Virus record (IMG/VR): IMGVR_UViG_3300048927_000734 | Span: 1 to 37,673 of that record | Source: a virus | DNA: 37,673 nucleotides | Reading direction: 5' to 3' (one strand) | Shown: in pieces, positions 1 to 37,673 of the stretch | How the letters are laid out: every line of letters starts with the position of its first letter | Position numbering within the stretch: position 1 is the first letter of the stretch | Made by a program: the position numbers and the translations under genes | The notes under the pieces: generated by a model | Database searches by the model: none | What the model was told of the DNA's origin: nothing | Seen by the model: only the letters and a program-made list of their open reading frames with translations

Positions 1-1053
1 TCAGCCGGATTCCAGCTTCCGGATTGCGGACTCGGCGAGGCGCTGATCGCGGTTCAGATAATGTGCGTCGAGTATGTCGTTCACGTCGCGCAGCGAATGG
101 CCCGTGATCGTCGCGATCTCCGGCGGCGTTGCTCCGGCCAGTGCCAGGCGCGTTACGGCCGTGCCGCGCAGATCATGGAAGGTCACCCCTTCCACACCCG
201 CAGCGATGCATGCTTTGCGCCACGAAGCGCGGAAGCCGCCTTCTGTCCACGGCGTCCCGCGCTCGGTCAGCAAGATCGTCTCGCGCGCGGAAGGGCGGCT
301 CTCCGCAAGCGCGTCGAGCCGCGCCTTTAGCGGCTTGCCCACCGGGATCACGATTCGTTTGCCTGCCTGACCTTCCTTTTTCCGGATCGTCTTGTGCTGA
401 ACCAAGCGCAGGTTCGCGCTGTCATAGGCGCCCCAGGTCAGCGCCAGCAGGTCGCCCTGTCGCTGGCCCGTCCAGAGCGCCAGCATCAGCGCCAGGTGCA
501 GGTGCTCCGGCGCGCGTGCATAAAACGCTGCTTCGTTCTCGGCCGACCACACGCGCTCCGATCGTGCCGCGCGATACACGCGGCCGCCCGCCCGGCACGG
601 GTTGACCGGCGCCAGGCCGCGATCCACCGACCAGGACAGCACGCGCGCCAGCACCGAATAGGCGTAATCGGCCTGCCTACGCGATCGAATGGCAAGGCGA
701 TCCCGCCAAGCCATGAATTCGCCCCGGGTGCGCCGATCCGCGAGCGCGGCGATGGGGAAGTCGCCGAATTCGCCATCGATGATGCGCAGCTGCTTATTGT
801 AGTCGACGCGCGTTCGGTCCGCGAGATCGGTGAAGGCGCTCGAATCCTGAAACGCATCCAATAGCGTGCGCAGCGTGTCGGTGGCGCGCTTGCGATCTTC
901 GGCATGGGCCCGTTCGTAGCTGGCCAGAAACTCAGGCGTGCCCGGCTTGCCCTCAAGGCGGGGTCCGCCCTTCCAGGCATAGAAATACTCCACGATTTCG
1001 CCATTGGCGGCGCGCACGCGCGTGCGATTCACCCCCTTCAGCTTAACCCGCAT
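1..1053 (-). CDS. int: Tyrosine-type site-specific integrase (prophage integrase)
   Basis: Catalyses integration and excision of the prophage at its att site. The 350-aa protein has an N-terminal arm/core-binding region (about 1-165) and a C-terminal catalytic domain. The full tyrosine recombinase set is visible: R198 (TGQRQGD), K221, H293 and R296 (HDLRG), H319 (GHSL) and Y332 (HYLNRD). I chose the ATG at 1053 because GGAAGG lies just upstream; an in-frame ATG at 1074 is less well placed. The start overlaps the end of the 64-aa gene upstream, so int is the last gene of the minus-strand early operon. The stop codon is at the window edge, so the att site expected beside int is not visible. Family assignment is secure. 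Confidence 0.96.
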   Translation of the reverse strand: MRVKLKGVNRTRVRAANGEIVEYFYAWKGGPRLEGKPGTPEFLASYERAHAEDRKRATDTLRTLLDAFQDSSAFTDLADRTRVDYNKQLRIIDGEFGDFPIAALADRRTRGEFMAWRDRLAIRSRRQADYAYSVLARVLSWSVDRGLAPVNPCRAGGRVYRAARSERVWSAENEAAFYARAPEHLHLALMLALWTGQRQGDLLALTWGAYDSANLRLVQHKTIRKKEGQAGKRIVIPVGKPLKARLDALAESRPSARETILLTERGTPWTEGGFRASWRKACIAAGVEGVTFHDLRGTAVTRLALAGATPPEIATITGHSLRDVNDILDAHYLNRDQRLAESAIRKLESG

Positions 1054-1237
1054 TGCGGCTCGCCTTCCATGCATCGAAGGGGCTGGCGGGGGCGGCTTCT
1101 GCCTCGGCGGAGGCGTGGAACAGGATGATGCGGCCGTCGGGGTCGATTTCGGTGCGCGCGATCTCCAGCCCGCCCTTACGGCAGGCGCGAATCGCGCGGG
1201 CTAGATCGGTCGGGCGGAAAGAGGGGCGTGCAGCCAT
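1043..1237 (-). CDS. Small conserved-type protein upstream of integrase
   Basis: A 64-aa protein preceded by an AAAGGACG ribosome-binding site. It overlaps the int start by 11 bases, so the two are probably translationally coupled. It begins with a basic helix (FRPTDLARAIRACRKGG) and continues with a strand-like EIDPDGRIILF segment. The gene's position directly before int suggests an excisionase or recombination accessory role, but I see no recognisable excisionase motif and do not assign the function. Confidence 0.7.
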   Translation of the reverse strand: MAARPSFRPTDLARAIRACRKGGLEIARTEIDPDGRIILFHASAEAEAAPASPFDAWKASRNAG

Positions 1238-1262
1238 GTGGCGTCCTTTGCTTGCCTGCCGA

Positions 1263-1385
1263 TCAGCGCCGCGCCGCCTGGGCGCGGGTGAACAGCAGGA
1301 CCAGCTGGAGGGGCACGCTGCACAGCGCGGCGCAGACGAGCAGCGTGACGAGCAGAGCGCGGGCGGCTTTGGCGATCAGGCGCAT
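1263..1385 (-). CDS. 40-aa single-pass membrane peptide
   Basis: A short ORF read directly from the sequence. ATG is at 1385 and TGA at 1263-1265. It overlaps the upstream Cys-rich gene by 10 bases, as is usual in this tightly packed operon. The peptide begins with a basic MRLIAKAARA segment, followed by a hydrophobic stretch (LLVTLLVCAALC, then PLQLVLLF), and ends in basic residues. That pattern is typical of a small inner-membrane or signal-anchor peptide. Function unknown. It could be fortuitous, but the hydrophobic pattern and overlapping start favour a real gene. Confidence 0.5.
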   Translation of the reverse strand: MRLIAKAARALLVTLLVCAALCSVPLQLVLLFTRAQAARR

Positions 1386-1846
1386 TGCCGGCCTCCCTGG
1401 CTGCAGGCGGAGCAGCGATCCTGCTCGATCCAGTGGCACTCACCGCCTTCACCGTCGGCGCAGCGATCATGTGCCGAGCAGCCGCAGCCGCGGCAGATCC
1501 TCGGGTGGCGATGGAGCGGCCCCTCGGCGAGCTGCCAATAGACGTCCGGATCGAACGGGAAGGCCTGCAGCAGATGCGCGATGGTCGAGCGGTAGAGCGC
1601 GGTTCGCCCGGGCGTCTCCAGGCGGCGAAGAAATGCCACTGCGCGGCGATGGTCGGCAGTGCTATCGATCAGTCGATCCGCCGCTTCCGCGATCGACAGC
1701 CTGGCGGCGACCCGCCGAAGGCGCAGATAGTCCGAAGGGGTGTTCCGCGGTGCCTCCGCCAGGTCCGGCCACAGGCTGGGCTGCAGCACCGATGCGGCGG
1801 GCATGCGGCGGCGCGTAGGCGTGGCGATGAGCAGCGGCGCGATCAT
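1376..1846 (-). CDS. Phage early protein with C-terminal cysteine cluster
   Basis: 156 aa from the ATG at 1846, which overlaps the stop of the upstream 57-aa gene as ATGA. The middle (about 38-110) is helical and resembles a small HTH or regulator fold. The C-terminus carries a dense Cys motif: C118-x2-C121-x-C123, C129, C137 and C145-x2-C148, with His residues between. This CGC...C..C motif recurs in small proteins of proteobacterial phages and probably binds zinc. Specific function unknown; the early-operon position is compatible with a regulatory or host-takeover role. A start further upstream is possible but would run across the 57-aa gene. Confidence 0.72.
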   Translation of the reverse strand: MIAPLLIATPTRRRMPAASVLQPSLWPDLAEAPRNTPSDYLRLRRVAARLSIAEAADRLIDSTADHRRAVAFLRRLETPGRTALYRSTIAHLLQAFPFDPDVYWQLAEGPLHRHPRICRGCGCSAHDRCADGEGGECHWIEQDRCSACSQGGRQCA

Positions 1847-2016
1847 CGCAGCGCCTCCCAAAGCCCGATCGCGGCCCATCCGGTGCCGATGCCCGCAAGC
1901 AGGAGCAGGCAGGCGCGATCGAGCGGCCGGAGGATCCAGCGCGTCCGCCGGCACGCCGGGCAGGCACATGCGCCCATTCGAAGCGGGCGAGGTAGCGGAG
2001 AAGCAGAAGCTTGCAT
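1843..2016 (-). CDS. 57-aa Cys-motif membrane protein
   Basis: ATG at 2016 is preceded by AAAGGAAG, and TGA at 1843-1845 overlaps the next ATG (ATGA). The protein has an N-terminal CACPAC motif (residues 17-22), a basic stretch (RRTRWILR) and then a hydrophobic segment LLLLAGIGTGWAAIGLW that looks membrane-spanning. Good ribosome-binding site, overlapping stop/start and a coherent composition make this a likely real gene despite its size. Function unknown; a membrane-anchored small metal-binding protein is a fair description. Confidence 0.62.
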   Translation of the reverse strand: MQASASPLPRPLRMGACACPACRRTRWILRPLDRACLLLLAGIGTGWAAIGLWEALR

Positions 2017-2050
2017 CGGAATGGCTTCCTTTCAGGCAAAGGGGGGCGTG

Positions 2051-2074
2051 CCCCGGCGCGCGGTTGCGCCGGGG
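2051..2074 (-). terminator. GC-rich hairpin between the late activator and downstream early genes
   Basis: A perfect 9-bp inverted repeat, CCCCGGCGC / GCGCCGGGG, with a 6-nt loop lies in the 94-nt gap between the Ogr-like gene and the 57-aa gene. There is no T-tract on the minus strand, so it is not a classic intrinsic terminator. It may attenuate transcription toward int or protect the upstream mRNA end. Confidence 0.4.
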
Positions 2075-2110
2075 GCTGACAGTCAGGCTGGGGCAGGTGC
2101 GGCGGCCGGA

Positions 2111-2416
2111 TCAGGTGCCGGCGGAGTCGGCTACCTCCGGCGGTGCTTCGTCATCATTGGCCGGCGGGCGCGGCGCATCGTCATTCGCCGGCTCGCGCCA
2201 TCGGCCGACGGGCAGGTGCAGGGCGGGGTTCGGCTTCATGCCCCGCACCACAAGGCGCACGGCGACGATCTGGACGACGAAGGCGCAGCCGCATTCATCA
2301 TCGTTGCACAACAGCCGCGCCTCGCCGATCGTGGGCGTCACCTGCTCGCTGGTGCGGCAACTCACGCCCGATCCGCATTCTGGGCACACGAAGAAGCGTC
2401 GTCGTTTGATCGTCAT
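2111..2416 (-). CDS. ogr: Ogr/Delta-family zinc-finger late gene activator
   Basis: 101 aa from the ATG at 2416 (ATGA overlap with the upstream CII-like gene). It has C11-x2-C14-x22-C37-x4-C42, exactly the Cys spacing known for P2 Ogr, P4 Delta and relatives. The conserved RTS after the second Cys and the aromatic residue after the last Cys are also present. These proteins bind dyads upstream of P2-family late promoters and contact the RNA polymerase alpha subunit. The C-terminal 40 residues are longer than P2 Ogr and rich in Pro, Asn and Asp (two PANDD segments), probably disordered. Here it is encoded in the Cro-side early operon ahead of int. Its likely targets are the three dyads at 15447, 18886 and 30879. 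Confidence 0.85.
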   Translation of the reverse strand: MTIKRRRFFVCPECGSGVSCRTSEQVTPTIGEARLLCNDDECGCAFVVQIVAVRLVVRGMKPNPALHLPVGRWREPANDDAPRPPANDDEAPPEVADSAGT

Positions 2417-2904
2417 AGGGTGCCCCGCATGGTTGGTCCCGGCGCCGCACGGCGACGAAAAATCGAGCTGAGACGGCGCGAGAGGGAGCCGACGGCCTGC
2501 GCCGCCTCGTGCGTTTCCTGCAGCGCGCGGAGCATGGCGGCGCGGCTGGCGTCCGGCCGGCTCGCGGCGAGGCTGAAGGAGACGGCCTCGCCGGCTTCCT
2601 TCGCGACGTCCGCGATCTCGATCACCAGCGCCTGCGGGCAGGCTGCCAGCTCGGCCGCCGCCGGATCGACCATGCGGGCATAGCATTCGAGCAACGGCAT
2701 CGAAGCGCCACCGGCCGCGACATAGGCGCGGTCGAGCGCGGCAGCCTGCGCCAGGGTAGGCGTGGTCGCCGTATCGGGATCAGTCCATTTGTAGATCGTC
2801 CGATCGCCCACGCCTGCGGCATGGGCCGCGCGGCGCACGCTCAGGCGATCGGCGATTTGCAAAACGGCAGCGGACCAGGTGCCGGGGATGCGTAGTTTTG
2901 TCAC
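2413..2904 (-). CDS. CII-like phage DNA-binding regulator
   Basis: 163 aa, overlapping both neighbours (stop over the ogr start, start over the Cro-like stop). Residues 12-75 form a helical DNA-binding-type domain: LSVRRAAHAAGVGDRTIYKW resembles helix-turn-helix, followed by PTLAQAAALDRAYVAAGG, the pattern of phage CII/CP76-type regulators that pair an HTH with a section about testing or counting copies. The C-terminal half is Ala-rich, helical and likely oligomeric. A role in early control or commitment to replication is plausible from position. Family call moderate; exact role inferred. Confidence 0.6.
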   Translation of the reverse strand: MTKLRIPGTWSAAVLQIADRLSVRRAAHAAGVGDRTIYKWTDPDTATTPTLAQAAALDRAYVAAGGASMPLLECYARMVDPAAAELAACPQALVIEIADVAKEAGEAVSFSLAASRPDASRAAMLRALQETHEAAQAVGSLSRRLSSIFRRRAAPGPTMRGTL

Positions 2905-3281
2905 CCTCGGGCCTCCGAGCGAGGGAAGGGGATGGGGCTCCGGTCGGCCGGAGCCGCCGGAGCCTCCGCCGCAGTGCGACCCGCGGGGTTATCGGAGAAG
3001 TGGTAGGCGTTCGATGCAGCGCCGGGATTGCACGCGACGCGGCCCGGCTGGAGTTGTACATCAAGGTCTACGGGATAGAGATCGGGACGAAGGAGGGAAC
3101 GGGACACTCCAGTGGCTTTTTCCACGCGCAGGACGTGTTCCGCGGGAAGGTGCTTCCCGTTCGTAAGCCACTTCCAAACGGCAGCTTGAGAGATGCCACA
3201 AACCCTCGCCAGCGCGGATTGTGAGCCCGCAACCGCGACGGCCTTTTCGAGCGATTGGCTTGGAGTCAGGGAGAGATCCAT
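2901..3281 (-). CDS. Cro/YdaS-like HTH regulator, first gene of the early operon
   Basis: 126 aa. Residues 8-66 hold a helix-turn-helix: SLEKAVAVAGSQSALARVCG, then ISQAAVWKWLTNGKHLPAEH, then VLRVEKATGVSRSLLRPDLY. The order and the terminal LRPDLYP signature are characteristic of YdaS/Cro-type phage regulators. The remainder is a low-complexity tail. It is divergent from the CI-like gene, with 83 bases between start codons containing the operator repeats. Expected role: lytic-side repressor controlling the divergent promoters. The start fits, because the DNA upstream is the palindromic control region. Confidence 0.82.
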   Translation of the reverse strand: MDLSLTPSQSLEKAVAVAGSQSALARVCGISQAAVWKWLTNGKHLPAEHVLRVEKATGVSRSLLRPDLYPVDLDVQLQPGRVACNPGAASNAYHFSDNPAGRTAAEAPAAPADRSPIPFPRSEARG

Positions 3282-3284
3282 GCT

Positions 3285-3355
3285 GACGACCTACAGCTAT
3301 AGCATTAGGTCGTCAATAGCTAAAGCGTTATACGCTGCTACAGCTAAAGGTGTAG
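3285..3355. promoter_or_regulatory. CI/Cro operator region: three AGCT-centred sites and a 9-bp palindrome
   Basis: Between the divergent Cro-like and CI-like genes are three related near-palindromes: CTACAGCTATAG (3291-3302), CAATAGCTAAAG (3314-3325) and CTACAGCTAAAG (3338-3349). They are spaced 23 and 24 bp apart, about two helical turns, as in tripartite lambdoid operators. A perfect 9-bp inverted repeat, GACGACCTA / TAGGTCGTC (3285-3293 and 3306-3314), flanks the first site. GCTAC / GTAGC (3336-3340 and 3351-3355) flanks the third. These are the expected binding sites of the two HTH proteins. Confidence 0.7.
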
Positions 3356-3364
3356 CGTCCTTCC

Positions 3365-3772
3365 ATGTTTTCCTCAGAACGCTTCAGATCCCTCTTGGCC
3401 GAACGGGGCATAAGCCAGGCTGAGCTGGGTCGCCGTATTGGCATCGCGCAAGCTACCGTGAACAAGCTCGCGACCGGTGGCGCCTACGGCACGAAGTACA
3501 TTCATTCGATTGCGCGAACACTCCGGACGTCGCCCGCGTATCTGATGGGGGAAACGGACGATCCTGCCCCGGATGCGCCGGTTGTTGAGCCGGAGCGGCC
3601 GGTCCAGTTCGTCACCATGCAGGTCGCGCTGCCTAGTGAGGAAGCGCTGGCAACCATGTTCCGGGCCATGCTGCGGATCGTGCCCGAGAACGCAACCGAG
3701 GACGAGCGTGCTCAAATTCTCGCTCGGCGTTTGCCAGCTGCGCTTTCGCAGCTTCGAGATCTCGCGCCTTAA
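3365..3772 (+). CDS. CI-like XRE-family repressor (short, no peptidase domain)
   Basis: 135 aa. Residues 5-62 are a canonical XRE helix-turn-helix: RFRSLLAERGISQAELGRRIG, then IAQATVNKLATGG, then YIHSIARTLRTSPAYLMGE. The C-terminus has no S24/LexA-type peptidase domain and instead has a helical region (LPSEEALATMFRAMLRIV...), probably for dimerisation. The repressor is therefore unlikely to be inactivated by RecA-stimulated autocleavage, consistent with P2-type phages that are not SOS-induced. It is divergent from the Cro-like gene and is the first plus-strand gene before the lysogenic cargo. Confidence 0.85.
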   Translation: MFSSERFRSLLAERGISQAELGRRIGIAQATVNKLATGGAYGTKYIHSIARTLRTSPAYLMGETDDPAPDAPVVEPERPVQFVTMQVALPSEEALATMFRAMLRIVPENATEDERAQILARRLPAALSQLRDLAP

Positions 3773-4004
3773 CCCGATGCGGGTGCAATGCCCGCTCGCG
3801 GTGCAGCTGCTCCAGCTCCCGCCATAAATCGTCGCGCAGCGCCGCAAAGACCGCGCACGCTACCTCGCATTCCTCGCACCCATGCTCGCACCCTGGCGTC
3901 AGCCGCAGCATCGGCTTGCACATCACCTTCGACCCTTGTGAAATGTTCTTGTTCTGTTCCGATATCCGACGCGCGAACTTGTAGGAAACCCCAAAAATAT
4001 TCAT
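3633..4004 (-). CDS. Possible small Cys-containing protein antisense to the repressor 3' end
   Basis: 123-aa ORF convergent with the repressor and overlapping its last 140 bases. The part outside the overlap looks protein-like: a basic N-terminus (GVSYKFARRISEQNKN), a CEHGCEECEVAC cluster and an amphipathic helix (LRDDLWRELEQLHRERAL). The part inside the overlap is Arg/Ala-rich and may be shadow sequence. The TTGTGAAA sequence at 3936-3943 matches one half of the late-operator dyad but has no partner. Real gene uncertain. Confidence 0.35.
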   Translation of the reverse strand: MNIFGVSYKFARRISEQNKNISQGSKVMCKPMLRLTPGCEHGCEECEVACAVFAALRDDLWRELEQLHRERALHPHRVKARDLEAAKAQLANAEREFEHARPRLRSRARSAAWPGTWLPALPH

Positions 4005-4089
4005 GATGTCGAAGGGTTTGCGGTAACCCTTTCAGATTCTGGTGCGGGCCACGCTGGTACAGCCTCGCGATCCAGTTTAGCCGGCGCGC

Positions 4090-4437
4090 ATGGTAGTGCT
4101 CATGCTCCTCTCCGCCGCGTCTCTGTGCATCGCCAACGTGCATGACGGCGACACCATTCGAAGCTGCGATGGCGAGCGCATCCGAATCGCGAATATCGAC
4201 GCGCCGGAAATGCGAGGCAGCCCAAAGTGTCGAGACCGCCGGCGCCGCGGCTGGTGCGATTATCCCCTGGCCACGCGCAGCCGAGACGCACTGGCGACCT
4301 TCCTAGCGGAAGGGCGCGTGACAATCCGACGCCAGGGCGAGGATCGCTATGGCCGCACGCTCGCGACGCTAGCAGTCAACGGGCACGATGCGGGCCAGTA
4401 CCTGGTTGACCGGCGACTTGCCCGCCCGTGGCGCTGA
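4090..4437 (+). CDS. Exported thermonuclease-like protein (SNase fold)
   Basis: 115 aa with a short hydrophobic N-terminus (VVLMLLSAASLC), probably a signal peptide. The staphylococcal-nuclease-type domain follows directly: HDGDTIR (D21), RIRIANIDAPE with catalytic-type R32, D37 and E40, and DRYGRTLA with R89. These correspond to SNase R35, D40, E43 and R87, so the active site appears intact. An extra CRDRRRRGWC loop may form a disulphide, fitting an exported protein. Such nucleases degrade DNA and RNA with Ca2+. It lies downstream of the repressor on the same strand, so it is likely expressed from the prophage. Possible roles are nucleotide scavenging or degradation of incoming DNA in the periplasm; neither is proven. 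Confidence 0.82.
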   Translation: MVVLMLLSAASLCIANVHDGDTIRSCDGERIRIANIDAPEMRGSPKCRDRRRRGWCDYPLATRSRDALATFLAEGRVTIRRQGEDRYGRTLATLAVNGHDAGQYLVDRRLARPWR

Positions 4438-4734
4438 AGCAGGGCAGGGTTTGGGACAATTCTGCCCTTTCCGGCCAGCCTTCGCGGATGACCGCTTCGG
4501 TCAGAACAGGACATACCTCAATAGATCGTTCAGGCGGCTAGGTACCAACAAGGCTGGTCGATGGGCAACCGGCTGGTATTGAGCTCAACTGGCGAGAAGC
4601 TGCCTCGACAGGCGCGCCACCATATTGACGTTTCTGGGCGGGTGTGGTCGTTGCGGATTTGAGATGTTCGACGATATCAATTTCTCTACCGCTCAAACTC
4701 GCGAGCGGCATCGCCTCCCGAGCCTCTCTCACTG
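4438..4734. other. 297-bp region upstream of the zinc-ribbon/TPR pair
   Basis: No convincing gene. A minus-strand ORF (4538-4753) could encode 71 aa and would run divergently into the start of the zinc-ribbon gene, but it has no recognisable motif. The region is the natural place for the promoter of the two-gene cassette. I cannot point to clear -35/-10 elements or a strong ribosome-binding site before the ATG at 4735. Confidence 0.4.
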
Positions 4735-5604
4735 ATGATGGCGACGGTTGCATCAGTATCGCGCTGCCTTAAATGCGAAACGGAAGTCCCCTATGCGGCC
4801 AGAGAATGTGTCGGGTGTGGGCAGGATGTTGGATTTCCTAACGTTCGCGCAGCAAACCAGCGTGCAGAGATCGAGGCGTTGCGCGATCGCGTGCGATACG
4901 CGCAGGTCGCAGCCGATGAACGGGGATGTGCCGCCGAACTTGAAGAGTTCGGGACGGCTGCCTCCAACTCGGACGCCGTGTTAGTCAGGCATCTAAGCGT
5001 CATCGATTATTTCTTTTCAAACGAGCAAGCTGCCATGGTGTCCTACTACAAAATGGTACGGGCTGGCATGAGGTTGCCCGAGAATAATGACTGGGATGCG
5101 AACCGTGGCCGCATCGACGGTACGATTAACCCCCATGAAGTACACGAACATATTCAGTATGCGGCGCTTTCTTTGAATGGCCGGGGCGTGTCATGGTACG
5201 GCGATTATGCAGTGACGTTGCGCGAAAAGATGATTGAGGCGCGCGCAACGGTGTTTGAGGAGAATCCGTTCACCTTCTGTAACAAGCATCCGGTCCCGCC
5301 CACTGGCTCGGTTCCGCCGGGCTTTCGCGCCAACTGGGCGCGTCGCGGCGAACTCGCCATGGCGAAGCTTCATCCACGAATCCAGCCGGGGACAAAGGCG
5401 TCAGATTTTCCGGCGATTCTCGTCGAGCAAGGCGAAAAATCAGCTGATAGTGATTTTATCGAAGTGCATATATATGGCGCGATTCACGCGCGTGCGGTCG
5501 AGCGCGTGATCGGACCCGAACCGGTCCGCCGCGCCGACCGCGCCATTTGGAAGCGCGTCAAGCGTGCATTGATCACGATTGGCGCAGAGATCGAAGAGGC
5601 TTGA
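4735..5604 (+). CDS. Zinc-ribbon protein of a two-gene cargo cassette, possible ART-like C-terminal domain
   Basis: 289 aa. The N-terminus is a zinc ribbon (C11-x2-C14-x10-C25-x2-C28). A coiled-coil-like stretch follows (about 40-72), then an alpha/beta domain (about 85-262) with distinctive motifs: INPHEVHEHIQYAALSL, GVSWYGDYAVTLRE (YG at 155-156), ARATVFEENPF and DFIEVHIYG (241-248). The pattern of a YG strand, an R-T-F strand and a final acidic strand before HxYG recalls DUF3626-like or ADP-ribosyltransferase-type folds. I could not confirm this, so treat it as a hypothesis. Its TGA is followed immediately by the ATG of the TPR gene, so the two are co-translated. Base composition is less GC-rich than the late genes, suggesting recent acquisition. 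The start could equally be the ATG at 4738. Confidence 0.75.
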   Translation: MMATVASVSRCLKCETEVPYAARECVGCGQDVGFPNVRAANQRAEIEALRDRVRYAQVAADERGCAAELEEFGTAASNSDAVLVRHLSVIDYFFSNEQAAMVSYYKMVRAGMRLPENNDWDANRGRIDGTINPHEVHEHIQYAALSLNGRGVSWYGDYAVTLREKMIEARATVFEENPFTFCNKHPVPPTGSVPPGFRANWARRGELAMAKLHPRIQPGTKASDFPAILVEQGEKSADSDFIEVHIYGAIHARAVERVIGPEPVRRADRAIWKRVKRALITIGAEIEEA

Positions 5605-8055
5605 ATGCAGGTTGTCGCATCTGGCCAAGCTGGATTGTTCGCGATCCAGAATGCGCACGGCTTCACCATCAAGCGGCTAGACAACGGCGCGACCCATCAG
5701 AGTAGCGCGGGCGAGTTGGCTTATTATTTTGCAGGCTGCAACGATGTCACCGCGTTCACCGCAAAAAACGAACGCGAAGCGGAAGCCGCCGCCGAGGCGG
5801 CGTGGGCTGCTGACCGTGCAGTTCGTTTGTTCGTGATGTTGCTCGACCCGCAGGAGGAGCCGGGCGATCTCGCGGAGGTCGGCGAGGCACTCGACGAACT
5901 GCTCGATCTCGAAGGGACTACGGCGCGGGTTGAAAGGCAGATTTACTCCGCCCCGCTACCGCAGCCGATCGACTTTCACGCCATAGCGAAGGCACTTGAG
6001 ACTGCGCCCAAGTCTAAGGATCTGCTTGAGCGCTTCCTAGGCCTGCAATCCACAATCGCCCGAGTCAGAAACGAGTTCGACCTTATCGATGAAAGCGTCT
6101 TCGGCGACGCGCGCCGAAAGCGTGAGTTTTTCGAAGAGGCAATCGATCGGGGTAGCGTGCGTGCCCTAGTCATCGCCGCGAACACGGCTCATGTAGATAA
6201 AGCGTTGTTCCAACTCTATTCTGATCTCAAAGGGCTAGATAATCACCGGGTCATTATTCAGGCCTGGACGCAACCTTTCGCTCGCGTGCACCACAAATTC
6301 GAGCTGCGAGCTGAGCCGGAAGAACTTCATCGCGCCGCCACACCAACGAGCCCCGTCGGTGGCCGACAGGCTTACGAACGCGCACTTCAACAGCAGGTCG
6401 CGATCGTTGAGCGCATCCGCAGCGCCGATTTCGACACTGCACGGCGATTTACCCGCGACCTAATCATCGACCAACGGAACACGGGCTCATCGGAGCATCT
6501 AGCGAAATCGCTGACAAATCTGAGCCAGAAGGCCAAAGATCTAAACGTACTAGAGCTCGCTTTAGAATGGGCGACAGAGGCGGTCGAGGTTAAAGGCGAC
6601 GACGGGATAGCGCATGCTCAGTTGGCCGATTTGCTCATGCAAGTCGGCCGCTACGTCGAGGCGTCACATAGCCTAGACCTTGCCCAAACCTATGGGGAGG
6701 CTGGATTCGCAGAATCGGGGCGTGCACGGATGCTGCGCTACCAAGGGCATTACGCTGAGGCCCTTGCGGCATACCGGGAAGCGGTCAACCATTACGGGGA
6801 GGACTACGAGCAAGCTCACTACAACTTCGCAGGTATCGCCGAGTGCTTACGCGACATGGAACGCCTTGATGAGGCGCTTGCTGCTTATGATGTCGCGATC
6901 TCCCGTTGGCCGTACGAGGCGGTATTGCATGCCGGTCGCGCCGCAACGCTTGTCGAGATGGGGCGCTTCGAGGAAGCTTTGGCGGGATACGACACCGCGA
7001 TAAATCTTGACGATAACAATATTGTTTATCTCAATGGCATCGCTTCGCTCCGTCGCCGAGCCGGAGATTTTGGGACTGCAGAGTCCAGCTTCCGTGCGAT
7101 TGTGGCAGACTACCCATTCGACATATATGCGCGAGGCGGTCTCATCAGCACGCTTCGCGACGTCGGACGCTTCGGTGAAGCGGTCGACGAAGCGCGAACT
7201 CTGGTCGATTATTTTCCGGCGTCGCCGGACGCTCTTTGGATCCTAGCCGACGCGCTGATCGACGCGAAGCAGTTCGACGAGGCAAAAGATGTTCTTGACT
7301 CTGCAGTTAAGGACAATCGTCACAGCGAAGGTCTGCGTGCCGGCTTAGCCCGGATTGAGAAAGCTCGGGGGCGCTATGCCGCCGCGCTCGCCCTCTATGA
7401 CGAAGCTGCCCGGGATTTTCCGTCAAACCAATGGTTCCAGCTCGGACGTGCGGGCATGTTGCGCCGTCTTGGCAATGTCGACGAAGCATTACGCATCTAC
7501 GAGCGCGCCTTTCAACGGCACCCTCATCGCCTGAATCTGAAAAATGCGATGGCTAGTATTTTCATTCATCAGAAGCATTTCGATGAAGCGCTGCCGATGC
7601 TGACGATCGACAACCCAAGAACCACTCACGAATGGCGCAACTTCGTCCTCCGTGGCATGCTAGATAGCGAAACCGGCTTCACTGATGAGGCGCGAGAACG
7701 TTTTGAATGGGGTATCAAACGCTGCCCATTTCGACGTGAGTCGCGAATGCTTCGCGCAGCGCTAAGCAACATACAATTGCGATCGGGCGCCGCAGATCAG
7801 GCGGTCGAAACGACGAAGGATTGCGCTGACGATGTGACCGAATTGCTACGGTTCCACGCCAATGCAATGCAAGGCCACGAGGGGGTTGCTCGAGATCTTT
7901 ATCTACTTCTGAAAGAAAGCTTCTTACCCGAACCTTATCATGAGCTCCGGGATGAGATCGCACGCTACTATAATGTTGTACCGTTTCCTGCTCGTCATGA
8001 TAGGAGTTGGATTCTAGAGCGGGAATCGGACGTACTTCTGCTCGAGGCCGCCTAA
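5605..8055 (+). CDS. Large TPR-repeat protein, partner of the zinc-ribbon protein
   Basis: 816 aa. Residues 1-270 form a unique N-terminal domain (starting QAGLFAIQNAHGFTIKRLDNG, then acidic helices) with no motif I recognise. From about 300 to 740 there is an array of tetratricopeptide repeats, with repeated units such as GRYVEASHSLDLAQ, GHYAEALAAYREAV, ERLDEALAAYDVAI, GRFEEALAGYDTAI, GRYAAALALYDEAA and GNVDEALRIYERAF. The C-terminus (740-816) is not repetitive. No signal peptide or membrane segment, so cytoplasmic. The ATG abuts the stop of the zinc-ribbon gene, implying a fixed-stoichiometry pair. TPR arrays serve as sensor or scaffold in many phage-defence systems. With its position next to the repressor in the lysogeny-expressed strand, a prophage-encoded defence or exclusion role is plausible but unproven. 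Confidence 0.85.
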   Translation: MQVVASGQAGLFAIQNAHGFTIKRLDNGATHQSSAGELAYYFAGCNDVTAFTAKNEREAEAAAEAAWAADRAVRLFVMLLDPQEEPGDLAEVGEALDELLDLEGTTARVERQIYSAPLPQPIDFHAIAKALETAPKSKDLLERFLGLQSTIARVRNEFDLIDESVFGDARRKREFFEEAIDRGSVRALVIAANTAHVDKALFQLYSDLKGLDNHRVIIQAWTQPFARVHHKFELRAEPEELHRAATPTSPVGGRQAYERALQQQVAIVERIRSADFDTARRFTRDLIIDQRNTGSSEHLAKSLTNLSQKAKDLNVLELALEWATEAVEVKGDDGIAHAQLADLLMQVGRYVEASHSLDLAQTYGEAGFAESGRARMLRYQGHYAEALAAYREAVNHYGEDYEQAHYNFAGIAECLRDMERLDEALAAYDVAISRWPYEAVLHAGRAATLVEMGRFEEALAGYDTAINLDDNNIVYLNGIASLRRRAGDFGTAESSFRAIVADYPFDIYARGGLISTLRDVGRFGEAVDEARTLVDYFPASPDALWILADALIDAKQFDEAKDVLDSAVKDNRHSEGLRAGLARIEKARGRYAAALALYDEAARDFPSNQWFQLGRAGMLRRLGNVDEALRIYERAFQRHPHRLNLKNAMASIFIHQKHFDEALPMLTIDNPRTTHEWRNFVLRGMLDSETGFTDEARERFEWGIKRCPFRRESRMLRAALSNIQLRSGAADQAVETTKDCADDVTELLRFHANAMQGHEGVARDLYLLLKESFLPEPYHELRDEIARYYNVVPFPARHDRSWILERESDVLLLEAA

Positions 8056-8411
8056 TCTTGAGCGGAACTCGCAATTGATTTCAAGCTTCTGAGTATCCGA
8101 GATGATTGCGGCGCTAGGACGTCGAATTGGATTGTGATTGCGCATATTTTGATACGTCTGTCGGGCTTTCCCAACGCATTGCTCGGCGATCAGCCTTTGT
8201 CGAAGTCGCTCGAACGACGTTCATGACGAGCGGTTTCTGAGGTCGGTCGCAAAGGGCCAGAATGACTCCAGTGAGCGCAGGCGCAAGGCAGATCGTCCGC
8301 TAAACGAGAGTTTAACGGCCGCTTCTGCCGCAAGCGGCCTTTCAAAGCTAGTTGCGAGAATGTCCGGCTTTGGTCGTTTAGCGACAGGCCGCCTCTTGAG
8401 TCTGTTGCCGG
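8056..8411. other. 356-bp intergenic region between cargo and tail operon ends
   Basis: The TPR gene (plus) and gene D (minus) converge here. No ORF of credible composition is visible. The only clear structure is the hairpin at 8317-8339. The A+T-rich part near 8080-8160 belongs compositionally with the cargo side. It may contain the terminators of both operons. Confidence 0.5.
8317..8339. terminator. Terminator-like hairpin between convergent operons
   Basis: A perfect 8-bp inverted repeat, GGCCGCTT / AAGCGGCC, with a 7-nt loop, followed on the plus strand by TTTC. It sits 262 bases after the TPR stop and 73 bases after the gene D stop on the other strand, so it could end either transcript. 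The T-run is short. It could instead be a chromosomal REP-type palindrome. Confidence 0.45.
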
Positions 8412-9413
8412 TCAGCCTCGAAGTTCCAGCTTCACCCCAGTCGTGAAGCCGCCGCGATCGTCGAGCTGGTGGTTCACTTCGGATATGAGCCAGCGCTGCG
8501 CATCGATATCGGCCTTGAACCCTTGGGCGGTAGCGGGCTGCTCGGGGGCCAGATCCGCGCGCCCGAGGGCAAGGGTAAGATCCAGGCTGCGCGGCGCTCG
8601 ACCCGCGCGCTTCGCCTCGGCCGCTGCTGCGCGTTTCGCCTCGCCTTCGCTGGCGTAGACGCGGGATAGCTTCCGCTCGGCGCCGTCGCCGCTGCCGGCG
8701 GTCACCTTCTTCTTCTTCGCCCCTTTGCGGTCGTGCCATTCCGCGACCACCTTGCCGGCGGTCTCGCGCTTTTCGATGCGGTAGCTGTGCCGATCGCCGT
8801 CGCGGCGGCGGATAGTCACGCCGGGCAGGGCCTTGCCCGTGGCGGTGATGCCGGCGCCGATCGGCGCGAAGATCAGGCACCCGGCCTTGATCGTCGCAAC
8901 GGCATCATGTTCGCGCCCCAGGCGCCGTAGGAGCGCGATATCGCTTTCCCGCTCCTGCGACGCCGCCTTGACCGCGATCGACGCCAGGGCAGCCGCGCAG
9001 CGGGCCTGCAGCTTGTGCCTGCCGGCGACTGCCTGCACGATCGCTCCAAGGGTGGTGTCGTGCCAGCTCTGTTCGCGGCGCGTGGTGAGCGCGCTGGCGA
9101 AGTCGGCCGCGCTCGCGCGGACGGTGACGGTGTCCGGAGGCCCGGAATGCTCCACCTCGTCCACCTTGAAGCGGCCCTTGTCGACCAGCCCGATCGCCAC
9201 GCCATCGCCAGCCTTCCAGCCGAGCGCAACGGTGAGCACTGCGCCCTCGGGCGGGAGCGCAAGGCGCCCGTCGCTATCGTCTAGGACCAGGTCGAGCTGG
9301 TCGGCGTCGCCGCCGCGCTTCTCGGTGATGCGCAGGCTGATCAGGCGCGGCCGGATCTTGGGCGACAGATCCTCGCCGCCGAGCGTGATCCGGAAGTCAG
9401 CGGTAGGCGTCAT
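8412..9413 (-). CDS. D: Tail protein D (late control protein D / baseplate hub)
   Basis: 333 aa from the ATG at 9413, overlapping the U stop as ATGA. It has the typical gpD pattern: N-terminal ADFRITLGGEDLSP, RLISLRITEKRGGDADQLDLVLDD, then the hub-fold signatures GRFKVDEVEHSGPPDTVTVRA and SWHDTTLGAIVQAVAGRH. The ending (DRGGFTTGVKLE) is also typical. gpD forms the hub on which the central spike V sits and belongs to the gp27-like/VgrG-like fold family. Last gene of the tail operon, as in P2. Confidence 0.93.
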   Translation of the reverse strand: MTPTADFRITLGGEDLSPKIRPRLISLRITEKRGGDADQLDLVLDDSDGRLALPPEGAVLTVALGWKAGDGVAIGLVDKGRFKVDEVEHSGPPDTVTVRASAADFASALTTRREQSWHDTTLGAIVQAVAGRHKLQARCAAALASIAVKAASQERESDIALLRRLGREHDAVATIKAGCLIFAPIGAGITATGKALPGVTIRRRDGDRHSYRIEKRETAGKVVAEWHDRKGAKKKKVTAGSGDGAERKLSRVYASEGEAKRAAAAEAKRAGRAPRSLDLTLALGRADLAPEQPATAQGFKADIDAQRWLISEVNHQLDDRGGFTTGVKLELRG

Positions 9414-9799
9414 GCGGCGGCATCCGGCGCTTCGAGCAGGTCTATGCCGAAGTCGATCTGACGCGCCTGGCCGTCGGGCAGGAAGTGGCGGTGCCGCTCG
9501 TCGATTGCGGTGATGACGAAGTTGCCGAGCACATTGCCGCGCCCGTCGACCAGGGGCCAATCTTCGCCCTCGGCCGCCATGTCGATCAGCTGGTCGAGGG
9601 ACACCCGGCCGTCGGCCAGCTCGATATGGGTGCTGCCCGAGAGCGTCACCGTCTCCAGATCCGCGCCGGTGAACTGGATGGCATCCTTGGCGCCGACGCG
9701 GCCGTTGGTCGCGAAGCGCCAGGCGCGCTTGCGCTGCAGCTCGTCATAGGCGAGCGTGTCGATCGCGAAGACGAACATGCCGAGGCTGAGGAGCTTCAC
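9410..9799 (-). CDS. U: Tail protein U
   Basis: 129 aa, overlapping both T (ATGA) and D. The start LLSLGMFVFAIDTLAYDELQRKRAWRFA is characteristic of P2 gpU, which caps or terminates the tail tube. The end (IDFGIDLLEAPDAAA) also fits. Position T-U-D is exactly as in P2. Confidence 0.92.
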   Translation of the reverse strand: MKLLSLGMFVFAIDTLAYDELQRKRAWRFATNGRVGAKDAIQFTGADLETVTLSGSTHIELADGRVSLDQLIDMAAEGEDWPLVDGRGNVLGNFVITAIDERHRHFLPDGQARQIDFGIDLLEAPDAAA

Positions 9800-12282
9800 A
9801 GGTCATCTCCATCTGGGCGATCGGCCATCGACCTGCGGCGGCCCGCGCCGACACCCTCGCGGGCGAGCTTCTCCAGCTCGGCGCGCACGGCGCGGGCGAG
9901 ATCCCGATCGGACTGGCCTGCCTGCTGCTGGATCACGATCGTGATCGGCCCCAGCCCGGCGGGCGCCGCGCTCGGCCGCGCTGCTGCCGGGGCCGCGCTG
10001 CTGGCGCCGATCGCCAGCGCCGCGGTCCCGGTGGCAACGGCATTGGCAAGCCGGCTGGTGAGCCCGTCGATCCGGTCGACGGGGCGATCCTGATCGCGCG
10101 CGAGGCCCTGATCCAACCCCTGCATCATGAACCCGCCGAACGACGCGAACACGCGCGAGGGCGAGTGGATGCCGAGCTTGCTCTTGAACCAATTCGCTGC
10201 AGCCGATGCCGCGCCGACTATCGTGTCCTTGAGGCGCCCCAGCATGCCCGCGATACCGGTGATGATTCCGCGCACGATATCGCCGCCGGCCGTGATCATC
10301 TGTTGTCCCAGAGGCCCGCGCATCCAGGCGAGCAGTGCCATGAAGCCCTGCACAACAAGCCCCTGCGGCGTGAAGTTGAGCAGGATGCGCCCGACGAACT
10401 GGATCGCGGACCAGGTCGCCGACTTGATGCCCTCCCACAGCCCGGCAAACCAGGTGCTGATTGCCCCCCAATTTGCATAGATCGCATAGGCGGCAGCGCC
10501 GAGCGCCACGACGCCGAGCACCACACCGCCGACGATACCAATCAGCGGCAGCATGCCGATGCCGAGCAGGGTGGCGGTGGCAGAGAGGGCGGCGAACGGC
10601 GCGACCAGGCCGGCGATCAGGATGGCCCCGCCGCCGAGCACGAGGAACAGCGCAGCGAAAGCGGCGGCGCCCACGGCCAGCGACCGCGCCAGGCCCGGGT
10701 TGGCCTCGGTCCATTTGGTGACGCGATCGGTGAAGGCGTTCGCGCGCTCCAGCACCGCGTTGACGGTGGGCAGCAGCTTGGCGCCGAGCGTCACGGCGAG
10801 CGCGGTGCCGCTCACCTGCAGGCGCTTGGTCTGCTCGGCCGAGTCCTTCATGCGCTCGGCGAAATCCTTGTCGGTGGTGCCGCCGGCCGCCAGCGCCTCG
10901 GCCCGGATGCGGCGATATTCCTCCATATTGGCGATCAGCGGGCGCAGACCCTGCTGCACCTGGGCATCCTCGAACAGGTTGCCCAGCTTCGACATGTCGC
11001 CCTTCAGCGTCTTGTTGGTCAGCTCGGCAATGGCTTCGAGCGGCGTCTTTCCCTCGGCGTAGAGCTTTTTCAGCGCCTTCGGCAGGTTGACGCCCATCTT
11101 GTCGAACGCGCGGACGGTCGCGGGCGAGCTGATCTTCTGCAGCACGTTCTGGACGTTGGTCGCCGCACTGGCGGCGTCGCCGGCACCCTTGCGGGCGATC
11201 TGGAGCGCGGCCGACAGATCCGCGACGGCGCCGACGCCGTGCTGCCCCAGCGCCTGATAGCCGGCGGTGAGTGTCGGGAAATACTGCGCCATGTCCTTCA
11301 TCTCGAAGGCGCCGGCCTTGCCGGCCTGCGCCATGATATCGATGGCGCGGCCGGTCTGCTCGATCGGCACCTTGAGATTGTCGAGATTGGCGAAGCTGGA
11401 CGCGGCGAGATCCGCGATCTCGGCCTTGTACGCCGTCGCGGCGCGGCCGATCGGCGCGATCATCTGCGTCGCCTTGCGCGGATCGAGGCCGAAGCCGCTC
11501 AGCACGTCGATGCCCTGCTGCAGGTTCTCGGGCAACTGGTTGGTGGCGCGCGCGGCGACGAGCAGCCCTTCGCCCATCTTCGCGGCTGCGGCGCGGGTGA
11601 GGTCGGCCTTCTGGGCGATGTCCGTCATGCCCGATTCGAATTGCTGGGCTGCGACGACGGCACCGACCAGCGGCGTGCCGATCGCGCGGCCGGTCTCGAT
11701 TGCAGAGAAACCGCTCGCCGCCATGCCGGCGGCGGTGCCCTGCAGCGCGCCGAACCGTTCGCGCGCGGCACTCAACCGGCGGGCACGGTCGCTCGACTGC
11801 TGCAGCCGGCGGCTCTGCTCTTCGAGCTGCTCGTTGGTGCGGGAAATGGCCTGGCGCAGGTTGCGCTCGTGCTGGACGAGGCCGCCCGCGCCGAGTCCGG
11901 CCTCCCGCATTCGATCGCGGAGGCGCTGCAGCTCGGCGGTTTCGCTCTCGTGCTGGCTTTTCAGCGCTGCTGCCGCGCGCTTGGCGGCATCGAAGTCGCG
12001 GGCGAGCTTGCGTGTTGGGTTGTCGGCCGCCTGCATCTGGCGCGCCAGCTCGGCCACACGGATGCGGGCGGCGCCGAGCTGCTGTTCGGTGCCGCGCAGG
12101 TCGTTTTTGAGCGTGCGGAAAGAGGCCAGATCGGCCTGGGCGCGATTGAGTTTGGTGAGCTGGTCGCGGGTTTCCTGCAGCGAGCGCGCGGCGCGGCCCG
12201 AGCCGCTGGCGATATCGCGCAGCGGCCGGGAGACCTTGTCGCCGGCTTCGAGCAGCATGCGGATGCGCAGATTGCGGTCCAT
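9796..12282 (-). CDS. T: Tail tape measure protein T
   Basis: 828 aa. The N-terminal 240 residues are coiled-coil-rich (QETRDQLTKLNRAQADL..., repeated Arg/Gln/Glu heptads). A TP901-type tape-measure core follows (AAQQFESGMTDIAQKADLT... AFEMKDMAQYFPTLTAGYQALG). A strongly hydrophobic block lies at about 545-625 (ALFLVLGGGAILIAGLVAPFA and IVGGVVLGVVALGAAAYAIYA). The end carries the typical LGIHSPSRVFASFGGFMMQGL motif. The protein sets tail length and is injected ahead of the DNA. It begins 5 bases after the E' stop and ends overlapping U, as expected in the E-E'-T-U-D block. Confidence 0.95.
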   Translation of the reverse strand: MDRNLRIRMLLEAGDKVSRPLRDIASGSGRAARSLQETRDQLTKLNRAQADLASFRTLKNDLRGTEQQLGAARIRVAELARQMQAADNPTRKLARDFDAAKRAAAALKSQHESETAELQRLRDRMREAGLGAGGLVQHERNLRQAISRTNEQLEEQSRRLQQSSDRARRLSAARERFGALQGTAAGMAASGFSAIETGRAIGTPLVGAVVAAQQFESGMTDIAQKADLTRAAAAKMGEGLLVAARATNQLPENLQQGIDVLSGFGLDPRKATQMIAPIGRAATAYKAEIADLAASSFANLDNLKVPIEQTGRAIDIMAQAGKAGAFEMKDMAQYFPTLTAGYQALGQHGVGAVADLSAALQIARKGAGDAASAATNVQNVLQKISSPATVRAFDKMGVNLPKALKKLYAEGKTPLEAIAELTNKTLKGDMSKLGNLFEDAQVQQGLRPLIANMEEYRRIRAEALAAGGTTDKDFAERMKDSAEQTKRLQVSGTALAVTLGAKLLPTVNAVLERANAFTDRVTKWTEANPGLARSLAVGAAAFAALFLVLGGGAILIAGLVAPFAALSATATLLGIGMLPLIGIVGGVVLGVVALGAAAYAIYANWGAISTWFAGLWEGIKSATWSAIQFVGRILLNFTPQGLVVQGFMALLAWMRGPLGQQMITAGGDIVRGIITGIAGMLGRLKDTIVGAASAAANWFKSKLGIHSPSRVFASFGGFMMQGLDQGLARDQDRPVDRIDGLTSRLANAVATGTAALAIGASSAAPAAARPSAAPAGLGPITIVIQQQAGQSDRDLARAVRAELEKLAREGVGAGRRRSMADRPDGDDL

Positions 12283-12286
12283 CGTG

Positions 12287-12415
12287 TCAGTTCTCGACGC
12301 CGTTCATGGCTTTCAGCCGTTCGATCGCGCGGGCGTGCCACTCCATCAGCTCGGCCACGCCCATTTCGTCCATGACGGGCGGCTGCCAGTGAAAGACCGC
12401 CGCCACGTCTGCCAT
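12287..12415 (-). CDS. E': Tail assembly chaperone E' (frameshift extension of E)
   Basis: 42 residues if begun at the ATG at 12415 (MADVAAVFHW..., ..MGVAELMEWHARAIERL..). The FHWQPPVMDEM and ELMEWHARA motifs are those of the P2 GpE+E' / GpE family. It is in the -1 frame relative to E. The heptamer TTTTTTG lies within the E coding sequence (complement of 12463-12469) in the register T TTT TTG. A -1 slip there opens a continuous frame from E into E' with no stop. The fusion product and E together act as chaperones on the tape measure during tail assembly, as described for P2. Confidence 0.85.
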   Translation of the reverse strand: MADVAAVFHWQPPVMDEMGVAELMEWHARAIERLKAMNGVEN

Positions 12416-12423
12416 CACATCTT

Positions 12424-12729
12424 CTATTCGGCGTGGGAGACCGGCTTTGCCGCCTTCGGCAGCAAAAAATCGACCACCTCGGTGCCGAACTGCAGCATGT
12501 CGTTGACCGCCATGGCGGCCGCGAACGGCTTATGGATGACCGGGCTGGTGATGCGCGGCGCCAGCGTCTCCAGCGAAGCCACGTCGAGCTGGAGCAAGCT
12601 GTTGAGCGCCAGGCCGCGCAGCTCGCCCGAGCCGGGCTTGCGCACGGTGATCTCGGTGCCGGCGGCAATCTGGACGGTGCCGTTGATGGTGATGTCGTCG
12701 TCGAGAGTGAAGGTGCTGGTAGCTGCCAT
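12424..12729 (-). CDS. E: Tail assembly chaperone E
   Basis: 101 aa. The start (STFTLDDDITINGT) and core (ITVRKPGSGELRGLALNSLLQLD) match phage tail assembly protein gpE/gp41-type. It carries the P2-style -1 slippery heptamer T TTT TTG about 40 bases before its TAG stop, which produces the E-E' fusion. It follows the tube gene FII and precedes the tape measure T. Confidence 0.92.
   Translation of the reverse strand: MAATSTFTLDDDITINGTVQIAAGTEITVRKPGSGELRGLALNSLLQLDVASLETLAPRITSPVIHKPFAAAMAVNDMLQFGTEVVDFLLPKAAKPVSHAE
12463..12469 (-). other. Programmed -1 ribosomal frameshift site (T TTT TTG)
   Basis: The complement of CAAAAAA reads TTTTTTG with the E codons GAT TTT TTG, the exact heptamer and register described for P2 E/E'. 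After slippage the frame continues TTT TTT GCT GCC... into the E' sequence without a stop until 12287. Confidence 0.85.
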
Positions 12730-12767
12730 GGAAGGGCCTTTCGATCAGAGGGAGAGGGTAGGTGCGA

Positions 12768-13268
12768 TTAGGCCAGGGCGGCGTTGATCTGGGCGTTGCG
12801 GTCGACGCCATCCACGCGGAAGATGCCGTTGAGGAAGTCGATCCCGAACAATTCTTCGCCATTCCACTCGAGCTGGAAATAGGCGCACTGGAACTTGGTC
12901 TTGAACTCGCCGCCTTCGCCGGGCTTCATCTCACCAAGATCCATTTCCTCGTAGCGACCGCGAACGGTAATTTCGATCACATCGACGGCGCCGGTGCCTT
13001 CGTCCTGCCAAGCACCCGAGAAGCGAAGGTAGTTGCCGGCGACGCCCGGAAGCGCGAACTGGCGCAAGATCGACCGCTCGGGGCCGCCGAGCGTGAATTC
13101 CATCTCCATCGCCTCGGGCCCTTGGTCGAGCTTAATCGGGCCGCCCGCTGCCCGAAATTCTTCCAGCTTGCGAGTGAGCTTGGGCATCGTAACCGAGGTC
13201 ACGATGCCTCGAAACGAGTTGCCCTCCGAAAAGAGGTTCATGTCCTTGAGCTTGCGGGGCAGGGCCAT
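12768..13268 (-). CDS. FII: Major tail tube protein FII
   Basis: 166 aa. The N-terminus (ALPRKLKDMNLFSEGNSFRGIVTSVTMPKLTRKLEEFRAAG) is nearly diagnostic for P2 FII tail tube proteins. RYEEMDLGEMKPGE and a C-terminal FRVDGVDRN are also typical. It forms the inner tube of the contractile tail. Located directly after the sheath gene. Confidence 0.95.
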   Translation of the reverse strand: MALPRKLKDMNLFSEGNSFRGIVTSVTMPKLTRKLEEFRAAGGPIKLDQGPEAMEMEFTLGGPERSILRQFALPGVAGNYLRFSGAWQDEGTGAVDVIEITVRGRYEEMDLGEMKPGEGGEFKTKFQCAYFQLEWNGEELFGIDFLNGIFRVDGVDRNAQINAALA

Positions 13269-13303
13269 TGGGGTGCCTTTCGATCAGTGGGGATGGGTGG
13301 CGA

Positions 13304-14470
13304 TCAGGCGCCGACGCCGGCCGCGAAGTCGGCGAAGTATGAGTCGGTGATGCGCTGCTCGAACCCGAGGCTCTCCAGCGGTGGGATCGGCGTGTAATCG
13401 TAGGGGATGGTGAGCTTGCCGGCCGAGAGCGTGTCGGGCGTGTTCTGCTGCGCATCATACCAGGCGCGCCCGCCGAGGATCTGGCCGGTCAGCTTCATCT
13501 GGCGCAGCGTGCCGTTGATCGTCTCGATGATGTCCTTGGCCAGGCTAGGGCGCAGCGGCTTGTCGATCGCCCAGACCATGCCGGCGGCAACCGTGTCGCG
13601 GATCACCTGCGCCGTGCGCACGCTGCTCTCGAAGGCGAACAGCGGCTCGTCCGAGCAGGTGCGCGAGCCCCAGACACGGAAGCCGCCGCCGGTGCGTACC
13701 AGCGCGCAGACCTGGGCGGCATTGAGGAGGTTTGCCTCGCAGCTCGAGTCCTGAATATCGAACTGGACGTCCTTCGTGACGCCGGTCACGCCCGCGACCG
13801 CGACGTTGCTGATCGTCTTGTGCCAGCCCTGCTCCTGGTCGATCTTGGCGCGCAGGCCGAGCACGCGGGCGATGCCGTAGCTCACTGCGGTTTCGCCGCT
13901 GGTGGGATCCGCCGCGTAGAAGTCGCCGAAGACGAGCATCAGCTCGCGGGCCTTGAAATTGGCGCGATAGGCGATTGCCGCGCTCATGTCGCCGCCCACC
14001 GCGGCGGCGTAGGTCATACCCCGCAGCTTGCCCGCGACGATCGCCAGCGCCTCGGTGACCGGCTGGCTGTCGAGGCCGGGGGCGCCGAGGATGCGCGGGC
14101 GCACGCCGAGCTGCGCTTCGGCCGCCAGCAGCGCCTGCATGCCGGTCTTCTGGCCCTGCGCGGTGGTGGTGCCGATTGCGTTCGCGGTCTTCTCCGCGGC
14201 GTTGGCGCCTTCGGCAATGCGCACCATGACGATCGGGCAGCGTACCTGATCGGCGATGGCGCGCAGCACGCCGGGCATCGTTCCGGTGGTGCCGGCCTTG
14301 CCGATCGCGGCTTCCGCGTCGGTGACAAGCACCGCCTTGTTGAGCGGGAAGGCGTCCGCGTTCGCCCCCGGTCCGGTGACGACGACGCCGATCACCGCCG
14401 TCGCGACGGTGGTGAGGGTCCGACTGCCGTCGAGCGGTTCGGTGATGTTGATGCCGTGCGAATAGGCCAT
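13304..14470 (-). CDS. FI: Tail sheath protein FI
   Basis: 388 aa, the normal length for P2 FI. It begins MAYSHGINITEPLDGSRTL and contains TAVIGVVVTGP, PRILGAPGLDS, FGDFYAADPTSG and a C-terminal YDAQQNTPDTLSAGKLTIPYDYTPIPPLE, all characteristic of P2-like contractile sheaths. It follows W with 10 bases between genes and is probably read from the V promoter. Confidence 0.96.
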   Translation of the reverse strand: MAYSHGINITEPLDGSRTLTTVATAVIGVVVTGPGANADAFPLNKAVLVTDAEAAIGKAGTTGTMPGVLRAIADQVRCPIVMVRIAEGANAAEKTANAIGTTTAQGQKTGMQALLAAEAQLGVRPRILGAPGLDSQPVTEALAIVAGKLRGMTYAAAVGGDMSAAIAYRANFKARELMLVFGDFYAADPTSGETAVSYGIARVLGLRAKIDQEQGWHKTISNVAVAGVTGVTKDVQFDIQDSSCEANLLNAAQVCALVRTGGGFRVWGSRTCSDEPLFAFESSVRTAQVIRDTVAAGMVWAIDKPLRPSLAKDIIETINGTLRQMKLTGQILGGRAWYDAQQNTPDTLSAGKLTIPYDYTPIPPLESLGFEQRITDSYFADFAAGVGA

Positions 14471-14480
14471 AGGGGTTCTC

Positions 14481-14852
14481 CTAAGCGGTAACGGTGAGGC
14501 CGCTGCGCGAGGCGAGCGGCACGGTGAGGCGGGTGCGGGAAACAGGGCGGGGCTGATCGGTGCGGATGCCGTCGATGATGACGATGGCCTTGCCCGGCTC
14601 GGGCTGCTCCAGGGCGACGCGGGTCACCCGAATGCGGGGCTCCCAGCGCTTGAGCGCCAGCGCCGTCGCGGCGAAGATCCGGATGGGCAGCAGCGCGTTG
14701 ACCGGCTGGTCGATCAGCTCGGGCAGCAGCGAGCCGAAGTCGCGGCGGGCAACGCGCGTGCCGATCGGCGTCGAGAGGATGCGGCCGACCGACTGCGCCA
14801 GGTGCGCTTCGCCTTCGAGCGGCTTGCCGGTGGTGGCGTCCATGCCCCTCAT
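14481..14852 (-). CDS. W: Baseplate assembly protein W (gp25-like)
   Basis: 123 aa. The gp25/W wedge motif is clear: LAQSVGRILSTPIGTRVARRDFGSLLPELIDQP, with the E-P-R-I core in KRWEPRIRVTRV. It nucleates wedge assembly and sheath polymerisation. The ATG at 14852 overlaps the V stop as ATGA; ATG 14843 is an alternative. Confidence 0.94.
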   Translation of the reverse strand: MRGMDATTGKPLEGEAHLAQSVGRILSTPIGTRVARRDFGSLLPELIDQPVNALLPIRIFAATALALKRWEPRIRVTRVALEQPEPGKAIVIIDGIRTDQPRPVSRTRLTVPLASRSGLTVTA

Positions 14853-15400
14853 TGCGGCGCTCCCGAGACGCCGCTGCCGGGTTGCACCTGCAGATGCTTG
14901 TGGCCCTTGAGGCTTTTGCCGCCGCCGACGACGTCGACCGGGCTGGTGATCTTGCCAGTGGTGTCCAGATCTCCGTTGAGCTGGACGTCCGCGTTGAGGG
15001 TGAGGCCGCCGGGGGCGGTGATCTCGGCCGCGCCGCCTTCGCCGAGTGCGATGGCGAGCTTGTGGGCCTTCGGGTCATAGGAGATCCGCGTCCCATCGGC
15101 GAAGTCGATCAGGAAGGTGCCGTCGCTGGCCGGCGCGGGGTGCGCGTCACTGTAGAGCGCGCCGAGGATGATGCCGGCTTCGATATCGCCTTCCGGGCAG
15201 AACAGCAGCACCTGCTCGCCCACGCTGGGCGGCGACCAGATCCGCACGGCACCAGCGCGGGGGGCGGCGAAGGGGATGTCGCCGGTGAGCAGCTCGCCCA
15301 CGCGCACGCGAACCGTGCCCTGGGCAAGATCGATGCTGTTGATCGTGCCCAGGCGCATCAGGTTGCCGATCAGCCGGCGGGGGTCGTTGAGGTCGCTCAC
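14849..15400 (-). CDS. V: Central tail spike / baseplate assembly protein V
   Basis: 183 aa. An OB-fold region (VRVRVGELLTGDIPFAAPRAGAVRIWSPPSVGEQVLLFCPEGD) is followed by a beta-helical region (LTLNADVQLNGDLDTTGKITS). The end has the HxH motif (GHKHLQVQPG) that binds iron at the tip of P2 gpV-type spikes. The start at 15400 is GTG; the next in-frame ATG (15358) would remove the conserved RLIGNLMRLG helix. An operator-like dyad lies just upstream at 15447-15470, so V probably begins a late operon through D. Confidence 0.93.
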   Translation of the reverse strand: MSDLNDPRRLIGNLMRLGTINSIDLAQGTVRVRVGELLTGDIPFAAPRAGAVRIWSPPSVGEQVLLFCPEGDIEAGIILGALYSDAHPAPASDGTFLIDFADGTRISYDPKAHKLAIALGEGGAAEITAPGGLTLNADVQLNGDLDTTGKITSPVDVVGGGKSLKGHKHLQVQPGSGVSGAPQ

Positions 15401-15446
15401 AGTGGCGGACTGTGCCGCCGGCTTCGCGAACGCGCGCGGGTCTGGG

Positions 15447-15470
15447 CTTGTGAAAGCCCCGTTTCACAAG
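15447..15470 (-). promoter_or_regulatory. Late-promoter operator dyad upstream of V
   Basis: A perfect 9-bp inverted repeat, CTTGTGAAA-N6-TTTCACAAG, whose centre is 58 bases upstream of the V start codon. The same arms occur at 18886 and 30879 and nowhere else as a full pair. P2-family activators of the Ogr type bind a dyad centred near -55, which fits this site. The arms are A/T-rich and there is no T-tract, so it is not a terminator. Confidence 0.75.
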
Positions 15471-15476
15471 CTGGCG

Positions 15477-15719
15477 CTATTTGCTTTCGGCGGCAGAGGG
15501 GTCCGGCTCGGCCGGCGGGTTGGTGATGGCGCCGGCCGCAATCTTCACCTCGACACCGCGCGCGACGTCCGCGATCCGCGCTTCGGTTGCAGCGGCATCA
15601 TACTTGCCCTTGGCAGTCAGGCAGATGTTGACGTCGCGCGTGTGGGTGACGCCGGCATGCTCGAAGGTTACCGAGGCCTTGCCGGCGCCTAGGTCGGTGC
15701 TGTTGATCGTGGTTTTCAT
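15477..15719 (-). CDS. 80-aa protein following the tail fibre gene
   Basis: ATG at 15719 with GAAAGGACG in good register. It follows H by 17 bases and sits where P2-like phages often keep a tail-fibre assembly protein. Sequence: a short beta-rich start (STDLGAGKASVTFEHAGVTHTRDVNI), an Ala-rich helix and an unstructured acidic Pro tail. No similarity to known fibre chaperones that I recognise. Probably a fibre-associated small protein. Confidence 0.6.
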   Translation of the reverse strand: MKTTINSTDLGAGKASVTFEHAGVTHTRDVNICLTAKGKYDAAATEARIADVARGVEVKIAAGAITNPPAEPDPSAAESK

Positions 15720-15736
15720 GGTTCGTCCTTTCGAGA

Positions 15737-17384
15737 TCAGAAGCCGATGGCGTGCCAGTCGATGCCGTCGATCTGGTTGATCGAGGTGGAAGCGGCCGTG
15801 TACTGGACCATCAGCGTGCAGCCGCCGTTCGACTTGTCGATGCGCTGGATCGTGATGTCGTAGCGGTTGTTTCCGCTGGTGTTCACGGCCGTGGGTATGA
15901 TGTTGATCGAGTCCGGGAAGGTGAAGCCTACGGGGAAGTTGACCACCACCGGGCCTTCGCCGAACGGTCCCCAGACCGTGCCCCATTGTTCGATCACGCC
16001 GTTCGCGCGTCTCTCCCACCAGCCACGCTCATTCGATCCCACCGGGCTATCCGACTTCAGCACGAAGTCGGAGGCATGGCGCCCGTCGAGCAGATCCGCG
16101 TCCAAGCCGGAGCCCGAGCCATCGTTGCTCGCGTCCCACACGACCGCGGGGCCTCGGCTGAACCCGCCTGTCGCCTCGAAGAGGCCGAACCACCTGGCGT
16201 GATAGTCGGGCAGGAACTGGAACACGCCCCATTCGGCGGAGATGCTGGCGTCCGTCACCTGGAAATAGGCGACGCCTGATATCGGATTGCCGCGCAGGCG
16301 GATGCCGCCGCTCGTCTGGAAGTTCGGCGTGAGCGCGCTGATCGAGCCGTCGAAGTCCGTGCCAGCCTTGTTCGCGGGGGTGTACCCAAGGCGCCCCACG
16401 ACATCGGCGTAGTAGTTGCCTTCCTTCCCATCGAGCAGGTCCGCGTCGAGGCCCGAGCCGGAGCCATCATTCGACGCATCCCATACCCGCGCGCCGTTCC
16501 GGCTGAATTCACCCGTCGCCTCGAAGGTGCCGAGCCATTTCGCATGATAGCCAGGCGCAAACTGGAACACGCCCCATTGCGCGGTAAGATCGGCGTTGGT
16601 GATCTGGAAATAGGCCAGACCGGACTCAGCATTGCCGCGAAGCTTGATGCCGCCGCTCGTTCCATCATTGGGGGTTTGGGCGCTGATCAGACCGTCGAAG
16701 TCCTGCCCCGCCTTGTTGGCGGGCGTGTAGCCCAGGCGGCCGATGACATCGGCGTAATAAGCGCCCTGGCGCCCATCGAGCAGATCGGCGTCGAGGCCCG
16801 AGCCGGCGCCGTCGTTGCTGGCGCCAGATATCGCTGCCCCAAGCGGCAAAGCGCGCGGTGAGGGCGAAGCTAAGCCCCTTGGGTGTGATGGTGCGGCGAT
16901 CGTCGGTGCCGGCGCTGGTCTCCGCATCGGTCGCCAGCTCGGCGACGCCAGCCGTTTCGGTGGTCGCGGGCGGGTTGAGGAAGTCCGCGGACCCGAAGGT
17001 GATGTTGGTGGCGGCGATATCCGCGAAGCGCACGTCGAGCGCCAGCAGCAGCATGGCCTGGGCGGATTTCTCGACCAGCACGTCGCTCTGCCCATAAGCG
17101 GCGAACAGCGTGCCGTCAGAGAGGTAGAGCGCAATCGATCGCACGGCATATTGCGCGTTCGTCTCGTCGCGCACGGTGACGTGGATGGTGTCGGCCGCGA
17201 CGGCGTCGCCCGCGATCGTGGTGATCCGCTTGATCTCGCCGGGCAAAGCGTTGGTGGCGGCAGTAGGCGTGGTGGCGGTCGCGGACACGCCGACCGACGC
17301 GATGCGCACCGCATTGGTGCCATCCTTGGCGGCGTTGACGATCGCGGCGCGGCCCGCGTTGGTGACGGTGATGGTGAACGACAT
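15737..17384 (-). pseudogene. H: Tail fibre protein H, interrupted by a frameshift near 16823
   Basis: The N-terminal part (17384 to about 16827) is P2 gpH/phage tail-collar-like: FTITVTNAGRAAIVNAAKDGTNAV, YALRSIALYL-type strands, then ATDAETSAGTDDRRTITPKGLSFALTARFAAW. The remainder, to 15737, continues in another frame. It contains two full ~115-aa repeats (ASNDGSGSGLDADLLDG...GRLGYTPANKAG...WGVFQF...FEATG.FSR) plus a partial third, then a distinct C-terminal receptor-type domain with YDITIQRIDKSNGGCTLMVQY. At 16820-16827 the DNA reads ATCTGG-C-GCCAGCAAC, whereas the other repeats predict ATCTGG-GAC-GCCAGCAAC. Two bases are missing, so translation of frame 1 stops at 16665 after 239 residues. 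Without the lesion the fibre would be about 549 aa. Confidence 0.82.
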
Positions 17385-17398
17385 CGGCGGGGCTCCGA

Positions 17399-17941
17399 TC
17401 AGGCGGCGAACGCCAGGCGGGTGAAGACGAGGGGCCGCGCGACGGCGATGATGCCGGTCGCGCCGGTGAAGCGGAGCCCCTGGGTGAAGGTGAAGTGCGA
17501 GCGCACCGGCTTGGTGCGGCGCACCTCGTTGATCACGGCATCGGCGAAGGCGGCGGTGGCCGGCGCGCCGTCGCCGCCGCTCAGTTCCACCGCCATGGTG
17601 AAGGTGTGGGGCTCACCCGGCGGATCGAGCTGCCACCATTCGCGCAGCGCGACGGCGCCGCCGAACGATTCGACGACAGCGCGCACCGACGAGGCGGTGC
17701 CCTTGTGGCGCTGGATCTCGATCGCGCGGCGCACGCGGGAGCGCTTCACCGCTTCCGGCCAATCGCTCGACCAAGCGTCGATCGATACCGCCCAGGCGAG
17801 GAAGGGCAGGAGCGGCAGCGGGCAGGTGTCGGGGTTGATCAGGTCGCGCAACGGCACCGGCAGATCGCCGACGCGCGCGGTGGCCGCCTCGATCGCACGC
17901 TCAAGCGCGGTGACGTTCGGGGGAAGCAGGCTGCGGGTCAT
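17399..17941 (-). CDS. I: Baseplate/tail protein I
   Basis: 180 aa. The motif SLLPPNVTALERAIEAATARV and DLINPDTCPLPLLPFLAWAVSIDAWSSDWPEAVKRSRVRRAIEIQRHKGTASSVR are diagnostic of P2 gpI (phage tail protein I). It links fibre attachment to the baseplate wedge. It overlaps J (ATGA) and precedes H by 14 bases, as in P2. Confidence 0.95.
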   Translation of the reverse strand: MTRSLLPPNVTALERAIEAATARVGDLPVPLRDLINPDTCPLPLLPFLAWAVSIDAWSSDWPEAVKRSRVRRAIEIQRHKGTASSVRAVVESFGGAVALREWWQLDPPGEPHTFTMAVELSGGDGAPATAAFADAVINEVRRTKPVRSHFTFTQGLRFTGATGIIAVARPLVFTRLAFAA

Positions 17942-18840
17942 TCGCCGATGCCCCCATAGGTGACGGTGATGCCGGTGCAGAAGGCGGCCTGCGTCCGATC
18001 AACCACGACATCAGCCGCAGGAGCGGCAAGGGCGACATTCTGGACGCCCTCGGCGTGCAGGGCGGCGAAGATGCCGGAACGCGTCACGTCGAGCCCCAGG
18101 CGGTGCTGGCGGTCCCGATATTCCTCCACCCGGCGCTGCGCCTCGGCGAGCACGATCGAGCCATCGGGGCCGCTGTACGTCGTGAGCGTGGCGGTGATCT
18201 GGTAGGGGATAATGGTGGCGGACTGCACCGTCACTGCATCGGTGAGGGGGCGCACCGTCTCGGACGAGACGTGCGCTGCGATCTTGGCGAGCAGCTCGGG
18301 CGAGGCGGTGCCGTCGCCCAGGCGCGACAGGATGGTGACCAGCACTTCCCCAGGCGCAGGGCTGGTGGCGCTGGCGTCGAGAACATCGCCATCGGCCGAG
18401 CGGGCATGGTAGATATAGGCGCCCTCCGGCCCAGCGACCGAGAAGCCCTCGGGCGCCAGCACCAGGCGGGCACGAAGCGAGGCGTCATCCTCGAAGGTGG
18501 GCGGCACGTTGTTGGTGGGGTCGCCGGGATCCAGCTCGAGCCGGGTGACGTTCATCAGCGCGGCGAGGTGGTCCAGATCCGAGCCGGTAGCGAAGGCGGG
18601 CATCACGGCTTTCGCCGCGTCGTTGATCCGGCCGCGCAGCAGCAGCTCTCGATAGGCGGCGAGCTGCAGGATCATCACCGCCGGGTCGGATTCGACGGTC
18701 GCGTCGAAGTCGGGCTTCAACTCCAGCAATGCGGCGAGGATCTCGCCATAGATTTGCTCGAAGCTGAGCTGCTCGATCACCTTCGGCGCCGGCAGGCGCG
18801 AGAGATCGACTGCGGTGAAGGTTACGGAGCTATCGGCCAT
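17938..18840 (-). CDS. J: Baseplate assembly protein J
   Basis: 300 aa from the ATG at 18840 (the usual MADSSVTFTAVDLSRLPAP start); an in-frame ATG at 18849 exists. LLLRGRINDAAKAVMPAFATGSDLDHLAALMNV and GTASPELLAKIAAHVSSETVRPLTD are typical of P2 gpJ / gp6-like wedge proteins. It heads a J-I-H transcript whose putative late operator lies at 18886-18909. In P2, J follows W, but here W is downstream of H. Confidence 0.95.
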   Translation of the reverse strand: MADSSVTFTAVDLSRLPAPKVIEQLSFEQIYGEILAALLELKPDFDATVESDPAVMILQLAAYRELLLRGRINDAAKAVMPAFATGSDLDHLAALMNVTRLELDPGDPTNNVPPTFEDDASLRARLVLAPEGFSVAGPEGAYIYHARSADGDVLDASATSPAPGEVLVTILSRLGDGTASPELLAKIAAHVSSETVRPLTDAVTVQSATIIPYQITATLTTYSGPDGSIVLAEAQRRVEEYRDRQHRLGLDVTRSGIFAALHAEGVQNVALAAPAADVVVDRTQAAFCTGITVTYGGIGE

Positions 18841-18885
18841 GCCGCCCATGTCGCGGCGGCGCGGCTGTCGAGGCTAGCGGGGGCG

Positions 18886-18909
18886 CTTGTGAAAGGCGAG
18901 TTTCACAAG
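18886..18909 (-). promoter_or_regulatory. Late-promoter operator dyad upstream of J
   Basis: CTTGTGAAA-N6-TTTCACAAG, identical arms to the dyads at 15447 and 30879. Its centre is about 57 bases upstream of the J start at 18840, nearly the same distance as at V. This supports a common activator site and gives J-I-H a separate late promoter. Confidence 0.75.
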
Positions 18910-18961
18910 GTCAGCGGGAAGGGCCAACGGCCGAATGTGGTGGTTAGCTGCCGTTACGAGC

Positions 18962-19210
18962 CTACTTCTCGCGTGTTTCCACGACATGGAGGTTGAACGG
19001 CTTGCCCGAGATGTCCAAGGTGCAACCCCAAGCCTTTGCAACACCTGGCACAGGCTTGGGCGTCATTCTCATGAGATCACCAAAGGCGGGCTTCAACTCA
19101 GGAAATGAGGACGAAATCGGCGCAAGCAAGAAGCCGGTATAGTTGCTGCTTCTATCCTGAAACACTTTCGTGCTGCCATTATAAGACATGACGTACGTGT
19201 AGAGCGGCAT
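18962..19210 (-). CDS. 82-aa orphan cargo protein
   Basis: ATG at 19210 with AGAGGG about 9 bases upstream. The protein starts PLYTYVMSYNGSTKVFQDRSSNYTGFL, a short beta-meander, and ends in SGKPFNLHVVETREK. No family recognised. It sits at the J-side edge of the moron region, upstream of the late operator on the same strand but separated from J by the dyad. Composition is lower in G+C than the phage core genes. Confidence 0.62.
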   Translation of the reverse strand: MPLYTYVMSYNGSTKVFQDRSSNYTGFLLAPISSSFPELKPAFGDLMRMTPKPVPGVAKAWGCTLDISGKPFNLHVVETREK

Positions 19211-19279
19211 CGTTTTTTTCCCTCTGCACCGTGACGGTTGCATGTACGACGAAGTGCCCCCTCGATCAATGTCGCGCTT

Positions 19280-19378
19280 TGGGCGGGAGCGGAACGGCAG
19301 CTTTTTCATCCGAAGCGGAACGGCGGCTCCTGGCGCGGCCGGGGCACTGACCGGCCGAAAATGGTGGAAACCTGCCGA
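19280..19378. repeat. Intergenic repeat copy 1 (long form)
   Basis: About 100 bp, starting GGGCGGGAGCGGAACGGCAG, with AAGCGGAACGGCGGCT in the middle and GGCCGAAAATGGTGGAAA near the end. Long-form copies recur at 19851 and 21354. It separates the 82-aa gene from the DUF4279-like gene. Confidence 0.85.
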
Positions 19379-19422
19379 TGCACTTCCTAGCGGCGAGCAT
19401 CAATTGATGCGATTAGGCTGCT

Positions 19423-19839
19423 ATGGGCATACTGCATAAATCCGCCGCTACGATTGGCTTCTACGGTGATGATCTCGACCCCACAGCGATCACGGAGGCG
19501 TTGGGCGCCGAACCTACCGTCGGTGTTAGAAAAGGCGGTGTGTGGAAGACCAAGTCCGGAGCGGTAAAACCGGCGGTGACTGGATCGTGGAGGATCGAAG
19601 CTGGATACTGTGAGCCGGGTGATCTCGATGGCCAAATCAACGGCTTGCTTGACAGTTTGTCGGACGATCTAGTTGCATGGCGATCCTTTTCAAAGCGACA
19701 CCGTGGCCGGGCATTCTGTGGGCTGTTTCTCGACAGCGGGAACGAAGCTCTTACGTTACGGTCTGAGACGCTGTTGCGCCTCGGTGAGCGCGGGTTGCTG
19801 ATTGACCTCGACATCTACGGTTTGGATCGGCTTGATTAA
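19423..19839 (+). CDS. DUF4279-like orphan protein
   Basis: 138 aa. The pattern AATIGFYGDDLDPTAITEALGAEPTVGVRKGG, then TGSWRIEAGY, fits the DUF4279 family, whose members often occur as immunity-like or orphan proteins in polymorphic toxin loci and accessory regions. No toxin gene accompanies it here. Plus-strand, flanked by repeat copies on both sides. Function unknown. Confidence 0.72.
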   Translation: MGILHKSAATIGFYGDDLDPTAITEALGAEPTVGVRKGGVWKTKSGAVKPAVTGSWRIEAGYCEPGDLDGQINGLLDSLSDDLVAWRSFSKRHRGRAFCGLFLDSGNEALTLRSETLLRLGERGLLIDLDIYGLDRLD

Positions 19840-19850
19840 ACGTCCGCTTC

Positions 19851-19953
19851 TGGGGCGGGAGCGGACCGGCAGCTTTTTCATCCAAAGCGGAACGGCGGCT
19901 GCTGGCACGGTGGCGGCGCTGAGCGGCCGGAAATGGGTGGGAAGCGGTCATTC
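19851..19953. repeat. Intergenic repeat copy 2 (long form)
   Basis: About 103 bp, starting TGGGGCGGGAGCGGACCGGC and ending GGCCGGAAATGGGTGGGAAGCGGTCATTC. It supplies the stop codon of the convergent 123-aa gene (19948-19950). Confidence 0.85.
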
Positions 19954-20319
19954 AACAGTGAGCCGTTTGACCGCCGACCGCATGTCATCGCTTGTGAGTT
20001 GGTCGAGATCTGCCATCTCGATCAACCAAATTGCCTCGTTCACAGCATCGTCACCAAACTCGAAATCACCAAAAATGATGCAGGTGGCTGCGTAGTTGGC
20101 GGTTTCTAGGCTCAGGCGCTGTCCAGCCACAGCTTCCAGCAGCCGTCGCGCATGATCGCGCGTGATAATTGTGTCCGGCCCAGGTGTGATGACAACGCGC
20201 CCCTCACCAGTCTCATTGCAGGCCAAATTACATGCCCTGGCTTCGTCGGCCACTTCCTCGTCAAATTGCTCAGGCGTAAGTCTGCCTTCCAAAAAGGCCA
20301 CGAGTGAAGCGTGTTCCAT
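19948..20319 (-). CDS. 123-aa orphan acidic protein
   Basis: Begins EHASLVAFLEGRLTPEQFDEEVADEARAC, a helical acidic domain, and continues with VVITPGPDTIITRDHARRLLEAVAGQRLSLETANYAATCIIFGDFEFGDD. Overall it looks like a small acidic immunity-type protein but I do not recognise the family. Its last codons and stop lie inside repeat copy 2, so the reading frame may originally have ended differently. Confidence 0.65.
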   Translation of the reverse strand: MEHASLVAFLEGRLTPEQFDEEVADEARACNLACNETGEGRVVITPGPDTIITRDHARRLLEAVAGQRLSLETANYAATCIIFGDFEFGDDAVNEAIWLIEMADLDQLTSDDMRSAVKRLTVE

Positions 20320-20355
20320 CTCGATGAAATTAGCGACTTACCTAATGACCGCAAC

Positions 20356-20398
20356 TGGGGCGGCAGCCGCCACGGCGGAAAATGGGTGGTCAGCGAAC
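20356..20398. repeat. Intergenic repeat copy 3 (short form)
   Basis: About 43 bp: TGGGGCGGCAGCCGCCACGG then CGGAAAATGGGTGGTCAGCG. It has the ends of the long copies but lacks their middle, where a GGCAGCCGCC palindrome is left. It contains the stop codon of the 112-aa gene. Confidence 0.75.
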
Positions 20399-20728
20399 GT
20401 TTGGCGCGGCGGTGGGGACCTGCTCACCGAGCAAGCGAACCTCACTGCTGTTCGCAACGACATCACGCCCATCAAGCGTTCGCAATCCGAAGACCGCATC
20501 GCCGTCCGGATCGGTTACGTGGCGTTCGGCCTGCACCAGGATCGCAGGCACCTCCGCTTCATCAGTGTCATGCCACATAGCATATTGAGGCACCGCGACC
20601 TCGAACGGCTCGCTTTGTTGAGCATCGTCGCACTGCTGGCAGAAAACCGCGCTGCCCCTGTCGACATCGTGAACAGTCGCTGGACGGCCAGCGATAAAGC
20701 CCATTGTGGGAAGTGCAGGCCATGTCAT
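20390..20728 (-). CDS. 112-aa orphan protein with CxxC
   Basis: I prefer the internal ATG at 20728 (TWPALPTMGFIAGRPATVHDVD...) because the longer version (to 20782) starts inside a repeat copy. It contains FCQQCDDAQ and a C-terminal DPDGDAVFGLRTLDGRDVVANSSEVRLLGEQ. Possibly a small metal- or redox-linked protein. Family not recognised; stop codon is within repeat copy 3. Confidence 0.5.
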   Translation of the reverse strand: MTWPALPTMGFIAGRPATVHDVDRGSAVFCQQCDDAQQSEPFEVAVPQYAMWHDTDEAEVPAILVQAERHVTDPDGDAVFGLRTLDGRDVVANSSEVRLLGEQVPTAAPNVR

Positions 20729-20763
20729 TCGGTGACCATCGGCCCGACAATCAATGTCTGCAA

Positions 20764-20810
20764 GTGGGGCGGGAGCCGCCATGGCGGAAAATGGTGGAGA
20801 GCGGACAGTC
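20764..20810. repeat. Intergenic repeat copy 4 (short form)
   Basis: About 47 bp: GTGGGGCGGGAGCCGCCATG then GCGGAAAATGGTGGAGAGCGGACAG. Same organisation as copy 3. It separates the 112-aa gene (minus) from the 141-aa gene (plus). Confidence 0.75.
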
Positions 20811-20878
20811 TGCGTACGGGTGTCGACGGGCGGAAAGCTGCCGTTGCACCGAACGCCCTAGGCTGGCAGCATAAAGCC

Positions 20879-21304
20879 ATGCGAGTTGATCCTTCTGAAT
20901 ATATGCAGCTGCGGTCTTGGTTCAGCCATATGGTTCCTAAGGTCTTTCCATCGGACCTGCTGACCCCTGACACTCATCCGATTGCTATTCTCGATGCAAT
21001 GGCAGTGAAAACCCCCGCCAAGGCGCGGAGCGGCTTAGGTATGGCAATCGGGGACATTCTCGAGTTTACGAGTGACTGGCCCACCAGCGACGTGACCGCG
21101 TGCGACCACGAGCTTTCGCAATCGGGATTGCCGACATTGTCGGCAGTGCGCGCGAGGTTTTCTAAGCTGGTGCAGCGAGTTGTTCGCCGGGGTCAGATCA
21201 AGAGCGAGGATGAGTTCTACGCCCTCCGCAACGCAGTCGAGCAGCAGTGCGCGGACTCAGCAAGCCTGTGGCCGCTACTCGCGGCATACGAGGCGCGAAA
21301 CTGA
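20879..21304 (+). CDS. 141-aa orphan helical protein
   Basis: ATG at 20879; the same frame is open upstream but that part is low-quality sequence crossing other genes. The protein (DPSEYMQLRSWFSHMVPKVFPSDLLTPD..., GMAIGDILEFTSDWP..., LQRVVRRGQIKSEDEFYALRNAVEQQ) is mostly helical. The ending IKSEDEFYALRNAVEQQCADSAS resembles small immunity-like or contact-dependent accessory proteins. No firm family. Confidence 0.62.
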   Translation: MRVDPSEYMQLRSWFSHMVPKVFPSDLLTPDTHPIAILDAMAVKTPAKARSGLGMAIGDILEFTSDWPTSDVTACDHELSQSGLPTLSAVRARFSKLVQRVVRRGQIKSEDEFYALRNAVEQQCADSASLWPLLAAYEARN

Positions 21305-21353
21305 CCGGCGACCGCTTTCGGGTAACCCAAGCGCTGACCTAAACGACTAGGTT

Positions 21354-21454
21354 TGGGGCGGCAGCGGACCGGCAGCTTCTCCCTCCGAAGCGGAACGGCG
21401 GCTCCTGCCAGGAGCGCGGCGCTGATCGGCCGAAAATGGTGAGAAGCTGCCACT
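21354..21454. repeat. Intergenic repeat copy 5 (long form)
   Basis: About 100 bp: TTGGGGCGGCAGCGGACCGG..., AAGCGGAACGGCGGCTCCTG, then GGCCGAAAATGGTGAGAAGC. It matches copies 1 and 2 over its full length and lies between the 141-aa gene and the membrane protein gene. Confidence 0.85.
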
Positions 21455-21459
21455 CAGAC

Positions 21460-21738
21460 TCAGGTTCCCGCGTCTCTAAAAAGCGGAACAACAACGCCGC
21501 GAAGGCAAGACGCAACGGTCGCGGTCAAGAGCCAAACAAAGGCGAAAATATTCAAGGTGTCGGCGACCTGCGAGGAAATAGGCGCCGAGATATTCACTCC
21601 GACCGCATGCAGCCCCAATATTGCAAATGCGCCATAACTTGCTGATCTCGCCTTTTCGACTGAGATACGGCCGGAGGCTATCATCGTTAGGCCGAGGGCG
21701 GCCAGGCCAAGTGCCACCGTGGATGTAATCTCCGTCAT
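21460..21738 (-). CDS. 92-aa membrane protein
   Basis: ATG at 21738 with a strong GGAGGT site 7 bases upstream. Likely two or three membrane segments: ITSTVALGLAALGLTMIASG, ASYGAFAILGLHAVGVNI and LNIFAFVWLLTATVAS. Function unknown; small membrane morons can alter phage adsorption or exclusion, but nothing specific is visible. Confidence 0.65.
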   Translation of the reverse strand: MTEITSTVALGLAALGLTMIASGRISVEKARSASYGAFAILGLHAVGVNISAPISSQVADTLNIFAFVWLLTATVASCLRGVVVPLFRDAGT

Positions 21739-21796
21739 CTAAGTGACCTCCCGGACCAGTTGGGCGTCAAGCTGCCATAGATGTGCAATGTCCGAA

Positions 21797-21816
21797 AGTG
21801 GGGCGTTAGCGGTCAG
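21797..21816. repeat. Intergenic repeat fragment (copy 6)
   Basis: AGTGGGGCGTTAGCGGTCAG is a short relative of the repeat ends. It abuts the stop of tail gene S (21813) and marks the right boundary of the cargo array. A GGCGTTAGCGGACAG relative also occurs near 36400. Confidence 0.5.
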
Positions 21817-22481
21817 ACCCGATTCGTTAGATGCCGCAGCAGCAGGTCGAGCATAGCGCCCGCTTCGGCATCAGTGACGCCAAGCAGCGCGCGGCGCGCA
21901 TAGCGCACAGGCTTCGCCTTGGCCGCTGGCCGATCCATCAACCCCTCTTGCGACACGCTCGCGATCTCCGAGGCGCGTCCAGCGAAGCCGATCCATGCCT
22001 CGCGATCGGTGGCGCCAGCGCGCAGATTGCGCCCATTACGGAGCTTGCGGAACATGGCAGCGCGGCGGATGCTGCCCTTGCGCCGGTACTTGCCCGCGCC
22101 CTTGTTCTGCTCGTCGGGCTCCAGCGGCAACCAGCGGTCGACCTTGTCCCAGAAGAAGCTGCGCACGCCGCCGGCCTCGACGTCGTAGCCGGTGAGCAGG
22201 TTGCCCTCGTGCGCCCAGCTTTTCATGAGGACCAGGCGCGGCTCGGCCGCTCCCTTGGGATAGAGGAACTTCACCGCATAGTTGCCGGGGCGCGGGGCAG
22301 GTTTGGCCTTGCGCGGCGTATAGCCGCTCCCATCAGGGTTCTGCTGGCGACCGATGCGGTCGGACTGCGAGCGCTGCAGATCCTTCGCCATGGCCCGCAG
22401 GATGCGGCGGCGCTCCGGGGGCGCTGTCGCGCGCAGCAGCGCCCCCGCGATCCGCTCCAGCTCGGCCAGGTCGCCGCTCAT
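21813..22481 (-). CDS. S: Tail completion protein S
   Basis: 222 aa from the ATG at 22481, overlapping the R stop. LRATAPPERRRILRAMAKDLQRSQSDRIGRQQNPDGSGYTPRKA is a clear P2 gpS (phage virion morphogenesis) motif. The tail (VRYARRALLGVTDAEAGAMLDLLLRHL) is also typical. It helps complete and join tails to heads. Confidence 0.93.
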   Translation of the reverse strand: MSGDLAELERIAGALLRATAPPERRRILRAMAKDLQRSQSDRIGRQQNPDGSGYTPRKAKPAPRPGNYAVKFLYPKGAAEPRLVLMKSWAHEGNLLTGYDVEAGGVRSFFWDKVDRWLPLEPDEQNKGAGKYRRKGSIRRAAMFRKLRNGRNLRAGATDREAWIGFAGRASEIASVSQEGLMDRPAAKAKPVRYARRALLGVTDAEAGAMLDLLLRHLTNRV

Positions 22482-22879
22482 TCGCAGAGCCGCGGCTCGG
22501 GCAGGTGCACGGCGTTGAAGCCGCCTTCCGCCAGCGCTTGCACCGATACCGCCTCTGTCAGCTCGATCCATAGCGACACGTCCGCCGAATCGGCGTCGAG
22601 GAGTTCGGACTCGAAGCGGAAGGGCTCCTGCTGGCCCGCCTCCAGCAGCTCGGGCTGCGCTTCGGCGATCCAGGCGAGAATTGGCACCATGAGACCATCG
22701 ATCGAGCCGGCATAGTCCTGCACGACGATGTTGAGCGTGTAGCGATACTCGAAGGACAGCCCGCCGGGCCGCGCGGCAACGCGGCCCTTGTCGACGAAGA
22801 GGCTGAGCTTCGAGGGATCTGCGCCGAGCTGGGGCACATGGGCCAGCAGCACGCGGCGCAGGGTATCCGGCTTTTCCAT
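22478..22879 (-). CDS. R: Tail completion protein R
   Basis: 133 aa from the ATG at 22879 (MEKPDTLRRVLLAHVPQLGADP...). LSLFVDKGRVAARPGGLSFEYRYTLNIVVQDYAGSIDGLMVPILAWIAEAQPELL matches P2 gpR. It lies next to S as in P2, with the spike gene inserted directly upstream. Confidence 0.93.
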   Translation of the reverse strand: MEKPDTLRRVLLAHVPQLGADPSKLSLFVDKGRVAARPGGLSFEYRYTLNIVVQDYAGSIDGLMVPILAWIAEAQPELLEAGQQEPFRFESELLDADSADVSLWIELTEAVSVQALAEGGFNAVHLPEPRLCE

Positions 22880-22892
22880 CGTGTTCGGCCGC

Positions 22893-25355
22893 TTACGAGG
22901 TTGCGCGGAATACACCCGTGCCGCCGATGCGGACGGTGGCACCGATGTTGACGGGCGAGCTTGTCGGGTTGACGAAGAGGATCTCGCAGATGACCTGAAT
23001 CTGCTGGATCGCGGCGATGTTCTGGTTCTGCGCCACGAGGTTGGGATCCTGAAGGTCCATCAGCTCGGTCATGTCCGTGCGCCAGACACCCGCCGCATCG
23101 AGGTACGCGTTGAGCGCACCGCCCGCGAGGTTGGATGCGCCGACGCGCGCATACGCACTCATCGACCGCGACGCCGTGGTATCCTGCACGATCAGCTTGA
23201 GGCCGACCGACTGCAGATACTGCGAGCCGAGCTCGACCTTGGACGTCATCATCGCCCGCAGCTTGTCGTTGATCGACAGGAGATTCCCCGACAGCAGCGT
23301 CGTCAGAGCCGAGCCGGCGATCAGCTGGTAGAACTGGATGCCGACGTTCGCGTTCGCTGCGATGGTGCCGGAGAAGTCCATTTTGCAGACGCCCAGGCCG
23401 TTCGGGTCTGTCTCGACGCCCTTTTCCGCAACGCAGACGATCCCACTCGATCCATTCGGCGCTGCCAAGGCCCACTTCTCAGGCACACCCGTTGCGAGCG
23501 GCGCGGTGCCCCACGTACCAATGACCTGGCCGTTGTTGCCCGACGTGAGGATCGGATTGCTGTTGACGAACGGCTGCGGCGCAGCCGGGTTGCTGATCCC
23601 ATTTGCGGTCGGCAAGGGGATCTTGGACGGGATGGCATCCCAAGCGGCCTGGCCCCATGCCGCTTTGAGCCGGTCGACCACAACCTGCATTTTCCGCATC
23701 GAGCCATAGGGCGTGTCGTGCAGGCCATCGCGCAGATAGCCGCGCTTGTTGTTGTAGATCGGCGGGGCGGGCGTATCCGCGAACTCATCCCAGGTATTGG
23801 CAACGATGACGTTGGCCCGCGCCTTGGCATCGCCACTCGCATAATCGTACTTCATGAGCGCGCGGCTGAAGTTGTAGCGATCCGTCGAATCGCCGCCACC
23901 GTTCTGCGTCGCCCCGGTGTGGTCGATACCGCGCGGCTGCTCGTTGCACAGCACAATCACGACGCCGGTGCCGATGTTATTCATGATCGTCTCGACGTAG
24001 CCGAGCTGGTCAGCGACGGACCCGCTCGGCCAATTCGTGCCTGCGAGGATCATGACGATACCGGCGCCGTGGCTCTTGACGAAGGCTGCGCCCTTATTGC
24101 CGGCATAGTTGCTCGAGGAGCCCGGCCGATCCCAACGCCCTGCGGTAGCATTGCCGAGAGCGTCGAGACGAGGCTCTTGGGCCATCTGCTGGAGCGTCGA
24201 GGCAGAGATGCCGAAGTTCGGGTAGCGGCCGAGCCGGAGCTTGCCGCCGGAAATCGTGTGCAGCCAGCCCGCATAGCCGATGTTCTTCGTGCCGAAGCTG
24301 TAGCCATTGGCCTGCGACGCATTCGAACTCACGCCGTCTTCCGTTCGGCTATCGCCGAAGAAGAGCGTGTCATAGTTGGCCGGGATCGGGGCGGACGGGC
24401 CGGAAACCGCCGTGATCGTCAGCGCGAAGGTCGCACCGTTAGCGCCGCTCGCAGCCACCGCGATGTTGACGGTGCCCGCGCTGATCGCAGCGTTGCCCAG
24501 CACCACAACCCAGCCCGTGCCTGCACTGCCGGCGACAACGAAGCGTCCGTCGTTCGGGGTGAGCGTCGGCGTGACGCCGGCGGGCACGTTGCCGATCGTC
24601 GCGAGCTGATAGCCCGCCGCCGCGTTGGCGGGGATGGAGGCGCTGCTCGGCGTGAGGCTGAGCGTCGGCAGATCGTCATTGCTGATCGTGCCGGTGCTGG
24701 TGACGGTGTTCAGGCCAGAGGCGGTGACCGTGAGGGTGAAGGCCTCATCCGGTTCGACGGCCGTATCCCCGCTCACCTGCACGGTGATCGTCTTGGTCGT
24801 TTCGCCTGCCGCGAAGGTGCCGCTACCGCTGGGGAAGGTGCCGCCGAAGTCCGCGGCGTTCGCCGGGCTGCTCCCCGTGCCCGTCACCGCCCAGGTGAAC
24901 GGATAGGCGGCCGTCGAGCCGTCCCGGTTGAGCGTGAGCGTCCAGGTGAAGGCGGTGGTGCCGGAGTTGCCCTCGGCCTTGGTCACCGCGCTCGACAGGC
25001 TGAGCGAGGGCTGCGGCGTCGGGGCAGGCGTCGGCGTCGGGGTGGGCGTCGGCGTGCTCACCACAGCCGGGTTCAGCAGGGCGGTAAGGCCCGTGGCCGA
25101 CGTGCCGGTCAGGTAGACCTTGCGGAAGCGGATCGCGATCGTCTGCCCGCTGGCGATGGCGATCGTGCGGTCATTGCCGGCGGCCGTCTTCAACTTCACC
25201 GCGCCGGCATTGCCGCCGCAGGCAAGGCCCACGGCTTCCTGCGCCAGGTCGGCATTGTCGTTCGCGACGATCGGCATGGCGTCGGTCGCGGGCGCGAGGG
25301 CCTGCAGCGCGGACAGCATCTGCGTCTGCAGTTCGGCGGTGGCGGCTTTTGCCAT
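22893..25355 (-). CDS. Virion spike with Calx-beta-like region and SGNH/GDSL hydrolase domain
   Basis: 820 aa. Residues 1-95 (VKLKTAAGNDRTIAIASGQTIAIRFRKVYLTGTSAT) resemble the spike-base domains of alphaproteobacterial phages and gene transfer agents. A (PT)n linker follows at 100-116. Residues 117-230 look like a Calx-beta strand set (AEGNSGTTAFTWTLTLNRDG... DEAFTLTVTAS... TGTISNDDL), then an Ig-like region (230-320). Residues 328-570 form an SGNH hydrolase: LFFGDSR (G334-D335-S336), NFGISAS, MILAGTN (G439-N441) and DGLH (D543-H546). The C-terminal 230 residues are likely a trimerisation or receptor region. Such a domain would de-esterify or deacetylate surface polysaccharide. It sits among lysis and tail genes in the late operon, which argues for a virion role. 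Confidence 0.82.
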   Translation of the reverse strand: MAKAATAELQTQMLSALQALAPATDAMPIVANDNADLAQEAVGLACGGNAGAVKLKTAAGNDRTIAIASGQTIAIRFRKVYLTGTSATGLTALLNPAVVSTPTPTPTPTPAPTPQPSLSLSSAVTKAEGNSGTTAFTWTLTLNRDGSTAAYPFTWAVTGTGSSPANAADFGGTFPSGSGTFAAGETTKTITVQVSGDTAVEPDEAFTLTVTASGLNTVTSTGTISNDDLPTLSLTPSSASIPANAAAGYQLATIGNVPAGVTPTLTPNDGRFVVAGSAGTGWVVVLGNAAISAGTVNIAVAASGANGATFALTITAVSGPSAPIPANYDTLFFGDSRTEDGVSSNASQANGYSFGTKNIGYAGWLHTISGGKLRLGRYPNFGISASTLQQMAQEPRLDALGNATAGRWDRPGSSSNYAGNKGAAFVKSHGAGIVMILAGTNWPSGSVADQLGYVETIMNNIGTGVVIVLCNEQPRGIDHTGATQNGGGDSTDRYNFSRALMKYDYASGDAKARANVIVANTWDEFADTPAPPIYNNKRGYLRDGLHDTPYGSMRKMQVVVDRLKAAWGQAAWDAIPSKIPLPTANGISNPAAPQPFVNSNPILTSGNNGQVIGTWGTAPLATGVPEKWALAAPNGSSGIVCVAEKGVETDPNGLGVCKMDFSGTIAANANVGIQFYQLIAGSALTTLLSGNLLSINDKLRAMMTSKVELGSQYLQSVGLKLIVQDTTASRSMSAYARVGASNLAGGALNAYLDAAGVWRTDMTELMDLQDPNLVAQNQNIAAIQQIQVICEILFVNPTSSPVNIGATVRIGGTGVFRATS

Positions 25356-25356
25356 T

Positions 25357-25680
25357 TCAACGGGTCTCCGGTTCGGGCTTGCAGGTTCCAGGGGCGATCC
25401 ATTCGATCAGGCGCCGGAACCGGGCACGCTCATCGCGATCGTGAAGCACCAGGCCGCGCAGGGCGTCGCGCAGCGGTGCGGGGATGGTGGCGACCTGATC
25501 GGTCGGGAAGGCGGGCGGCGGTGCGGGGCAGACGAGCAGGTCGGCAGACGGCGTGTCCTTCACCGCCAGCGCCACGACGTCCGCCGGGCGGTGCTCAATC
25601 GTGGGGCTGCAGCCCGCCAAGGCGGTTGAGAGCAGCAAACCAGCTGCCATCGACGCGGTCATCATCGCGAACCTGCGCAT
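25357..25680 (-). CDS. Rz1-like o-spanin lipoprotein
   Basis: 107 aa from the ATG at 25680. It has a signal peptide with a lipobox (LLLSTALAGCS), followed by a Pro-containing periplasmic part (VCPAPPPAFPTDQ). The first 86 bases overlap the end of the i-spanin gene in another frame, a common Rz/Rz1 arrangement. It disrupts the outer membrane together with the i-spanin. The 107-aa length is longer than classical Rz1 but normal for P2-like LysC-type proteins. Confidence 0.82.
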   Translation of the reverse strand: MRRFAMMTASMAAGLLLSTALAGCSPTIEHRPADVVALAVKDTPSADLLVCPAPPPAFPTDQVATIPAPLRDALRGLVLHDRDERARFRRLIEWIAPGTCKPEPETR

Positions 25681-26113
25681 CGGCTTTCTCCATGGTGGTG
25701 AGGGCGGCGGCCCGGGTTTCGGACTCGGCCTGGGCGGTGGTGCGGTCGCGGGTGGCCTTGGCCTGCTGCTCGGCGGCGGCGGCGGCGAGCACGCGCGCGG
25801 TGCTGGTGAGAGTGGCGGCGCGGAAGGCGGCGAGATCCTGCACCGCCTCGCTGCAGGCGGCACCGCGCTGCAGCTTCACCTGGCGGCGCTTGCCGGCGGC
25901 GTCCACGCGCTCGACGGTAGCCGCCTCGGGCGTGGCGCCGGCATAGGCGCAGGTGGCCTTCGCCCAGGCCGCCCAGGCGTCGCGATCGGCGTGGGTGCGG
26001 CGATCGTCGACGTACAGGGCGGCGAGCGCGAGCCCGAGGGCGATCAGGACGAGCCAGCTATTGCCCGCCCAGGCGTGGAGCGCCTTGAAGGCGCCGACGA
26101 TCAGCTTGATCAT
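25595..26113 (-). CDS. Rz-like i-spanin
   Basis: 172 aa from the ATG at 26113 (ATGA overlap with the endolysin). An N-terminal membrane segment (NSWLVLIALGLALAALYV) is followed by a long helical periplasmic region rich in Ala, Gln, Glu and Arg (coiled coil AAAAEQQAKATRDRTTAQAES). This is the layout of LysB/Rz i-spanins that bridge to the o-spanin. Confidence 0.85.
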   Translation of the reverse strand: MIKLIVGAFKALHAWAGNSWLVLIALGLALAALYVDDRRTHADRDAWAAWAKATCAYAGATPEAATVERVDAAGKRRQVKLQRGAACSEAVQDLAAFRAATLTSTARVLAAAAAEQQAKATRDRTTAQAESETRAAALTTMEKADAQVRDDDRVDGSWFAALNRLGGLQPHD

Positions 26114-26592
26114 ACGGTTCCCTTTTCCATCATGACGGCCAGGCGCTCGGCGCGCGCGCCGACCTGGCGCGCCCAGAGCGAGGCGCGCATGCCGGCGGCG
26201 GCGGCGGCGAAACGGCCTGCTTCCATCGCGGCGAGCGTGTTCTTGAAGGGGAGCAGGCGCGTGATGCCGAGGTTGAAGCACATGTTGAGCAGCACCCTCT
26301 GGCGCACGTCGTTGAGGGTGCGCCACCAGGGCAGCTTGGCGTCGAGCTGGCGTTCGCATGCGTCGATGTCGTTCGTGAGCAGTGCGCGGGACTGCGGCCG
26401 CGTGAGGCCGTTCGCGCAGACGCTCGCAACGGTGATGCCCAGCGCCGCAGTCTCCGCCTTGGAGATGCCGACGTCGTCGAGGTTGCGGCCGACGCCGATC
26501 GTCCGCTTGTTCGCGGTGCAGCGGTAGACCTTGAGCTTTTCGTTCTCGTCGCGGATCAGCTCGGCGGTGAGGGCGGCGCGATCGTAGCTCAC
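26110..26592 (-). CDS. Endolysin (T4-like lysozyme, E-C-T catalytic triad)
   Basis: 160 aa. The gene starts at GTG (26592), overlapping the holin stop as GTGA. The muramidase motif is RDENEKLKVYRCTANKRTIGVGR, giving E16-x8-C25-x5-T31. This is the T4/P21-type E-x8-(D/C)-x5-T triad with Cys replacing Asp. The C-terminal half (NMCFNLGITRLLPFKNTLAAMEAGRFAAAA... WARQVGARAERLAVMM) is the typical phage-lysozyme helical lobe. No SAR segment visible, so release depends on the holin. It degrades peptidoglycan at lysis. Confidence 0.93.
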   Translation of the reverse strand: MSYDRAALTAELIRDENEKLKVYRCTANKRTIGVGRNLDDVGISKAETAALGITVASVCANGLTRPQSRALLTNDIDACERQLDAKLPWWRTLNDVRQRVLLNMCFNLGITRLLPFKNTLAAMEAGRFAAAAAGMRASLWARQVGARAERLAVMMEKGTV

Positions 26593-26933
26593 TGCTCGCC
26601 TCCCTTGCCCAGGAAGCGGTCGCGCAGCGTTGCCGGGATGGTGCCGGCGACGTCGGCCGCCGCTGCGATGAACCGCGGCGTCGCCTCGAAGGCGATCATG
26701 CCGATCGTGAAGGCGATGCCCTGCAGCACGAAGGGATCGAGCGTCCAGATCGCGCCGATCGCGCGGCCGACGAACCACGAGACGACGATGCCCACGGCGA
26801 GCTGGGTAAAGCGCTCGCGCCAGGTGAGCCCCTTGCGCCAGGCGAGCGCCACGGTGGCGCCGATCGCGCCGGGGGCAATGCCCGACGCGAATGCGCAGAA
26901 CGCGTCGAGCAAGGCCATGATCTTCTGTTCCAT
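26589..26933 (-). CDS. Holin
   Basis: 114 aa from the ATG at 26933, which has GGAG 6 bases upstream; a TTG start at 26945 is less likely. It has up to three membrane segments: FCAFASGIAPGAIGATVALAW, FTQLAVGIVVSWFVGRAIGAIW and FVLQGIAFTIGMIAFEA. The C-terminus is charged. It lies between tail gene X and the endolysin, the position of P2 gene Y, and should control lysis timing. Confidence 0.85.
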   Translation of the reverse strand: MEQKIMALLDAFCAFASGIAPGAIGATVALAWRKGLTWRERFTQLAVGIVVSWFVGRAIGAIWTLDPFVLQGIAFTIGMIAFEATPRFIAAAADVAGTIPATLRDRFLGKGGEQ

Positions 26934-26935
26934 GG

Positions 26936-27151
26936 TCAACTCCAAAGCTGGACCGTCTCGCGCACCGGCTGAGCCTGGGCGGCGATCGGGGGGAGGGTGA
27001 CCGGCGTGCCGATCGGGAGGGTGGGGCCGCGATCGGCGAGGCCGGGATTGGCGGCGAGCACGGCATCGAGCGCCTCGGGGCCGAGCCCGCGCTCGCGCCA
27101 GAGCAGCTCGTCCAGCGTGTCGCCCTGGCGCGCGGTGAGCAGGTCCGCCAT
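26936..27151 (-). CDS. X: Tail protein X
   Basis: 71 aa from the ATG at 27151, overlapping L (TGATG). The compact LysM-like fold is clear: LTARQGDTLDELLWRERGLGPEALDAVLAANPGLADRG, then LPIGTPVTLPP. It matches P2 gpX. Order L-X-holin-endolysin is P2-like. Confidence 0.93.
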   Translation of the reverse strand: MADLLTARQGDTLDELLWRERGLGPEALDAVLAANPGLADRGPTLPIGTPVTLPPIAAQAQPVRETVQLWS

Positions 27152-27624
27152 CAGAGCAGCTCCACGCTGGTGCGGGTGCGGCCGAGGATCCGGCGAACGG
27201 CTTGCAGCGCGTCGCGGCGCAGCTCGCCAGTCGAATCGTCCAGCTCGTCCACCTTGCGCTGGCCGGCGCCGGTCAGGTCGACGTCGCGCTGCCGCTCGAT
27301 CAGCAGCGCCTTGGCGCAGGCGCCCACGGCGAGCTGGTACAGCACGACGTTGCGGCTCAAGCCGTCGACGGTGGAGCTGGGCACCTCGGCGAAGCTGGCG
27401 GCGGCCTGCTCGGCGCGCCAATCCTCGAGCTGGTCGTTGGTCCAGATGATCGCTTCGCGCACCGCGTCGCGCAGGCGCTCCGCCGGCATCTCGGCGGGGA
27501 TGCGGCGCGCCTTGCGCAGGTCGGCAACGTCGACGTCGGGAAACCAGCCGTCATTGACGATCGGCGCGCCATCTGGCGCGGCGGGCGGCGGCGTGAGGAT
27601 GGGGGAGCAGGCGAAGGTGCTCAT
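27151..27624 (-). CDS. L: Head completion/stabilisation protein L
   Basis: 157 aa from the ATG at 27624, overlapping the upstream 62-aa gene as ATGA. NDGWFPDVDVADLRKARRIPAEMPAERLRDAVREAIIWTNDQLEDWR is a P2 gpL signature. gpL binds the capsid vertex to complete the head and accept the tail. The 62-aa gene inserted before it is absent from P2. Confidence 0.93.
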   Translation of the reverse strand: MSTFACSPILTPPPAAPDGAPIVNDGWFPDVDVADLRKARRIPAEMPAERLRDAVREAIIWTNDQLEDWRAEQAAASFAEVPSSTVDGLSRNVVLYQLAVGACAKALLIERQRDVDLTGAGQRKVDELDDSTGELRRDALQAVRRILGRTRTSVELL

Positions 27625-27809
27625 GCCAGCACCGACGACGCGGCGGCTTTCACGCAAAGCACAAAGCCAAAAGCGCCGAGCACGACGATCGAGGCAGTTT
27701 CGAACCGGGTGCGAATGCTTTCAGCGAAGAGGAAGTAGATCGACGCCCCGAGGACCGCAGCGGTGCAGAGCGCCAACCCGATGGCGAGCAGCATGTAAAT
27801 AATGAGCAT
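27621..27809 (-). CDS. 62-aa membrane protein between M and L
   Basis: ATG at 27809 with AAGGAG 8 bases upstream; the stop overlaps the L start. It has two hydrophobic segments (LIIYMLLAIGLALCTAAVLGASIYFLFA and ASIVVLGAFGFVLCVKAAASS). Function unknown. Because it is in a late head-gene operon but is not part of the P2 core, it is an insertion, perhaps a lysis-timing or superinfection-related moron. Confidence 0.72.
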   Translation of the reverse strand: MLIIYMLLAIGLALCTAAVLGASIYFLFAESIRTRFETASIVVLGAFGFVLCVKAAASSVLA

Positions 27810-27904
27810 GGGCCGGGCTCCTTCGGTGGCGTCCCCGGCAAACGGGGGTGGGGACCGGGTCCGCGACGGCCCTCAGCCCGAAGGCCCTCCCGTTGCGCGC
27901 GATC

Positions 27905-27925
27905 CGCCCCCGAGCGCCGGGGGCG
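27905..27925 (-). terminator. Hairpin downstream of small terminase gene
   Basis: A perfect 7-bp inverted repeat, CGCCCCC / GGGGGCG, with a 7-nt loop, located just after the M stop. No T-tract, so it may only reduce or process the message before the 62-aa insertion. Confidence 0.35.
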
Positions 27926-27931
27926 AGCTGG

Positions 27932-28798
27932 TTAGGCGCCCTGCTGGGACGCCGGTTCGGTGGTGGCGGGAGCGGCGGCGTCGAGCAGCTTCTCCAGCTT
28001 TTTGATGTTGCCCTTCACGCCTGCGCGCTCGTCGAGCTGGTGCGCGCGGCGCAGGGCATCGAGCGCCATGCCGAAGGCCGGGCGCTGATCGTCGGCCGAG
28101 AGCAGCGCCTCGGCCGCGAGCGCGGTTTCCTGGCCGATCGCCTTGTAGAGCTTGGCGCGGATCTGATCGTGCATGTCCGCGTCTGCGGTGAGGATCTCGA
28201 TATCGGTGAGGATGCCCAGGTCGAAGCGGGTGCCGGCGCCTTGCGCCTTGATCGCGGCGGTGGCGATCTCCTCGGTTACCAGCGCGGGCGTGGTGCGTTG
28301 ATAGCGCGCCGGCATCGCCAGATCGTGGCGCAGCATGTACTCGGCCAGCTCGACCGCGCCGCGATATTCGCCCACGTCGATCAGCCAGACCATGATGGTG
28401 GGGATCACTTCGTCCGCGACCGTCTTGCCGGCCTCGGCCGCCGCCGCCAGGCGCGCCATCACCCATTCGCGGTAGGCGGGCAGCATCTCGCGCTTGGCCT
28501 CGATCTTCTTCTCGATCGACTGGATCGCCTTGAGCCGGCGCATGTCGTGCACGAGGCGCAGCATGATCTGGGCATCGGGGCCTTCGCCGAGCGACGAGTC
28601 CAGGGTGGCGGGTTCTTCGATCGCCGCCCGCGCCGCGTGCTGCAGCTTGTGCAGGCGCGCGGGGCTGGCGGAGACGATAGGGGAGGCGAGCAGGGGTTCC
28701 TGCCCGCCCTCGCCCTCCGGCGCGGCAACGACGATGCTGGTGTGATTGGGCTTGGCCGAGGCGGCGAAGCGGTCACGATGCTGGCGAGCTGGGCTCAT
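27932..28798 (-). CDS. M: Small terminase subunit M
   Basis: 288 aa from the ATG at 28798 (SPARQHRDRFAAS), upstream extension rejected. The C-terminal three quarters are typical of P2 gpM: MLRLVHDMRRLKAIQSIEKKIEAKREMLPAYREWV, VIPTIMVWLIDVGEYRGAVELAEYML and PARYQRTTPALVTEEIATAA. It recognises cos DNA and acts with P to cut and package the genome. The Ala/Thr-rich tail is probably disordered. Confidence 0.94.
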   Translation of the reverse strand: MSPARQHRDRFAASAKPNHTSIVVAAPEGEGGQEPLLASPIVSASPARLHKLQHAARAAIEEPATLDSSLGEGPDAQIMLRLVHDMRRLKAIQSIEKKIEAKREMLPAYREWVMARLAAAAEAGKTVADEVIPTIMVWLIDVGEYRGAVELAEYMLRHDLAMPARYQRTTPALVTEEIATAAIKAQGAGTRFDLGILTDIEILTADADMHDQIRAKLYKAIGQETALAAEALLSADDQRPAFGMALDALRRAHQLDERAGVKGNIKKLEKLLDAAAPATTEPASQQGA

Positions 28799-28850
28799 GG
28801 TGCGTTCCGGTGCTGGGGTGGGTGAGGGCGGGCAGACTTGACGCAGGTCC

Positions 28851-29909
28851 TCAGACCTTCGGGCCAAGCTTGATGTTCTCGACCAGGGCGGCCTTGCCGT
28901 ATTCCTCGACCACGAAGCCGTCGTTGACGCTCTCGTAGTTGGCGATCTGGTCGTAGGCCGATTCCTCGACGATGTTGCGGCGCGCCGAACCCTTCTGCTG
29001 ATAGTAGGACAGGTTGCTCAGGCTGGTGACCATCAGCGCATTGGCCGGGAAGTTCGGCACCTGCATGGTCGGCTTGCCGCCGAGCTGGCGGCTCGACAGG
29101 ATCACGTCGCGCGCGACGATCTCGGTCGCCGTGTTGCCGGCCTCGCTCACGATCTTGAAATACTTCTCGTGAACAAGGTCGCTGCCGACGATCACCACCA
29201 GGTCAGTCGCACCGCGGAACTGCTCGTGCAGCAGGTTGTGGACGACGTCGAAGACGAGAGCGTCGAGGTTCTCATAGTCGGCGTCCCCGGTATCCGAGAC
29301 GTAGACCTTGAGCCCATCCTTGCTGCCGTGCGACATCACGCGCTGAGGCGCATAGGTCCGCATCTTGTAGAGCCAACCATAGTTGACGTCCTGCAGCAGC
29401 GGATAGGCGACGCGGTCGGTCTGCGGCTTGGCGTCCACACCGTTGAAGCCGATCGTGATGATGTCCTGCGCCTTCTGCACCAGCACGGCATCGCGGCAGA
29501 GCTGCTGGAATTCCGGGCGATGCGCCCAGGCGTCGAGCAGTGCGTAGGGCCACGCATAGTCGTAGTCGGTCTTCTTGCAGATATACTGATCGATGGCGTC
29601 GCTACCGAACGGGCTGGTCGGGCGGCGGCGGTTGCCGGGGACCGACAGGTCGGTGCGGCTTGCGAGCGAGCGGGTTACACCAACGCCGACGCGGTCGCCC
29701 ATCTGCTCGACCACCGAAATCACGTTGATCCGCGAAAGAAAATCGCTGGTGGTCTGCAGCTTGGCGAGCAGCTTCTGCTCGATCGCGGGGGCAACCGCAA
29801 ACTTCTTGATCTCGGTAGAGCCGTTCAGGAAGAAATTGCCGTCCAGGTTGTTCAGCTTGGCGAGCTGCCCAAGGTACGAATTGAACAGCACGCGGGTCTG
29901 ATTCTGCAT
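28851..29909 (-). CDS. N: Major capsid protein N
   Basis: 352 aa, the usual length for P2 family gpN. It has QTRVLFNSYLGQLAKLN at the N-terminus, TDLSVPGNRRRPT, YAWPYALLDAWAHRPEFQQL, ITIGFNGVDAKPQTDR and SYYQQKGSARRNIVEE. These motifs are highly characteristic. The ATG has GGAG upstream in good spacing. It is processed by the O protease in P2. Confidence 0.96.
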   Translation of the reverse strand: MQNQTRVLFNSYLGQLAKLNNLDGNFFLNGSTEIKKFAVAPAIEQKLLAKLQTTSDFLSRINVISVVEQMGDRVGVGVTRSLASRTDLSVPGNRRRPTSPFGSDAIDQYICKKTDYDYAWPYALLDAWAHRPEFQQLCRDAVLVQKAQDIITIGFNGVDAKPQTDRVAYPLLQDVNYGWLYKMRTYAPQRVMSHGSKDGLKVYVSDTGDADYENLDALVFDVVHNLLHEQFRGATDLVVIVGSDLVHEKYFKIVSEAGNTATEIVARDVILSSRQLGGKPTMQVPNFPANALMVTSLSNLSYYQQKGSARRNIVEESAYDQIANYESVNDGFVVEEYGKAALVENIKLGPKV

Positions 29910-29967
29910 GGAAAGTGCTCCGGGGTGCGGGGGAGGGGCTCGGGCGGTGGGGTGAGGTTGCGGGCGA

Positions 29968-30231
29968 TCAGCAGTCGGTGAGGTGCTGGCCGGCGCCGCC
30001 GCTCGCCGGCGGGCGGCTGAACCCGGCGGGCGTGGTTTCGAGCTGGCCCTTCATGGTCGCCATCTCGGTACGAACTTCGCTGACCGCATCGAGGGCCGGC
30101 TTCACCGCCGCCGCGACTGCATCGCCCATCGCCTTGGTGAACGCGGCGAAGTCCATGTTGTCATTCGCGGGCGCGGGCGCGGGCGAAGGGGCCGGTGCCG
30201 GCGGGGGCGTGCCGGGCTCGTCGGTGGTGCG
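29968..30231 (-). CDS. O: C-terminal (scaffold) part of capsid protein O, downstream of an in-frame amber codon
   Basis: In the same frame as the O protein, codons continue without another stop from 30231 to TGA at 29968. A flexible linker follows the amber codon (RTTDEPGTPPPAPAPSPAPAP), then a helical segment FAAFTKAMGDAVAAAVKPAL... EVRTEMATMKGQLETTP. That is the usual C-terminal scaffold domain of P2-like gpO. An internal ATG at 30156 could start a 62-aa product. The segment is probably expressed by suppression or readthrough of the TAG, by internal initiation, or not at all. Confidence 0.75.
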   Translation of the reverse strand, partial: RTTDEPGTPPPAPAPSPAPAPANDNMDFAAFTKAMGDAVAAAVKPALDAVSEVRTEMATMKGQLETTPAGFSRPPASGGAGQHLTDC

Positions 30232-30789
30232 CTAGAACATGTCGGCGAGCTTCGAGAAGCCGGCGACGATCGCATCAGTGACCCCTGCCGTGCCCTGCTC
30301 GAATTCGATCGCGACGGCCTGATCCGAGGCGCTGAAAATGGTGCCCGGCGCGGTGCGCGAGAACTGCAGCTTCTGGGTAGCGATCGAGGCGGGGGTATCG
30401 GTGAAGGCGAGGCCGACCAGGCCAACCTTCCCGCTGCCGGCATAGTCGGGGGTCAGCTCGACGGACGGAAACGGCTTCTGGCCAGCGGCCGAGAGCTTCA
30501 CCAGCTGATCGTTGCCCTCGACCTGCACATAGAGTGCGCGGCGCTTCTCGGTCTTGCCGGCGATCGAGATCTCATCGTCCTGCGCCTTGACGGCGGCGAC
30601 GTCGCCATAGCCGTTGAAGGGCGGTTCGGGGCTGTAGCCGGCGATATGTTCGATATTGATGCGCGGCGAATAGGTGTCGCGGTTGAAGGTCGCGACCACG
30701 TCGTCGATCATCTCGTCGGTGATGGTGCGGCCGTCGCTGATCGTCTGGCCGGCGACGAAGGCGCGGAAGAACTTGGAGAGTTTGGCCAT
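30232..30789 (-). CDS. O: Capsid protease/scaffold protein O, N-terminal part ending at amber TAG
   Basis: 185 aa. AKLSKFFRAFVAGQTISDGRTITDEMIDDVVATFNRDTYSPRINIEHIAGYSP is diagnostic for P2 gpO. The serine-protease residues known from P2 (D19, H48, S107) correspond to D19, H48 and S109 (FPSVEL) here, so the protease half is intact. P2 gpO is about 284 aa; here translation should stop at a TAG (complement of CTA at 30232-30234) before the scaffold domain. The frame continues open to 29968. Divergent from P, with a late operator between. Confidence 0.9.
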   Translation of the reverse strand: MAKLSKFFRAFVAGQTISDGRTITDEMIDDVVATFNRDTYSPRINIEHIAGYSPEPPFNGYGDVAAVKAQDDEISIAGKTEKRRALYVQVEGNDQLVKLSAAGQKPFPSVELTPDYAGSGKVGLVGLAFTDTPASIATQKLQFSRTAPGTIFSASDQAVAIEFEQGTAGVTDAIVAGFSKLADMF

Positions 30790-30878
30790 GGCGGTGCTGG
30801 TCCCTGCGTGATCGAGCCGAGGCGGCGTTTGACCAGGCGAACAGGGACCGGATTGGCATCTCTTCTCAAGCGAGCGCC

Positions 30879-30902
30879 CTTGTGAAATGCCCGTTTCACA
30901 AG
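30879..30902. promoter_or_regulatory. Late-promoter operator dyad between O and P
   Basis: CTTGTGAAA-N6-TTTCACAAG in the 161-bp divergent region. Its centre is about 60 bases upstream of the P start and about 101 upstream of the O start. It has the same arms as the V and J sites, and extends to CCCTTGTGAAA / TTTCACAAGGGG here. One dyad appears to serve both directions, whereas P2 uses separate P and O promoters. Confidence 0.75.
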
Positions 30903-30950
30903 GGGCGGCGCTCAGTGAGGGGGCTCAGGCATGGCTAGGTTCGGGGCGCC

Positions 30951-33170
30951 ATGCATCCCGCCGACGAACCTTTGCCAGCATCGACGATGCCGATCCCCGT
31001 GGATGCGCGGCGGAAGGCGCGCAGCCTGTACTGGCGCTATTGGACGATCACCCAGATCGCCGAGGAGCTGGCGCTTTCGCGCGCGACGGTGGAGTCCTGG
31101 CGGCAGCGCGATCGGTGGGATGATGCGCCCGCGCTCACCAAGATCGAGGACGCGATCGAGGCCCGCATCGTCGGGCTGGTCGACAAGGACAAGAAGACCC
31201 CCGGCGACTTCAAGGAAATCGACCTGCTCATGCGCGCGGTCACCACCGCTGCGCGGGTGCGCCGCTATGAGGCGCCGGGCGGACACGAAGGCGATCTGAA
31301 CGAGAAGGTCGGCAATCGCAACGCGGGCGAGAAGAAGAAGGCGAAGACCAACTATTTCACCCGTGAGCAGGTGGAAGAGCTGGAGCGCATCTTCCACGAC
31401 GAGCTGTTCGGCTATCAGCAGGATTGGTGGGACGCGCGCGACCAGCGCACCCGCATGATCCTGAAATCGCGCCAGATCGGCGCGACCTGGTATTTCGCCC
31501 GCGAGGCGCTGCTCGACGCCCTGCGCGGGCGCGGCAACATGATCTTCCTCAGCGCCTCGAAGGCGCAGGCCCATATCTTCCGGGGCTACATCATCCAGTT
31601 CGCGGCGCGGGTGGGGGTGAAGCTGCAGGGCGATCCGATCGTGCTCGACGCCGAGACGCTGCCCGAGGGCGAGGATCTGCCGCAGCTGATCTTCCTGGGC
31701 ACCAATGCCCGCACCGCGCAGGGCTATCACGGCAATTTCTACTTCGACGAGTTCTTCTGGACCTATGGCTTCGAGGAGCTGAACAAGGTCGCCAGCGGCA
31801 TGGCGATGCACAAGAAGTGGCGGAAAACCTACTTCTCCACGCCGTCCACGGTCGCGCACCAGGCGCACCCCTATTGGACCGGCGAGCGCCGCAACCGCCG
31901 GGTGAAGAAGGAGAATCGGGTCACTATCGATACCGGACACGGCCGCTTGAAGGCAGGCGCGGTGTGCGAGGACAATATCTGGCGCCAGATCGTCACGATC
32001 GAGGATGCCGAGGCGCGCGGCTGCGACCTGTTCGATCTGGACGAGCTGCGCATCGAATATGCGCCCGACGAATTCGCGAACCTGCTGATGTGCCAGTTCG
32101 TCGACGACAGCCTCTCGGCGTTCAAGTTCAACGAGCTGCAGCGTGCGACCGTCGACACCGTCGTCGATTGGCTCGACGTGCAGCCGCTAGCCTCGCGGCC
32201 TGTCGGCACGCGGGCGGTGTGGGCCGGCTATGATCCGCAGGAAAGTGAGAACGGCGACAATGCCGCGCTGGTTATCGCGCTGCCGCCGGAAGGGCCGGGG
32301 GGCAAGTTCCGGCTGCTGGAGAAGTACCAGCTGCGCGGGCTCGACTACCAGGCACAGGCCGAGTTCATCCGCCAGCGGCTCGCCCGCTACAACTGCACCT
32401 ATCTGGGCATCGACGCCACCGGCATCGGCTCGGCCGTCTACCAGCTGCTCAGCGGCACGGTGCGCGGCTGCACCAAGATCGAATACTCGCTCGAGTCCAA
32501 GGCGCAGATGGTGATGAAGGCGCAGCATAGCTTTGCGCGCGGGCGCATCGAGTTCGACGCGAGCTGGATCGACGTGCAGTCGAGCTTCCTCAGCATCAAG
32601 AAGGCGCTCACCGGCTCGGGGAAGGCGATCACCTTCAAGACCAGCCGCGGCGACGAGAGCATCGGCCACGGCGATCTGGCCTGGGCGGTCATGCACATCC
32701 TCATCAACGAACCACTGGACGGCAGCGCGCGGCCGCAGACGCGCTTGGAGATTATCGATGGCGAAGCGGACTCGAGCGCGGACGATGTCCCGGCAGGAAA
32801 CGGCGGCGGCGTCGTCTGGGGCTTTGATGGCGACGAAGGAGGAGACAAGCTCGAGTGGCCTGGCGTTCAGCTTCGGCGATCCGGAGCCGGTGCTCAACCG
32901 GCGCGAGCTGCTCGACATGGCCGAGTGCTGGCACAATGGCAGATGGTACGAACCGCCGGTGTCGCTCGACGGCCTGGCGCGCGCGTTCCGCGTCTCTCCG
33001 CACCACAGCAGCGCCATCATGCTCAAGCGCAACCTGCTGGTCGCGTCGTTCCAGGCATCGCCGCTGCTCAGCACCGCGGCGTTCGAAGCCATGGCGCAGG
33101 ACTTCCTCGTCTTCGGCAACGGCTATCTGGAGGAGCGCCGCAACGTCCTGGGCGGCGTGCTGCGCTATGA
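30951..33170 (+). CDS. P: Large terminase subunit P (ATPase/nuclease), with extended C-terminus
   Basis: 739 aa as read. An N-terminal HTH (YWTITQIAEELALSRATVESW) precedes the ATPase: Walker A-like SRQIGATW at about 172-179 and Walker B YFDEFFW near 264-270. The nuclease domain carries GYDPQESENGD (about 425) and LGIDATGIG (about 486). This is the P2 gpP layout. P2 gpP is about 590 aa; here about 114 extra residues overlap the portal gene in another frame. They are Arg/Ala/Gln-rich and look like shadow sequence, so the true terminase probably ended near 32800-32850 before losing its stop, or the overlap is genuine. It packages the genome with M. Confidence 0.9.
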   Translation: MHPADEPLPASTMPIPVDARRKARSLYWRYWTITQIAEELALSRATVESWRQRDRWDDAPALTKIEDAIEARIVGLVDKDKKTPGDFKEIDLLMRAVTTAARVRRYEAPGGHEGDLNEKVGNRNAGEKKKAKTNYFTREQVEELERIFHDELFGYQQDWWDARDQRTRMILKSRQIGATWYFAREALLDALRGRGNMIFLSASKAQAHIFRGYIIQFAARVGVKLQGDPIVLDAETLPEGEDLPQLIFLGTNARTAQGYHGNFYFDEFFWTYGFEELNKVASGMAMHKKWRKTYFSTPSTVAHQAHPYWTGERRNRRVKKENRVTIDTGHGRLKAGAVCEDNIWRQIVTIEDAEARGCDLFDLDELRIEYAPDEFANLLMCQFVDDSLSAFKFNELQRATVDTVVDWLDVQPLASRPVGTRAVWAGYDPQESENGDNAALVIALPPEGPGGKFRLLEKYQLRGLDYQAQAEFIRQRLARYNCTYLGIDATGIGSAVYQLLSGTVRGCTKIEYSLESKAQMVMKAQHSFARGRIEFDASWIDVQSSFLSIKKALTGSGKAITFKTSRGDESIGHGDLAWAVMHILINEPLDGSARPQTRLEIIDGEADSSADDVPAGNGGGVVWGFDGDEGGDKLEWPGVQLRRSGAGAQPARAARHGRVLAQWQMVRTAGVARRPGARVPRLSAPQQRHHAQAQPAGRVVPGIAAAQHRGVRSHGAGLPRLRQRLSGGAPQRPGRRAAL

Positions 33171-33825
33171 GCATGCCATCGCCAAATACACCCGGCGCGG
33201 GGTGGAAGCGGGGCGGTTCTTCTATGTCCCCGGCGATCGCGACGAAGTGGAGTTCGCCCCCGGCAGCGTCCAGCAGGTCTGCCAGCCCGACGTGAACCAG
33301 GAGATCTACGGCGTGCCGGAATATCTGAGCGCGCTGCAGTCGGCGCTGCTCAACGAGGCGGCGACGCTGTTCCGCCGCCGCTATTACCTCAACGGCAGCC
33401 ATGCCGGGTATATCCTCTACGCCACCGGCGAGATCGACGAGAAGGACACCACCGCGCTCAAGACCGCGCTCAAGGCGTCGCGCGGGCCCGGCAACTTCCG
33501 GAACCTCTTCGTCCACGCGCCGAACGCGAAAGAGGGCAGCCTCAAGATCCTGCCGATCGCCGAAGTGGGCGCGAAGGACGAGTTCCTGGGCATCAAGAAC
33601 GCGACGCGCGATGACGTGCTCGCCGCGCACCGCGTGCCGCCCCAGCTGCTCGGCATCGTGCCGGCGCAGGGCTCCAGCGGCTTCGGCAACCCGCTCCAGG
33701 CGGTCGACATGTTCTTCGAGCTGGAGATCGCGCCACTGCAGGTGCGGCTGCTGCAGTTCAACGAGCTGGTCGGCCGCGAAGTGATCCGGTTCCGCGAACG
33801 CAAGCTGATTGCTAGCGCTGCATAG
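32827..33825 (+). CDS. Q: Portal protein Q
   Basis: 332 aa from the ATG at 32827 (ATKEETSSSGLAFSFGDPEPVLNRRELLDMAECWHNGRWYEPP), the usual P2 gpQ start. Upstream in-frame ATGs at 32758 and 32785 exist. FLVFGNGYLEERRNVLGGVLRYEHAIAKYTRRGVE, VCQPDVNQEIYGVPEYLSALQSALLNEAATLFRRRYYLNGSHAGYILY and PPQLLGIVPAQGSSGFGNP are diagnostic. It forms the dodecameric portal. Overlaps the terminase reading frame by 344 bases. Confidence 0.95.
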   Translation: MATKEETSSSGLAFSFGDPEPVLNRRELLDMAECWHNGRWYEPPVSLDGLARAFRVSPHHSSAIMLKRNLLVASFQASPLLSTAAFEAMAQDFLVFGNGYLEERRNVLGGVLRYEHAIAKYTRRGVEAGRFFYVPGDRDEVEFAPGSVQQVCQPDVNQEIYGVPEYLSALQSALLNEAATLFRRRYYLNGSHAGYILYATGEIDEKDTTALKTALKASRGPGNFRNLFVHAPNAKEGSLKILPIAEVGAKDEFLGIKNATRDDVLAAHRVPPQLLGIVPAQGSSGFGNPLQAVDMFFELEIAPLQVRLLQFNELVGREVIRFRERKLIASAA

Positions 33826-33923
33826 TGCCAGATCATCTCTCAACCGCATCAACCGCACCTGTCATTATGCTAGTGCCAACGACCACTCGCACCTTCCGAT
33901 TGATGGTTGGCCTTCAGTTGAGA

Positions 33924-35807
33924 TCAACCCGTATTGCCAGTTATGAAGTTGGTGCCCGAGTAAAATGGGGTCATTGTAGGGCTGGTCGTGATGCTAATGC
34001 CGCCTCGAATCAGTTTTGAGGCAAAGCCACCTGCGATATTGGCGCTATTTATACCGCCGACATCATAGTTGTTTCGGGTATCTGTATTAACGGTAACATT
34101 GATACCGTTGGCGTAAGTCGACGATCCACCAACCGTAGGCTTTATAGTGCAGCCATTTATGGGGCCATAGATCACCACTACATTGTATGTGCTGTTGGAC
34201 CCGCTTGAGTTAAAGGCCGTAAATTCCAGGTGGCATGAGCTGCAGCCCGTCATCGTGCTGACATTATTACCCGAGCCGGACTGGACAATCATGCCTTGCA
34301 GGCGTGCGGCAGTAGTATTCTCTAGTGATATGCAAATAGAACTGGAGTTGTTGAGAATTTGCCCGCCTGTAATTGATACGGGTCCATGACAGCTGTTGAG
34401 CCAGTATCCCGCTCCGGCGCTCCCCGCTGCCATGGCAACATATGGGTCCGCGACGTTTATGGCTGCACTCGCCGCGGCATTCTGAATTACTAGTCCGCCC
34501 GCGTTGCAGGCATCAAGAATGGGATGCTTGATATAAATGTCGCCATTCGTACCGCCGCCCTCGATGAACATTCCTACGTTACAGATTCCGGCTTCAAAAT
34601 CCTCGATGAACAGATCTTGCAATCCGCCGTAAAGGCGCATGCCGAAGGAGTTTGCCCGTTGCAAGCTGCCTTCGTTATTCGTCGCATTTGCTTTAGTAAT
34701 GAAAAGCGATGCGTTGCCTCCAACTGTTCCAATGTTGTAATTGCCATTTACGTCGTAGCCATCCCAAAAATCAGTTCCCGATCCAGATCCAGGGACGTCA
34801 CGAACGGCATAAGTTCGATCTACAACGCATCCCACTAAGCCTGCGAGTTCGTAACCCTTCATTGAGTTTCGCGACTTTATGTTTTTGATCGTGCCTCCGA
34901 TTATAAAAGTGGCACGCAGGCCAACGCAGTTGCTTGAAATGTTCGGCGCAACAGATCTGTCGAGCATCACGTCGGAAACTACGATGCCCAGCGGGAAGTT
35001 GAGAGGCGCCGGTGTAGGGAGGGACGGCGAACCTACCTGAAGGATGTTGGCAGTGGCGCTTGTGCAAATAATTCGGCTTACCCCCGGTATGTTATGAGAA
35101 TCATTGAACGCGTTGAAGCCGTTGCCCACCAGCCTATGATTCGCTGTGGAGTGAATGATGGTATCGCTCGTGTAATACCGTGCGGCTCTGAGCTGCGTCG
35201 TTGGTAGAAGAGCGAGCGCGGCATTTAATGCTGCGACGTTAATGGCGGCAGAGGTCGCACTTTCGGGTATTGCGCCGAACCACTCCGCGAATCCCGTGAC
35301 CTCGTCCCAAACGCGCGCCCAACATCCGGAAGCGCCAGAGGTATCGGTCGCTGGCGGGATATATAGCCCTTGGAGGGGGTCGCTCGATATCAAGGCCGAC
35401 TTGTCGCCGCTGATCCATCGGAAATAGCCGGATCGGCTACCGAGATTTAAGAAGACGGCAGATGTGCCCACAGGAACGGCCTGGAGGGCGGCGATCGACG
35501 ATGGGAAAAGATCGCTCCCTTGGATTTGTGTAGAGATCGGGTCAAAGTCGTAGCCGGTGATCGGGGTGCCAGAGGAATTTCGTACTCGGAAGCGATATTG
35601 CACATATGGTGTAGTGAAAATGGCAGGAAACTTGCCATCACTCGACGCAACAATTGGGTTGCTATGGGGTGTCGTTAAATTACTGTCTTTGTAAACCGTT
35701 GCTGGCGTTGTTGTTCCGCTCAAAAATACGTCCATCAACGCTCCTGGTGATGGTTCGGCGTTCGGCCCAAATGCTGGCGAAAGCGGCAGCGTAATTGGTG
35801 ATGGCAT
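33924..35807 (-). CDS. Tailspike with head-binding-type N-terminus and beta-helix
   Basis: 627 aa from the ATG at 35807, with AGGAAGAG upstream. The N-terminus (FLSGTTTPATVYKDSNLTTPHSNPIVASSDGKFPAIF) matches the head-binding adaptor of P22-type tailspikes. The rest is Gly/Asn/Ser-rich with repeated beta-strand patterns (INVAALNAALALLP..., VGNGFNAFND..., ADPYVAMAAGSAGAGYWLNS..., GQILNNSSSICISLE), typical of a right-handed beta-helix that binds or degrades polysaccharide. Its G+C is visibly lower than the phage genes and it is convergent with Q near the expected cos region, so it was probably acquired separately. Different receptor specificity from H is likely. Confidence 0.85.
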   Translation of the reverse strand: MPSPITLPLSPAFGPNAEPSPGALMDVFLSGTTTPATVYKDSNLTTPHSNPIVASSDGKFPAIFTTPYVQYRFRVRNSSGTPITGYDFDPISTQIQGSDLFPSSIAALQAVPVGTSAVFLNLGSRSGYFRWISGDKSALISSDPLQGLYIPPATDTSGASGCWARVWDEVTGFAEWFGAIPESATSAAINVAALNAALALLPTTQLRAARYYTSDTIIHSTANHRLVGNGFNAFNDSHNIPGVSRIICTSATANILQVGSPSLPTPAPLNFPLGIVVSDVMLDRSVAPNISSNCVGLRATFIIGGTIKNIKSRNSMKGYELAGLVGCVVDRTYAVRDVPGSGSGTDFWDGYDVNGNYNIGTVGGNASLFITKANATNNEGSLQRANSFGMRLYGGLQDLFIEDFEAGICNVGMFIEGGGTNGDIYIKHPILDACNAGGLVIQNAAASAAINVADPYVAMAAGSAGAGYWLNSCHGPVSITGGQILNNSSSICISLENTTAARLQGMIVQSGSGNNVSTMTGCSSCHLEFTAFNSSGSNSTYNVVVIYGPINGCTIKPTVGGSSTYANGINVTVNTDTRNNYDVGGINSANIAGGFASKLIRGGISITTSPTMTPFYSGTNFITGNTG

Positions 35808-36159
35808 AAATCGATCTCTTCCTGTTTATAGGGAGCAAGCCGAGTACGCGTGACATTTGGGGAGCGATGTTAGCCAGGAGCCAGGCGCGATAAAGCATTT
35901 CGTCCCGTAAACCGGGTGAGATTGGTTTCGCGCGTGTGTTCTGTATCCGTTCTCCGCCCCGAGTCTCACCGTAAACCGCCTCAAGCCCATCTTCGTTAAA
36001 AGTGCCTTTGAAGGCACTGTTTAGATGCGGGTATTTGATGACCAAAAGGTTGCAGAAGGTTGCTGAATATATGTTATTTCGCTGCTGCCACTTGAATGGT
36101 CTGTCGCCCTTGAAATGGAAACGAGACGCCGCCACGCCTTGGCCTTTCATTGCCCACAT
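35680..36159 (-). CDS. Orphan protein upstream of the tailspike
   Basis: 159 aa from the ATG at 36159 (or 36150). Outside its 128-base overlap with the tailspike start it looks like a real globular protein: SRFHFKGDRPFKWQQRNNIYSATFCNLLVIKYPHLNSAFKGTFNEDGLEAVY... ISPGLRDEMLYRAWLLANIAPQMSRVLGLLPINRKRS. The last 40 residues, inside the overlap, look like shadow sequence. This suggests the gene was truncated when the tailspike module arrived. Family not recognised. Confidence 0.5.
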   Translation of the reverse strand: MWAMKGQGVAASRFHFKGDRPFKWQQRNNIYSATFCNLLVIKYPHLNSAFKGTFNEDGLEAVYGETRGGERIQNTRAKPISPGLRDEMLYRAWLLANIAPQMSRVLGLLPINRKRSIYAITNYAAAFASIWAERRTITRSVDGRIFERNNNASNGLQRQ

Positions 36160-36929
36160 GCGAAGATCGGATCACGCTCTCAGTGCTCATCTGTATTGTT
36201 AAAACCGTTCAGTGCGGTGGATCTTGGCCGTTTGGGTGAGTCTTGGCGTCGGTCGGACGTCCACCGCATCGCAGGCTGCACAAGTTGCCGAGCAGCGTGT
36301 GCAGCGATGTTGACCAACAGCTGCAGAGATACCAACGCCCTAGGCAGTGGCCGTCGATCGCAGCGCTAACGCACTGAGGCACTGTACCAGCGATTTCAGG
36401 CGTTAGCGGACAGCGCGGCGGGACCTTACTACTTCTCTCTAGCTCCGGCTTGCGATCACTGGCAGCGTGTCTCCCGGAAGGTCGCTACCAGCGAGGTCTG
36501 ATCCTCGAACCCAACCGCGGCCTTGGGGCGGTGCCCCTCGGCGGTGGCGCCCCAGAACGAGCGCTTTTCCCCCCGCCTCGCCCGCCCGCTTTTCGTGTCC
36601 CTTTTGATGCAGGGATGGAGCGTCCCCGCGGCCTAGGAGAGGGCAGGGGATGGCCGTGATGCAATATGATGCAGATCCGCGTACTCCACCGATCAGATCA
36701 CCCGGATCGCGCCTGGCGCGCGCCGCAGCGCCAAATCGGCAACCTCCAAGCCAGTACCGCAGGTTCTTTTTCGGCCGAACCCCGCCGGGCTTCCCCGCTG
36801 GGGAGCCCTCGAGGCGGCGCAAGCCGCCTCGTCCCTCTGCCGCGGCTTGACGACGAAGGTGCCTGATCCTGGCCGGATGATCATGTGTCCGCAAATCAAC
36901 GCGTGCCCGACAGGGCACTCCTTTCCTAT
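36160..36929. other. 770-bp gene-poor, hairpin-rich region before the replication-like gene
   Basis: No ORF here has convincing composition; a 159-aa minus-strand frame (36439-36918) is Arg/Gly-rich and probably spurious. Structures seen: a perfect hairpin at 36811-36830; an imperfect GCTTCCCC/GGGGAGC hairpin just before it (about 36790-36806); and TGATGCA repeated at about 36605, 36657 and 36666. Hairpins downstream of the replication-like gene plus short repeats are compatible with a termination or origin region. This is a hypothesis. Confidence 0.4.
36811..36830. terminator. Strong hairpin downstream of the replication-like gene
   Basis: GAGGCGGC-GCAA-GCCGCCTC: a perfect 8-bp stem with a GCAA tetraloop, 100 bases beyond the stop of the replication-like gene on the minus strand, with a second imperfect hairpin adjacent. 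No T-tract. Possible transcript end or origin structure. Confidence 0.4.
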
Positions 36930-37673
36930 TTATCCTTTGGCTCCGGGATTCTCGCTCCCTAGGAAATTCGCGTTGTCGACAGCGCGCGCCAGGTGGCGCA
37001 GGGCGTCGCCCAGTTCACCGGCGACGTCGATCGAGGCGTCGAACGCTTCCACCGCGGTAACGCTGGCGAGCATTGCGGCGGTGTCTGCTGCATGGTCTTC
37101 TCTGCGCCACAGGGCATCTTCTGGCGGCGGAGCGTTGCCGAGGATCTGGCAAACCATCTGCGCCACCCGCTCAGGCAACCGAAGGCCGTAAGCATTCGAG
37201 ATTTGGCGAACCTGGGGGCCGTACTCGCCCTCGTTGTCGGTTCGCTCGGTGCGGCGAATCCATTCGAGAAAGCCGGCCGCAGCCAGCCGCTTCAGGGCGG
37301 CGTGCACTGCCTTGTAGGAACGCTCGATGTTCGCCGCGATTGTGGCGACGGCGGGATCCAAGCGACCGGTACGATAGTCGACCAGGCGGAAGAGCTCCTC
37401 AAGCACCTCGAGCCCGATGTGGCCTAGCGCGCCATTCCGCTTTCCGGCCTCCATGCTCTCACGCTCAAACCGACGCGCTGCGCGCATTACAGCGCCGATC
37501 CAGCGGCGCGCGCTGCGGCACTTGCCGTCAGCGATCGGCCGCCAGAGCCGGCCTTCGCGCTGGCCGGCGGCGTAGCTGTTTCGCCTAACTGGCTGGCCAG
37601 TTCGACGCGTCGTCGCGGCGTGCTTCGGCCCCAGGAGCTGAGCGGTAACAGCGCCAATCGAGCGCGCCGTCAT
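36930..37673 (-). CDS. Helix-turn-helix replication-like protein
   Basis: 247 aa reaching the window edge with ATG at 37673. The N-terminal TARSIGAVTAQLLGPK..., RQPVRRNSYAAGQREGRLWRPIADGKCRSARRWIGAVMRAARRFERESM and VLEELFRLVDYRTGRLDPAVATIAANIERSYKAVHAALKRLAAAGFLEWIRR match a family seen on alphaproteobacterial plasmids, phages and integrative elements and usually annotated as replication protein A/HTH replication protein. The winged HTH spans about 110-165. If it belongs to this prophage it would provide replication initiation, since no P2-type gpA is visible. The true start could lie beyond the window, but MTARSIG is a typical one. Confidence 0.7.
   Translation of the reverse strand: MTARSIGAVTAQLLGPKHAATTRRTGQPVRRNSYAAGQREGRLWRPIADGKCRSARRWIGAVMRAARRFERESMEAGKRNGALGHIGLEVLEELFRLVDYRTGRLDPAVATIAANIERSYKAVHAALKRLAAAGFLEWIRRTERTDNEGEYGPQVRQISNAYGLRLPERVAQMVCQILGNAPPPEDALWRREDHAADTAAMLASVTAVEAFDASIDVAGELGDALRHLARAVDNANFLGSENPGAKG

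What the first reader, a model, noticed from the sequence alone, without database searches (positions are those of the whole stretch)
4735..8055. Uncharacterised two-gene zinc-ribbon + TPR cassette carried in the lysogeny-expressed strand
A 289-aa protein (zinc ribbon plus an unfamiliar alpha/beta domain with WYGDYAV and DFIEVHIYG motifs) is followed with zero spacing (TGA ATG) by an 816-aa TPR-array protein with a unique N-terminal domain. The pair lies downstream of cI on the same strand, in the P2-family zone where phages carry exclusion and defence genes, and is compositionally different from the tail genes. Architecture, an effector-like small protein plus a large repeat sensor, is typical of defence systems. 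I know no named system with these two proteins. The ART/DUF3626-like similarity of the small protein is only a pattern resemblance.
Basis: partly seen in the sequence, partly recalled or inferred. Interest (0 to 1): 0.88.

Follow-up and report, generated by a model that had tools for sequence, protein, structure and literature searches.

The report
Phage-borne ADP-ribosyltransferase/TPR defence candidate
A P2-like phage carries, in a spot where its relatives carry known anti-phage genes, a conserved two-gene unit made of an enzyme with an ADP-ribosyltransferase fold and a large partner protein with a repeat array; it matches no named system and looks like a new bacterial immune module, though its function is untested.

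Summary
In detail: a 289-aa zinc-ribbon protein (A, 4735-5604) is followed with zero spacing (TGAATG) by an 816-aa protein (B, 5605-8055) with a unique N-terminal domain and a TPR array. (1) A's predicted structure (pLDDT 87) matches ADP-ribosyltransferases (SopF Z 14, OspC3/CopC about 11, DarT about 10); its FIEVHIYG motif aligns with the matching motif of a DUF3626 protein, and the Glu is invariant in 23/23 homologues. (2) A and B are inseparable: in all 28 non-redundant loci, across several phyla, the B N-domain directly follows A, and their distances correlate (r 0.79, 0/5000 permutations). (3) The slot is a cargo hotspot: in 52 related phages the interval varies from 0.7 to 6.6 kb; the closest relative carries an Avs5-like SIR2-STAND-TPR protein there, others Lamassu LmuB or restriction-modification genes; none of the 80 related contigs fetched has A-B. 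B's C-terminus is swappable: usually TPR, once ribosomal protein S2, once sigma-70-like. Most likely a two-component anti-phage module, A the ART effector and B its controlling or sensing partner. Function, substrate and trigger are untested.

The parts
4735..5604 (+). Gene A, 289 aa: zinc ribbon, helical linker and ADP-ribosyltransferase-fold domain; putative effector enzyme
   Evidence: ORF; AF2 model pLDDT 87, pTM 0.85; matches to SopF, DarT, OspC3/CopC; homologues in 28 non-redundant loci
4765..4818 (+). Zinc ribbon of A, C11-x2-C14...C25-x2-C28
   Evidence: Each Cys in at least 21/23 homologues; weak Pfam DZR match
5197..5265 (+). Conserved core motif of A, residues 155-177 (YG...RATVFEEN), in register with YG...RATFTGADS of a DUF3626 protein
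5455..5478 (+). FIEVHIYG motif of A (residues 241-248); E243 (5461-5463) is the candidate catalytic Glu, 23/23
5602..5607 (+). TGAATG junction: stop of A directly followed by start of B
   Evidence: sequence; most homologues overlap, typically ATGA
5605..8055 (+). Gene B, 816 aa: constant N-terminal domain plus TPR array; putative partner, sensor or targeting protein
   Evidence: ORF; TPR; alignment
5605..6360 (+). B N-terminal domain (residues 1-252), present directly after A in every locus
   Evidence: HMM in all loci; AF2 mostly pLDDT above 90, disordered 229-250; no solved fold above noise
6475..7824 (+). TPR array of B (about residues 291-740); this region is replaced by S2, a sigma-70-like region or unknown sequence in some homologues
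3365..3772 (+). HTH repressor-like gene upstream on the same strand (context)
   Evidence: HTH_26/HTH_3
4090..4437 (+). SNase-like gene between repressor and A (context); 97% identical in the nearest relative phage, which has other cargo beside it

Best explanation
A-B is a two-gene anti-phage (superinfection-immunity) module carried by the prophage on the strand of its lysogeny genes. A is an ADP-ribosyltransferase of the DUF3626/DarT/SopF-like structural group that modifies a host or phage macromolecule (or consumes NAD+). B binds A through its constant N-terminal domain and either holds it inactive or supplies a co-factor surface it needs; B's variable C-terminal module (usually TPR) senses infection or picks the target. 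When a competing phage infects, B's state changes, A acts and phage replication stops. Shown here: conserved two-gene unit, co-divergence, ART fold with an invariant Glu, swappable C-terminal modules, position in a phage hotspot that holds known defence genes. Inferred: that A is enzymatically active, that B binds and controls it, that the trigger is a phage, and what the substrate is.
For: ART fold: SopF Z 14.4 over 223 residues, OspC3/CopC Z 10-11, DarT Z 8-10, Tpt1 Z 9.1; Foldseek best E 1.3e-5; viral hits include a DUF3626 phage protein, E 3e-7. Motif register with a DUF3626 protein; E243 23/23. Obligate linkage: the B N-domain follows A in 28 of 28 non-redundant loci; A/B distance correlation 0.79, 0/5000 permutations. 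Patchy presence, about 0.7-2% of genomes per sampled group, seeds included. Hotspot: the slot varies 0.7-6.6 kb among 52 related phages and holds an Avs5-like SIR2-STAND-TPR gene in the nearest relative, LmuB (E 9e-161), cytosine methylase with Vsr and GHKL ATPase, and a type IIG enzyme in others. A Sphingomonas homologue lies by CBASS genes and an integrase. Near-identical TPR repeats in three homologues suggest recent change of the recognition part. A is broken while B is still recognisable in several loci, as expected for a costly effector.
Against: No experiment. The first active-site residue of canonical ARTs (His or Arg) is not evident as a conserved residue, so activity is not assured. 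Profile comparison to one DarT gave nothing, and to one DUF3626 protein only a modest score (Prob 26, E 7e-4). Only some non-phage loci lie by integrases or defence genes; several sit among housekeeping genes. The broken A genes may be assembly errors in MAGs. No other phage or viral contig with A-B was found. A-B contact was not modelled.
Confidence: 0.62

Rival explanations
1. A-B is a toxin-antitoxin or addiction module for prophage or plasmid maintenance: A is a growth-inhibiting ART and B its antitoxin, with no dedicated phage sensing.
For: Two tightly coupled genes, an ART-fold small protein, presence on a prophage and a plasmid, several loci with a broken A but recognisable B, a GNAT/DUF1778 pair near the plasmid copy.
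Against: B is far larger than usual antitoxins and has exchangeable C-terminal modules; the phage slot holds classical defence genes in relatives. Known defence systems can also be toxin-antitoxin systems, so the two readings overlap.
Confidence: 0.2
2. A-B serves the phage or host in another way (lysogenic conversion, modification of a host protein to regulate it, or counter-defence), with B aiming A at a particular host target such as the ribosome or RNA polymerase.
For: Structural relatives of A are effectors that modify host proteins with help of a partner protein (SopF with ARF1, OspC3/CopC with calmodulin, PMC9239266); B variants carry S2 or a sigma-like region; phage T4 ModB modifies ribosomal proteins (PMC10931766); several homologues are in ordinary chromosomal surroundings.
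Against: Patchy spread over several phyla and the defence cargo of the slot fit immunity better; the S2 and sigma cases are one each.
Confidence: 0.12
3. A is a catalytically dead ART fold and the pair is a non-enzymatic binding complex.
For: No evident conserved His or Arg at the first ART motif; low sequence similarity to active ARTs.
Against: E243 is invariant, with R124, Y155, G156, N177, W201 and K211 nearly so, which is the pattern of a kept active site; motifs agree with DUF3626.
Confidence: 0.06

Closest known systems
DUF3626 (PF12294), assigned to SopF residues 178-338 in PMC6682159
   Same: Same fold group by structure search; YG...RAT...(D/E)(S/N) and (F/Y)(I/M)E...G motifs in the same order and register
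   Different: No A homologue reaches the Pfam DUF3626 model even at E 10; A adds a zinc ribbon and always has partner B
DarT of the DarTG toxin-antitoxin and phage-defence system
   Same: ART fold, Z 8-10; small ART encoded beside a larger partner
   Different: No profile match to a DarT; no macrodomain DarG in B, which is a unique domain plus TPR
CmdTAC (PMC11618068)
   Same: Would work alike: ART effector held by partner proteins and released on infection
   Different: CmdTAC has three genes with antitoxin and chaperone; A-B has two, with unrelated partner architecture
SopF and OspC3/CopC effectors (named only; structural hits)
   Same: Closest solved folds to A (Z 14 and 10-11); need a partner protein for activity (ARF1, calmodulin; PMC9239266)
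   Different: Those act on eukaryotic hosts; A is a cytosolic-looking protein in an operon with its own partner
Avs5-like SIR2-STAND-TPR protein
   Same: Occupies the same slot in the nearest relative phage (L079); NAD+-using effector domain (SIR2) with TPR sensor-like part
   Different: Single protein with a STAND NTPase; unrelated effector; A-B has no NTPase domain

Membership tests
ADP-ribosyltransferase (ART) superfamily | ART fold | tested here: met
   AF2 model pLDDT 87; SopF Z 14.4, OspC3 11.1, DarT 9.9, Tpt1 9.1
ADP-ribosyltransferase (ART) superfamily | Catalytic Glu after the ARTT region | tested here: inconclusive
   E243 invariant 23/23 and in register with the Glu of the DUF3626 motif; no residue-level structural superposition was available
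ADP-ribosyltransferase (ART) superfamily | Conserved His or Arg at the first motif (H-Y-E, R-S-E or H-F-E) | tested here: inconclusive
   Position near R85 is R in many homologues but T, V or C in others; true position not placed
ADP-ribosyltransferase (ART) superfamily | NAD+-dependent ADP-ribosylation | not testable with these tools
   needs biochemistry
DUF3626 (PF12294) | Match to the Pfam model above its cut-off | tested here: not met
   No match in any of 17 homologues at E up to 10
DUF3626 (PF12294) | Shared sequence motifs | tested here: met
   Both motifs in register with a DUF3626 protein by hhalign; overall score modest, Prob 26, E 7e-4
DarTG | DarT sequence similarity | tested here: not met
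   hhalign to one DarT: E 0.63, no aligned core
DarTG | Macrodomain antitoxin partner | tested here: not met
   B matches only TPR models; no macrodomain
CmdTAC | Three-gene unit with antitoxin and chaperone | tested here: not met
   Only two genes are constant across loci
Any system in PADLOC-DB 2.0.0 (2023) | Specific match of A or the B N-domain to a model | tested here: not met
   A no match; B only TPR-region matches, best at residues 545-637
Anti-phage defence system (functional class) | Located in a defence hotspot or island | tested here: met
   Phage slot holds Avs5-like, Lamassu and restriction-modification genes in relatives; one CBASS neighbour; association of other chromosomal copies only partial
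Anti-phage defence system (functional class) | Reduces phage plaquing | not testable with these tools
   needs expression and plaque assays

The most novel reading that the evidence does not exclude
A-B is a modular immune system in which a constant ART effector and a constant adaptor (B N-domain) are combined with interchangeable recognition modules: TPR arrays that expand by near-identical repeats, and in rare cases a copy of a host component (ribosomal protein S2, a sigma factor) that would serve as built-in bait for phage proteins attacking translation or transcription, comparable to the integrated decoys of plant immune receptors.
Probability: 0.15. Interest if true: 0.92.

Novelty: new variant of a known kind. 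Interest (0 to 1): 0.74.

Why it matters
ART effectors are a growing theme in bacterial immunity (DarTG, CmdTAC), and the structural relatives closest to A that have been solved are effectors aimed at eukaryotes. A conserved ART-fold protein with a dedicated partner, spread thinly over several phyla and carried by a phage in a slot that holds known defence genes in its relatives, would add an uncharacterised immune module with a partner domain for which no solved fold was found. The natural swaps of TPR, S2 and sigma-like modules give direct, testable hints about how the enzyme is aimed or triggered.

Tried and rejected
Direct family searches of A and B (Pfam, PADLOC, NCBIfam, PHROGs) gave only weak zinc ribbon and generic TPR. 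Homologues of A in public phages and in IMG/VR by protein and by alignment: none; B in phages and plasmids gave only TPR-region hits. Sequence search of the A profile against PDB: only chance zinc-ribbon matches. DarT by profile: no match. DUF3626 in 149 Acidobacteriota genomes: nothing rang anywhere, uninformative. B N-domain fold searches: nothing above noise, which does not prove a new fold. Considered and rejected: a frameshifted single gene (homologues keep two coupled genes, mostly in different frames), and a macrodomain antitoxin. The weak FzlA match is noise. Promoter and terminator scans were no better than shuffles. Paper searches for an ART plus TPR defence system found none, in an open-access library only. 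PADLOC 2.0.0 dates from 2023, so systems named later could not be checked by model. Searches were input errors.

Full report
What is there. The window is a 37.7-kb virus record of a P2-like phage: integrase 1-1074 (-), gpD-like tail gene, tape measure, tail sheath, P2-type head protein, terminase. Between the divergent regulators (2901-3281 -, 3365-3772 +) and the tail operon lie an SNase-like gene and the two ORFs of the finding, A (4735-5604) and B (5605-8055), joined TGAATG. Their GC is 54-59% against 63-71% for the tail genes.

Relatives. A has no known family, but a protein-guided scan of the species-genome collection found 16 loci, a plasmid scan one more, and profile searches of about 1,500 further genomes another set. 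The groups include Hyphomicrobiales, Sphingomonadales, Methylococcales, Acidobacteriota, Nitrospirota, Planctomycetota and Zixibacteria. Frequencies of clear hits are about 0.7-2% per sampled group (seed genomes included), that is a patchy, probably horizontally moving gene. In every locus with downstream DNA the next gene, overlapping A in most, carries the B N-terminal domain: 29 loci including the window and one cut by a contig end, 28 if the near-identical L017 and L065 are counted once. The A and B-N distance matrices correlate with r = 0.79; none of 5000 permutations exceeds 0.43. This is a real, long-lived two-gene unit. One much weaker A-core relative (L060, E 5e-9) has no zinc ribbon and no detectable B and lies in another gene context.

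What A is. AlphaFold2 with 16 sequences gave pLDDT 87 and pTM 0.85. Foldseek and VIA-align 2 place it with ADP-ribosyltransferases: SopF (Z 14.4, 223 residues, rmsd 3.8), OspC3/CopC (Z 10-11), DarT (Z 8-10), tRNA 2'-phosphotransferase (Z 9.1), CteC (Z 5.5); viral models include a DUF3626 protein of a Nodularia phage (E 3e-7). Profile alignment to the corresponding protein of a sister phage puts YGDYAVTLREKMIEARATVFEEN of A on YGSISVKLKPDIKDRATFTGADS and DFIEVHIYG on RYMEAQLHG (overall score modest, Prob 26, E 7e-4). SopF itself is annotated with DUF3626 (PMC6682159). E243, in FIEVHIYG, is invariant in 23 of 23 homologues; N36, R124, G156, W201 and L207 are too, and Y155, N177 and K211 are 22 of 23. 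A conserved His or Arg for the first ART motif was not identified, so catalysis is likely but unproven. The four zinc-ribbon Cys are kept in 21-22 of 23.

What B is. Residues 1-252 form a confidently predicted (mostly pLDDT above 90; 229-250 disordered) small beta-sheet start followed by an alpha solenoid that matches no solved fold above noise. The rest is usually a TPR array. The C-terminal module is exchanged in relatives: an in-frame complete ribosomal protein S2 in Rhizobium leguminosarum pRL9b4 (PF00318 E 1.4e-96) with changes at N-terminal residues conserved in three other alphaproteobacterial S2 proteins, a sigma-70-like region in an acidobacterium (Sigma70_r4 E 3e-4, below the Pfam cut-off), or no recognisable domain (L014, L066). 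In L011, L064 and L067 the TPR part, or more of it, lies in a following ORF. Three homologues have TPR repeats 76-90% identical over a 68-residue period, a sign of recent expansion. The S2 and sigma fusions are single cases and are leads, not proof.

Position. With gpD as anchor, 80 related viral contigs were fetched. In 52 the repressor lies downstream of gpD, and the interval between them ranges from 0.74 to 6.6 kb, median 2.0; the window has 4.6 kb. None encodes A or B. The nearest relative (L079: gpD and integrase 94%, SNase 97%) carries instead an 863-aa SIR2_2 + nSTAND + TPR protein with a weak Avs5 match (E 2e-6); others carry LmuB of Lamassu (L133, E 9e-161), cytosine methylase with Vsr and GHKL ATPase (L085, and by eye L087, L121), a type IIG enzyme (L086), or a D12-class methylase (L107). 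That is a defence cargo hotspot, of the sort described for E. coli P2-like phages (PMC9122126, abstract). Other copies give weaker support: one lies near CBASS genes (cyclase, E1-E2, 2TM effector) and an integrase (L005), others near integrases or a resolvase (L009, L015, L056) or a DUF559 nuclease-like gene (L058), but several lie among housekeeping genes.

Interpretation. The most economical reading is a two-component immune module: A an ART effector, B a constant adaptor with a variable sensing or targeting module. Whether B restrains A (as partner proteins restrain CmdT in CmdTAC, PMC11618068) or activates it (as calmodulin activates CopC, PMC9239266) cannot be told. Apparent breakage of A but not of B in a few loci (L016, L018, L058, and a shortened A in L017/L065) fits a costly effector but may be assembly error. 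It is not DarTG, CmdTAC or a PADLOC system by the tests made, and it fails the Pfam DUF3626 model while sharing its motifs. It would work like an ART-based defence system and is probably a new variant of that kind.

Noticed in passing
L002:12836-14368 (Rhizobium leguminosarum pRL9b4): B N-terminal domain fused in frame to a complete ribosomal protein S2; the record annotates only rpsB from an internal start.
   Followed up: partly
L074:5974-6903 (Allorhizobium ampelinum pAtS4b): A plasmid-borne S2 gene (85% identical) without the B domain, beside a large TPR protein, an integrase, VapBC and RES genes: extra S2 copies may recur in mobile, defence-like regions.
   Followed up: partly
L063:7896-9554 (Acidobacteriota): B N-domain followed in the same ORF by a sigma-70-like region.
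   Followed up: partly
L060:8990-11648 (Sphingomonadales): A distant A-core relative without zinc ribbon, in a run with a 156-aa protein with hydrophobic stretches and an unknown 437-aa protein; none matches Pfam. Possibly another ART-based module.
   Followed up: partly
L079:14066-16657 (nearest relative phage): SIR2-nSTAND-TPR (Avs5-like) gene in the slot that A-B occupies in the window.
   Followed up: yes
L085, L087, L121, L144 (related phages): Recurrent cargo of cytosine methylase with GHKL ATPase, with a Vsr-like endonuclease in three of the four, in the same slot; other cargo proteins there (e.g. L088:11138-13552, L107:13192-14712) match nothing tested and may be further unknown defence genes.
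   Followed up: partly
window 33924-35807 (-): 627-aa ORF in a low-GC stretch with no PHROGs, Pfam, NCBIfam or PADLOC match; by eye it reads like a phage tail-spike or fibre protein.
   Followed up: no
window 3281-3365: Repeated AGCTAWAGC-like words between the divergent regulators, possibly repressor operators.
   Followed up: no

Follow-up and report, generated by a model that had tools for sequence, protein, structure and literature searches.

Three identical dyads as likely operators of an Ogr-like late activator in a P2-like prophage of Sphingomonas

Three identical inverted repeats, CTTGTGAAA-N6-TTTCACAAG, stand before V, before J and between O and P in a P2-like prophage, and they are very likely to be the operators of the phage's own Ogr-like C4 zinc-finger activator, which would make the genes behind them a late regulon. 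In the proposed mechanism, Ogr subunits would bind two half-sites (consensus CTTGTGAAA, TGT-N14-ACA) about 55 bp upstream of the late starts, and bound Ogr would recruit host RNA polymerase to promoters with merely weak -10-like elements. The site between O and P would act both ways, allowing three sites to switch on the four late operons. Transcripts of V, J and P would begin at, or no more than ~3 nt from, the start codon, and that of O would have a leader. Across alphaproteobacterial P2-like phages, operator sequence and spacing drift together with Ogr. A sequence-only reading of this DNA had already proposed an Ogr-dependent late regulon, and the proposal is supported here by recurrence of the dyad at three promoters, by covariation with Ogr and by a P2-like distance to a -10-like element.

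The window, i.e. the whole 37,673-nt stretch analysed, comes from an IMG/VR virus record and contains the dyad in exactly the three copies originally claimed (Table 1), whereas none is expected from 100 dinucleotide-preserving shuffles, and no fourth copy was found in it at up to 3 mismatches. Each copy has perfect 9-bp arms and a 6-nt centre, and can be written as TGT-N14-ACA or TGTGA-N10-TCACA. Among 2.9 million viral contigs the exact dyad occurs in only 7 stretches, all relatives of the window phage, and always at V, J or O/P. Structural genes were named via PHROGs, giving V, W, FI, FII, tape measure, U, D; J, I, tail fibre; O, N, M; and P. There is a dyad at every late operon, one being common to divergent O and P, and by this layout the three dyads cover four late operons, namely those of V and J and the divergent pair O and P. 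The nearest whole-genome relatives of the Ogr-like gene are in Sphingomonas, so that the window, with its host assigned by kinship, is a P2-like prophage of that genus. Three exact dyads are also present in S. pokkalii L3B27.

Table 1. Positions of the activator gene, the dyads and the late promoter elements and genes in the window.
Feature	Position	Strand	Basis or remark
Ogr-like zinc-finger late activator, 101 aa	2111..2416	-	PF04606, phrog_603, translation
V, baseplate assembly protein, opening its late operon; Shine-Dalgarno absent; mRNA probably leaderless	14849..15400	-	phrog_9992; Shine-Dalgarno test over relatives
V promoter, -10-like CACAGT	15409..15414	-	~44 bp from dyad centre; predicted from centre-aligned promoters of 45 phages
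Putative operator dyad, V-W-FI-FII...D operon	15447..15470	.	centre 58 bp from V GTG (15400)
J, baseplate protein	17938..18849	-	phrog_4226, phrog_6
Putative operator dyad, J-I-H operon	18886..18909	.	
O, head scaffolding protein / protease, opening the O operon	30232..30789	-	phrog_73
O promoter, predicted -35 TTGAGA	30864..30869	-	21-26 bp from dyad centre
Putative operator dyad common to divergent O and P promoters	30879..30902	.	
P promoter, -10-like TAGGTT, within GCTAGGTTC	30936..30941	+	same distance in 32/50 phages; fits Zymomonas TANNNN -10 (PMC7566282)
P, terminase large subunit	30951..33170	+	phrog_3746, E 3e-124; ATG 30951 60 bp from dyad centre

The Ogr-like protein has the cysteine motif attributed to it from the translation, C11-x2-C14-x22-C37-x4-C42, and belongs to the Ogr/Delta family by its matches to PF04606 Ogr_Delta (39.9 bits, cutoff 26.3) and phrog_603 (E 2.6e-17). 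No convincingly sequence-related solved structure was found for it, and an AlphaFold model with a mean pLDDT of 50.6 was left unused. Its codon 31 (window 2324-2326) encodes Gly (TIGEARL), at a position occupied by Arg or Lys (TIREARL) in nearly every aligned relative; one base substitution could account for the difference, and the window's own Ogr copy may be impaired.

Relatives were assembled from 80 loci collected by terminase P; an Ogr-family gene is carried by 41 of 45 records searched, and 39 records were read; 27 further Ogr-bearing prophage regions were taken from host-order genomes. For each phage the search was for a single inverted repeat common to the regions upstream of P, J and V, with the threshold set at the 99th percentile of controls. 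Of 64 phages or prophages, 53 have such a repeat; real promoter sets score 4.75 on average, compared with 2.40 for shuffled sequence, 2.72 for internal genes and 2.99 for promoters mixed across phages. The dyad thus recurs in related prophages at the same three promoters, the first of the checks put forward with the original claim. The promoter search gave no shared dyad in the other 11 of 64, mostly distant relatives with other operon orders (among them G042, G043, G047, G048 and G050). Dyads in N345 and N369b were discarded in spite of scores above 3.5, since their positions were implausible.

Within one phage all six half-sites are one sequence, which varies between phages: CTTGTGAAA, CTTGTAGAA, TCGTGTAGAAA, CCTGTGGAA, GGTGTGGCG, GCAATCGTAGAG, CATATGGAGAGG, CATTTGGACAG, CATCGGGCGAGA and others. 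The operators of G028 and G039 differ by just one base per half-site. The G of TGT is the single nearly invariant operator base (42/43). Spacing varies as well: the window's group has TGT-N14, most relatives have N13, and N12 occurs in one subclade, the Ogr of which has C-x5-C (sequence CRNPDACGH). The view that TGT-N14-ACA in place of TGT-N12-ACA marks a diverged specificity is well supported.

The position of the dyad is also conserved. Its centre lies 54-58 bp from the V start in 41/45 phages, and a -10-like element lies 42-44 bp from the centre in 42/50 V promoters; about 44 bp downstream of the centre the sequence is CATGGTC-like at V promoters and CTAGGTTC-like at P promoters. The list of -10 motifs was picked after the promoters had been inspected, and it is therefore the constant distance, not the motif match, that carries the -10 argument. 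Promoters of Zymomonas, which is related to the host, combine a TANNNN -10 with a 6-bp discriminator, and its transcripts can be leaderless (PMC7566282). Applied here, that spacing predicts transcription from the start codon itself or from a base no more than ~3 nt away, at 55-58 bp from the dyad centre. Measured to the predicted leaderless starts the distance is 55-60 bp, and to the -10-like element ~44 bp; both would fit a dyad centred near -55. The centre-to-start distances first reported for V, J and P (58, 57 and 60) hold for V and P, while that for J requires the second of two in-frame ATGs (18840, 57.5 bp from the centre; 18849 lies at 48.5 bp).

Shine-Dalgarno-like 4-mers are nearly missing from the first genes (V 1/20, J 0/12, P 1/8, few P and J being scorable); they are present in FI (22/22), FII (32/32), N (31/33) and O (27/31). 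V, J and P lack a Shine-Dalgarno, so their mRNAs are probably leaderless, and it is only because they appear so that the distance from dyad centre to start codon can be read as the distance to the transcript start. W and I also lack a Shine-Dalgarno, and are probably translated via coupling to the preceding gene.

The O side of the O/P site is built differently: unlike V, J and P, O shows a predicted -35 element and leader and carries a Shine-Dalgarno. In 28/35 phages CTTGAG occurs 20-21 bp from the dyad centre in the direction of O; the sides facing P, J and V never have it. An O transcript start ~55 bp from the dyad centre would make it a fitting -35 element and would give a leader of ~46 nt. 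This conserved O promoter facing the O/P dyad was absent from the sequence-only reading.

Covariation between operator and regulator distinguishes Ogr from the other regulators of the phage. Operator similarity correlates with Ogr identity at r = 0.62 (final set, n = 43), and no other gene correlates as strongly; the partial correlation of operator with Ogr given structural genes is 0.40, compared with 0.10 in reverse (n = 43); arm sequence therefore covaries with the Ogr-like protein, as had been proposed as a check. None of 5000 label permutations reaches the partial of 0.40; permutation leaves relatedness in, however, and the comparison between genes is for that reason the stronger argument. 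Given Ogr, the partial with the operator is 0.06 for the adjacent gene, 0.12 for the CI-like gene and 0.00 for the Cro-like gene, and Ogr retains 0.54-0.56 once either the CI-like or the Cro-like gene is included. These values bear on the possibility that the dyads are operators of a CI-like or Cro-like repressor that silences the late promoters directly in the lysogen. Perfect palindromes are typical of helix-turn-helix repressors and the phage encodes both a CI-like (3365-3772) and a Cro/YdaS-like (2901-3281) protein, but neither follows the operator as Ogr does, no dyad lies within the immunity intergenic region (3281-3365), and ~44 bp upstream of a -10-like element is the activator position of P2 Ogr sites; a repressor is accordingly very unlikely. 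Given Ogr, structural genes still contribute 0.1-0.36 to operator similarity. Nearest-neighbour prediction of the operator was no better from Ogr than from the backbone (0.796 vs 0.791), a tie expected because the two are correlated.

Assignment of the dyads to Ogr also agrees with the pattern in one close relative, G003, which is ~90% identical to the window and to G001 over P, FI, V and W, with identity falling to 63-65% across the zinc-finger region of Ogr. Its operators, CTTGTA-type and imperfect, are different at all three sites, although the DNA from operator to P start is nearly unchanged. Its CI-like (36%) and adjacent (48%) genes are diverged as well as Ogr, and the whole is as expected if a regulatory block had been exchanged and the distant operators had followed. 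The operators of L138/L139 (G003), imperfect and differing, are possibly mid-re-tuning.

G000 and G003 share a host genus and a backbone ~90% identical and have different dyads, which argues against recognition by a host regulator (CRP/FNR-like or other) that the phage exploits. The TGTGA half-site does resemble that of CRP, but TGTGA-N10-TCACA is neither TGTGA-N6-TCACA nor TTGAT-N4-ATCAA. Moreover, the abundance in host genomes that had been named as evidence against the regulon is absent: in 20 Sphingomonadales genomes (~80 Mb) all exact dyads lie within P2-like prophages (G053, G055), and a search at 2 mismatches adds only G427 (its prophage) and one unplaced G051 site. A host regulator would be most surprising. 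RNA or DNA hairpins, e.g. terminators of the upstream operon, deserve almost no credence: the V dyad does lie a few bases past the stop codon of the upstream reading frame and would form a 9-bp stem with a 6-nt loop, but there is no T run at the dyad, the O/P dyad lies between divergent genes with no transcript needing an end, base pairing does not demand that six arms per phage be alike, and dyad position relative to start codons is conserved.

With Ogr as the likely partner of the dyads, the predictable operator code that the sequence-only reading anticipated stands in part. Covariation of the whole site is clear and mutual information between Ogr columns and operator positions is strong, but the residue-to-base rules are mostly clade-level, suggestive only, and not transferable to P2. 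On the backbone tree the strongest residue-base pairs are essentially single clade-level changes, each with one same-way and one uninformative independent pair. The only recurrent rule pairs Arg at the R-X-S position with G at operator -1, in 3/3 independent pairs, too few for significance, and G014 has G at -1 without the Arg. A clade rule linking Tyr34 to T at -3 was rejected, as it fails in P2. An evolvable Ogr code in alphaproteobacterial P2-like phages is a tentative idea, possible rather than probable: residues 22, 23 and 34 of the zinc-finger hairpin (101-aa protein) would set the operator bases, the length of the second zinc knuckle would set half-site spacing, and three distant operators would be re-tuned at each activator change. 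If true, such re-tuning would separate the late regulons of prophages or satellites that are co-resident.

The mechanism is already known from P2, the late promoters of which (pP/pO, pV, pF) depend on a C4 zinc-finger activator of the Pfam family to which the window protein belongs, with a dyad ~55 bp upstream of transcript starts that are mapped in P2 and predicted in the window. In the P2 record (NC_001895) sites lie 55-59 bp from mapped starts, V transcription begins at the first base of the gene, and pO and pP use a single site, as proposed for O/P in the window. P2 sites are, however, imperfect and TGT-N12-ACA/CCA-like, and P2 groups V-W-J-I-H-G into one operon with F in a second, whereas J and V-W-F are separate operons in the window. 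Stenotrophomonas phage Smp131 (PP', PO', PJ', PV') is closer in layout, with a J operon, a V...D operon and one site common to divergent O and P, and its Ogr-like protein shares the cysteine motif, but its predicted sites were matched to TGT-N12-ACA (PMC3931495). The window dyads fall outside this P2/Smp131 class.

As far as the literature was searched, subscription journals lying outside it, the TGT-N14-ACA operator class and a covarying operator set in alphaproteobacterial phages are new. The classic activator, of the same Ogr/Delta family as P4 delta and phage 186 B, is hereby extended from a few experimentally studied enterobacterial cases to ~45 matched activator-operator sets, from which a recognition code of C4 zinc-finger activators could be worked out. 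Furthermore, these sets could be used for late-promoter prediction in uncultured alphaproteobacterial prophages and as orthogonal activator-promoter pairs for Sphingomonas and Zymomonas, and leaderless late mRNAs are predicted.

Ogr and immunity genes close to those of the window phage also occur without the normal late genes nearby, in L213, with no late genes within 10 kb (a remnant or satellite), and in L212, where they are joined to the C-terminal part of P (a deleted prophage). In the window itself, two plus-strand genes between the immunity region and D (4735-8055), encoding a 289-aa protein without assignment and an 816-aa TPR-repeat protein, appear to be cargo, with no clear defence match. 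A cassette-like array of small minus-strand ORFs without family matches occupies 18962-21815; between the ORFs lie imperfect copies of a ~99-nt repeat (19278, 19850, 21353) and shorter related copies (19838, 20343, 20752, 21786).

Follow-up and report, generated by a model that had tools for sequence, protein, structure and literature searches.

The virus record IMGVR_UViG_3300048927_000734 of IMG/VR (37,673 nt; the window hereafter, meaning the whole stretch of DNA analysed) comes from a P2-like Sphingomonas phage and carries six single-gene cassettes at 18925-21817, between the tail genes S and J. From sequence comparisons, we consider it probable (roughly 0.7) that each of the six is an independently mobile gene cassette within an array at an S-J hotspot, with exchange at sites of ~31 bp. 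A cassette array had been proposed in a preliminary description of this DNA, and this reading is supported by relatives with a differently filled gap, by units that occur alone and by joints at the core of the site. The features are as follows, with a and b denoting the two types of site and scores being matrix scores.

17938-18849, minus strand: anchor gene J (baseplate, PF04865), left of the hotspot
18925-18955, plus strand: left boundary site, b type with a core one base short, CAACGGCCGAATGTGGTGGTTAGCTGCCGTT, score 12.9; the homology to L004 breaks inside it
18962-19309, minus strand: cassette 1 gene (g1), 115-aa ORF, orphan; probable start at 19209, giving 82 aa; a lone cassette in G098 (89%)
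19268-19379, plus strand: junction 1 (long copy 1), non-coding spacer; a at 19268-19298; b at ~19350-19379, below the matrix threshold and recognised from the sequence by its TGGTGG core
19423-19839, plus strand: cassette 2 gene (g2), 138 aa, DUF4279 (Pfam, 5.6e-19); a lone cassette in G438 (91%), G002, G074, G019 and others
19839-19952, plus strand: junction 2 (long copy 2); a at 19839-19869, score 26.7; b at 19922-19952, score 32.8
19948-20319, minus strand: cassette 3 gene (g3), 123 aa, orphan, with its stop inside the b site; alone in G072 (86%) and G400 (69%)
20344-20401, plus strand: junction 3 (short copy 1); a at 20344-20374 (score 25.8) overlaps b at 20371-20401 (score 28.3)
20390-20782, minus strand: cassette 4 gene (g4), 130-aa ORF, orphan; an internal start gives 112 aa; stop inside the b site
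20753-20809, plus strand: junction 4 (short copy 2); a at 20753-20783, score 29.1; b at 20779-20809, score 6.9
20879-21304, plus strand: cassette 5 gene, 141 aa, orphan; alone in G102, G496, G057, G400 and G129 (72-84%)
21342-21454, plus strand: junction 5 (long copy 3); a at 21342-21372, score 21.4; b at ~21424-21454, read from the sequence
21460-21738, minus strand: cassette 6 gene, 92 aa, orphan; hydrophobic segments point to a probable membrane protein
21787-21817, plus strand: right boundary site, a type, AATGTCCGAAAGTGGGGCGTTAGCGGTCAGA, score 35.3, the best in the window; it touches the S stop
21813-22571, minus strand: anchor gene S (P2 gpS-like virion morphogenesis, PF05069), right of the hotspot

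Between the J start (18849) and the S stop (21813) lie six small ORFs with gene orientations of -,+,-,-,+,-, in agreement with the preliminary description. The 115-aa ORF of g1 would begin within a repeat; a start at 19209, which gives 82 aa, is likelier. Direct repeats are present at all five internal junctions, and the three long and two short copies reported earlier could be located: the long copies at 19278-19376, 19850-19948 and 21353-21451 are 79-83% similar to one another, and the short copies at 20344-20385 and 20753-20794 are 88% similar. Both insert boundaries likewise carry the ~31-bp site. The repeat reported at the right boundary is indeed there, but it is a complete site with the top score in the window rather than a fragment, and the repeat at the left boundary had been missed. 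The claim that repeats supply stop codons to adjacent genes holds for g3 and g4 but not for the remaining genes; in g2, the TAA overlaps an a site at the site's first base. Every internal junction pairs an a site with a b site, with a core-to-core distance of ~81-83 bp for the long copies versus 26-27 bp for the short; consequently, the array has the order b-gene-a, six times over.

The basic unit of these repeats is an oriented ~31-bp site with the consensus AAYGTCCGCAATTGGGTSGTTAGCGGACgTT. With a site matrix whose training set partly overlaps the loci later scored, seven matches above 15 were obtained in the window, all within the insert, while 200 shuffled windows gave a mean of 0.05 and a maximum of 1. 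All sites of the window lie within the insert and are on the plus strand. The site is also real in chromosomes, where its pattern matched 69 times in 151 genomes and the reversed pattern twice. In 800 kb from three chromosomes we counted one strict half-site motif, versus several copies in the insert, which rules out a repeat that is ubiquitous between host genes, a case that the preliminary description had allowed for, and 400 kb sampled from S. pokkalii contained no site scoring above 15. No hairpin or covariation was found inside the site or across the site pair, the arms match end to end only weakly (z 1.76), and an Rfam search of the insert for structured RNA gave nothing above the gathering score.

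Related phages differ in the content of the S-J gap. It is empty (58-59 bp) in L005, L008, L009, L084 and L085, whose J is 84-96% identical to that of the window, and it holds different cassettes, bounded by the same ~31-bp site, in L004, L006, L166 and L371. The left boundary of L004, the nearest viral contig, is common to the window; the alignment ends at 18955, inside the left boundary site, and another cassette follows. The comparison of relatives for gain or loss of units, suggested at the outset, therefore reveals no single conserved block, five relatives being empty and four having other cassettes. Cassettes in the S-J gap of other phages sit in either orientation, and the phage sites cluster between S and J (21 in 191 kb versus 10 in 1.875 Mb).

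We searched the window insert against 295 genomes of the genus Sphingomonas. Cassettes 1, 2, 3 and 5 (four of the six) were found singly at unrelated chromosomal loci with about 70-91% identity, so that single gene-plus-site units do occur separately, and two window cassettes were side by side in none of the 295 genomes. A distant homologue of cassette 3 in G246 is likewise flanked by sites, and a 45% homologue of cassette 5 in G283 has a site directly upstream. Cassettes 4 and 6 gave no chromosomal homologue in these genomes, and no viral homologues of cassette 5 were found. Chromosomal arrays in Sphingomonas reach 24-25 sites, and neighbouring sites have the same orientation in 64 cases and the opposite orientation in 1.

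As read from the alignments, homology begins and ends at the TGGG|TGG core. Alignment ends lie within 10 bp of the core in both loci in 10% of cases, versus 0.0% at random positions. The joint profile uses partly non-independent pairs, selected because they end close to sites; 41 of 41 are unrelated beyond the site. Identity at cassette starts climbs at core position 0 (0.83 versus a site-only baseline of 0.53), with no excess just before the core (0.59 versus 0.71). Aligning the repeat copies, which had been recommended for detecting recombination joints, thus places the joints at a defined position in the site. A 230-bp non-coding unit of G090 lies inside a site in all five copies compared, and non-coding units of ~60 and ~230 bp exist as dispersed copies. 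We also observed allelic loci in filled and empty states, and at one locus two genomes had different cassettes. The empty chromosomal alleles contain no site, three filled/empty allele pairs display no clear target-site duplication, and the arm sequence differs between close copies of the g1 cassette (window versus L287).

Of 127 cassettes, 121 contain an ORF of 55 aa or more; the cassettes have a median length of 490 bp, are 80% coding and contain genes in both directions (79:42). The orphan-immunity content suggested earlier finds weak support: DUF4279 is the only protein family among the six window genes, and a handful of the 84 cassette proteins examined are of immunity type (WapI, SMI1/KNR4, SUKH), the majority matching nothing. 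None of the six window genes matched PHROGs, and PADLOC gave one weak match only.

No recombinase was found in the arrays or consistently beside them, which we count against the cassette reading. PF00589, PF00239 and PF01797 were no consistent partners of the arrays, the integron integrase (IntI, TIGR02249) was above the cutoff in 0 of 15 genomes, and strong array carriers, e.g., G048, G505 and G112, contain general tyrosine recombinases only. A tyrosine integrase lies beside arrays only in G460 (on both sides, within ~5 kb) and G104 (~4 kb) and is not a rule, and a dedicated serine recombinase is missing from G505 and G483. No transposase family was found among the cassette proteins.

We propose that a cassette would consist of a single small gene, which may face either way, flanked by the right half-site TGGNNAGCGGACRTT at one end and the left half-site AAYGTCCGCAANTGGG at the other. 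Because the half-sites are at opposite ends, a circular cassette would bear one complete ~31-bp site. Recombination at the central TGGG|TGG core of two sites in direct orientation may let cassettes enter and exit, which would keep a single site direction and leave the cassettes free to change neighbours; both the circular intermediate and a site-specific recombinase, either dedicated or supplied by the host, are postulated. The arm-core-arm layout is compatible with the core site of a recombinase of the tyrosine or serine type. Chromosomal arrays in Sphingomonas would be built from these same cassettes and sites, and phages would acquire and swap them between two tail operons. Within this proposal, cassettes as units, the joint at the core, the uniform orientation, the chromosomal arrays and the empty or differently filled relatives are what comparison of the loci reveals. 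The arms lack covariation and differ between close copies of one cassette; therefore, the exact crossover may exceed the core. Since the empty chromosomal alleles are without a site, the founding insertion is not accounted for by the cassette reading. Taken more broadly, sphingomonads may possess a gene-cassette system distinct from both integrons and dif modules. It would comprise a novel ~31-bp recombination site, a putative recombinase and chromosomal arrays whose genes are orphan or of immunity type, and phages would load cassettes from it; we rate the chances of this broader proposal as even.

The sites could instead be ordinary dispersed repeats, with cassettes moved by RecA-dependent or illegitimate recombination and without a dedicated site-specific recombinase. 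The outcome of the recombinase searches and the arms that differ between copies of one cassette fit this explanation, and circles formed between direct repeats would also predict a uniform orientation. We nevertheless regard it as unlikely, because the common stretch is ~31 bp and diverged, yet many comparisons place the joints at the same core to within a few bases, and the 64:1 orientation is maintained in long arrays. That orientation is also difficult to reconcile with non-autonomous, MITE-like transposons (inverted ends GCGGACRTT) with a captured gene, placed beside other copies by a transposase acting in trans, as random insertion predicts both orientations. Moreover, the multi-copy units are located within a complete site and no transposase family is found in the cassettes, so that this origin appears quite improbable even though the cassette ends are in outline inverted repeats of one another, the arms match weakly, non-coding units are dispersed and the site is missing from empty alleles.

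Transfer of the insert in one event, as one piece of host chromosome that included dispersed intergenic repeats, would agree with the host-type cassettes (0 of 6 in PHROGs) and with the presence of the same repeat in host chromosomes. It is very improbable, given that the window cassettes are never adjacent in the 295 genomes, the nearest phage contig changes cassette within the boundary site, and in other phages this gap is filled by different cassettes, which lie in either orientation. As for integrons, the attC core is not enriched in 283 site windows (GTTRRRY 9 times, RYYYAAC 6; 22 together in 280 control windows), which, with the integron integrase above the cutoff in none of 15 genomes, rules out a classical integron. 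A degraded one, i.e., a CALIN or attC cluster without integrase, is scarcely credible: it would share single-gene, mostly orphan cassette arrays with paired simple sites ~60 bp apart, and integrons are possible in phages (PMC9892861), but the genes here run both ways (79:42) and complete integrons are very rare in Alphaproteobacteria, with 6 in Sphingobium and Agrobacterium (PMC9024848).

We found no description of such a cassette system in the open-access literature searched. If the Sphingomonas system is independent, it would add to the cases in which short sites mediate the capture and shuffling of genes, and it could be a source for many Sphingomonas orphan genes with a phage route carrying them. 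The cassettes provide a ready list of small proteins lacking an assigned function, some of immunity type, and the enzyme question is directly testable because arrays and empty alleles are named.

The arrays resemble integrons and CALINs in their compact, mostly single-gene orphan cassettes, some of them ORF-less, in their precise joints and in their directly repeated, imperfectly palindromic sites, often two simple sites ~60 bp apart. They differ in a site unrelated to attC, the lack of an integron integrase in our searches, genes in both directions and joints at both members of a site pair. In pdif modules, the sites alternate in inverse orientation, while the sites here all point in one direction. 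E. coli dif, which may differ from the Sphingomonas dif, matches the site at 12 positions at best without gaps (shuffled mean 10.7, sd 1.1); this mismatch and the 64:1 orientation of neighbouring sites rule out Xer dif modules. What is shared with the dif/pdif modules of Acinetobacter (XerC/XerD), whose pdif sites are 28 bp (PMC6449649), is that short arm-spacer-arm sites bound gene modules, which can use a host recombinase and have no integrase of their own. Similar to REP/BIME, the sites are short palindromic intergenic repeats with dispersed copies, but here they border swapped genes in one orientation; REP/RAYT (TnpA_REP) is ruled out, as the Y1 transposase PF01797 is present in only 2 of 10 array-bearing genomes and absent in 8. 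E. coli P2-like phages have a cargo hotspot in the gpA-gpQ region (PMC9122126) that likewise places small, fast-turnover cargo between conserved phage genes, while the hotspot here is at S-J and has a multi-cassette array, a common site at every joint and no clear known defence family. With mobile gene-cassette arrays in general, the arrays share the same unit at unrelated loci, joints at the sites and a single orientation.

The preliminary description had placed six small genes in mixed orientation between the tail genes S and J; their ORFs were confirmed, and repeats were indeed found at every junction of this insert (18925-21817). The repeat at the right boundary, which had been taken for a fragment, is a complete site, and the left boundary, where a repeat had been missed, carries one too. 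The building block of the repeats is a single ~31-bp unit with the matrix consensus AAYGTCCGCAATTGGGTSGTTAGCGGACgTT (derived from 269 sequences). At a score >15, the matrix matched the window seven times, 7/7 on the + strand and 7/7 within the insert, compared with a mean of 0.05 matches in shuffled windows. Weaker copies with a core one base short fill in the remaining positions, so that the array reads as six b-gene-a units, a and b being two types of site, with an a...b pair at every internal junction.

The window, a virus record of 37,673 bases, comes from a P2-like phage with recognizable gpR, S, J, I, sheath, P2 capsid and tyrosine integrase, and its closest J in named genomes belongs to a prophage of a Sphingomonas MAG (96%), followed by S. 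pituitosa (89%) and S. pokkalii (81%). In five related phage loci (L005, L008, L009, L084 and L085; J 84-96% identical to that of the window) the S-J gap is empty, at 58-59 bp, while L010/L086, L011, L012 and others carry inserts that differ from that of the window. The window and its nearest viral contig, L004 (J 96%), have a common left boundary as far as base 18955, where L004 passes into another cassette; the break therefore falls inside the boundary site. Several sites also occupy the S-J gap of phages L006, L166, L179, L023 and L371, in either orientation relative to J. Among the phage loci compared, the S-J interval holds 21 sites in 191 kb versus 10 in 1.875 Mb elsewhere, a few of the 21 stemming from one contig counted more than once (L012 and L162, probably L013).

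We also observed site-free S-J cargo in L010 and L086 (9085-9940) and L011 (5488-6110), showing that the hotspot accepts ordinary morons too. An 816-aa TPR-repeat protein at window 5605-8055 (+), on the opposite strand to the phage structural genes, is perhaps further cargo. A small dyad, of which one form is TTGTGAAA...TTTCACAA, lies directly upstream of J in the empty S-J gaps of L005, L008, L009 and L084 and in the window (18893-18917). Its two arms vary together among phages (other forms are TTGTAAA...TTTACAA and TGTAGAG...CTCTACA), and it may be a late promoter element or a late-operon activator site.

When the same cassette was compared pairwise at unrelated loci, homology stopped within the site. 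This was the case for cassette 1 (L287), cassette 2 (L280, L282, L288, L289), cassette 3 (L283), cassette 5 (L281, L284, L285) and the cassettes of the G112 chromosomal array. A 230-bp non-coding unit of G090 is situated within a complete site in 5/5 copies compared. This unit, present in at least five near-identical copies (L270, L272-L275), is either an ORF-less cassette or a MITE using the cassette site. Averaged over 23 cassette starts and 18 cassette ends, each bordered on its far side by unrelated sequence, identity shifts from the level of unrelated sites to that of the cassette at about the TGGG|TGG step of the core; these pairs were chosen for ending near sites and several have a common member, so their count is not a probability. 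In the all-against-all comparison, 10% of alignment ends lay ≤10 bp from the core in both loci, compared with 0.0% at random positions. Filled and empty chromosomal alleles were paired at L336/L143, L231/L340 and L344/L316, the empty ones containing no site, and at L235/L243 the cassettes of a single locus differ between two genomes.

When one mismatch was allowed, a strict half-site pattern gave 69 matches in 38/151 Sphingomonas-genus genomes, and the reversed pattern gave 2. The site is not a ubiquitous host repeat: S. pokkalii has no site scoring >15 in the 400 kb scanned, and over 200 kb of G246 strong sites occur only on either side of a cassette 3 homologue. Across the 295 genomes searched with the insert, cassettes 1, 2, 3 and 5 were each found singly, mostly ~70-90% identical, never two together, and cassettes 4 and 6 had no relative. 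G112 and G048 contain chromosomal arrays resembling that of the window, the G048 array having 24-25 sites within about 7 kb. In the window and 20 further regions, adjacent sites at a distance of 100-1200 bp have the same orientation in 64 cases and the opposite in 1, and 28 site pairs are 59-61 bp apart. The cassettes (n = 127) have a median length of 490 bp and are 80% coding; 121 have an ORF of ≥55 aa, running against the site in 79 and with it in 42. One chromosomal region, L148 (G001:C32:1-20000), has both site orientations intermingled with IS-like repeats of ~250 bp and 1 kb and is possibly a decaying array. Another, L343 (G460:C1:585001-605000), is an array of at least 12 sites flanked on each side by tyrosine recombinase genes, the sole array with such neighbours so close.

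The 84 cassette proteins gave few Pfam matches: DUF4279 in two, and one match each, some perhaps from one protein, to WapI immunity, SMI1/KNR4, SUKH_5, SUKH_6, DUF6572, DUF7668, DUF5818, DUF7336, pentapeptide repeats and EamA. Because PADLOC gave a single weak match, NCBIfam added little beyond the pentapeptide protein and 0/6 window proteins matched PHROGs, we regard the cargo as mostly orphan genes of host type; an immunity function is plausible for some of the proteins.

That the S-J insert is a cassette array is well supported, and its cassettes likely move by site-specific recombination. Recombinase core sites have two arms around a central stretch, and the ~31-bp site can be read as 11-12 bp arms around 7-8 bp. 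Arm covariation was found neither within sites nor across pairs, and was not clear across cassette ends. Tyrosine recombinases are present in every genome tested, not consistently adjoining arrays, serine recombinases are absent from G505 and G483, and the cassette proteins scanned include no recombinase. Three candidate drivers remain: XerC/XerD or another tyrosine recombinase of the host, an enzyme yet unrecognized, or RecA-type recombination; a site-specific recombinase ranks first because the joint is sharp and the orientation strict.

Among known systems, REP/RAYT elements are disfavoured by the absence of Y1 transposases from 8/10 genomes, and dif modules by the mismatch between E. coli dif and the site. 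The novelty of the cassette system was measured against the open-access literature, which limits that claim. With the integron integrase below cutoff in 15/15 genomes and no attC core enrichment at the sites, the window array is not an integron cassette array by the tests run, yet it works like one.

Follow-up and report, generated by a model that had tools for sequence, protein, structure and literature searches.

A premature amber codon in the gpO gene of a P2-like (pro)phage: probably a recent nonsense mutation

The head protease and scaffold of phage lambda, C and Nu3, are nested, an arrangement in which the two functions can be separate products. For gpO of phage P2, the published description assigns residues 1-141 to the protease, with S107 as a catalytic residue, residues 142-194 to a middle region that may serve the portal, and residues 195-284 to a scaffold without which large procapsids cannot form (PMC7552001). 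The same source records polar amber mutants of P2 that are relieved by P4 Psu (PMC7552001). In-frame stops with dN/dS below 1 are reported to be widespread in bacteria, although the authors of that survey presume that the great majority lack functional recoding and that many are short-lived (Belinky et al. 2021, PMC7918605).

The DNA analyzed here is a virus record of 37,673 bases, referred to in its entirety as the window. It carries a P2-type head and tail gene set that includes an integrase, a GPD-type baseplate hub, a minor tail protein, a sheath, baseplate J, and a Phage_tail_S protein, as well as capsid protein N, gpO, terminase, and portal. The operon context is that of P2, with O followed by the capsid gene N and the terminase gene P divergent, and comprises the following features.

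29968..30789, minus strand: P2-type gpO gene (head maturation protease and scaffold) with one in-frame TAG; full PF05929 profile
30232..30234, minus strand: premature TAG, codon 186 of 273; aligns with P2 gpO residue 191
30235..30789, minus strand: open part of 185 codons, protease domain and middle region; PHROG 73 and PHROG 11933
29971..30231, minus strand: part after the stop, 87 codons; Pro/Ala linker, then a long predicted C-terminal helix (214-251, low confidence); scaffold domain, from its alignment to P2 195-284
30154..30156, minus strand: candidate internal ATG put forward by the first-pass annotation; no Shine-Dalgarno 5' of it, not conserved
28851..29909, minus strand: major capsid protein N, intact, downstream of O; PF05125, 377 bits
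27932..28867, minus strand: gene at the place of P2 M (terminase small subunit), intact; named from position only
30951..33170, plus strand: terminase large subunit (P-like), divergent from O; PF03237, PF17289, PF06056
32827..33825, plus strand: portal (Q-like); PF04860 on 32533-33822

The gpO frame runs for 273 codons from the ATG at 30789 to a TGA at 29970-29968, and its PF05929 match covers profile positions 1-268 of 268 with one TAG inside, the read-through sequence scoring 169.6 bits against a cut-off of 33.6. Both the frame and this match bear out the first-pass annotation, which had reported an in-frame TAG at 30232-30234 followed by 87 further open codons. The 185-codon part matches PHROG 73 (head scaffolding protein) and PHROG 11933 (head maturation protease). 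In an alignment of P2 gpO from NC_001895 (NP_046759.1), the window, and ten relatives, D19, H48, and S109 of the window fell opposite D19, H48, and S107 of P2, and all three were invariant in the 12 aligned sequences; D19 and H48 of P2 we take to be catalytic residues. The locus thus resembles P2 gpO (PF05929) in its full-profile match, its matching catalytic residues, the gene order P/O/N/M, and, by alignment, a C-terminal scaffold segment, but differs in that normal translation ends at the TAG, short of the scaffold. Read with the standard code, the product has 185 residues, and the C-terminal scaffold is absent from the same polypeptide. Judged by its sequence, gpO is therefore a member of PF05929 by descent and a broken one by product. 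The frame beyond the stop is coding by descent: the nearest related locus, L002, is 93% identical across all 273 residues without an indel, and dN/dS for the part beyond the stop is 0.19.

In the alignment, the TAG corresponds to P2 residue 191, four residues ahead of the scaffold and well past the protease, a position that the P2 boundaries mark as the border between middle region and scaffold. It had been described as lying exactly between protease and scaffold; the nearness to the scaffold border stands, but the middle region (142-194) intervenes. The truncated 185-residue product would keep the protease residues and the middle part while losing the scaffold. An AlphaFold2 model of read-through gpO had a mean pLDDT of 51.8, too low for a fold search. 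At this low confidence it placed helices at 170-186 and 214-251, with the TAG at the end of the former and the Pro/Ala linker unstructured between the TAG and the last helix. In the gpO gene of L002, 51 of the 273 codons are one base from a stop, and three of these 51 lie within codons 181-211; the position of a single stop in the linker is mildly unusual (approximately 6%) and not compelling.

No stop was found in gpO at any of 14 related loci (ten in viral contigs and four in genomes), three pairs of which look identical, leaving about 11 independent sequences. The codon aligned with the TAG is a sense codon in 12 of the 14 and a one-codon gap in the other two (L007 and L013, apparently identical). 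L002, 93% identical over 273 residues, differs from the window by one base at this codon. Comparison of the codon among related prophages had been suggested earlier as a check, and its outcome is that the TAG is not maintained. The search was extended to the genus of G002, an uncultured Sphingomonas that holds locus L012, in which 58 gpO matches were present in 52 of 295 genomes, and to a family sample with 34 matches in 31 of 397 genomes. As G002 and G102 occur in both samples with one match each, these amount to 90 matches in 81 Sphingomonas-family genomes. None of the 90 contained an in-frame stop inside the match, a count that sees stops within the matched stretch only and misses frameshifts and lost ends. 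The 342 phage records carrying a similar protein stand outside this count.

Other kinds of damage were present, as reading four of the genomes with partial matches showed. Two of these genes, both in the genus of G002, are damaged: in G131 (L051), gpO has a frameshift within the protease, and in G016 (L052) its 5' part is lost and the first part replaced, so that loss of gpO is an ordinary fate. The gpO frame of G064 is open over nearly its full length; the match in G152 (profile 1-166) lies close to a contig end, and by their coordinates those in G524 and on contig 143 of G487 are contig-end fragments.

Relative to L002, dN/dS was 0.118 before the stop and 0.189 after it, each based on few changes. 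Polarization with five relatives assigned to the window lineage 13 silent and 11 replacement changes before the stop, and six silent and three replacement changes, plus one unassigned replacement, after it. The segment after the stop has about 194 replacement and 67 silent sites, so free drift would be expected to yield approximately three replacements per silent change; only half a replacement per silent change was observed, indicating that this segment was translated for most of that time. Purifying selection is thus still visible beyond the stop, which is probably young, although such constraint would be expected from continued translation as well as from a young stop.

The rest of the genome was compared using 47 open reading frames from the nearest relative's record, picked by G+C at third positions. 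Of these, 32 matched the window, and four of the 32 crossed a stop there: (i) gpO itself, whose matching frame also crosses a stop upstream of the gene's start; (ii) a frame whose two stops (1671 and 1203) both lie 5' of the integrase start in the window (1074); and (iii, iv) two frames, with stops at 14554 and 3825, that face other open frames on the opposite strand and that we judge to be non-genes. The gene at the place of M was 93.6% identical to that of the relative and held no stop, in the order seen in P2. Among the 32 matched frames, gpO is the only one that the comparison marks as clearly interrupted, which argues against general prophage decay. Of the two explanations first offered, a natural way to make both pieces or a lethal mutation in a decaying prophage, the lethal mutation is the better one, except that the prophage is not generally decaying.

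We consider it probable (roughly 0.72) that the TAG arose recently, through a single-base nonsense mutation, and that the P2-like (pro)phage of Sphingomonas-like bacteria that carries it is otherwise intact. Translation would then stop after 185 residues, so that the protease and the middle region are made and the C-terminal scaffold is not. Because the scaffold is required for procapsid assembly in P2, infectious particles would not be expected from this copy alone. The stop may also lower expression of the capsid gene N and the later operon genes by polarity, to which the approximately 320 untranslated bases from the stop to the start of N could add. The stop itself, its absence from the relatives, the otherwise intact frames, and the lack of recoding signals were observed directly; loss of function, polarity, and a recent origin of the stop are what we infer. 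The polar amber mutants of P2 are similar in that an amber codon lies in a gene of a P2-type phage, but they are laboratory mutants, whereas the window is a natural sequence without a known suppressor host. The stops surveyed in bacteria share with this one a constrained remainder of the gene and a probably young stop, although that survey concerns prokaryotic protein-coding genes at large rather than gpO (PMC7918605). Against a young mutation count the stop's place near a real domain border, as for only three of 51 one-step stops; the lack of relaxation after the stop, which fits continued translation too; and the lack of a second sequence copy that would prove the TAG base real. If correct, this reading matters little, being one further case of a prophage gene with a nonsense mutation; it is, however, a useful warning against taking every stop at a domain border for a regulatory one.

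The main rival is a sequencing or assembly error, in which case the true genome would have a sense codon and gpO would be whole. Consistent with such an error, the 37,673 bases show no clear lesion other than this one substitution, and the window comes from a virus-collection record. A search for a second copy of the exact window sequence returned no matches, although records near the window's genome may be excluded from that search. The change is, on the other hand, a substitution rather than an indel, it lies outside any homopolymer, and consensus substitution errors that create a stop are generally rare. We therefore regard an error as unlikely, yet as the alternative most deserving of attention.

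Far less probable is a leaky TAG, at which a suppressor or near-cognate tRNA of the host would yield mostly free protease, with a small amount of full-length gpO. The frame beyond the stop is intact and constrained, and constrained in-frame stops are described as widespread in bacteria (PMC7918605), but the stop was kept in none of the 14 loci or 90 matches, and the 37,673-base window contains no tRNA gene. A stimulatory hairpin was also considered and rejected: the 100 bases 3' of the stop showed no unusual structure (z +0.49; 137 of 200 shuffled sequences folded equally well or better), no better than the same test in L002, whose gene is without the stop (z +0.42). Programmed readthrough is typically accompanied by conservation of the stop and by structure 3' of it, and neither was seen here. 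In the window, L002, L003, and L005 the portal gene ends in TAG, in an identical position or almost so, indicating that this codon does act as a stop in the phage group; a strong suppressor could therefore harm the phage, and an alternative code in which TAG specifies a residue can be dismissed. The first-pass annotation had further suggested that the stop might be a natural way to make both pieces, a proposal that finds no backing in a stop kept in no relative and accompanied by no recoding signal. Slightly more doubtful still is the specific idea that the amber codon at this border sets how much free protease is made relative to full protease-scaffold, with readthrough by a host suppressor or near-cognate tRNA; were readthrough real, this would be a rare case in which a leaky stop controls the supply of a head protease in a DNA phage.

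Least likely of all is a split gene in the style of lambda C/Nu3, in which the TAG would terminate the protease and the ATG at 30156 would open a separate scaffold of 62 residues. This ATG is the first start codon 3' of the TAG, 25 codons on, and its 62-residue frame covers the helix predicted at 214-251. However, no Shine-Dalgarno sequence precedes it, an ATG occupies the aligned column in only three of 14 relatives (L002, L005, and L006), and no sigma-70-like promoter was detected in 29900-31000 by a scan that is blind to other promoter types. The internal start proposed earlier is accordingly rejected, and the window differs from lambda in having neither a ribosome-binding site nor a conserved internal start.

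Several other features of the window were recorded. The terminase frame (30951-33170) overlaps the portal (32827-33825) by about 344 bases in a different frame. It is also long (704-743 aa) in 11 of the 14 relatives, ends near the portal start in L009 and L010 (606 and 615 aa), and runs off the contig in L004. Differences at fourfold sites of the portal were fewer in the overlap than in each of the two later thirds (0.10-0.16 versus 0.15-0.33) for L003, L005, L006, L007, and L012, and were lower in the overlap also for L008, L010, and L014, but not for L009 or L011; L002 was not included in this test. Beside the portal, where the long block of similarity to the record of L002 stops at 33825, a 627-aa frame (33924-35807, minus strand) has no match in Pfam, PHROGs, NCBIfam, or PADLOC. 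Two plus-strand frames at 4735-8055, a stretch unaligned to the nearest relative's record, may possibly be cargo: in the same four collections the first (4735-5604, 289 aa) has no match, and the second (5605-8055, 816 aa) has TPR-type matches only. Finally, a tail-fibre-like gene with repeats lies at 15737-17323 (minus strand), and its segments near 16708-16828 match several places in the relative.
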